NCBI GenBank assembly: GCA_946629405.1 | Contig: CAMOXW010000120.1 | Coordinates: 1-27,294, forward strand | DNA: 27,294 bases | DNA from: an uncultured Ruminococcus sp. | Lineage (GTDB): Bacteria > Bacillota_A > Clostridia > Oscillospirales > Ruminococcaceae | Direction: 5' to 3' | Part shown: one piece after another, positions 1-27,294 of the stretch | Position numbering within the stretch: the stretch's first letter is position 1 | Layout of the letters: each line of letters begins with the position of its first letter | Notes under the pieces: model-generated | What the model was told of the DNA's origin: nothing | Database searches by the model: none | The model's input: the letters and a program-made list of their open reading frames with translations, nothing else | Made by a program: the position numbers and the translations under genes

Positions 1-834
1 TATCTCTCCGATAGCGTCCATATCGAGCACGGCAGCGATAGAAACATCATCGCCGCTGCCCTTTGCGGAGAGTCTCGGGAGGTACTCCTCGAGACCTTTT
101 TCAGCAGTATCGTGGGCGCTCGTATTGAAGGAATACATTACGGTCTTGTAGAGGTTATAGAGCTGGTCGTCGGTCTTGAAGCAATCGTCTATGCCGTCCG
201 ATCCGACGAAGGCGGCAGCCGGGATATCTGTTGAGAAGAAGTGGCGGAAATCCTCCAGAGCATCGGCGCCGCAGATAGAGGTAGTGACGTTAAGGAAATT
301 CCTGTCATTTTTAGGTATAGGCTGGGAGAAGGTGCCGTCTCTGCTTACAGAAACGCATTTTCCGTCGCCTATCTGCATACCGAACCAGTAATCCTGAGTG
401 AACACCACTGCTAAGAGGGTAGTACCGTAGGCACTTTCGATCTTATTTTCGCTGAGGTATTTTTTCTTTGCTTTTTCGGAGAGGACGCTTATTTCCAGCT
501 CAGTAAAGGGTGTTTTGGCGCAGTGCTCGCTGATAGCGGCATTCCATCCGGCGATGATGCTGGCTTCGAGGTTTCTCAGGAGGCGGTCGGAATTCCGGAT
601 AATGTCCTCTCTGCTTGTATTCATCGCAAAGGTGAGGATATTCTCTTTAGCAACGCTTGCAGCAATTTTTGAACCGACATCGCTCCGGACGTAATCGTCG
701 CCGCCGTGGCCGTCGCAGACTATGGCAATGGAAATACCTTCCGCGTTATAGCTTTCAGATGAGTCCTGACAAACCTTGTTCTTTTTGATATGGCTTGCAC
801 CCTGAACAGAGATATTGAAGGAATCTGTATGCAT
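1..834 (-). CDS. PP2C-family serine/threonine protein phosphatase, 3' end outside window
   Basis: I translated this from the minus strand: it starts at ATG 834-832 (MHTDSFNISVQGASHIKK) and stays open for 278 codons to the window edge, so the C-terminus is missing. PP2C landmarks are visible in order: CDGHGGDDY near residues 40-48, GDGK in the middle, VGSDGIDD around 210 and GSGDDVSIAAV near the end; their aspartates bind the two metal ions of this family. It would remove phosphates placed by the kinase two genes upstream. It lies 15 nt after the vWA gene and ends the visible minus-strand Ter operon. A GAGGTG site precedes the ATG. Kinase, vWA and PP2C side by side is the triad known from Ter loci. 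The family is clear; the substrate is unknown. Confidence 0.9.
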   Translation of the reverse strand, partial: MHTDSFNISVQGASHIKKNKVCQDSSESYNAEGISIAIVCDGHGGDDYVRSDVGSKIAASVAKENILTFAMNTSREDIIRNSDRLLRNLEASIIAGWNAAISEHCAKTPFTELEISVLSEKAKKKYLSENKIESAYGTTLLAVVFTQDYWFGMQIGDGKCVSVSRDGTFSQPIPKNDRNFLNVTTSICGADALEDFRHFFSTDIPAAAFVGSDGIDDCFKTDDQLYNLYKTVMYSFNTSAHDTAEKGLEEYLPRLSAKGSGDDVSIAAVLDMDAIGEI

Positions 835-849
835 AGATATGCACCTCAC

Positions 850-1611
850 TTACCACTGAGTGCCGTCGTCGTCAAACGAATCCCAGTCACTTGCCTCAGC
901 GGTCTGTGCCTGGATCTCCTTTACAAATTCATCCTGCTTGCTGACGATATCCTCAGAGCCGGACGAAGAATTACCGCCGCTCTCAGTGCCGGCGTTGGAG
1001 CTCTTGCTTCCGATCTGTGAAGCGGTAACGCTTACGAATCTTATCCATTTTTTAAGTGCTTCGGGGGTATGAACAGTTATGACAGCCTCGATATTGCCGG
1101 TGAAATCTGCAAGAACTGACTGATTAGCGTCATCGCCGATAGCAACAGCGACCTTGATAGCCTTCTTGAACCAGTTGTTCTGCTTGAGCTTTTCGAGGCC
1201 GTGCTTATAGTTATCTGTAGGCTCGCCGTCTGACATAAGGAATATAGCGGGGGCGAAGGAGCCTGTAACATCGCTCATGAAGGCATTTCGGGAGAGCTTC
1301 GCGTTGAGCTGCTCGCAGGCTTCACCGAGGTCAGTAACGCCGTTTGCGTCGAGGTAGTTCCAGCGATAGTTCTCAGCAGCCACGGGAGCGCTGTCCATCC
1401 ACTGAGCGCCGGTCGAGAAGGCGAGAGTAGCCACCTTGATCTGAGCGTCAGCATTTTCCTCGGAAATACTTTTTATTTCGGGAACGATCTCCTCGATAGC
1501 GGAGTTAACGGTTCCCATTTTAGCGCCGCTCATGCTTCCTGAGCAGTCAACAACAAAGAACAGCACCATAGTTCTTCTTGGTACTTCAACAACATCATCG
1601 TATAATCCCAT
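850..1611 (-). CDS. TerY-like von Willebrand factor A domain protein
   Basis: 253 residues. The N-terminal 190 or so form a vWA fold with the MIDAS metal site DCSGSMS at about residues 23-29 and the later MSDGEPTD motif. The remainder is a Ser/Gly/Asn-rich linker and an acidic tail rich in Asp and Trp, with no zinc ribbon that I can see. vWA proteins bind partner proteins through the metal site; in Ter loci the TerY type is encoded with a kinase and a PP2C phosphatase, exactly as here (11 nt after the kinase, 15 nt before the phosphatase). Start is supported by AAGGAGAA shortly before ATG 1611. Likely cytoplasmic, since no signal peptide is visible. The role as adaptor of the phosphorylation switch is inferred from context. 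Confidence 0.88.
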   Translation of the reverse strand: MGLYDDVVEVPRRTMVLFFVVDCSGSMSGAKMGTVNSAIEEIVPEIKSISEENADAQIKVATLAFSTGAQWMDSAPVAAENYRWNYLDANGVTDLGEACEQLNAKLSRNAFMSDVTGSFAPAIFLMSDGEPTDNYKHGLEKLKQNNWFKKAIKVAVAIGDDANQSVLADFTGNIEAVITVHTPEALKKWIRFVSVTASQIGSKSSNAGTESGGNSSSGSEDIVSKQDEFVKEIQAQTAEASDWDSFDDDGTQW

Positions 1612-1622
1612 AGTAATTCTCC

Positions 1623-2921
1623 TTAAACTATCTCTCCGGTATTATTAGTACCGAAGGTTATTTTTAAACCTCTGCCGAGCTTGATGACCTGACCGTCGGG
1701 GTAGTCCTTGGTAGCGCCGTTAGGCAGGGCGGCGACCCAGACATTTCCGGAGCAGTTTTTAAGACCTATGACATTCGGGTCATTTCTGCTTGCAACGACC
1801 TCGCCTCTGACGGCCTTGTAATCGTCGCTGTCGTACTTAACGTGGCACTCATATATCTTAGAGCCGTTAGTGAGAACGACCTGATGCTTCTTGACCTTCA
1901 GCACAAGGGGACGGTCGATATTTTTTCCGCAGCCGATGCACTTTGAGGCAGGCTGAGTCGGGTTGATGAAGGTCTGTTCGCCGCAGGAGCATCTGGTGAT
2001 GGAATCTCTAAGGGCAATGAAGACTTCCTGCCATTCGTTTTCCATAACGCGGTGAGCGGAATCTGCGCCGACCATAGACTCATTGCTGAATGCTCTCTGG
2101 AACATTTTCCTTACGAAATCGGGGTAGAGCGGCCAGAGTTTGATCTCGTTGGTATGGACGCCGCGGACGGGCCGGTTTATATCGTTGGCTTCATCCCAGA
2201 CGAAAACGGGCTCGCTGCCGTAGAATTTGCGTTCGAGCTCCTCTGTAAGGCATGGACACATCGTTCTTTTGCCCTCGAGGGGGTGGTTGAGAAAGAGGAG
2301 CATATAGAGGACTACAGCGAGGGAGAAGCGGTCGGTATGGATATCGGGCTTCTTTTTGCCCATGACGACCTCAGGGGCCATATACCGGCATTTTCCGGCT
2401 ATGCCGAGGCTTTGTCCGTAGGGAGCGACGTTATCGTTGTCACAGATGAGGACATCGCCGGTTTTCGGGTCAACGAAGAAGTTGCCGTCGTTGAGGTCCT
2501 GGTAGCTGAAGCCGTTTCTGTGCAGGTCACGGAAGCCGTTGGTTATGCACAGTGCGGCATTGATAACAGCGTTGATGCTTGAGAAGTGTACCTTTGCCAG
2601 AAGGAACTGTGAGAAGTCCTTGTATTCGCCGGGTCTGAGCTCCATGAGGTAGCCGAAGCTGCCCTCGTGGTATTCGGTGATCTCGAGCGGCCACAGGAAT
2701 GCGCTTGTAGGAGCGCCCTTTTTGATATTATTCTGTATGTTTCGGTAGAAGGTATCCGCGTCCCTGAGCTTGGAAGCGAAATACCATTTAAGGGCAAGCT
2801 GTCTGCCGTTGTAGCTGACCTTATAAACAATGCCCTGACCGCCCTCGCCGAGCTTCTGGATTATCTCGAGTTCTCCGCCGGTAGCGGTCCTGATCTTCTG
2901 ACCTTTGTGGAATTCGTTCAT
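1623..2921 (-). CDS. Ser/Thr protein kinase with C-terminal zinc ribbon (Ter triad)
   Basis: 432 residues from ATG 2921, chosen over an in-frame start at 2969 because AGGAGG sits 5 nt before it and the longer version reads through an inverted repeat. The kinase domain has the glycine loop GEGGQG (25-30), Lys45 in LALKWYF, catalytic loop YQDLNDGNFF (Asp142, Asn147), an APE motif at 182-184 (MAPEVV) and TDRFSLAVVLY. The usual HRD is YQD and the usual DFG is DND (161-163), so it is a divergent member that still keeps the acidic residues. After about residue 300 comes a CxC...CxxC zinc ribbon and a beta-rich tail that could be an FHA-like or OB-like domain (unproven). It should phosphorylate a partner in this locus, opposed by the PP2C enzyme. 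Confidence 0.88.
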   Translation of the reverse strand: MNEFHKGQKIRTATGGELEIIQKLGEGGQGIVYKVSYNGRQLALKWYFASKLRDADTFYRNIQNNIKKGAPTSAFLWPLEITEYHEGSFGYLMELRPGEYKDFSQFLLAKVHFSSINAVINAALCITNGFRDLHRNGFSYQDLNDGNFFVDPKTGDVLICDNDNVAPYGQSLGIAGKCRYMAPEVVMGKKKPDIHTDRFSLAVVLYMLLFLNHPLEGKRTMCPCLTEELERKFYGSEPVFVWDEANDINRPVRGVHTNEIKLWPLYPDFVRKMFQRAFSNESMVGADSAHRVMENEWQEVFIALRDSITRCSCGEQTFINPTQPASKCIGCGKNIDRPLVLKVKKHQVVLTNGSKIYECHVKYDSDDYKAVRGEVVASRNDPNVIGLKNCSGNVWVAALPNGATKDYPDGQVIKLGRGLKITFGTNNTGEIV

Positions 2922-2940
2922 AATGACCTCCTGTTGCTGG

Positions 2941-2969
2941 ATGACCGGACATCCTGGATGCCCGGTCAT
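2941..2969 (-). repeat. Near-perfect inverted repeat between terD and kinase genes
   Basis: Two 14-nt arms, 2941-2954 and 2956-2969, are inverted copies of each other with one mismatch (core ATGACCGG.CATCC). As RNA they form a strong GC-rich hairpin in the 66-nt gap between the TerD gene (ends 2988) and the kinase start (2921), without a following U-run. A role in mRNA stability or in lowering downstream expression is possible but inferred. Confidence 0.7.
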
Positions 2970-2987
2970 TCAAAGGGATAATTGGTA

Positions 2988-3572
2988 TTATACGTTAGCT
3001 CCGAATGAGCGGCAGATAGCTTCAAGGCCGCCCTGATAGCCTGCTGCAACGGCATTGAACTTCCATTCGCCGTTTTTGAAGTAGATCTCAGCGACAACGA
3101 GAGCTGTTTCTATGGAGAATTCCTCCTCGAGGTCGAATTTGAGCACAGGCTCGCCGACGGTATCGAACTCATCAGCAAGCTTAGCGATACGGATGTAGGC
3201 ATTTGAGACCTGACCGAAGTTCTGTCTGCGGGCTTCAGCGTCGTGGATAGTAACGCAGATAGCGATCTTTTTGATCTCCTGAGGGATCTTGGTGAAGTCG
3301 ATCATAATTACCTCATCGTCGCCCTCGCCGTCACCGGTGAGATTATCGCCGGTGTGGACAACAGCACCGTCGCGGCCGTTGAGGTTGTTATAGAAAACGA
3401 AGTCCTCATCTCTGAGAAGCTTGCCGTTCTCGCCGAGAAGGAAAGCGGAAGCATCGAGGTCGAAGTCTGCGCCGCCGTCATATCGGTTAGTGTCCCATCC
3501 GAGACCTACAAGAGCGAGTTTCATTGAACTGTCGAGGGCAACTCTCTGACCCTTCTGAAGATTGATTGCCAT
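2988..3572 (-). CDS. terD: TerD-family calcium-binding stress protein
   Basis: 194 residues, the normal TerD length. Family signatures are all present: MAINLQKGQRV at the start, [20 protein letters not shown] around 26-45 with its acidic calcium-binding residues, the DNLTGDGEGDDE loop near 75-90, [17 protein letters not shown], and the C-terminal GEWKFNAVAAGYQGG. TerD proteins bind calcium and act in the cytoplasm in general stress responses; tellurite resistance is only one phenotype of the family. AAGGAGG precedes ATG 3572. It sits between a second TerD-like gene and the kinase in one operon, downstream of a calcium pump, so a calcium-linked signal is a reasonable guess. Confidence 0.95.
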   Translation of the reverse strand: MAINLQKGQRVALDSSMKLALVGLGWDTNRYDGGADFDLDASAFLLGENGKLLRDEDFVFYNNLNGRDGAVVHTGDNLTGDGEGDDEVIMIDFTKIPQEIKKIAICVTIHDAEARRQNFGQVSNAYIRIAKLADEFDTVGEPVLKFDLEEEFSIETALVVAEIYFKNGEWKFNAVAAGYQGGLEAICRSFGANV

Positions 3573-3603
3573 TATTAATTCCTCCTTAAAGTGTTATGTA
3601 TGG

Positions 3604-4209
3604 TTATTTATAAAGGTCGATAAGGTTCTGGAGCCTGCTTGCCTGCTGAACGGGCTGACCGATCGCATTGAACTTCCATTCGCCGCCGCGCCTGTATATT
3701 TCGCCGACAACGAGACCGGTCATATTGGTATAATTCTCCGAGAGGTTGAATCTGCATATCTCAGAGCGTGTGTCGTTGTCAACGAGTCTGATGAAGGCAT
3801 TGCGGATCATGCCGAAGTGCTGGTTGCGGGCAGTAGCGTCGTAGATATTAACGACGAAGATTATCTTGAAAATATTTGCAGGAACAGCGCTTAGATTTAC
3901 CATGATCTGCTCATCGTCGCCCTCGCCCGCACCGGTGAGGTTGTCGCCCATATGCTGGATAGCGCCGGAGCTGTGGCGGAGATTGCCGAAGTAAACGACA
4001 GCATCGTTGATATTTCCAGTAGCGATCAGCTTACCGTTTTCGCCGCAGAGAATTGCAGATGCATCGCAGTCGATAGGCTGAGGACGGCTGAAGAAGCCGC
4101 CCTTACGGGGAGCCTCGTCCCAGCCGAGGCCGACCATTACTGAACGAAGACCGCTGCCGCCATTTTTTGTAAGGTCGATTTTCTGACCTTTCTGAAGATT
4201 GATTCCCAT
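3604..4209 (-). CDS. Divergent TerD-family protein
   Basis: 201 residues. It opens with MGINLQKGQKIDLTKNG and keeps VMVGLGWD, the DNLTGAGEGDDEQ loop, FGMIRNAFIRLVD and [12 protein letters not shown], so the fold is TerD. The first calcium loop is altered: where the other two copies have [12 protein letters not shown], this one has a short insertion rich in Phe, Ser and Pro and then IDCDASA, so one acidic ligand set is changed. It lies 59 nt after the ATPase gene and 31 nt before the next TerD gene, each with a clear AGGAGG site, so the three are co-transcribed. It may bind calcium differently, or act as a partner of the canonical copies. Confidence 0.92.
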   Translation of the reverse strand: MGINLQKGQKIDLTKNGGSGLRSVMVGLGWDEAPRKGGFFSRPQPIDCDASAILCGENGKLIATGNINDAVVYFGNLRHSSGAIQHMGDNLTGAGEGDDEQIMVNLSAVPANIFKIIFVVNIYDATARNQHFGMIRNAFIRLVDNDTRSEICRFNLSENYTNMTGLVVGEIYRRGGEWKFNAIGQPVQQASRLQNLIDLYK

Positions 4210-4268
4210 AGTTTCCTCCTTTAATTAATGGCTATTGCCATAGTTGAGCGTTAATGAATAATGTACCG

Positions 4269-6872
4269 TCACACCTTCTCCGGATTTTTCATAAAGAGCT
4301 TGCGGACGATATCTATCGGTATCACCATGAAAGCCAGTCCGACGCATATCAGCCACGATTTTGGGCTGAGGCTCTCGACGCTGAGCACCTCTCCGCCGAA
4401 GGTGACGAACACGAACTGGAGGGCGAATATTGAAAGCATTACCACAAGGAAGCTTTTGTTTCTTCCGAGTGATTCAAATGGATTGAGATGGCTTGTCCTT
4501 GCGTTGAATCCGTTGAAGGTGATAGCCATCATGAAGGTTGCGAATACAGCCGATTTTAGGTAAGTGACATCGACATCGCCGAACAGATCTTTCATAAACG
4601 GTATAAAGAGTATACCGAGGCAGACAAACGTGATATAGAGAGCGCTGATGATAATCTCGGTCAGCATAGCCTTGCTTATTATGCTTGCGGAGCGGGGGAT
4701 AGGCTTTTCGTTCATATACTCATCGAGTGCAGGCTCGCTGCCGAAGGCGATAGCTGCGAGGGTATCCATAGCGAGGTTTATCACAAGGAGCTGGATAACT
4801 GTCATGACGACGTTTTCGCCGAACAGAGGCCCGAGGAAGCATATGAGAACAGCGGCAACGTTTACAGTGAGCTGGAATATAAGGAACTTCCGGATGCTCT
4901 TGAACATTGTTCTGCCGTAGAGGATAGCCTTCTCGATAGAGGAGAAGTTGTCGTCGAGGATAGTGATATCTCCGGCCTCCTTAGCGACCTCGGTACCGCT
5001 TCCCATAGCGAAGCCGACGTCAGCCTTTTTAAGAGCGGGCGAATCGTTCACGCCGTCGCCGGTCATGCCGACAACGAGGTTGAGCTCCTGAGCAACGCGG
5101 ACCAGTCTGCTCTTGTCGGTGGGGAGGGCTCTTGAAACGACTCTTAGGCGGGGAAGGAGCTCCTTGAGCTCATCGTCGGTTTTTTCGGCCATTTCGGCAG
5201 AAGTCAGTGCAACATCGTCATTGGAAACGATAAGACCGGCTTCCTTAGCGATAGCAACAGCGGTCTCTTTTCTGTCGCCGGTGACCATAACGACCTGAAT
5301 ACCGGCGCTGCGGACCTTTCTGATAGCATCGACAGCCTCCTTGCGGACGTTATCGCGTATGCTTATAACGCAGATGAGGGTCATATTTCCGTCATCGGGG
5401 TCACCCTCGGTCTTGGCAACAGCGAGCAGGCGCATTGAGCGGCCGGCCTGAGTGTCGATATAAGATGTGAGGTAATTTTTCTCAACGAGTTCCCGGACAT
5501 TGCCGTCTTCGTCGGTATAGTGCGAGCATTTCTCGATGATACGTTCTGGAGCGCCCTTGATGAAGGTCATAGTTTTGCCGTTTTTATTTACGGTGATGCT
5601 TGAGCATTTTTTATTTGAATCGAAAGCGTTGAAGGACTTCACATCGTCCTTTGAGAAATTCACGGCAGCGTCGGAATCGACGAGGAAAGCCATGAGAGCG
5701 CGGTCGGTGCTGTTGCCGCCGATGATAGCGCCGTCGCTTGCGGAAGCGCTGTTATTGAGGCCGATGCCGACCATAACGTCCATAGAGAGCTGCTGGGGCA
5801 TTTCTGAGAGCTTGTTGAAGACTCTGACATTACCTGTTGCCATTTCGACCACAGAGAGCTTACCCTCGGTAATGGTACCGGTCTTGTCGCTGAAAAGGAT
5901 GCTGAGGCTTCCGGCGGTTTCGAGGCCGTTTATTTTTCTGACGAGAACGTTATCCTTTGCCATTTTAAGGCTCTGGAAGGACAGAAGGATCGAAGTGAGC
6001 ATCGGCAGGCCCTCGGGGACAGCGCAGACGATGATAGTTACCGCAACGGTAATGGCGTCCATAACGAGTCTTATCCATTCATAAGCGCCGGAGGGAGCAT
6101 TGCCGGAGATGATAGTTTTTGCCATGACGCCGGCGATAATGCAGACAGCGCCGATATAGCCGAAAGTAGAGATTTGTTTTGCGAGCTTGCCGAGCTTTAC
6201 CTGGAGGGGAGTTTCGCGGGTTTCCTCCTGGACCTCAAGAGCGAGTTCGCCGAACAGGGTCTTGTCACCGACGACCCTGATCTCCATATATCCCTCGCCG
6301 CCGCAAACGACCGTGCCGCGGTAGGCGTAATACTTATTGAGAAGATCCTTGACGTCGTACTTAGCGTCCTTGGTGAGGGGGATCTTTTCGGCCTCCTCTG
6401 TCTCGCCGTTCAGTGCAGCCTGATCGACCATAAGTGAGCCTTCGATGACAACACCGTCGGCAGGTATTTTGTCGCCTGCCTGGAGGTAGACGATATCGCC
6501 GACGACGACCTCACTGACGTGAATTTCTTCGAGTTTGCCGTTTCGGACGACCTTAGCGGTCTCCTTGGCTTCCTCCTCGGCTTTAAGGGTAAGAGCCTTG
6601 CCCTCCTGTTTGTTTTCGCTCACGGAAGCGACGCCGTTGGCGATCAGAATGGCAATGAGTATACCGACCGGCTCATACCATTCAGCCTGTCCGAGGGCGA
6701 ACAGGACGACCTGAACAGCAAGAGCGACGAGCAGGATAATGAGCATCGGGTCTTTGAAGCCCTCGAGGATCTTTTTCCATAGTGGGTCGGGGGGTATCTG
6801 AGTGAGTGTATTTGAGCCGTATTTTTTACGGCTTTCCTCGATCTCCGAGGGGGTAAGTCCTTTTAGCGTCAT
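4269..6872 (-). CDS. Calcium-transporting P-type ATPase (PMCA/SERCA-like)
   Basis: 867 residues, right for a P2-type cation ATPase. Visible in order: N-terminal region with EIEESRKKYGSNTL, first membrane pair, actuator motif LNGETEE, membrane segment 4 with VCAVPEGLP, phosphorylation site SDKTGT (Asp329), nucleotide-binding KGAPE, hinge TGDRKETA and TGDGVNDSPALKKADVG, then about six C-terminal membrane helices including an NLAMD motif typical of calcium pumps. It should export calcium (possibly manganese) from the cytoplasm using ATP. It is first in the minus-strand operon, downstream of a perfect promoter at 6965-6993, and is followed by two TerD genes, pairing a calcium pump with calcium-binding proteins. 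Confidence 0.95.
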   Translation of the reverse strand: MTLKGLTPSEIEESRKKYGSNTLTQIPPDPLWKKILEGFKDPMLIILLVALAVQVVLFALGQAEWYEPVGILIAILIANGVASVSENKQEGKALTLKAEEEAKETAKVVRNGKLEEIHVSEVVVGDIVYLQAGDKIPADGVVIEGSLMVDQAALNGETEEAEKIPLTKDAKYDVKDLLNKYYAYRGTVVCGGEGYMEIRVVGDKTLFGELALEVQEETRETPLQVKLGKLAKQISTFGYIGAVCIIAGVMAKTIISGNAPSGAYEWIRLVMDAITVAVTIIVCAVPEGLPMLTSILLSFQSLKMAKDNVLVRKINGLETAGSLSILFSDKTGTITEGKLSVVEMATGNVRVFNKLSEMPQQLSMDVMVGIGLNNSASASDGAIIGGNSTDRALMAFLVDSDAAVNFSKDDVKSFNAFDSNKKCSSITVNKNGKTMTFIKGAPERIIEKCSHYTDEDGNVRELVEKNYLTSYIDTQAGRSMRLLAVAKTEGDPDDGNMTLICVISIRDNVRKEAVDAIRKVRSAGIQVVMVTGDRKETAVAIAKEAGLIVSNDDVALTSAEMAEKTDDELKELLPRLRVVSRALPTDKSRLVRVAQELNLVVGMTGDGVNDSPALKKADVGFAMGSGTEVAKEAGDITILDDNFSSIEKAILYGRTMFKSIRKFLIFQLTVNVAAVLICFLGPLFGENVVMTVIQLLVINLAMDTLAAIAFGSEPALDEYMNEKPIPRSASIISKAMLTEIIISALYITFVCLGILFIPFMKDLFGDVDVTYLKSAVFATFMMAITFNGFNARTSHLNPFESLGRNKSFLVVMLSIFALQFVFVTFGGEVLSVESLSPKSWLICVGLAFMVIPIDIVRKLFMKNPEKV

Positions 6873-6964
6873 AATCTCAATTCCCTTCTTTAAGGCAACA
6901 TAGTGCTGATTTTGGGCAGTTGTCCGACAAATGCGACAAAAAAACAGCGCATTCTACAAAAAAT

Positions 6965-6993
6965 ATTATACACCATGGCGTGAATTTTGTCAA
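6965..6993 (-). promoter_or_regulatory. Sigma-A promoter of the Ca-ATPase/Ter operon
   Basis: On the minus strand, TTGACA (6993-6988) is followed after exactly 17 nt by TATAAT (6970-6965), a perfect consensus. It lies about 90 nt upstream of the ATPase ATG at 6872 and diverges from the promoter at 7078-7106. A 12-nt palindrome, ATTTCATGAAAT (7000-7011), lies just upstream of the -35 box and could be an operator. Confidence 0.85.
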
Positions 6994-7077
6994 GATATAA
7001 TTTCATGAAATGTATGTAAACTTTGATAATTAGAAACAATATTTAACTTTGCTGCCCGGAGCTGACTTCGTCTATAG

Positions 7078-7106
7078 TTGACTTTTATAGAACAATGTGA
7101 TATAAT
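7078..7106 (+). promoter_or_regulatory. Sigma-A promoter of the plus-strand terD
   Basis: TTGACT (7078-7083), 17-nt spacer, TATAAT (7101-7106), with a TGA extended -10 just upstream. It leaves a leader of about 40 nt before ATG 7155. Together with 6965-6993 it makes a divergent promoter pair for the Ter genes. Confidence 0.85.
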
Positions 7107-7154
7107 ACAAAAAAAGTTCCATGATATTTGGAATCGTTACTGGAGGGAATTGTA

Positions 7155-7733
7155 ATGGCAGTTAATCTTACAAAAGGACAGAAGGTCGATATCACAAAGA
7201 CCAATCCCGGACTTTCAAAGCTAAGGGTCGGTCTCGGCTGGGATATCAACAAATACGACGGAGGAGCTGACTTCGACCTTGATGCCTGTGCTTTTCTGTG
7301 CGGGGAAAACGGCAGGGTCACTTCTGATGAGGACTTCATTTTCTACAGCAATCTCAGGCATAGATCAGGAGCTGTCGAGCATAAGGGCGACAACCTCACC
7401 GGCGAGGGCGAGGGTGACGATGAGGTCATAGATGTAGACCTTGACCGTGTTCCGGCTGATATAGCCAAGATCGCCTTCACAGCAACTATCTACGAGGGTG
7501 AAGCCCGCAGGCAGAACTTCGGTCAGGTCAGCAATGCGTTCATCCGTATCGTTGACCAGAATACGGGCACTGAGCTCATCCGCTATGACCTCGGCGAGGA
7601 CTTCTCTATCGAGACCTCTATTGTTGTTGGAGAGATATACCGTCACCACGGCGAGTGGAAATTCAACGCGATCGGAAGCGGCTTCCAGGGTGGGCTGAGC
7701 GCGTTATGCAAGAATTTCGGCGTAAACGTCTGA
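7155..7733 (+). CDS. terD: TerD-family calcium-binding stress protein
   Basis: 192 residues from ATG 7155 ([15 protein letters not shown]), chosen over an upstream in-frame codon at 7128 because GGAGGG at 7142-7147 fits this start and homologous proteins begin here. It keeps every TerD hallmark: [50 protein letters not shown] and [16 protein letters not shown]. It resembles the 2988-3572 copy more than the divergent 3604-4209 copy. It is transcribed away from the other Ter genes from its own promoter and is followed by an intrinsic terminator, then the lyase-like gene. Role: cytoplasmic calcium-responsive stress protein by family; the specific stress is not visible. Confidence 0.95.
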
Positions 7734-7760
7734 TCCGGCTGAACAGATCGTATACCTACC

Positions 7761-7795
7761 GCAGAGCAGAGAACTTTCCTGCTCTGCTGTTTTTT
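7761..7795 (+). terminator. Intrinsic terminator after terD
   Basis: A perfect 9-bp stem, GCAGAGCAG (7761-7769) with CTGCTCTGC (7779-7787), 9-nt loop, then a T-rich run to 7795. The ribosome site of the next gene (AGGAG, 7797-7801) starts directly after it, and I see no promoter between, so the next gene probably depends on read-through. Confidence 0.85.
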
Positions 7796-7810
7796 CAGGA
7801 GTGATAAGGA

Positions 7811-8776
7811 TTGATTGAAGACATAGAAATAAAGTACAGCGTGGGAGCGCTGCTTTATTCGCCCGCGCTGAACGGGAGGGTAGCAGATAACATCATCAGC
7901 GGAAGGCTCGGCGAAATGTATTCTCTTGCGCTGTGCCTTGAGGACACAGTCAGTGACAGCTCGGTCGCAGCAGCCGAGGCACAGCTTTATAATACTATAA
8001 AATGTATATATCAGGCAGCGGATGACGCCTCTGTGTTCATCCCGAAAATATTTGTAAGGGTCCGCGAGCCGGGGCAGATGAAAAGGCTCTGGAAGTCGCT
8101 GAGACCGTTTGAGGACATAATAACGGGGTTTATTGCGCCGAAGTATTCGCTTGACGTCGCAGTCCGGTACAACGAGGAGATCTGCGGGATAAACGGCAGC
8201 TCCGGGAAGAAGCTCTGGATGATGCCGATCCTTGAGAGCCGTGATATCATCGAGCCCGCCACAAGACATGAGGTACTCGGAGGGATACGCGGGCAGATAA
8301 ACTCTGTGGGGGAGTATATCCTTAACGTCAGGGTCGGCGGGAACGATTTTTCCAATCATTTTGCCGCAAGGAGGCACTGTGACGAGACTATCTATGATAT
8401 TTTGCCTATCGCGCAGCTTTTTGGCGATATACTTACATATTTCTCAATGGACTATGTGGTCTCAGGACCGGTCTGGGAATATTTTTCGGGCGAAAATGAT
8501 GAGTGGAAGACAGGCCTGAGGAGGGAGCTGGAGCTTGACAGGCTGAACGGTTTCGTCGGAAAAACTGTTATCCACCCGAATCAGATACCGGTGGTCAATG
8601 AGATGCTCAGGGTAACTCGCAAGGACTTCGAGGATGCCAAAACCATCCTCAGTTGGGACAGCAGCGGCCTGCAGGTCGGGAAAAGCATTGGCGGAGAGCG
8701 AATGAACGAGGTAAGAACACATTCCCGCTGGGCGCAGAAGATAATGCTGCTTGCCGGAATCTACGGCGTAGACTGA
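7811..8776 (+). CDS. CitE/HpcH-like TIM-barrel C-C bond lyase of Ter loci
   Basis: 321 residues from TTG 7811, with AGGAG 9 nt upstream; no ATG fits. The C-terminal motif GKTVIHPNQIPVVNEML followed by FEDAKTIL is characteristic of the citrate lyase beta / HpcH-HpaI aldolase superfamily, and MMPILESRDII in the middle carries the family glutamate. Ter operons often encode such a 'C-C bond lyase of the TIM-barrel fold', predicted to take part in making a small molecule; that fits the position directly after terD. The usual companions of that module (phosphoribosyltransferase, ATP-grasp and HAD proteins) are not in the window. Substrate unknown; a citrate lyase subunit is unlikely because no CitD or CitF is nearby. 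Confidence 0.8.
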   Translation: MIEDIEIKYSVGALLYSPALNGRVADNIISGRLGEMYSLALCLEDTVSDSSVAAAEAQLYNTIKCIYQAADDASVFIPKIFVRVREPGQMKRLWKSLRPFEDIITGFIAPKYSLDVAVRYNEEICGINGSSGKKLWMMPILESRDIIEPATRHEVLGGIRGQINSVGEYILNVRVGGNDFSNHFAARRHCDETIYDILPIAQLFGDILTYFSMDYVVSGPVWEYFSGENDEWKTGLRRELELDRLNGFVGKTVIHPNQIPVVNEMLRVTRKDFEDAKTILSWDSSGLQVGKSIGGERMNEVRTHSRWAQKIMLLAGIYGVD

Positions 8777-8784
8777 TGCACTTG

Positions 8785-8812
8785 AAACACCAACTGACAT
8801 ATCTGGTGTTTT
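8785..8812 (+). terminator. Weak hairpin before the MATE gene
   Basis: AAACACCA (8785-8792) pairs with TGGTGTTT (8804-8811) around an 11-nt loop, in the short gap between the lyase and MATE genes. The U-run is only four nt and the GGAGG of the MATE gene follows at once, so it is at best a leaky terminator. Confidence 0.4.
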
Positions 8813-8824
8813 GTGGAGGAAAAT

Positions 8825-10165
8825 ATGGAGAACAACGACTTTACAAGCGGAGCGATACTGCCGAAGCTTCTGAGATTCATGCTTCCGGTGCTGTTTGCGA
8901 TGTTTCTTCAGTCGCTTTACGGGGCGGTCGATCTGCTTGTCGTGGGGAGATTCAGCGACAATGCGGCGGTATCAGCTGTATCGACGGGCTCGCAGATAGT
9001 AATGACGCTGACAAATATACTGGTCAGCTTTTCAATGGGCATAACGGTAGCTGTCGGGCAGAAAATAGGGCAGAAGCGTCCCGGAGACGCGGCTCAGACG
9101 ATAGGCACCGGGCTTGTTATCTTTGCAGCGGCAGGGCTTGTGCTTACAATTATCAGCGTGCTTGGCGCGGAGCTGCTTGCGAAGATAATGAACGCGCCGG
9201 ACGAAGCGTTTGACGTTACGGCGGGCTATATCCGGATATGCGGGGCAGGCTTTCTGATAATCACGGCGTATAATCTGCTCGGCAGCATCTTCCGGGGGCT
9301 GGGGGACTCAAAAACGCCGCTCATAGCGGTCGGGATAGCCTGTGTGATAAATATAATCGGGGATCTGTTCTTTGTGGCAGTGCTTCATCTCGGGGCGAAC
9401 GGAGCTGCGCTCGCAACAGTGCTTGCACAGCTCATCAGCGTACTCATCTCGCTGTTTCTCATAAGGAGGACGAAACTTCCGTTTGAGTTCCGCAGGTCGC
9501 ATATAAGGATCAACAGGACGAGTGCAAGGGCAATATTCCGTATCGGGATGCCGATAGCTCTGCAGGATCTTCTTGTAGGGGTTTCCTTCCTTGTGATGCT
9601 TGCTATCGTCAACAACATCGGACTTACCGCCTCGGCAGGGGTAGGGGTCGCGGAAAAGGTCTGCGCGTTCATAATGCTTGTTCCGGCGGCGTTCATGCAG
9701 TCCATGTCGGCGTTTGTGGCGCAGAATCACGGAGCAGGCAAACCTGACCGTGCAAAGCAGGCACTTAAAACAGGCATAGCCGTATCGTTTGTATTCGGCT
9801 TCATAATGTTTGTGGTGACATTCTTCCGTGGTGATCTTCTTGCAGGGATATTCTCCGGTGACAGCGAAGCCGTATCTGATGCGTGGGACTATCTGAAAGC
9901 ATACGCGATAGACTGTCTTCTGACCTGTTTCCTTTTCTGCTTTATTGGTTACTATAACGGGATACAGAAGACGACATTCGTTATGATACAGGGCATCTGC
10001 GGAGCGTTTCTTGTGAGGATACCGGTCGCATTTGTCATGGAGCATTTTGGCGGCGGATCGCTGTTTCTTATCGGACTTGCCACGCCATGTTCTACGGTAT
10101 TGCAGATAATCATGTGCTTTGCGGTGTATGCCTGCATCAGAAAAGAAGAAATGAAAACAGCATAA
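8825..10165 (+). CDS. MATE-family multidrug/metabolite exporter
   Basis: 446 residues from ATG 8825 (MENNDFTSGAILPKLLRFML), preferred over GTG 8813 because GGAGG at 8815-8819 lies between them. About 12 hydrophobic segments run through the protein, and early motifs such as LYGAVDLLVVGRFSDNAAVSAVS and IFRGLGDSKTPL are typical of NorM/DinF-type MATE proteins, which export organic cations or metabolites by sodium or proton antiport at the membrane. It follows the lyase gene with a 48-nt gap and lies just upstream of operon A. It could export the product of the lux/transketolase locus, but it is not in the same transcription unit, so this is only a guess. No clear terminator was found after it. 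Confidence 0.93.
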   Translation: MENNDFTSGAILPKLLRFMLPVLFAMFLQSLYGAVDLLVVGRFSDNAAVSAVSTGSQIVMTLTNILVSFSMGITVAVGQKIGQKRPGDAAQTIGTGLVIFAAAGLVLTIISVLGAELLAKIMNAPDEAFDVTAGYIRICGAGFLIITAYNLLGSIFRGLGDSKTPLIAVGIACVINIIGDLFFVAVLHLGANGAALATVLAQLISVLISLFLIRRTKLPFEFRRSHIRINRTSARAIFRIGMPIALQDLLVGVSFLVMLAIVNNIGLTASAGVGVAEKVCAFIMLVPAAFMQSMSAFVAQNHGAGKPDRAKQALKTGIAVSFVFGFIMFVVTFFRGDLLAGIFSGDSEAVSDAWDYLKAYAIDCLLTCFLFCFIGYYNGIQKTTFVMIQGICGAFLVRIPVAFVMEHFGGGSLFLIGLATPCSTVLQIIMCFAVYACIRKEEMKTA

Positions 10166-10272
10166 AAGGCATTATTCAGCCCTGTCCTCTCTGGCTGTCA
10201 GGGAAGGCGGGGCTTATTGTACTTCTTTGACATTAATTGTGGAAGTGTTGGTGTGCTGGTGCTTTGAAACTG

Positions 10273-10301
10273 TTGACATTTTGAACAATTTTTGGTATAA
10301 T
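10273..10301 (+). promoter_or_regulatory. Perfect sigma-A promoter of operon A
   Basis: TTGACA (10273-10278), 17-nt spacer, TATAAT (10296-10301), plus a TGG extended -10. Predicted start near 10308 gives a leader of about 100 nt that carries the CAATTGTCA repeats and a palindrome before the SDR gene. Confidence 0.9.
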
Positions 10302-10320
10302 ATAATGTATACTTTATATT

Positions 10321-10360
10321 CAATTGTCACCTGAATTCAGGGGAAACAATGCAATTGTCA
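10321..10360 (+). repeat. CAATTGTCA direct repeats flanking a palindrome in the operon A leader
   Basis: CAATTGTCA occurs at 10321-10329 and again at 10352-10360, with the perfect 12-nt palindrome CCTGAATTCAGG (10330-10341) between. The same 9-mer overlaps the -35 box of operon B (18932-18940), again next to a similar palindrome. Position just downstream of the start site suits a repressor site; this is inference. Confidence 0.55.
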
Positions 10361-10406
10361 TCATTTATTGGATTTTGCAGATCACTGTCTGGATAGGAGA
10401 ATAGTA

Positions 10407-11144
10407 ATGCTGAGAGGGAAAAATGCTGTTATAACCGGTTCAAACCGCGGCATTGGCCGTGCTGCGGTGGAACGTTTTGCTGAGAACGGCGCTGACATCT
10501 GGGCTTGTGCAAGGCGTTACAGCGAAGAATTTGCTAAGGATATGGCTGATACTGCTGAAAGGTACGGTGTCCGCATAAAGCCTGTTTATTTTGATCTTTC
10601 TGACAGCGCTGAGATCGACAGAGGCATGAGGGAGATATTCAGCGATAAAAAGCCTGTTGATATTCTTCTGAATAATGCGGGAATTGCTCATGGTGCGCTG
10701 TTTATGATGACCTCCATGGAAACATTAAGACAGGTCTACGAAGTGAACGTGTTCGCTCAGGTTCAGATAATGCAGCTGTGTGCAAGGAAAATGATCCGGC
10801 AGAAAAGCGGCTGTATCATAAATATGTGCTCTGTAGGAGGAATAAATACCGATCCGGGTTATCTTGCATACGGATCAAGCAAAGCTGCCCTTGCATGGAT
10901 AACAAAGTCAGTTTCACGAGAGCTTGGAAGGTATAATATCAGGGTAAACGGTATTGCTCCCGGGCTGATTGATACAGATATGGGAATGTACAAGTCTCCG
11001 GAGGAGCGTGATAAAGTCAGGCAGAAAATGAGCCTGGACAGAACAGGCAAGCCGGAAGAAGTCGCTGATGCGGCAGTTTATATCGCATCTGAAAAGGCAT
11101 CATATATGACAGGACATATACTTGTTCTGGATGGAGGCAGATAA
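10407..11144 (+). CDS. Short-chain dehydrogenase/reductase (FabG-like), copy 1
   Basis: 245 residues from ATG 10407, which has AGGAG 7 nt upstream; a TTG at 10368 lacks one. Classical SDR signature: TGSNRGIG (10-17) for NAD(P)H, NNAG (89-92), catalytic Ser142, Tyr155 and Lys159 in YGSSK. It ends LVLDGG as FabG-like reductases do. It should reduce a keto group, or oxidise an alcohol, on an acyl chain or sugar-like substrate. First gene of operon A; its TAA touches the ATG of the transketolase N gene, so the two are translationally coupled. A paralogue with the same neighbours lies at 18126-18872. A plausible role is to reduce the hydroxyketone made by the transketolase pair. Confidence 0.9.
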   Translation: MLRGKNAVITGSNRGIGRAAVERFAENGADIWACARRYSEEFAKDMADTAERYGVRIKPVYFDLSDSAEIDRGMREIFSDKKPVDILLNNAGIAHGALFMMTSMETLRQVYEVNVFAQVQIMQLCARKMIRQKSGCIINMCSVGGINTDPGYLAYGSSKAALAWITKSVSRELGRYNIRVNGIAPGLIDTDMGMYKSPEERDKVRQKMSLDRTGKPEEVADAAVYIASEKASYMTGHILVLDGGR

Positions 11145-11972
11145 ATGAATAATTATGATCCTGAAAATCTGAGAGCAATGGCGAAGCGTATGAAGCTTGC
11201 CGCTCTTGAAATGGTAAAGGCTGCCGGACCGAAAGGCGCTCATGTTGGCGGAGGTTTTTCATGTATGGAGATCATGGCAGTTCTGTACGGTGCGGTGCTG
11301 CGTATCTCGCCGGAATTTCCTCTGGCTCCTGAACGGGACAGGCTGCTCATCAGTAAGAATCACTGCACTCTGGCGCATTTCCCGGCACTTGCAGAAGCGG
11401 GTTTTATAGGCCGTGACGAGATCTGCACCTATGCTGTTGACGGAAGCCGTCTGATGGGTTATCCCTATGCTCCTGAGATAGGAATTGAGTATTCCGGGGG
11501 AAGTCTGGGCATGGCGATCTCAGTGGGTATCGGTCAGGCAATAAATGCAAGGAAAAAGGGCATTGGCAGTCATGTCTATGTCCTTATGGGGGACGGCGAG
11601 CTCAATGAGGGTTCGGTCTGGGAAGGACTGATGTCTGCTGCACATTTTGGTCTGTCAGATTTCACAGTTATCATTGACAGGAATCACCTTTGCTATGACG
11701 GGACCACAGACGAGGTCATGACTCTGGGAGATCTGAATGCTAAATTCGTGGCATTCGGTTTCAACACGGTAAACTGCAATGGCCATGATATTGATGACCT
11801 GCTCAAGGCATTCGCAAATAAGTCAGAGGACAGACCTAACGCAATAATTGCTGATACTGTAAAGGGACACGGAATCTCATTTGCTGAGAACCGGCCGGAG
11901 TGGCATCAGAGGGCAATGACTGAACAGCAGTATGAACAGGCTGTGAAGGAAATAATGGAGGCGGAGCAATGA
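11145..11972 (+). CDS. Transketolase N-terminal subunit (ThDP-binding half), copy 1
   Basis: 275 residues carrying the pyrophosphate-binding half of a split transketolase. The metal/ThDP motif GDGELNEG is at 149-156 with the distal Asn at 180, and TVKGHGISFAE lies near the C-terminus. His73 of the conserved SKGH motif is kept, but the glycine before it is Asn (SKNH), and the later DNNGLQ-type motif reads DRNHLC, so the active site has drifted from copy 2 and from housekeeping enzymes. It must pair with the C-terminal subunit next door (4-nt overlap ATGA). It likely transfers a two-carbon ketol or acyl unit to an aldehyde; the LuxC product is a candidate acceptor. Housekeeping transketolase is less likely given the operon. 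Confidence 0.9.
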   Translation: MNNYDPENLRAMAKRMKLAALEMVKAAGPKGAHVGGGFSCMEIMAVLYGAVLRISPEFPLAPERDRLLISKNHCTLAHFPALAEAGFIGRDEICTYAVDGSRLMGYPYAPEIGIEYSGGSLGMAISVGIGQAINARKKGIGSHVYVLMGDGELNEGSVWEGLMSAAHFGLSDFTVIIDRNHLCYDGTTDEVMTLGDLNAKFVAFGFNTVNCNGHDIDDLLKAFANKSEDRPNAIIADTVKGHGISFAENRPEWHQRAMTEQQYEQAVKEIMEAEQ

Positions 11973-12946
11973 AGATAACCAAGGGGATGGTGCGCTCATG
12001 GTCAAGACTGGGGCAGAGAGCGACGTTTTTTGCAATGGCAATGCCTGAGATAGCTGCGGAAAAAGAGGATGTTTACGTTCTGACAGCGGATCTTGCTCAG
12101 CTTTCAAATCTGAACAAATTTGCCTCGCTTTATCCTGACAGGTTTATCAACGTGGGTATAGCGGAGCAGAATATGGTGGGGATAGCTTCAGGTCTTGCTA
12201 TGGAGGGGAATTGTGTATTTGCAACAACATATTCATCGTTCATAGCAGTCCGCTCTCTTGAAAGTGTAAGGCAGCATATTTCTCATCTCAGGCTGAATGT
12301 CAAGCTGATAGGAACAGCAGCCGGCGTTGCAGCAGCACGTTCCGGCGTAGCTCACTGGGCAACTGAAGATGTGGCGTTTATGCGTTCGCTTCCCGGAATG
12401 AGGGTCATCTGCCCTTCTGACAGCAATCAGGCTTATCAGGCGGCTCATTACGCCGCCTCAACAGCACAGCCGATGTATATAAGGCTTAGCGGCACACCTG
12501 ATTGTCCGATAATTTATGACGAGAATTATGTTTTCGATCCCGACAGGATCAGCATTCTCAGGGAGGGGAGCGATGCGGCACTGCTTGCTTCGGGACTGGT
12601 GGTCCATGAGGCTGTGGAAGCTGCAAAAATTCTTGAAGGAAAGGGAATATCCTGTACTGTTGCTGATGTTCATACTATCAAGCCGCTGGATACCGTGACA
12701 CTTGGCAGGCTCATGAGTTCCCACAGGCTTATCGCAACAGCTGAGGAGCACAATATTATCGGCGGGCTGGGAAGTGCGGTCGCGGAGTTTAAAGCAGGCT
12801 TGTCAGGTTCACCGCGGCAGATATTTATAGGCATGAACGACAGCTTTGACGTGACAGCCGGCTCGCAGAGATATATCTGGGAACAGTTTGGCATTACGGC
12901 AGAAAAAATTGCGGAACGCATTGAGAAAGAATTTGATAAACGATGA
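11969..12946 (+). CDS. Transketolase C-terminal subunit, copy 1
   Basis: 325 residues containing the pyrimidine-binding domain and C-terminal domain of a split transketolase/DXS-like enzyme. GIAEQNM holds Glu66, the residue that activates thiamine diphosphate. SGVAHWATEDVAFMRSLPG matches the conserved His-containing loop, and the C-terminal third has AEEHNIIGGLG. The start overlaps the end of the N subunit by 4 nt and the end overlaps the LuxE start by 4 nt, so the three proteins are probably made in matched amounts. A paralogous pair lies at 16309-18104. Function with the N subunit: carbon-carbon bond formation; donor unknown (a ketose phosphate, hydroxypyruvate or pyruvate are possible). 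Confidence 0.9.
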   Translation: MKITKGMVRSWSRLGQRATFFAMAMPEIAAEKEDVYVLTADLAQLSNLNKFASLYPDRFINVGIAEQNMVGIASGLAMEGNCVFATTYSSFIAVRSLESVRQHISHLRLNVKLIGTAAGVAAARSGVAHWATEDVAFMRSLPGMRVICPSDSNQAYQAAHYAASTAQPMYIRLSGTPDCPIIYDENYVFDPDRISILREGSDAALLASGLVVHEAVEAAKILEGKGISCTVADVHTIKPLDTVTLGRLMSSHRLIATAEEHNIIGGLGSAVAEFKAGLSGSPRQIFIGMNDSFDVTAGSQRYIWEQFGITAEKIAERIEKEFDKR

Positions 12947-14022
12947 TAGAGGATTTTTATGTTTATTCGCCTTATGAGCTTGATTCTGCGGAAAAGAGCC
13001 GGCTGCTCACCGGCGAGCTGAAAAGACTGACAGCTTTCCACAGGGAGCATTGCTGTGAATATGCTGGTTTTCTCAGAACCGTAGGCTATAACGAGGAGAA
13101 TGTCCGGGAGGCATCAGATATTCCGTTTTTCCCGGTAAGAATGTTCAAGGAGTTTGACCTTCTGAGCATTGACAGGAGAGAGGTCTTCAAGACACTCACT
13201 TCGTCCGGCACTACCGGTCAGAGCGTTTCAAAAATATTTCTTGATCGTGATACCGCCCTGGCGCAGCAGAAGGTCATGGCGCGCATACTCAGTGATTTCT
13301 GGGGGAAGAAGCGTATGCCGCTGCTGGTCATAGACACTCCGGCGGTATTGAAGGATCGTAAAATGTTCACTGCAAGAGGTGCGGCTGTGCTCGGACTCAG
13401 CGTTATTGCGCGGGATACAGTCTATGTGCTGAACGATGATATGACCCTGAATACTGAAAAACTGGAGGGATTCCTTGAAAAATACGGCAGCCAGCCCTTC
13501 ACAGTGTTCGGGTTTACATTTATGGTATGGCAGCATTTTTACAAGGAACTGCTCAGAACTGATAAGAGATATGATCTTTCGCAGGCTTTTCTGATGACCG
13601 GCGGAGGCTGGAAAAAGCTGGTAGATTCCGCGGTCTCACATAGTGAATTCAAGCGGTGTATAACTGAAACTGCCGGTATTACGCATTTTCTCGATCATTA
13701 TGGAATGGCGGAGCAGACGGGCTGTATTTATGCGGAATGTGAGTGCGGACATCTTCATGCCAGCATCTATTCAGATGTGTTTATTCGTGATCCTGAGGAC
13801 TTTTCGCTGTGTCCTGATGGTAAAAAGGGCATAATACAGGTCGTATCAGTGCTGCCCGGATCATATCCGGGACATTCTCTCCTTACCGAAGACGAGGGAG
13901 TGATCCTTGGTGAGGACGATTGTCCCTGCGGAAGAAAGGGCAAGTATATCGGGATATACGGCAGGATGAAAAGTGCAGAGATCAGGGGGTGCAGTGATAC
14001 TTATGCAGATAGATTCAGGTAA
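12943..14022 (+). CDS. LuxE-family acyl-protein synthetase, copy 1
   Basis: 359 residues. LuxE proteins activate a carboxylic acid with ATP to acyl-AMP and pass the acyl group to the LuxC reductase. The nucleotide-binding SSGTTGQ is at 87-93; further on are HYGMAEQTGCIY, a CECGHLH cluster and DDCPCGRKGKY, whose Cys and His could hold a metal. The same set is present in the copy at 22025-23113. Its start overlaps the transketolase gene by 4 nt, and its last 20 nt overlap the LuxC gene. No luciferase luxAB genes exist nearby, so this is a biosynthetic reductase system rather than light production. The acid it activates is not known; fatty acid is the family default. Confidence 0.9.
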   Translation: MIEDFYVYSPYELDSAEKSRLLTGELKRLTAFHREHCCEYAGFLRTVGYNEENVREASDIPFFPVRMFKEFDLLSIDRREVFKTLTSSGTTGQSVSKIFLDRDTALAQQKVMARILSDFWGKKRMPLLVIDTPAVLKDRKMFTARGAAVLGLSVIARDTVYVLNDDMTLNTEKLEGFLEKYGSQPFTVFGFTFMVWQHFYKELLRTDKRYDLSQAFLMTGGGWKKLVDSAVSHSEFKRCITETAGITHFLDHYGMAEQTGCIYAECECGHLHASIYSDVFIRDPEDFSLCPDGKKGIIQVVSVLPGSYPGHSLLTEDEGVILGEDDCPCGRKGKYIGIYGRMKSAEIRGCSDTYADRFR

Positions 14023-15223
14023 GATAGAGTTTCTTGTCGGAAATAAAGAGGTGCTTGAGGATTCGGCTGAAACACCTGTGCTTCCGATGTTTTCAGAAAA
14101 AATGAAGGGTTTTCTGTCTGACCTTTCAAAGGAGCTGTTTTCGGATCCTCGTTCAAAAGGGTATAAGGACGTTCTTTCCTATGCTTACTGGATAAGGAGC
14201 TCATCACTGCATCAGGCTGAGGAGAAGCATACTGACCGTGATATGCGGCTTGGCAGAGGGCTTGCACTGCATATAGCTCCGTCCAATGTGCCGGTGAACT
14301 TTGCGGTATCCATGACTTCCTCGGCGCTTGCAGGGAATATTTCCGTTGTAAGACTGTCAAGCAAGCCATTTGTGCAGGCTGATATTATCTGCGAAGCAAT
14401 GGAGCGGCTGCTTACTTCAGCTCATTCTGAGCTAAGACCGTATTTCTGTATAATAAGATACCCCCACGATCCGGGAATAACCGGTTGGTTATCTTCAATG
14501 TGCGATATACGCATAATCTGGGGCGGCGACAGGACAATAAACGAGGTGAGGAGCGCTCCGCTCCCTGCAAGAGCGATAGAGCTGACATTTGCGGACAGGT
14601 TTTCAGCAGCGGTCATTGATTCTGAGGCGTATCTTGCACAGGACCCGCAAAAAGTTGCAGAGGGATTCTACACAGACACTTACTACACCGATCAGAATGC
14701 GTGCAGCTCGCCGCGATTTGTTGTGTGGACGGGAAATTCCGTTCCTGAGGCGAGAGCGCGTTTCTGGAAGATCCTCGGAGAGCTTGCAGACAGGAATTAT
14801 GATATGCAGCCGCTTCAGGCTGTGGATAAGCTGACAGCTATATGTGCGGCAGGAATGTCGCTTGAGGGCATCAGGCTTGTATCATCAGGCAATAAGGTAG
14901 TCCGGGCTGAGCTTGATCGTCTTACGCCGGATGTCATGAAGTTCAAGACCGGCGGAGGATTGTTCTTTGAATACACTGCGGCAGCGCTGGACGAGATCGT
15001 GCCGATACTTACAAAGCAATGCCAGACGATCTCGCTTCTTGGTATTCAGCCGGAAGCAGTCCGGGAGCTTGTTTTCAGCAGAGGTGTGCGCGGCTGTGAC
15101 AGGATAGTTCCCCTCGGGCAGACTATGGGGCTTGAATTTATCTGGGACGGTTTCAGGATGATCGATGCCATGACGAGATATGTGTATTTTGATAAAAAGG
15201 GTGAAAAATATGGATTATATTGA
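14003..15223 (+). CDS. LuxC-family acyl reductase (aldehyde-forming), copy 1
   Basis: 406 residues from ATG 14003; GTG 13994 is an alternative because AGGGGG at 13984-13989 is nearer to it. LuxC takes an acyl group on a cysteine and reduces it with NADPH to an aldehyde. The catalytic cysteine is in DQNACSSPR (Cys234), and the family motif HIAPSNVPVNFA and IIWGGD are present, as is LPARAIELTFADR. It overlaps LuxE by 20 nt, and the overlap is almost identical in nucleotide sequence to the second luxE-luxC junction. Its end overlaps the FkbM gene by 14 nt. With the transketolase pair in the same operon, its aldehyde is a good candidate acceptor for two-carbon extension. Confidence 0.9.
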   Translation: MQIDSGKIEFLVGNKEVLEDSAETPVLPMFSEKMKGFLSDLSKELFSDPRSKGYKDVLSYAYWIRSSSLHQAEEKHTDRDMRLGRGLALHIAPSNVPVNFAVSMTSSALAGNISVVRLSSKPFVQADIICEAMERLLTSAHSELRPYFCIIRYPHDPGITGWLSSMCDIRIIWGGDRTINEVRSAPLPARAIELTFADRFSAAVIDSEAYLAQDPQKVAEGFYTDTYYTDQNACSSPRFVVWTGNSVPEARARFWKILGELADRNYDMQPLQAVDKLTAICAAGMSLEGIRLVSSGNKVVRAELDRLTPDVMKFKTGGGLFFEYTAAALDEIVPILTKQCQTISLLGIQPEAVRELVFSRGVRGCDRIVPLGQTMGLEFIWDGFRMIDAMTRYVYFDKKGEKYGLY

Positions 15224-16262
15224 AAAACTTATAGAAGATGTTCGCAGTGAAAAAAACAGCATTTATTTATATGGAGCAGGTTACTTAGCTGATAAATACA
15301 GACAGCTTCTTGATGAGAATGAAGTTGAGATCGCCGGATATATTGTTGACAGCGAATACCTGTCAAAAAGTGAAAAGGAAATAAAAGGAAAGCCTGTTGT
15401 TGGAATAGAAAGCATCGCGGATGATATAACATTGATAGTTGCGGTCAGAGCGAGCGGGTTAAGGGTAAAGCTTCCGGAGTCGCCGTTTATCAAGAAAGTT
15501 ATCGCTCTTGATTATTCAACTTATGTAAATTTCGGAGCGCTGGATGAAGATTTCTTAGTTGAGCACAAAGATGAGATAGCTGATATTTTCAGCAGACTTG
15601 CAGATTTTGAATCCAAACGCTCTCTGTTGAACTTCATAGATCAGAAGCTGACGGGGACCTATAATAAGCAATACACTCTAAAGCCGCAGTATTTTGACGA
15701 TGATGTATTTTTACCCGCGGAAGATGAAGTTTTTGTTGATTGCGGTGCGTATACAGGAGATTCTGTTACAGGGTTTGCTGAATTCTTAAAGCAGAACAAA
15801 ATATCCTCATTCCGCAGGTGCATTGCTTTTGAACCTGATAGTGAGAACTATGAGACCCTTTGTGAAAATGTGAAGGGGTATGCAAATGTTGAGACCTACA
15901 AGCTCGGAGTGCATAGTGAAAAAGCAACTCTATGCTTCAGCGCGGGAAATCAGAAGATATCCAGCATAACCGAGAGCGGCGGGGCAAGAATAGATGTTGA
16001 TTCGATAGACAATATCGTCGGTGACGACAGGGTCACATATATCAAGATGGATATAGAAGGCTCTGAAATGTCTGCACTGAAGGGGGCGGAGAAAACCATA
16101 CTGAGGAACAAGCCCAGACTTGCAGTGTGCATCTACCACAGAACTGATGATTTTATAAAGATACCGCAGTACATACTCAGCCTTGTGCCGGAGTATAAGC
16201 TGTACGTCAGGAACTATGATCCGACAGGTGTAGATACTGTTCTGTATGCAATAAAAGGGTAA
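15210..16262 (+). CDS. FkbM-family methyltransferase with N-terminal Rossmann-like domain
   Basis: 350 residues from ATG 15210 with AAGG upstream; it overlaps luxC by 14 nt. The C-terminal half is an FkbM SAM-dependent methyltransferase: FVDCGAYTGDS is the SAM loop, AFEPD the next acidic motif, and KMDIEGSEMSALKGA the family signature. The first 110 residues (YLYGAGYLADKY, VDSEYL) look like the small nucleotide-binding domain seen in sugar-modifying proteins. FkbM enzymes put O-methyl groups on polyketides, lipids or sugars. As last gene of operon A it probably caps a hydroxyl of the pathway product. Base composition seems somewhat more AT-rich than the upstream genes, which may mean separate acquisition. 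Confidence 0.87.
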   Translation: MDYIEKLIEDVRSEKNSIYLYGAGYLADKYRQLLDENEVEIAGYIVDSEYLSKSEKEIKGKPVVGIESIADDITLIVAVRASGLRVKLPESPFIKKVIALDYSTYVNFGALDEDFLVEHKDEIADIFSRLADFESKRSLLNFIDQKLTGTYNKQYTLKPQYFDDDVFLPAEDEVFVDCGAYTGDSVTGFAEFLKQNKISSFRRCIAFEPDSENYETLCENVKGYANVETYKLGVHSEKATLCFSAGNQKISSITESGGARIDVDSIDNIVGDDRVTYIKMDIEGSEMSALKGAEKTILRNKPRLAVCIYHRTDDFIKIPQYILSLVPEYKLYVRNYDPTGVDTVLYAIKG

Positions 16263-16271
16263 GACAGGCGT

Positions 16272-16307
16272 AAAAAGAGCTGCTTCATTTCCGAAGCAGC
16301 TCTTTTT
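16272..16307. terminator. Bidirectional intrinsic terminator between operons A and B
   Basis: Perfect 15-bp stem: AAAAAGAGCTGCTTC (16272-16286) with GAAGCAGCTCTTTTT (16293-16307), 6-nt loop. The A-run and T-run at the ends make it work on both strands, for operon A from the left and operon B from the right. Confidence 0.95.
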
Positions 16308-16308
16308 G

Positions 16309-17277
16309 TTATCTGAGTATATTGCGGATAGTATCGCTTATTGAAACGTCGTCGATACCCGCATTTTTCATCATATAGGCGTAGTCACCGGCCTTTATGG
16401 AATAATCATCCGGAGCGCCGGCTTTGGTCAGTTTTGTGGGGATAGCGTTAGCCGCGATGACTTCGGCGACTGCGGTACCCAGACCGTTATGGATATTATG
16501 CTCCTCGACTGTAAGAACGTTTTTGAAACCTGAGCAAACCTCACGGACCGTATCCGCATCGAAGGGTTTAAGTGTGTGGACGTTTACGACCTTGACGGAG
16601 ATACCTTCTTTTTCCAGAGCCTTTGCGGCTTTAAGTGCGTTTGCGACCGGAGTGCCGCAGGCGAATACCGCAATATCAGTACCTTCTCTGAGCGTTATTG
16701 CTTTTCCTATCCGGAAATCATATTCTTCGGTGTAAACAACAGGTGTGAATCTTCCGCCGGTGAGGCGTATATACATGGGACCTTCAAAGGTCATTGCAGC
16801 CTCAATGCACTTGTATATCTCCGAACAATCAGCCGGAGTTACGACAGTTATCCCGGGGATACAGCTGATGACCGAAGCGTCCTCAAGACCGTAGTGAGAG
16901 TAGCCGGAGCTGCCCTGTTCATAGCCTGAGCTGAGGCCGATGAGTTTGACGTTCATACGCATATAGCCCAGGTTCATTCTGATCTGGTCGAGGCATCTGC
17001 TTGTGATGAAGGGTGAGAATGAAGTTGCGAAAACATTGCAGCCTTCTGAGGCTATTCCTGCTGAAACGCCGATGAGGTTCTGTTCAGCGATACCTACATT
17101 GAAAAATCTGCTGCTGAAATTATCTCTGAATTTTGAGAGGCCTGATGATTCGCAGAGGTCAGCTGAAAGAACTGCAAAGTCATAAGCTCCTGCAAGATCA
17201 TTTATGGCATATCCGAAAGTTCCGCGTGCTCCGAGCATAGAAAGCATTCTTGCATTTTTTCTGTTGATTTCAAGCAT
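16309..17277 (-). CDS. Transketolase C-terminal subunit, copy 2
   Basis: 322 residues with Glu65 of GIAEQNL for ThDP activation, the SGYSHYGLEDASVISCIPG loop and VEEHNIHNGLG, so the pyrimidine-binding and C-terminal domains are complete. AGGAGG lies just upstream of ATG 17277 inside the end of the N-subunit gene, and only 2 nt separate the two genes. It is the last gene of operon B and its stop codon abuts the bidirectional terminator. It is a paralogue of 11969-12946, clearly diverged, so the two pairs probably differ in donor or acceptor. It could in principle be the housekeeping enzyme, but the SDR neighbour repeated in both operons argues for a pathway role. Confidence 0.9.
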   Translation of the reverse strand: MLEINRKNARMLSMLGARGTFGYAINDLAGAYDFAVLSADLCESSGLSKFRDNFSSRFFNVGIAEQNLIGVSAGIASEGCNVFATSFSPFITSRCLDQIRMNLGYMRMNVKLIGLSSGYEQGSSGYSHYGLEDASVISCIPGITVVTPADCSEIYKCIEAAMTFEGPMYIRLTGGRFTPVVYTEEYDFRIGKAITLREGTDIAVFACGTPVANALKAAKALEKEGISVKVVNVHTLKPFDADTVREVCSGFKNVLTVEEHNIHNGLGTAVAEVIAANAIPTKLTKAGAPDDYSIKAGDYAYMMKNAGIDDVSISDTIRNILR

Positions 17278-17279
17278 TG

Positions 17280-18104
17280 TTACTCCTCCTGTGCAAGCTC
17301 AGCTTTAGCCTGTTCATAGAGCTCCTGAGTAATGGGTTCATGGTGCCACTGATTATTGTTTTCCATAAACGAAACGCCCTTGCCTTTTATTGTTCTGGCT
17401 ATGACGAGTTTTGGTTTGCCGTTAGTAAAGTCCATAGCGGAGAATGCGCTGTGGATAGATGAAAAATCGTGACCGTCCACTTCATAGACATCGAAGCCCA
17501 GAGCGGACCAGTTTTTGAGCAATTCGCGGATGTCGAGGATCTCATTTACGGGTCCGTCGCTCTGGAGGCCGTTATTATCGACAATTGCAACAAGCCCTGA
17601 GAGCTTGTACTGTGCGGCAGTCATAGCAGCCTCCCAGACTGAGCCTTCATTACATTCGCCGTCGCCCATAAGCACAGCATTCCGGTATGAAAGTCCCTTC
17701 ATGCGGGCGGCTATCTGCTGACCTACAGCGAAAGACAGGCCCTGACCGAGACTTCCGTTTGAAGACTCGATACCAAGCTCAAGGTTTCTTACGGGGTGAG
17801 AGAGGAGGTCGCCGCCGTCCTTTTCAAATTCCGCAAATTTATCATCGCTGAGAAAGCCTGCATCGTGAAGTGCGGCATAATAGCTCATTACGCAATGACC
17901 CTTGCTGAGGATAAAGCGGTCTCTCGCGGCATCGGTCCTGTTATCAGTATTGAATTTCAGGAAGCAGTTATAGATATATGTAACAAGCTCCACTGAGGAT
18001 AATGAGCCGCCGAAATGAGCGGCTTTGCCTGTTCTGAAAGCCATATCCAGGATAGTATTCCTCATTGCTTTGGCTTTGGCACAGAGTTCTTTTTCGTTGA
18101 ACAT
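17280..18104 (-). CDS. Transketolase N-terminal subunit (ThDP-binding half), copy 2
   Basis: 274 residues. LSKGHC (His70) is in the standard form, GDGECNEG is at 147-154, VDNNGLQSDG follows, and TIKGKGVSFMEN with WHHEP closes the protein, so this copy is nearer to canonical split transketolases than copy 1 (SKNHC, DRNHLC). It would bind thiamine diphosphate and a divalent metal and works only with the C subunit at 16309-17277. It follows the SDR gene at a 21-nt gap with a GGAGGTC site. In operon B no LuxE or LuxC is present, so it may share the reductases of operon A or unit D. Confidence 0.9.
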   Translation of the reverse strand: MFNEKELCAKAKAMRNTILDMAFRTGKAAHFGGSLSSVELVTYIYNCFLKFNTDNRTDAARDRFILSKGHCVMSYYAALHDAGFLSDDKFAEFEKDGGDLLSHPVRNLELGIESSNGSLGQGLSFAVGQQIAARMKGLSYRNAVLMGDGECNEGSVWEAAMTAAQYKLSGLVAIVDNNGLQSDGPVNEILDIRELLKNWSALGFDVYEVDGHDFSSIHSAFSAMDFTNGKPKLVIARTIKGKGVSFMENNNQWHHEPITQELYEQAKAELAQEE

Positions 18105-18125
18105 ATAAACTGACCTCCGTGGTAA

Positions 18126-18872
18126 TTATCTGGCACCGCCGTCAATGCGGATGACCTGACCGTTGACGAACGAAGATGAATCGCTTGCAAGAAATGCGAC
18201 GACGTTTGCGATCTCATCCGGAGACGCAAGGCGTTCCATAGCGCATCTTTCGAGAAGGTGTTCCTCGCCCACGGCTTCTCTGACGGCTTTGACCATATCA
18301 GTGTCAACAGGACCGGGAGCAATGGCATTGACCCTTATCCCGAAACGGCTGACTTCAGAAGCGAGGACCTTTGAGAAATGGATAAGAGCAGCTTTGCTTG
18401 AACCGTATGAGCAGTTGGTGGGATTGGTATCAATACCGGCGATAGAAGCGATATTGATTATGGAGCCGCCGCTTCTCTGCATAACCTTGAGCACAAGCTG
18501 TGTAAGGCATACCGCGCCGAAGAAATTGACAGCGAACACTTCGTGCAGCTTTTTCATGGGTGTCATCTGGAAAATATCGGTATTGACGATACCGGCAGCA
18601 TTGACGAGAATATTGACAGGCTTCCGGCTCTTGTAGATCTGCTTGAAGCCTTCCTTGACGGCGTCCTCGTCCGAAATATCAAAATACACAGGAGTTATCT
18701 CCACACCATATTCCTGAGAGACTGAACTGAGTTCTTCTTCAAATCCGTCGTATTTCTGTCTGGCGCAAGCCCAGATATTGCATCCTGAAGCTGCGAGCTT
18801 TCTGACGACAGCCTTTCCTATACCTCTGTTAGCGCCGGTAACTATTGCTGACCTGCCTTTAAGATCTTCCAT
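18126..18872 (-). CDS. Short-chain dehydrogenase/reductase (FabG-like), copy 2
   Basis: 248 residues: TGANRGIG (12-19), NAAG (91-94), Ser143, Tyr156 and Lys160 in YGSSK, and the C-terminal IRIDGG. Same length, same unusual NIWACAR stretch after the second strand and same gene neighbours as copy 1 (10407-11144), so the SDR-transketolase set has been duplicated as a block. It should carry out an NAD(P)H-linked keto reduction. It is the first gene of operon B, about 40 nt downstream of the -10 box, and the promoter overlaps the shared CAATTGTCA element. Confidence 0.9.
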   Translation of the reverse strand: MEDLKGRSAIVTGANRGIGKAVVRKLAASGCNIWACARQKYDGFEEELSSVSQEYGVEITPVYFDISDEDAVKEGFKQIYKSRKPVNILVNAAGIVNTDIFQMTPMKKLHEVFAVNFFGAVCLTQLVLKVMQRSGGSIINIASIAGIDTNPTNCSYGSSKAALIHFSKVLASEVSRFGIRVNAIAPGPVDTDMVKAVREAVGEEHLLERCAMERLASPDEIANVVAFLASDSSSFVNGQVIRIDGGAR

Positions 18873-18912
18873 GCTGTATCGCTCCCTCTGAGAGTGTAGA
18901 TTTTATATAACC

Positions 18913-18941
18913 ATTATACTATATGTTAACACAATTGTCAA
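18913..18941 (-). promoter_or_regulatory. Perfect sigma-A promoter of operon B
   Basis: Minus strand TTGACA (18941-18936), 17-nt spacer, TATAAT (18918-18913). The -35 lies inside CAATTGTCA (18932-18940, plus strand), the 9-mer repeated in the operon A leader. It is followed on the plus side by CCTGGATCCGGG (18943-18954), similar to the operon A palindrome. Confidence 0.88.
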
Positions 18942-18983
18942 CCCTGGATCCGGGCTGAACTGTATAAAATATACATAAAGCAG

Positions 18984-19012
18984 TTGACACAGGCGGCTTA
19001 ATATGATATAAT
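18984..19012 (+). promoter_or_regulatory. Perfect sigma-A promoter of unit C (GNAT-ACP)
   Basis: TTGACA (18984-18989), 17-nt spacer, TATAAT (19007-19012). The two -35 boxes of this promoter and the operon B promoter are only about 43 nt apart, so one protein bound between them could control both. The leader to ATG 19126 is about 107 nt and I see no known riboswitch in it. Confidence 0.88.
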
Positions 19013-19125
19013 GATTGCAAGGAATTCATTTGCCGTTGCCATATCATAATGCCTGCGCTTTTATGATACAATGGTTCAGTGATCTGAGGTTCTGTTTGAT
19101 AATATGGTTTACGGGATGATAGAGT

Positions 19126-19869
19126 ATGAAAATAGTTGATGCAATATGGGAAAAGCGCAATCTCGGCGTGGATACTGTTGAGATCACTATTGAAGAACAC
19201 GATCCTGAGACCGAAGTTATATCAGCGATCAATGATCCTGATGCACAGTATGCCGTTGTCCGGGTGCCGGCAGTCCGCGCTGACCTGATATTTCCGGTAC
19301 AGCAGAAGGGATATGTCTTTGCAGAGGAAATGGTACACCTTGTCAGTGATCTTGCAGAGGTGGAGCTTACTCCTGTCGAAAAGCGGCTGTGGGATGCTGT
19401 TTCCTGCCGGCGCATGGAAGACGATGATATTGCTGAGCTGAGAGCTGAGATCCGGAAGGGGCTTTTTTCTACTGACAGGATATATCTTGATCCGGCTTTT
19501 TCAAAGGAGCTTGCCGCTGAAAGATATGTGAACTGGATAAATGATGAGCTTGAACGGGGCGGATTTCTTGTGAAGTACGTCTATAAGTGCAGAACAGCCG
19601 GCTTCTTTTCGCTGAGAGATACGGGAAACGGCGATTACACCTCAGTGCTTGGCGGGATGTACAGCGATTTCCGGAAGGGCGGGCTGGTTACGGCTGTCTC
19701 GGGAAAGGTCCCGGAGTTTGTGAAGAAGCTTGGCGGCAGATCAGTCGATGCTCATGTTTCTGCGAACAATCCTGTACAGATAAAGAATCTGCTCAGAAAC
19801 GGCTATAAGCTGGTGAGTATAGAACACATTTTCACACGTCATGCCCCCTCGGTTCCAGAGGGCGTATAA
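19126..19869 (+). CDS. GNAT-like N-acetyltransferase (WecD-type), probable
   Basis: 247 residues. The first 110 have no motif I recognise. The second half resembles GNAT acyltransferases of the WecD kind: GFFSLRDTGNGDYTSVLGGMY as the central strands, GGLVTAV in the place of the acyl-CoA region, and VSANNPVQIKNLLRNGYKLV, where the VSANNP..........GY pattern is the standard GNAT C-terminus. It would transfer an acyl group from acyl-CoA or from the neighbouring ACP to an amine or hydroxyl. It is followed 14 nt later by the ACP gene, suggesting that the ACP-bound product is its donor. The ribosome site is weak (GGGATGATAGAG). Not a confident substrate call. Confidence 0.65.
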   Translation: MKIVDAIWEKRNLGVDTVEITIEEHDPETEVISAINDPDAQYAVVRVPAVRADLIFPVQQKGYVFAEEMVHLVSDLAEVELTPVEKRLWDAVSCRRMEDDDIAELRAEIRKGLFSTDRIYLDPAFSKELAAERYVNWINDELERGGFLVKYVYKCRTAGFFSLRDTGNGDYTSVLGGMYSDFRKGGLVTAVSGKVPEFVKKLGGRSVDAHVSANNPVQIKNLLRNGYKLVSIEHIFTRHAPSVPEGV

Positions 19870-19883
19870 TAAAGGAGGATAAT

Positions 19884-20120
19884 ATGAATAATCTTGAACT
19901 TTACAATAATGCTTTTGTTGAATCACTTGGCGTAGATGAGGCTGAGCTTGAGGAGCTTGAGTATCAGAAAAATGCTGCGTGGGACAGCGTAGGTCACATG
20001 GGACTTGTTGCTGCTCTGGAGGATGCTTTCGACATCATGATGGATACAGATGATATTATTGATCTCAGTTCTTATAAGAAGGGCAAGGAGATCCTTGCAA
20101 AATATGATGTGACATTCTGA
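19884..20120 (+). CDS. Acyl carrier protein
   Basis: 78 residues, the normal size. Acidic helices surround WDSVGHM, where Ser35 is the likely phosphopantetheine site (DSV instead of the usual DSL), followed by ALEDAFDIMMDTDDIIDL, the typical ACP helix II-III stretch. AAAGGAGG stands 5 nt before ATG 19884. It is the only carrier protein in the locus, so it probably serves as acyl carrier for the AMP-ligase (20491-21903), the LuxE/LuxC pairs, or the GNAT. The rest of a fatty acid or polyketide chain-building set is absent, so it receives rather than builds the chain. Confidence 0.92.
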   Translation: MNNLELYNNAFVESLGVDEAELEELEYQKNAAWDSVGHMGLVAALEDAFDIMMDTDDIIDLSSYKKGKEILAKYDVTF

Positions 20121-20149
20121 GGCTGCATCGCATCGGATAATGCTTTGAG

Positions 20150-20188
20150 AAGCTGCGTAACGAATCGTTGCGCGGCTTTTTGTTTTTT
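20150..20188 (+). terminator. Intrinsic terminator after the ACP gene
   Basis: A 13-bp stem with two G-T wobbles: AAGCTGCGTAACG (20150-20162) and CGTTGCGCGGCTT (20166-20178), 3-nt loop, followed by a T-rich run (TTTTGTTTTTT). It separates unit C from unit D. Confidence 0.88.
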
Positions 20189-20490
20189 CACCCGGTTCAC
20201 GCTGCTAAAAAAGCGGCACCTGATTTGTGCATTGTGATGAAAATTCGAGCGGATACCGGGAGAATTATTGACCTTTTATAAAAATATTGATATAATATTA
20301 ATTGAAAGATATTATATTTAGTTCTGATTTTTACTCCTTGAGCGGAAGGGAGATCCTTTTCGGGAACTTGTCTGTCCGGGCTGTAAAAAGGGGATCGGAT
20401 GATGCGGCGCCGCATCCTGCAAGGTCAGCGGCAAAAATACGGGGAAGTTCAGGGCTTTCCTGAAAAATCTGAGTTTGGAGTGAGGTTCTG
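20189..20490 (+). promoter_or_regulatory. Structured leader of unit D with promoter and palindrome
   Basis: This non-coding stretch holds the unit D promoter (20268-20296) and a leader of about 185 nt. Around 20350-20416 GATCC/GGATC arms flank an internal loop, then the perfect 16-nt palindrome GATGCGGCGCCGCATC (20401-20416). No T-run follows, so it is not a standard terminator. I cannot match it to a known riboswitch. The leader ends with GAGG before ATG 20491. Confidence 0.5.
20268..20296 (+). promoter_or_regulatory. Sigma-A promoter of unit D
   Basis: TTGACC (20268-20273), 17-nt spacer, TATAAT (20291-20296). One mismatch to the consensus -35. It lies downstream of the terminator of unit C. 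Confidence 0.85.
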
Positions 20491-21903
20491 ATGATCTGGG
20501 ATCTGGAGATCTTTGGCGATAAATGTGCGATGACCGACGATATGGGGAGAAATGTCAGCTATAGTGAGCTTAGTGCGGAGTCTCAAAAAGTGGCTCAGGC
20601 TGTTGGCAGGAGATGCCTGGTGTTTTCGCTGTGCCGGAATGAGATCGGCTCAGTTGTGGGATATGTGGGATTCATGAACGGCAATATTCCGCCGGTGCTT
20701 CTCAATAGTGCCATGGAGCGTGAGCTTCTTGACGGGCTGCTGAATATCTATGAGCCCTCGTATATCTGGGCCCCTGAGGATCAGAGGGACGATTTTTCCG
20801 GAACTGAGGCGGTTTACAGTGCTTACGGATATGTGCTGCTGAAAACTGCTTACGGGCATGATCGTCCGCTGAATGATGAACTTGCGCTGCTGCTGACGAC
20901 CTCAGGCTCTACAGGCAGTCCGAAATTCGTCCGGCAGTCCTATGAGAATGTGCTAGATAACGCAAGGAGCATCGTTGAGTATCTTGAGCTTGACGACAGC
21001 GAGCGTCCCATTACCACGCTGCCGATGAATTACACCTACGGATTGTCCATTATCAACTCACATTTTCTTGTGGGAGCGACCCTGCTGCTGACGGAAAAGA
21101 CCCTGATGCAGAAGGAATTCTGGCAGTTCTTCAGAGACCAGAAGGCTACGTCCTTTGGTGGAGTTCCGTATACCTACGAGATGCTGGATAAGCTGAGATT
21201 CACAAGAATGGATCTGCCGTCGCTGAGATATATGACTCAGGCAGGCGGAAAGCTGCTCCCGGAGCTGCATGAGAAATTTGCGAAAAATGCTGCGGAGACC
21301 GGCAGAAAGTTCGTGGTGATGTACGGTCAGTGCGAGGCGACCGCGAGAATGGGCTATCTTCCGGCTGAGAAGTCAGTTGAGAAGAAGGGCTCAATGGGTA
21401 TCGCTATCCCCGGCGGAAAATTCCACCTGATCGCCGCCGACGGCAGTACGATCACCGAGCCGTTTACTACAGGCGAGCTGGTCTATGAGGGTAAGAATGT
21501 TACTCTTGGATACGCCGAGTGCGCTGAGGATCTCATAAAGGGCGATGAGCGCGGCGGTATCCTTGAAACCGGCGATATGGCGCAGTTCGACGAGGACGGC
21601 TACTATTATATCGTGGGAAGGAAAAAACGCTTCCTCAAGATCTATGGCAACCGCGTGAACCTGGACGAGATCGACAGAATGATAAAGGCTGAGTTCGGTA
21701 TCGAAGCAGCAAGCACCGGTTTTGACGACAATATGTACATATTCATCACGGAAGGCGATAAGAAGAAGCAGGTGCTTGATATGGTAGTCAGAAAGACACG
21801 GCTCAACAGTCTTGCTTTTAAGGTCGTTACCGTGGACGAGATACCCAAGAACGATTCCGGAAAGACACTTTACAAGGAACTGGCAAAATACTATGAAAGC
21901 TGA
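20491..21903 (+). CDS. AMP-forming acyl ligase (class I adenylate-forming, acyl-ACP/CoA ligase type)
   Basis: 470 residues. The P-loop TSGSTGSPK is at 137-145, YGQCEATARMGYLP is the adenine-binding motif, ETGDMAQFDEDGYYYIVGRKKRFLK holds the ATP ribose-binding Asp, and the C-terminal domain ends with NDSGKTLYKEL, with Lys458 as the likely catalytic lysine. It is somewhat shorter than acyl-CoA synthetases (about 500-550). It should activate a carboxylic acid and load it on the ACP encoded 370 nt upstream, or on CoA, giving LuxC its acyl substrate. It begins unit D, and its last codons overlap the thioesterase remnant. The substrate cannot be read from the sequence. Confidence 0.9.
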   Translation: MIWDLEIFGDKCAMTDDMGRNVSYSELSAESQKVAQAVGRRCLVFSLCRNEIGSVVGYVGFMNGNIPPVLLNSAMERELLDGLLNIYEPSYIWAPEDQRDDFSGTEAVYSAYGYVLLKTAYGHDRPLNDELALLLTTSGSTGSPKFVRQSYENVLDNARSIVEYLELDDSERPITTLPMNYTYGLSIINSHFLVGATLLLTEKTLMQKEFWQFFRDQKATSFGGVPYTYEMLDKLRFTRMDLPSLRYMTQAGGKLLPELHEKFAKNAAETGRKFVVMYGQCEATARMGYLPAEKSVEKKGSMGIAIPGGKFHLIAADGSTITEPFTTGELVYEGKNVTLGYAECAEDLIKGDERGGILETGDMAQFDEDGYYYIVGRKKRFLKIYGNRVNLDEIDRMIKAEFGIEAASTGFDDNMYIFITEGDKKKQVLDMVVRKTRLNSLAFKVVTVDEIPKNDSGKTLYKELAKYYES

Positions 21904-22035
21904 AAAACAACTTTTCTGCTTCCCGTTTGCAGGCGGCAGCGCAAGTTATAACGGCGATCTGTGAACGCAAAACCACTCAAAAAAGATATACTCGGTTATA
22001 TATCCGATATTCTGGAGGATCTGAATGACATTTGA
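21893..22035 (+). pseudogene. Remnant of a type II thioesterase gene with an internal deletion
   Basis: Frame 1 from ATG 21893 encodes 23 codons, MKAEKQLFCFPFAGGSASYN plus GDL, then TGA 21962. The FCFPFAGGSAS string is the recognisable N-terminus of type II thioesterases. Directly after, in another frame (21961-22035), lies KKDILGYISDILEDLNDI before TGA, reminiscent of the family's C-terminal helix. It overlaps the ligase end by 11 nt and the LuxE start by 11 nt, just as the other genes of the locus overlap. So most of a thioesterase gene of roughly 240 codons seems lost, leaving its two ends. A small functional peptide cannot be ruled out. Confidence 0.7.
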
Positions 22036-23113
22036 CGATATAATGAAAGTCGCTCCCTATTCTCTTGATGCAGAGAGTAAAGAGCGGCTTCTTACTGAAA
22101 GACTGACCGGTCTGACCCTGCTTCACAGGGAAAGATGCGGCGTCTACAAAAAATATCTGGACAGCATTGGCTTTGAGCCGGAAAAAGTGGAGAGATGTGA
22201 GGATATTCCCTTCATCCCGGTACGGCTGTTCAAGCAGCTCGAACTTAAATCGGTGGCAGATGATGAGATCGTCAAGGTGATGACCTCATCCGGAACTACA
22301 GGTCAGGCGGTGAGCAGGATATTTCTGGACAAGGCGACCTCTGCGGCTCAGCAGAAGGCGATGATAAAAATTGTGGCAGACCATACAGGTTCAGCACGGA
22401 TGCCCATGATAATTATTGACAGCCCCTCAGTCCTGAAGAACAGGAGGATGTTTTCCGCAAGAGGAGCAGGTATCCTGGGATTTTCCATGTTCGGTACAAA
22501 AAAGATCTACGCCCTCAATGACGAAATGCAGCTTGATACGCATGGACTTGCGGAATTTCTGGAGGCCAGCCGCGGCAGGCGGATATTCCTTTTCGGCTTC
22601 ACATTTATGATATGGCAGCACTTTTACAGGGAGCTTGTCAGATTGAAGGAGAAGGGCATAGTCTTCGACCTTTCGGACGCAGTGATGATACACGGCGGAG
22701 GCTGGAAAAAGCTGACCTCTGAGGCAGTATCGCATGATGAATTCCATATGCGGCTTAGGGAGGTCTGCGGGCTGGAGGACATCCGGGATTACTACGGAAT
22801 GGTCGAGCAGACGGGCTGTATCTACATGGAATGCCAATGCGGTCATCTCCATGCAAGCATTTTTTCAGACGTTATCACAAGGCGGCATAAGGATTTTTCT
22901 GTCTGCGCTCCCGGCGAAAAGGGACTGATACAGGTGGTATCCTCGATACCGGAATCCTATCCGGGACACAGCCTTCTTACTGAGGACGAGGGGATCATCC
23001 TCGGACAGGACGACTGTCCATGCGGCAGAAAGGGGAAATACTTCCGGATAACCGGAAGAATAAAGAGCGCAGAGATCAGGGGGTGCAGTGATACATATGC
23101 AGCAGAATTCTGA
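22025..23113 (+). CDS. LuxE-family acyl-protein synthetase, copy 2
   Basis: 362 residues with SSGTTGQ at 88-94, YYGMVEQTGCIY, the CQCGHLHAS cluster and DDCPCGRKGKY, collinear over its whole length with copy 1 (12943-14022). GGAGG at 22013-22017 is 7 nt before ATG 22025. It should make acyl-AMP and pass the acyl group to LuxC2, whose gene overlaps its 3' end. Here the partner upstream is the AMP ligase rather than a transketolase pair, so this copy may act on a different acid, or with the ACP. Two potential acid-activating enzymes (ligase and LuxE2) in one operon are a redundancy worth explaining. Confidence 0.9.
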   Translation: MTFDDIMKVAPYSLDAESKERLLTERLTGLTLLHRERCGVYKKYLDSIGFEPEKVERCEDIPFIPVRLFKQLELKSVADDEIVKVMTSSGTTGQAVSRIFLDKATSAAQQKAMIKIVADHTGSARMPMIIIDSPSVLKNRRMFSARGAGILGFSMFGTKKIYALNDEMQLDTHGLAEFLEASRGRRIFLFGFTFMIWQHFYRELVRLKEKGIVFDLSDAVMIHGGGWKKLTSEAVSHDEFHMRLREVCGLEDIRDYYGMVEQTGCIYMECQCGHLHASIFSDVITRRHKDFSVCAPGEKGLIQVVSSIPESYPGHSLLTEDEGIILGQDDCPCGRKGKYFRITGRIKSAEIRGCSDTYAAEF

Positions 23114-24305
23114 TATCCTTGACAGAGTTGTCTTTCTTGCAGGGGACAGGGAGAACCTTCTTGCAGCTCCGGAGCTCCCGGCGCTCAGCCCTTTTTCGGA
23201 GGAGATGATCTCCATGCTGGAAAGGGTCTCCAGACAGCTTATGAGCAATGCCGGAACAAGGCTTTACCCGGATGTGACGACCTTTGCATTCTGGATAAGG
23301 CGGGCTTCGCTCATGGAAATGAAGCAGCGCTTCCTGAAAAACGACGACGGGATATGTACCGGCAGAGGAGTGGCATTCCACATCGCACCGTCCAATGTAC
23401 CGGTGAACTTTGCGTACACACTGGCTGCGGGACTGCTTGCAGGGAACGCAAATATCGTCCGTGTGCCGTCGAAGGGATTTCCGCAGGCGGAGCTTATTGC
23501 CGAAGCATTTGAGCAGGTGCTTGCACAGGACAAGGCTCTGCGCCCCTATGTGAATCTTGTCAGGTACGGCAGGGATGATGAGGTGAATGCCTTCTTCTCG
23601 CAAATGGCAGACATCAGGGTGATCTGGGGCGGAGATGAGACTATTGCGTCGCTGAGGAAGGCGCCGCTTCCGCCCCGTGCCGTGGAGATAACATTTGCTG
23701 ACAGGTATTCGCTTGCAGTCATTGACAGTGAGAGCTATCTTTCGGCGGAGGACAAGGCGGCTGTTGCAAGGGATTTTTACAACGATACCCTGCTCACCGA
23801 TCAGAATGCCTGCACAAGTCCGCGGCTGGTGGTCTGGATTGGCAGGGAAAAGGAACGCGCCAAGCGGGAATTCTGGCAGTTTTTCCACCGTGAAGCCGAT
23901 GAAAGGTATCAGCTTCAGCCGATACAGTCAGTGAACAAGCTGGCGAGCAGCTTTCTGGCGGCAGCAGCTTTTGAAAAATGCAGGATAGAGCCGCATGAGG
24001 ATAATCTGGTGATCCGGGTGAATATCCCGCATCCCGTAAAGGGGGTCATGGAGCTGCGTGACAACAGCGGTTTTTTCCTGGAATACGACTGCGGGGATAT
24101 CATGGAGCTGCGCGGGCTTTGCGATGACAAGCGCATACAGACTATCGGTTATCTGGGCAGCAGGGATATGCTCAGACCGCTGCTCAGTTCCGGGATCAGG
24201 GGCGTTGACAGGGTAGTACCCATAGGCAGGACAATGGATTTTGACCTGTTCTGGGACGGCTATGACCTTGTGACAGGCATGACACGGAGGATAGTGGTGA
24301 GATAG
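23097..24305 (+). CDS. LuxC-family acyl reductase (aldehyde-forming), copy 2
   Basis: 402 residues from ATG 23097; GTG 23088 in the same frame is the alternative start. Catalytic Cys239 is in DQNACTSPR, with HIAPSNVPVNFAY, VIWGGDE and LPPRAVEITFADRYS also present. Like copy 1 it overlaps the LuxE gene, by 17 nt from the ATG. It should reduce a protein-bound acyl group with NADPH to an aldehyde. It ends unit D, followed by a hairpin at 24333-24357. Compared with copy 1 the N-terminal 80 residues and the segment around 150-170 differ most, which is where substrate differences might lie (inference). Confidence 0.9.
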   Translation: MQQNSDILDRVVFLAGDRENLLAAPELPALSPFSEEMISMLERVSRQLMSNAGTRLYPDVTTFAFWIRRASLMEMKQRFLKNDDGICTGRGVAFHIAPSNVPVNFAYTLAAGLLAGNANIVRVPSKGFPQAELIAEAFEQVLAQDKALRPYVNLVRYGRDDEVNAFFSQMADIRVIWGGDETIASLRKAPLPPRAVEITFADRYSLAVIDSESYLSAEDKAAVARDFYNDTLLTDQNACTSPRLVVWIGREKERAKREFWQFFHREADERYQLQPIQSVNKLASSFLAAAAFEKCRIEPHEDNLVIRVNIPHPVKGVMELRDNSGFFLEYDCGDIMELRGLCDDKRIQTIGYLGSRDMLRPLLSSGIRGVDRVVPIGRTMDFDLFWDGYDLVTGMTRRIVVR

Positions 24306-24328
24306 GACAGCTGAGGCGGAATAACATG

Positions 24329-24357
24329 AAAAAAAGCCGGGAGAGCATCCCGGCTTT
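24329..24357. terminator. Terminator between unit D and the glycosyltransferase gene
   Basis: 10-bp perfect stem AAAGCCGGGA (24333-24342) with TCCCGGCTTT (24348-24357), 5-nt loop. The A-run at 24329-24335 gives a good U-run for the minus strand; on the plus strand the T-tail is short, so it works best for the glycosyltransferase gene and more weakly for unit D. Confidence 0.9.
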
Positions 24358-24361
24358 CGCA

Positions 24362-25339
24362 TTATCCTTTGTCTGAAGTTTCCCGGCGGTCGATATCAGC
24401 CGTCGCAGGAGGTTTCTGGTTCCTTACTGACCGCACAACATACTGCGGAGCGTTGTTGATACAGATATATATGCGGCCTATGTACTCGCCGATGAGCCCC
24501 AGTACCAGCAGCACTACGCCGAACATGAACAGCATGACAGCCATCATTGAGCTGTAGCCTATGGGGATATCCGGGGTTATCAGCTTTCTGACAACGATGA
24601 CGATCCCGAAAATAAAGCCGGCAAGTGAACTCAATGCGCCCAGTATCGACGCCATACGCAGGGGCTTTTCGGAGAAGGCGGTAAAGCCGTTCATCCACAG
24701 AGCGATAAGCTTTCTGAGAGTATAGCCGGATTTTCCGGCAAGTCTTTCCTGATGCTCGATCTCGGCATTTGCCATATTTCTGGTGATACGCAGCTCAAGA
24801 CCCTGGATATTCGGGTAAGCGTTGCGGTATTTTATGGTCTCGTCCACAACGAATCTGCGGACGGCGAAGTAGCTGTTCATCTCCAGATTCCGGGGCTTGT
24901 TGACCATGATCTCGCCTAACTTAGCGGCAGTCCACGCACCGAAACGCCGGAACAGGGATTCTTTCTTCTTCGGATATTTTGCAGAGACAAGGTCATAGCC
25001 TTCACTAAGCTTGTTGATGAGCTTGAACATTTCCTTCGGCGGGGTCTGGCCGTCGTCGTCGAGGCAGACGATGATGTCACCGGAGACATAGTTGAAGCCG
25101 GCCATTATAGCAGAATGCTGACCGAAATTCCGGGCAAGGTCGATGACGATGATCTTTTCGTTTTCGTCAGCCAGCTTCCAGAGAACGTTCAGTGTACCGT
25201 CCGGGGAGGCGTCGTTCACGCAAATGATCTCATAGTCGTATCTGCCGTCATTTCTGACGGTCTGGATGATCTGCTCAACGACTCCGGCAATGGTCTTTTC
25301 AGAACGATAGCATGGTATAACAAACGATAGCAATTCCAT
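24362..25339 (-). CDS. GT2 glycosyltransferase with C-terminal membrane segments (GtrB/ArnC/DPM1-like)
   Basis: 325 residues. The N-terminal 230 form a GT-A domain: SFVIPCYRSEKTI, NDASPDGT (42-49), CLDDDGQTPP with the metal-binding DDD at 94-96. After residue 230 two hydrophobic segments (ASILGALSSLAGFIFGIVIV and MMAVMLFMFGVVLLVLGLIG) form a membrane hairpin followed by EYIGRIYI, the arrangement of the polyprenyl-phosphate glycosyltransferases. It should move a sugar from a nucleotide donor to undecaprenyl phosphate at the inner face of the membrane. AGGAG precedes the ATG. It is convergent with unit D and has its own promoter, so a link to the lux/transketolase locus is uncertain. Confidence 0.92.
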   Translation of the reverse strand: MELLSFVIPCYRSEKTIAGVVEQIIQTVRNDGRYDYEIICVNDASPDGTLNVLWKLADENEKIIVIDLARNFGQHSAIMAGFNYVSGDIIVCLDDDGQTPPKEMFKLINKLSEGYDLVSAKYPKKKESLFRRFGAWTAAKLGEIMVNKPRNLEMNSYFAVRRFVVDETIKYRNAYPNIQGLELRITRNMANAEIEHQERLAGKSGYTLRKLIALWMNGFTAFSEKPLRMASILGALSSLAGFIFGIVIVVRKLITPDIPIGYSSMMAVMLFMFGVVLLVLGLIGEYIGRIYICINNAPQYVVRSVRNQKPPATADIDRRETSDKG

Positions 25340-25403
25340 TTGCGCTCTCCTAACAGTAAAAATTCAAACGGCAGGCATCATGGATGTACAATACCGTATA
25401 TCC

Positions 25404-25432
25404 ATTATATCATAAAAGCGGGGATTTGTCTA
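25404..25432 (-). promoter_or_regulatory. Sigma-A promoter of the glycosyltransferase gene
   Basis: Minus strand TAGACA (25432-25427), 17-nt spacer, TATAAT (25409-25404) with a TGA extended -10. It is divergent from the corA promoter. Confidence 0.75.
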
Positions 25433-25507
25433 CTCTGTAATATCGGTATTTTTGCAGCAATTACAGCATAAATAGCATTGAACAGCAAGGAGTCTATGCA
25501 ATAGTTG

Positions 25508-25536
25508 TTGCAAAAGCGGTGAAATAATGGTATAAT
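25508..25536 (+). promoter_or_regulatory. Sigma-A promoter of the corA gene
   Basis: TTGCAA (25508-25513), 17-nt spacer, TATAAT (25531-25536) with a TGG extended -10, about 30 nt before ATG 25566. Confidence 0.75.
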
Positions 25537-25565
25537 GAGTTATCTTCAATAACGGGAGCAGGAAT

Positions 25566-26483
25566 ATGTATTACTATATCAAAAACACGCTTGAAAAAAC
25601 AAATAACCTGGACTTGAAAGGCAGGAACGGACAGTTCGTTGCCGTGCTGACATCTGCGGACTGGCTGGAGAACAGGGAAAAATTCGATATGGGGATCGAA
25701 ATGGACATCGACCTCTCCGCGATACATTCCACCAAAGCGGAGGTCAACTACGATTCGCTGACGGGTACTTTTTCTATCCCCGACAGGGAGAACATTTCGT
25801 CTCCGAACATAAATTTTGCCTTTGCCCTTGACGAAAAGGGTATAGTTTTCATTGACGACAGCGGCTTTGTGGGCAATACTATCAGCAATATCATAAGCTC
25901 GAAGCGCTGGACAATGCCCAGCCTCGAACGCTTCATATATGACTTTCTCGAACAGATAGTGGAACGCGACCGTATCGTCCTCGAACGTTTGGACAAGGAG
26001 CTTGACCAGATAGAGTCGAATATTCTCGGCGGTGAAGAAAAGGACCCGTCACAGAGGGTCAGCCGTATCAGGAGCGACCTGCGTGATATGCGTATCCACT
26101 ACGAACAGCTTCTCGACCTCGGACAGGAGCTCGAAGAAAACGAGAACGATTTCTTCAACGAGGACAATACCCGTTATTTCCACCTGTTTATCCAGCGTGT
26201 CTCGCGCCTGCACGACCTGACGGCTTCACTGCGTGAGTATTCGATACAGATACGCGACTTGTATCAGTCTCAGCTCGACATAAAGCAGAACCGCATAATG
26301 GCACTGCTGACGATAATCACTTCCATATTCATGCCGCTGACTCTTATCGCAGGCTGGTACGGAATGAATTTCAAGTATATGCCGGAGCTCGGATACAAGT
26401 GGGCTTATCCTGCCGTTATCGCGGTCAGCGTAGTAATTGTTGCTTTCAGCCTCCTCTTTTTCAAAAAGAAGAAGTGGCTGTAA
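25566..26483 (+). CDS. corA: CorA-family divalent metal transporter
   Basis: 305 residues. The N-terminal domain is cytoplasmic and mixed alpha/beta; a long coiled helix follows (LERLDKELDQIESNIL to the region near 230); two membrane helices at about 248-265 and 281-300 end the protein. The signature YGMNF (Gly266-Met267-Asn268) stands at the end of the first helix, with MPEL after it, as in CorA proteins that form pentameric magnesium, cobalt or nickel channels. The tail is short and lysine-rich (KKKKWL). Expressed alone, from its own promoter to a terminator at 26529-26567. The N-terminus is short and diverged relative to E. coli CorA, so the ion cannot be fixed. Confidence 0.93.
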   Translation: MYYYIKNTLEKTNNLDLKGRNGQFVAVLTSADWLENREKFDMGIEMDIDLSAIHSTKAEVNYDSLTGTFSIPDRENISSPNINFAFALDEKGIVFIDDSGFVGNTISNIISSKRWTMPSLERFIYDFLEQIVERDRIVLERLDKELDQIESNILGGEEKDPSQRVSRIRSDLRDMRIHYEQLLDLGQELEENENDFFNEDNTRYFHLFIQRVSRLHDLTASLREYSIQIRDLYQSQLDIKQNRIMALLTIITSIFMPLTLIAGWYGMNFKYMPELGYKWAYPAVIAVSVVIVAFSLLFFKKKKWL

Positions 26484-26528
26484 AAGGTATCGGGAACAGC
26501 AGCATACCTCTTATTTATGTCTAAAAAA

Positions 26529-26567
26529 CGCCGCTCAGAACTCAAACTGAACGGCGGTGCTGTTTTT
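26529..26567 (+). terminator. Intrinsic terminator after corA
   Basis: CGCCG (26529-26533) pairs with CGGCG (26552-26556), and TCAG (26535-26538) with CTGA (26547-26550), with one mismatch between, 8-nt loop and T-run 26563-26567. A smaller AGGTAT/ATACCT hairpin (26485-26509) lies directly after the stop codon. Confidence 0.85.
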
Positions 26568-26602
26568 GTTATGGGAAACTGCATACCGTTACCGAACTTT
26601 TA

Positions 26603-26631
26603 TTGACACGGCAGTGATGATATGCTATAAT
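26603..26631 (+). promoter_or_regulatory. Perfect sigma-A promoter of the small P-loop gene
   Basis: TTGACA (26603-26608), 17-nt spacer, TATAAT (26626-26631), about 35 nt before ATG 26672. Confidence 0.88.
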
Positions 26632-26671
26632 TTATACTAATATAAATCGTAATTTGCGGAGGTATGATGTT

Positions 26672-27235
26672 ATGCACAGGCTTATAATAGTGGAAGGTTT
26701 ACCTTGCTCGGGCAAAAGCACAACTTCAAAACATATTGCAAATAGTATTGGCGCAAAATTCTATGATGAAGGAAGCGGAGATCATCCGGCTGATTATGAA
26801 TTTCATGCTTTTGTAAAACAAAGCGAATTTGGTAGATTTTCACCAGAAGAACAGGTGCTGATAATACAGGCTGCAGTTTCCGGACCCGACGGATATATTA
26901 TCTCTCTGAAACATTTCAGCGGTGAGCTTTTTGATAGGCTTTTACAGTACAAGATTTATGATTTTCTGTCTTGGGAAACTGAGTGTCCCATAATGCTTGA
27001 CAAATGGAAAGAATTTATTGATGCGGTCAAACCGAATGAACGATATGTGTTTAACTGCGTATTATTGCAAAACCCAATGTGTGAAACAATGATGCGTTTC
27101 GGATTTGATACTCAAAAGTCGTCAGAGTATATCAACAGCATCTGTGAAATCATAAGACCGCTGGATCCGTTTATTGTCTATCTTCATAACAATAATATAA
27201 GAGATTCAATAGAAAAAACTGTTTCAGAACGTTGA
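26672..27235 (+). CDS. Small P-loop NTPase / kinase-like protein of unknown function
   Basis: 187 residues from ATG 26672, 9 nt after GGAGG (26658-26662); ATGs at 26664 and 26667 are in another frame. LIIVEGLPCSGKSTTSKHIA is a Walker A loop at the N-terminus, as in small-molecule kinases (thymidylate, gluconate or adenylylsulfate kinases) and AAA proteins. I cannot identify a Walker B or a lid with confidence; the remainder (DFLSWETECPIMLDKWKEF, VFNCVLLQNPMCETMMRF) is not a family I recognise. It is monocistronic from a perfect promoter. The gene is more AT-rich than its neighbours, hinting at recent acquisition. Function open: small-molecule phosphorylation or modification is the likeliest class. 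Confidence 0.7.
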   Translation: MHRLIIVEGLPCSGKSTTSKHIANSIGAKFYDEGSGDHPADYEFHAFVKQSEFGRFSPEEQVLIIQAAVSGPDGYIISLKHFSGELFDRLLQYKIYDFLSWETECPIMLDKWKEFIDAVKPNERYVFNCVLLQNPMCETMMRFGFDTQKSSEYINSICEIIRPLDPFIVYLHNNNIRDSIEKTVSER

Positions 27236-27294
27236 ACGGATTGGATGAACGGTGTTATAGACTATCATTGCAGCGGAGCTTATGGCAAAGCAGA
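27236..27294. other. Window edge, no feature recognised
   Basis: The final 59 nt after the P-loop gene hold no hairpin, promoter or ORF that I can support. Confidence 0.5.

Follow-up and report, generated by a model that had tools for sequence, protein, structure and literature searches.

Split transketolases with altered acceptor sites beside LuxE-LuxC reductases in a Ruminococcus locus that may build a surface-glycan component

Analysis of a 27,294-nucleotide stretch of DNA from an uncultured Ruminococcus sp., probably of gut or rumen origin (contig CAMOXW010000120.1; the window), and of related loci revealed the joint loss of the acceptor-site residues His461 and Asp469 in transketolases encoded in LuxE loci, which is the new observation of this study. 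On balance, the window genes probably form a two-armed module that would make an unusual surface-glycan building block, an aldehyde from LuxE-LuxC being extended by two carbons by a dedicated transketolase; the substrate, product, order of steps and glycan target are those that we infer. The gene set is not unique to the window: relatives occur among the surface-glycan loci of Clostridia, on a plasmid of Rhizobium and in a flagellar island of Dickeya, the last described in the available part of PMC7575072.

Gene content and transcription units

Family scans (Pfam, NCBIfam) of 30 of the 102 ORFs listed for the window, together with structure matching, bore out the gene content of the initial annotation: two SDR-TktN-TktC sets, two LuxE-LuxC pairs, and single genes for an ACP, an AMP ligase, a GNAT and an FkbM methyltransferase. 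Its statement that luxAB and a ketosynthase are lacking also held, with neither a luciferase nor a ketosynthase family among the 30 ORFs. The genes are as follows.

10407..11144, + strand: SDR1 (PF13561, 187 bits; ATG at 10407 preceded by AGGAG)
11145..11972, + strand: TktN1, transketolase ThDP-binding subunit (PF00456, 101 bits)
11969..12946, + strand: TktC1, transketolase Pyr and C-terminal subunit (PF02779/PF02780, Transket_pyr and Transketolase_C, 115 + 81 bits)
12943..14022, + strand: LuxE1, acyl-protein synthetase (PF04443, 172 bits; separate clade)
14003..15223, + strand: LuxC1, acyl-thioester reductase (PF05893, 81 bits; ORF open from 13973)
15210..16262, + strand: FkbM-family methyltransferase (PF05050, 56 bits; TIGR01444; ORF open from 15180)
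16309..17277, - strand: TktC2 (PF02779/PF02780, 93 + 89 bits)
17280..18104, - strand: TktN2 (PF00456, 125 bits)
18126..18872, - strand: SDR2 (PF13561, 198 bits)
19126..19869, + strand: WecD-like GNAT, predicted amino-sugar N-acyltransferase (NF008212, 5.9e-6, below cut-off; AlphaFold model)
19884..20120, + strand: acyl carrier protein (ACP) with DSVGHM motif (NF002150, 5.3e-5, and PF00550, 16.5 bits, both below cut-off)
20491..21903, + strand: AMP-forming acyl ligase (PF00501, 128 bits)
22025..23113, + strand: LuxE2, acyl-protein synthetase, C-terminal Cys354 (PF04443, 199 bits; aligned to LuxE 7xc6_E)
23097..24305, + strand: LuxC2, acyl-thioester reductase (PF05893, 95 bits; aligned to 7xc6_A; ORF open from 23088)
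24362..25339, - strand: ArnC/PgfS-like undecaprenyl-phosphate glycosyltransferase (GT2), possibly associated (PF00535; NF007986, 195 bits, below cut-off)

The same protein cluster as the GT2 was present in 13 other fetched loci. An alternative, longer form of SDR1 could start at TTG 10368, which is less likely than ATG 10407. The gene set is flanked by ter-type genes, MATE and CorA; no sugar-nucleotide synthesis gene was found among the ORFs scanned, and an Rfam scan gave nothing above gathering thresholds.

The tight overlaps of 4-20 nt described previously hold for TktN1-TktC1-LuxE1-LuxC1-FkbM (4, 4, 20 and 14 nt, taking LuxC1 from 14003 and FkbM from 15210) and for LuxE2-LuxC2 (17 nt, with LuxC2 from 23097). 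Elsewhere there are gaps instead, of 2 and 21 nt within the minus-strand SDR2/TktN2/TktC2 set, 14 nt between GNAT and ACP, 370 nt between ACP and ligase, and 121 nt between ligase and LuxE2. A scan for transcription signals gave these candidates.

10273..10301, + strand: sigma-70-like promoter (12/12) upstream of SDR1
18913..18941, - strand: sigma-70-like promoter (12/12) upstream of SDR2
18984..19012, + strand: sigma-70-like promoter (12/12) upstream of GNAT-ACP
20146..20182, + strand: terminator-like hairpin 3' of ACP, in the 370-nt gap
20268..20296, + strand: promoter-like site (11/12) upstream of AMP ligase-LuxE2-LuxC2, in the 370-nt gap

Because the boxes before SDR1, SDR2 and GNAT are perfect, about four transcripts are likely; the whole scan returned 26 promoter-like sites where 19.2 were expected. 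Pairwise alignment of promoter regions found a single common stretch, 19 nt shared by the regions upstream of GNAT and GT2/CorA.

Both LuxE proteins scored well above the PF04443 cut-off of 24.9 bits. The C-terminal cysteine motif of LuxE2 (RGCSD), also present in LuxE1, aligned with KGCSL of 7xc6_E, its cysteine being what we take to be the acyl-accepting residue. Likewise, the presumably catalytic cysteine of LuxC2 in DQNACTS (TDQNACTSP), which reads DQNACSS in LuxC1, aligned with DQQACFS of 7xc6_A. The window LuxC fell far under the cut-off of NF052251, the curated luminescence model. The ACP missed the PF00550 cut-off of 20.8 bits and the cut-offs of the NCBIfam acyl carrier protein models. 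For the GNAT, a Pfam scan gave no match; its weak NCBIfam match was to dTDP-Fuc4N acyltransferase, and its AlphaFold model (pLDDT 93) had WecD (2fs5) as top PDB match (TM 0.72/0.79), followed by assorted GNATs. Compared with solved structures, the ligase matched oxalate- and malonyl-CoA ligases best in sequence, scoring about 90 bits, with many other ligases nearly as high. At least 7998 candidates were scored in the ligase search, and among the 120 matches listed almost none was named, so these gave no indication of the ligase substrate.

By sequence comparison the two sets are old paralogues, with identities between copies of 57% (LuxE), 44% (LuxC), 39% (TktN), 40% (TktC) and 41% (SDR). A recent tandem duplication was ruled out, the window transketolases (WIN1 and WIN2) lying in different subclades at 39-41% identity.

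Acceptor-site residues of the split transketolases

Residues are numbered as in E. coli TktA, and counts were taken from a local-pair alignment, since the MAFFT auto alignment misplaced Arg520. His461 and Asp469 were both absent from all 34 LuxE-locus pairs (33 loci) and from both window pairs, and both present in 10/10 further split transketolases that were fetched from genomes carrying LuxE. Asp469 was retained in 25 of 26 transketolases from genomes drawn irrespective of LuxE; the exception (L104) does not adjoin LuxE, and its genome carries LuxE-LuxC on another contig. Arg91, the salt-bridge partner of Asp469, followed the same pattern (0/34 LuxE-locus pairs, 0/2 window pairs, 10/10 other transketolases and 23/26 from unselected genomes). 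In TktC1, His461 is replaced by Ala, Asp469 by Ser and Ser385 by Leu, and in TktC2 both His461 and Asp469 are replaced by Ser, while a Rhizobium pair from the same gene set has Gly461 and Leu469.

The residues that we take to bind ThDP or to act in catalysis in transketolase (His26, His66, Asp155, Asn185, His261, Glu411, Phe437 and His473) are intact in both window pairs; TktN1 retains the first five of these and has Tyr in place of His100. Eleven of the 34 relatives have Asn in place of Asp155, presumably the ligand of the cofactor metal, and one has Leu in place of His473; some relatives therefore need not be active transketolases. The locus-type transketolases form a single clade of 38 with support of 100/100; because the 34 pairs share this clade and its ancestor, the losses do not count as 34 separate events. 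The acceptor pocket of the window enzymes thus altered appears blind to sugar phosphates. In the engineered E. coli S385Y/D469T/R520Q transketolase, preference moved from phosphorylated toward non-polar aldehydes, according to the available part of PMC5073344.

Transketolase and NeuB in LuxE loci

Chance co-occurrence, which the initial annotation had named as an outcome that would refute it, was not what we found across genomes: TktN was present in 14 of the 30 LuxE loci tested, compared with 0.36 expected, and the LuxE-TktN association is not due to chance. Maps were made of 80 fetched loci, with gene labels from BLAST to reference proteins (families beyond the references being unlabelled, and the GNAT label spanning two different kinds). 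An SDR gene lay directly 5' of TktN in 24 of 31 cases, and neighbourhoods of the relatives contained NeuB, DegT, PglD, sugar-transferase and glycosyltransferase genes. A plasmid search with TktN returned 614 records, all below 60% identity, and a term search of PMC12342839 and PMC13317340 found no mention of LuxE with transketolase.

NeuB is an aldehyde carboligase. It adjoined the core in 13 of 59 loci, with TktN in the same locus for only one of the 13 (Fisher P 0.0013), an exclusion that hinges on adjacency, the cut for which was picked after the maps were seen; when NeuB was counted anywhere in the locus, it overlapped with TktN in 6/21 (Fisher P 0.055). These patterns suggest that NeuB may replace transketolase in related loci. 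No transketolase, core-adjacent NeuB or ALS-like enzyme was present in 18/59 loci, and 15/59 lacked any carboligase of these three kinds. Relatives of LuxE1 had either TktN-TktC or NeuB nearby. Like the window, seven of the 80 loci have two LuxE-LuxC pairs (the first LuxE of L028 being truncated where that locus ends), and the LuxE1 clade comprised the window and six of these seven, with TktNC or NeuB near LuxE1.

A proposed pathway and its alternatives

In the pathway that we propose, each LuxE would convert a carboxylic acid to acyl-AMP and then to acyl-Cys, which LuxC would reduce to a free, non-phosphorylated aldehyde. The dedicated split transketolase would join this aldehyde to a two-carbon ketol unit, and the SDR would reduce the newly formed ketone. 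The AMP ligase and ACP may carry the starting acid or the final polyhydroxy acid; the WecD-like GNAT would transfer that acid to an amino sugar, FkbM might O-methylate it, and the ArnC-like GT2 would transfer the sugar to undecaprenyl phosphate. The route from acid to aldehyde to two-carbon extension was already part of the initial annotation, and the altered His461/Asp469, the LuxE-Tkt association and the placing of SDR before TktN lend it comparative support. The lipid-like product given there was not supported, the relatives lying among NeuB, DegT, PglD and sugar- and glycosyltransferase genes.

The pathway to 3-deoxy-L-glycero-tetronate in V. cholerae O1 includes a carrier protein, a ligase, a reductase and the alcohol dehydrogenase RfbM, and is not known to include a transketolase. 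ACP, AMP ligase, LuxE and LuxC are jointly present in the window as in that set (matched by family), and no RfbM-type alcohol dehydrogenase was found among the window ORFs scanned. As proposed for the window, a LuxE-type domain serves a glycan component, in the form of RfbN (available part of PMC4772473, citing Morona 1995). A rather unlikely alternative is that the window genes do two unrelated jobs, LuxE-LuxC-ACP-ligase supplying an acyl group as proposed for tetronate and SDR-Tkt a separate sugar, so that the aldehyde never serves as transketolase acceptor. The 18/59 LuxE cores without transketolase, core-adjacent NeuB or ALS-like enzyme fit this reading, as do a Deinococcus plasmid with ACP-SDR-ligase-LuxE-LuxC and no transketolase, and one genome (G035) with the Tkt and LuxE sets on separate contigs. 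So does the Aeromonas group II flagellin glycosylation island, which resembles the window in ACP, 3-oxoacyl-ACP reductase, AMP-dependent synthetase, LuxE, LuxC and a GT2 3' of luxC but differs in that PMC7874193 nowhere uses the word transketolase. Against it stand the operon order SDR-TktN-TktC-LuxE1-LuxC1 with its 4-nt overlaps, the Tkt or NeuB adjoining LuxE1, and the changed acceptor-site residues in 34/34 locus pairs.

As far as the available part of PMC7575072 describes it, the Dickeya island shares with the window FkbM, LuxC, LuxE, AMP ligase, split Tkt, two FabG-type SDRs, ACP and an acetyltransferase, and differs in its single LuxE-LuxC, single Tkt set and adjoining flagellin genes; no equivalents of its vioA and rfbC, and no flagellar family, were found in the window. 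A precedent for the proposed extension is azinomycin azabicycle synthesis (AziC2-C6), where AziC3-C6 take an acid to a semialdehyde to which the AziC5/C6 transketolase adds two carbons, although there the acid is activated by a kinase as acyl phosphate rather than by LuxE and the product is an antitumour compound (available part of PMC9570651). Neither that type of acid kinase nor an acyl-phosphate reductase was found among the window ORFs scanned.

Because two LuxE-LuxC pairs coexist, with TktNC or NeuB near LuxE1 in the LuxE1 clade, we also consider, as a doubtful elaboration, that the sets act in series. One LuxE-LuxC pair would first reduce a dicarboxylic or hydroxy acid, which would then gain two carbons and be reduced, and the second pair would activate the carboxylate that is left for a further extension. 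Carboxylic acids would in this way give rise de novo to sugar-like chains, with no need of phosphates, through swappable carboligases (transketolase, NeuB or acetolactate-synthase-like), the product differing by bacterium.

We consider improbable a medium- or long-chain fatty-aldehyde route to a lipid-like polyol or liposugar, as in the initial annotation and the available parts of PMC4875605 and PMC7874193. LuxE-LuxC are homologous to luminescence fatty-acid reductases, FabA-like genes occur in 15/80 loci, and a hydrophobic aldehyde would also fit the lost acceptor polarity; however, no ketosynthase was found among the window ORFs scanned, the top structure matches of the ligase (many others being close) are to oxalate- and malonyl-CoA ligases, and the relatives have a glycan-locus setting. 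The luxCDABE system shares homologues of LuxE and LuxC, in which the cysteines align, and differs in its luciferase (luxA, luxB), absent from the 30 window ORFs scanned.

That housekeeping pentose-phosphate transketolases hitch-hike in the island, which the initial annotation had named against itself, would fit the full set of ThDP-binding residues and the frequency of split transketolases in clostridial genomes, but is extremely improbable and was rejected on account of the joint His461/Asp469 loss limited to the locus-type clade, of the tree, and of other transketolases in the same genomes (a further TktN match elsewhere in 14/14 genomes with TktN in a LuxE locus, 30 genomes being searched), as well as running counter to a LuxE-TktN association far over chance.

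Published descriptions of the gene set, in the parts available, class it as fatty-acid, sugar or liposugar synthesis. The proposed aldehyde extension may bear on the flagellin glycan of Aeromonas AH-3, which contains an unidentified 102-Da part (available part of PMC7874193): a dihydroxybutanoyl residue, C4H6O3, would have a mass of 102.03 Da, and other compositions also fit. In sum, a natural clade of transketolases is changed at positions that engineers alter for non-sugar aldehydes and adjoins enzymes expected to make such aldehydes, offering a possible route to surface-glycan parts in bacteria of the gut and rumen, and new carboligases.

Organization of the locus and its flanks

Between positions 10273 and 24305 the window has about four transcription units, followed by a glycosyltransferase gene, and all of the named reading frames are open from start to stop:

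SDR1-TktN1-TktC1-LuxE1-LuxC1-FkbM, + strand
SDR2-TktN2-TktC2, − strand
GNAT-ACP, + strand
AMP ligase-LuxE2-LuxC2, + strand
ArnC/PgfS-like GT2, after LuxE2-LuxC2 on the opposite strand

Consensus matching placed perfect −35/−10 boxes upstream of SDR1, SDR2 and GNAT and an 11/12 promoter-like match upstream of the AMP ligase, and a terminator-like hairpin lies downstream of ACP; across the whole window, consensus scanning returned 26 promoter-like sites versus 19.2 expected and 23 terminator-like sites versus 13.0 expected. Two other perfect TTGACA-N17-TATAAT boxes occur in the window, at 26603 (+) and 6993 (−). The left flank encodes PP2C, VWA, a kinase, two TerD proteins, a cation ATPase, a C-C bond lyase and a MATE transporter, and the right flank encodes CorA. 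Positions 1-8776 form a Ter-type cluster, the C-C bond lyase of which is PF15617. The MATE transporter (8813-10165; TIGR00797, 215 bits) lies 5′ of SDR1 on the same strand and is a possible exporter of a product.

Relatives of the locus and linkage of LuxE to transketolase

A single scan of genome contigs with both window LuxE proteins as queries yielded at least 440 confirmed relatives among at least 594 stretches. The best 80 of these loci, with titles mainly from Lachnospiraceae, Oscillospiraceae and other Clostridia, were retained, and BLAST to reference proteins labeled LuxC in 79/80, AMP ligase in 74, ACP in 64, SDR in 53, DegT in 34, TktN in 33, PglD in 25, NeuB in 23, GNAT (two kinds) in 21 and GT2 in 15, a setting that looks like surface-sugar synthesis. 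A thioesterase, recalling the role of LuxD, was present in 42 of these 80, between the AMP ligase and LuxE in 34, and was not found in the window. A lactate/malate-dehydrogenase-like gene occurred in 20 of the same 80 loci and was the next labeled gene after LuxC in 17. Seven proteins (in L003, L006, L013, L028, L045, L052 and L077) carry LuxE and LuxC in a single open frame of 767-817 aa and are apparent fusions.

The nearest fetched relative of block 1 is L008, from a Ruminococcus flavefaciens MAG, which matches the window at 96% in ACP, 90% in LuxE1, 89% in TktC1 and 83% in SDR1. Since L008 is more distant in block 2 (AMP ligase 74%, LuxE2 69%, LuxC2 45%), the two blocks seem to have separate histories. 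Farther afield, a Rhizobium leguminosarum plasmid (CP090119.1) carries TktN-TktC-hexapeptide transferase-ACP-AMP ligase-glycosyltransferase (opposite strand)-LuxE-LuxC-SDR (opposite strand), with the ligase annotated as two pieces, and a Deinococcus plasmid carries glycosyltransferases-sugar transferase-ACP-SDR-ligase-LuxE-LuxC-acetyltransferase. The Rhizobium set adjoins a TonB siderophore receptor.

That LuxE and transketolase genes might co-occur only by chance, a concern raised in the initial annotation, was not borne out. Thirty of the 80 loci were picked for their long flanks. Their genomes held 55 Transketolase_N matches of at least 90 bits, and TktN fell inside the fetched LuxE stretch at 14 of the 30 loci versus 0.36 expected under random placement (Poisson P 5.5e-18), although the 80 loci are kin through LuxE rather than independent draws; the expectation used all genome matches, including those in the loci, and is thus conservative. 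Among the 59 loci longer than 15 kb plus the window, an SDR lay directly 5′ of TktN in 24 of 31.

Transketolase residues and phylogeny

Aligned to and numbered by E. coli TktA, both window pairs retain all eight residues that we take to be ThDP-binding or catalytic. His461/Asp469 are replaced by Ala/Ser in pair 1 and by Ser/Ser in pair 2. Pair 1 also has Tyr at His100, presumably a donor-side residue, so its donor may differ. Both His461 and Asp469 were missing from 34/34 LuxE-locus pairs and present in 10/10 other split transketolases of LuxE-bearing genomes (one per genome, the best split Transketolase_N match); a LuxE-blind draw from the phylum (25 split, one full-length) retained Asp469 in 25/26 and His461 in 21/26. 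These counts leave out L081, L082 and L084-L091, duplicates of L008 or re-fetched loci, and L125 yielded no TktN-TktC pair. Arg91, which forms a salt bridge with Asp469 in the E. coli enzyme according to PMC5073344, was present in 0/34 LuxE-locus and 0/2 window pairs versus 10/10 other split and 23/26 LuxE-blind enzymes; for Arg520, a less well aligned column, the counts were 2/34, 0/2, 10/10 and 25/26. Ser385 did not discriminate, being Ala in the 10 housekeeping-type rows and, among the 34 LuxE-locus pairs, Ser in 15 and Phe/Tyr/Leu in 17. PMC5073344 also describes changes at 469, 520 and 385 that shifted engineered E. coli transketolase from phosphorylated to non-polar aldehydes. Position 469 in the 34 pairs was Leu (23), Ser (3), Phe (3), Gln (2), Ala (2) or Gly (1), variety as expected if acceptors had diversified within the clade. 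Asp155Asn in 11/34 and His473Leu in 1/34 of the locus pairs count against a simple reading.

The 34 LuxE-locus pairs, both window pairs, the Rhizobium pair and L104 formed one clade of 38 rows (support 100/100, stem 0.79, the bootstrap being not quite settled), so the His461/Asp469 losses are not independent. L104, the sole Asp469-less enzyme among the 26 LuxE-blind ones, does not adjoin LuxE and neighbors Maf/MptE-type glycosyltransferases, FkbH, a SPASM protein, GT2 and SDR; a separate contig of its genome carries LuxE (165 bits) and LuxC beside ACP, ligase and NeuB. LuxE matches above the family cut-off occurred in three of the other 19 LuxE-blind genomes (best, 89.9 bits). The L104 case speaks for a role in glycans and makes strict adjacency to LuxE less likely.

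Possible exchange of carboligases and a proposed pathway

It is established that transketolase, NeuB and acetolactate-synthase (ALS)-like enzymes can all add a carbon unit to aldehydes or ketones. This shared capacity suggests that their common intermediate is a carbonyl compound. Among the 59 loci longer than 15 kb, 28 had TktN, 13 had NeuB adjoining the LuxE core and one had both (Fisher P 0.0013), under an adjacency rule fixed after the maps were viewed; counting any NeuB in the locus, TktN overlapped in 6/21 (P 0.055). ALS-like ThDP enzymes occurred in 7/59; 18/59 lacked TktN, core-adjacent NeuB and ALS-like genes, and in 15/59 genes for TktN, NeuB, ALS-like and HMGL-like enzymes were all absent. 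FastTree places LuxE1 in a clade of its own with seven rows (support 99), of which three show SDR-NeuB-LuxE1-LuxC1 and four, including the window, have TktN-TktC with LuxE1, two SDRs intervening in L054. The L005 NeuB lines up with sialic acid synthase along its length.

We propose that LuxE and then LuxC would convert an acid to an aldehyde, transketolase would extend this to a ketol and the SDR would yield a polyol or polyhydroxy acid, with ACP and the ligase as carriers of the starter or the product, which a WecD-like acyltransferase would hand to an amino sugar. With a malate starter, one round would, speculatively, give a 3-deoxyhexonic acid. According to PMC7874193, A. piscicola AH-3, from an island group with ACP, SDR, ligase, LuxE and LuxC, has flagellin bearing an unidentified 102-Da unit; a dihydroxybutanoyl residue matches this nominal mass and offers a lead.

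In sum, this kind of locus is real, widespread and non-random. Its gene list is partly in print already: PMC7575072, PMC4522980, PMC8864124 and PMC6206727 give the set for Dickeya, and PMC4875605 and PMC7874193 give the LuxE-LuxC part for flagellin islands. Among the passages covered, mostly from open-access papers, none describes LuxE-linked transketolases as a retargeted clade. The new part is the retargeted transketolase clade.
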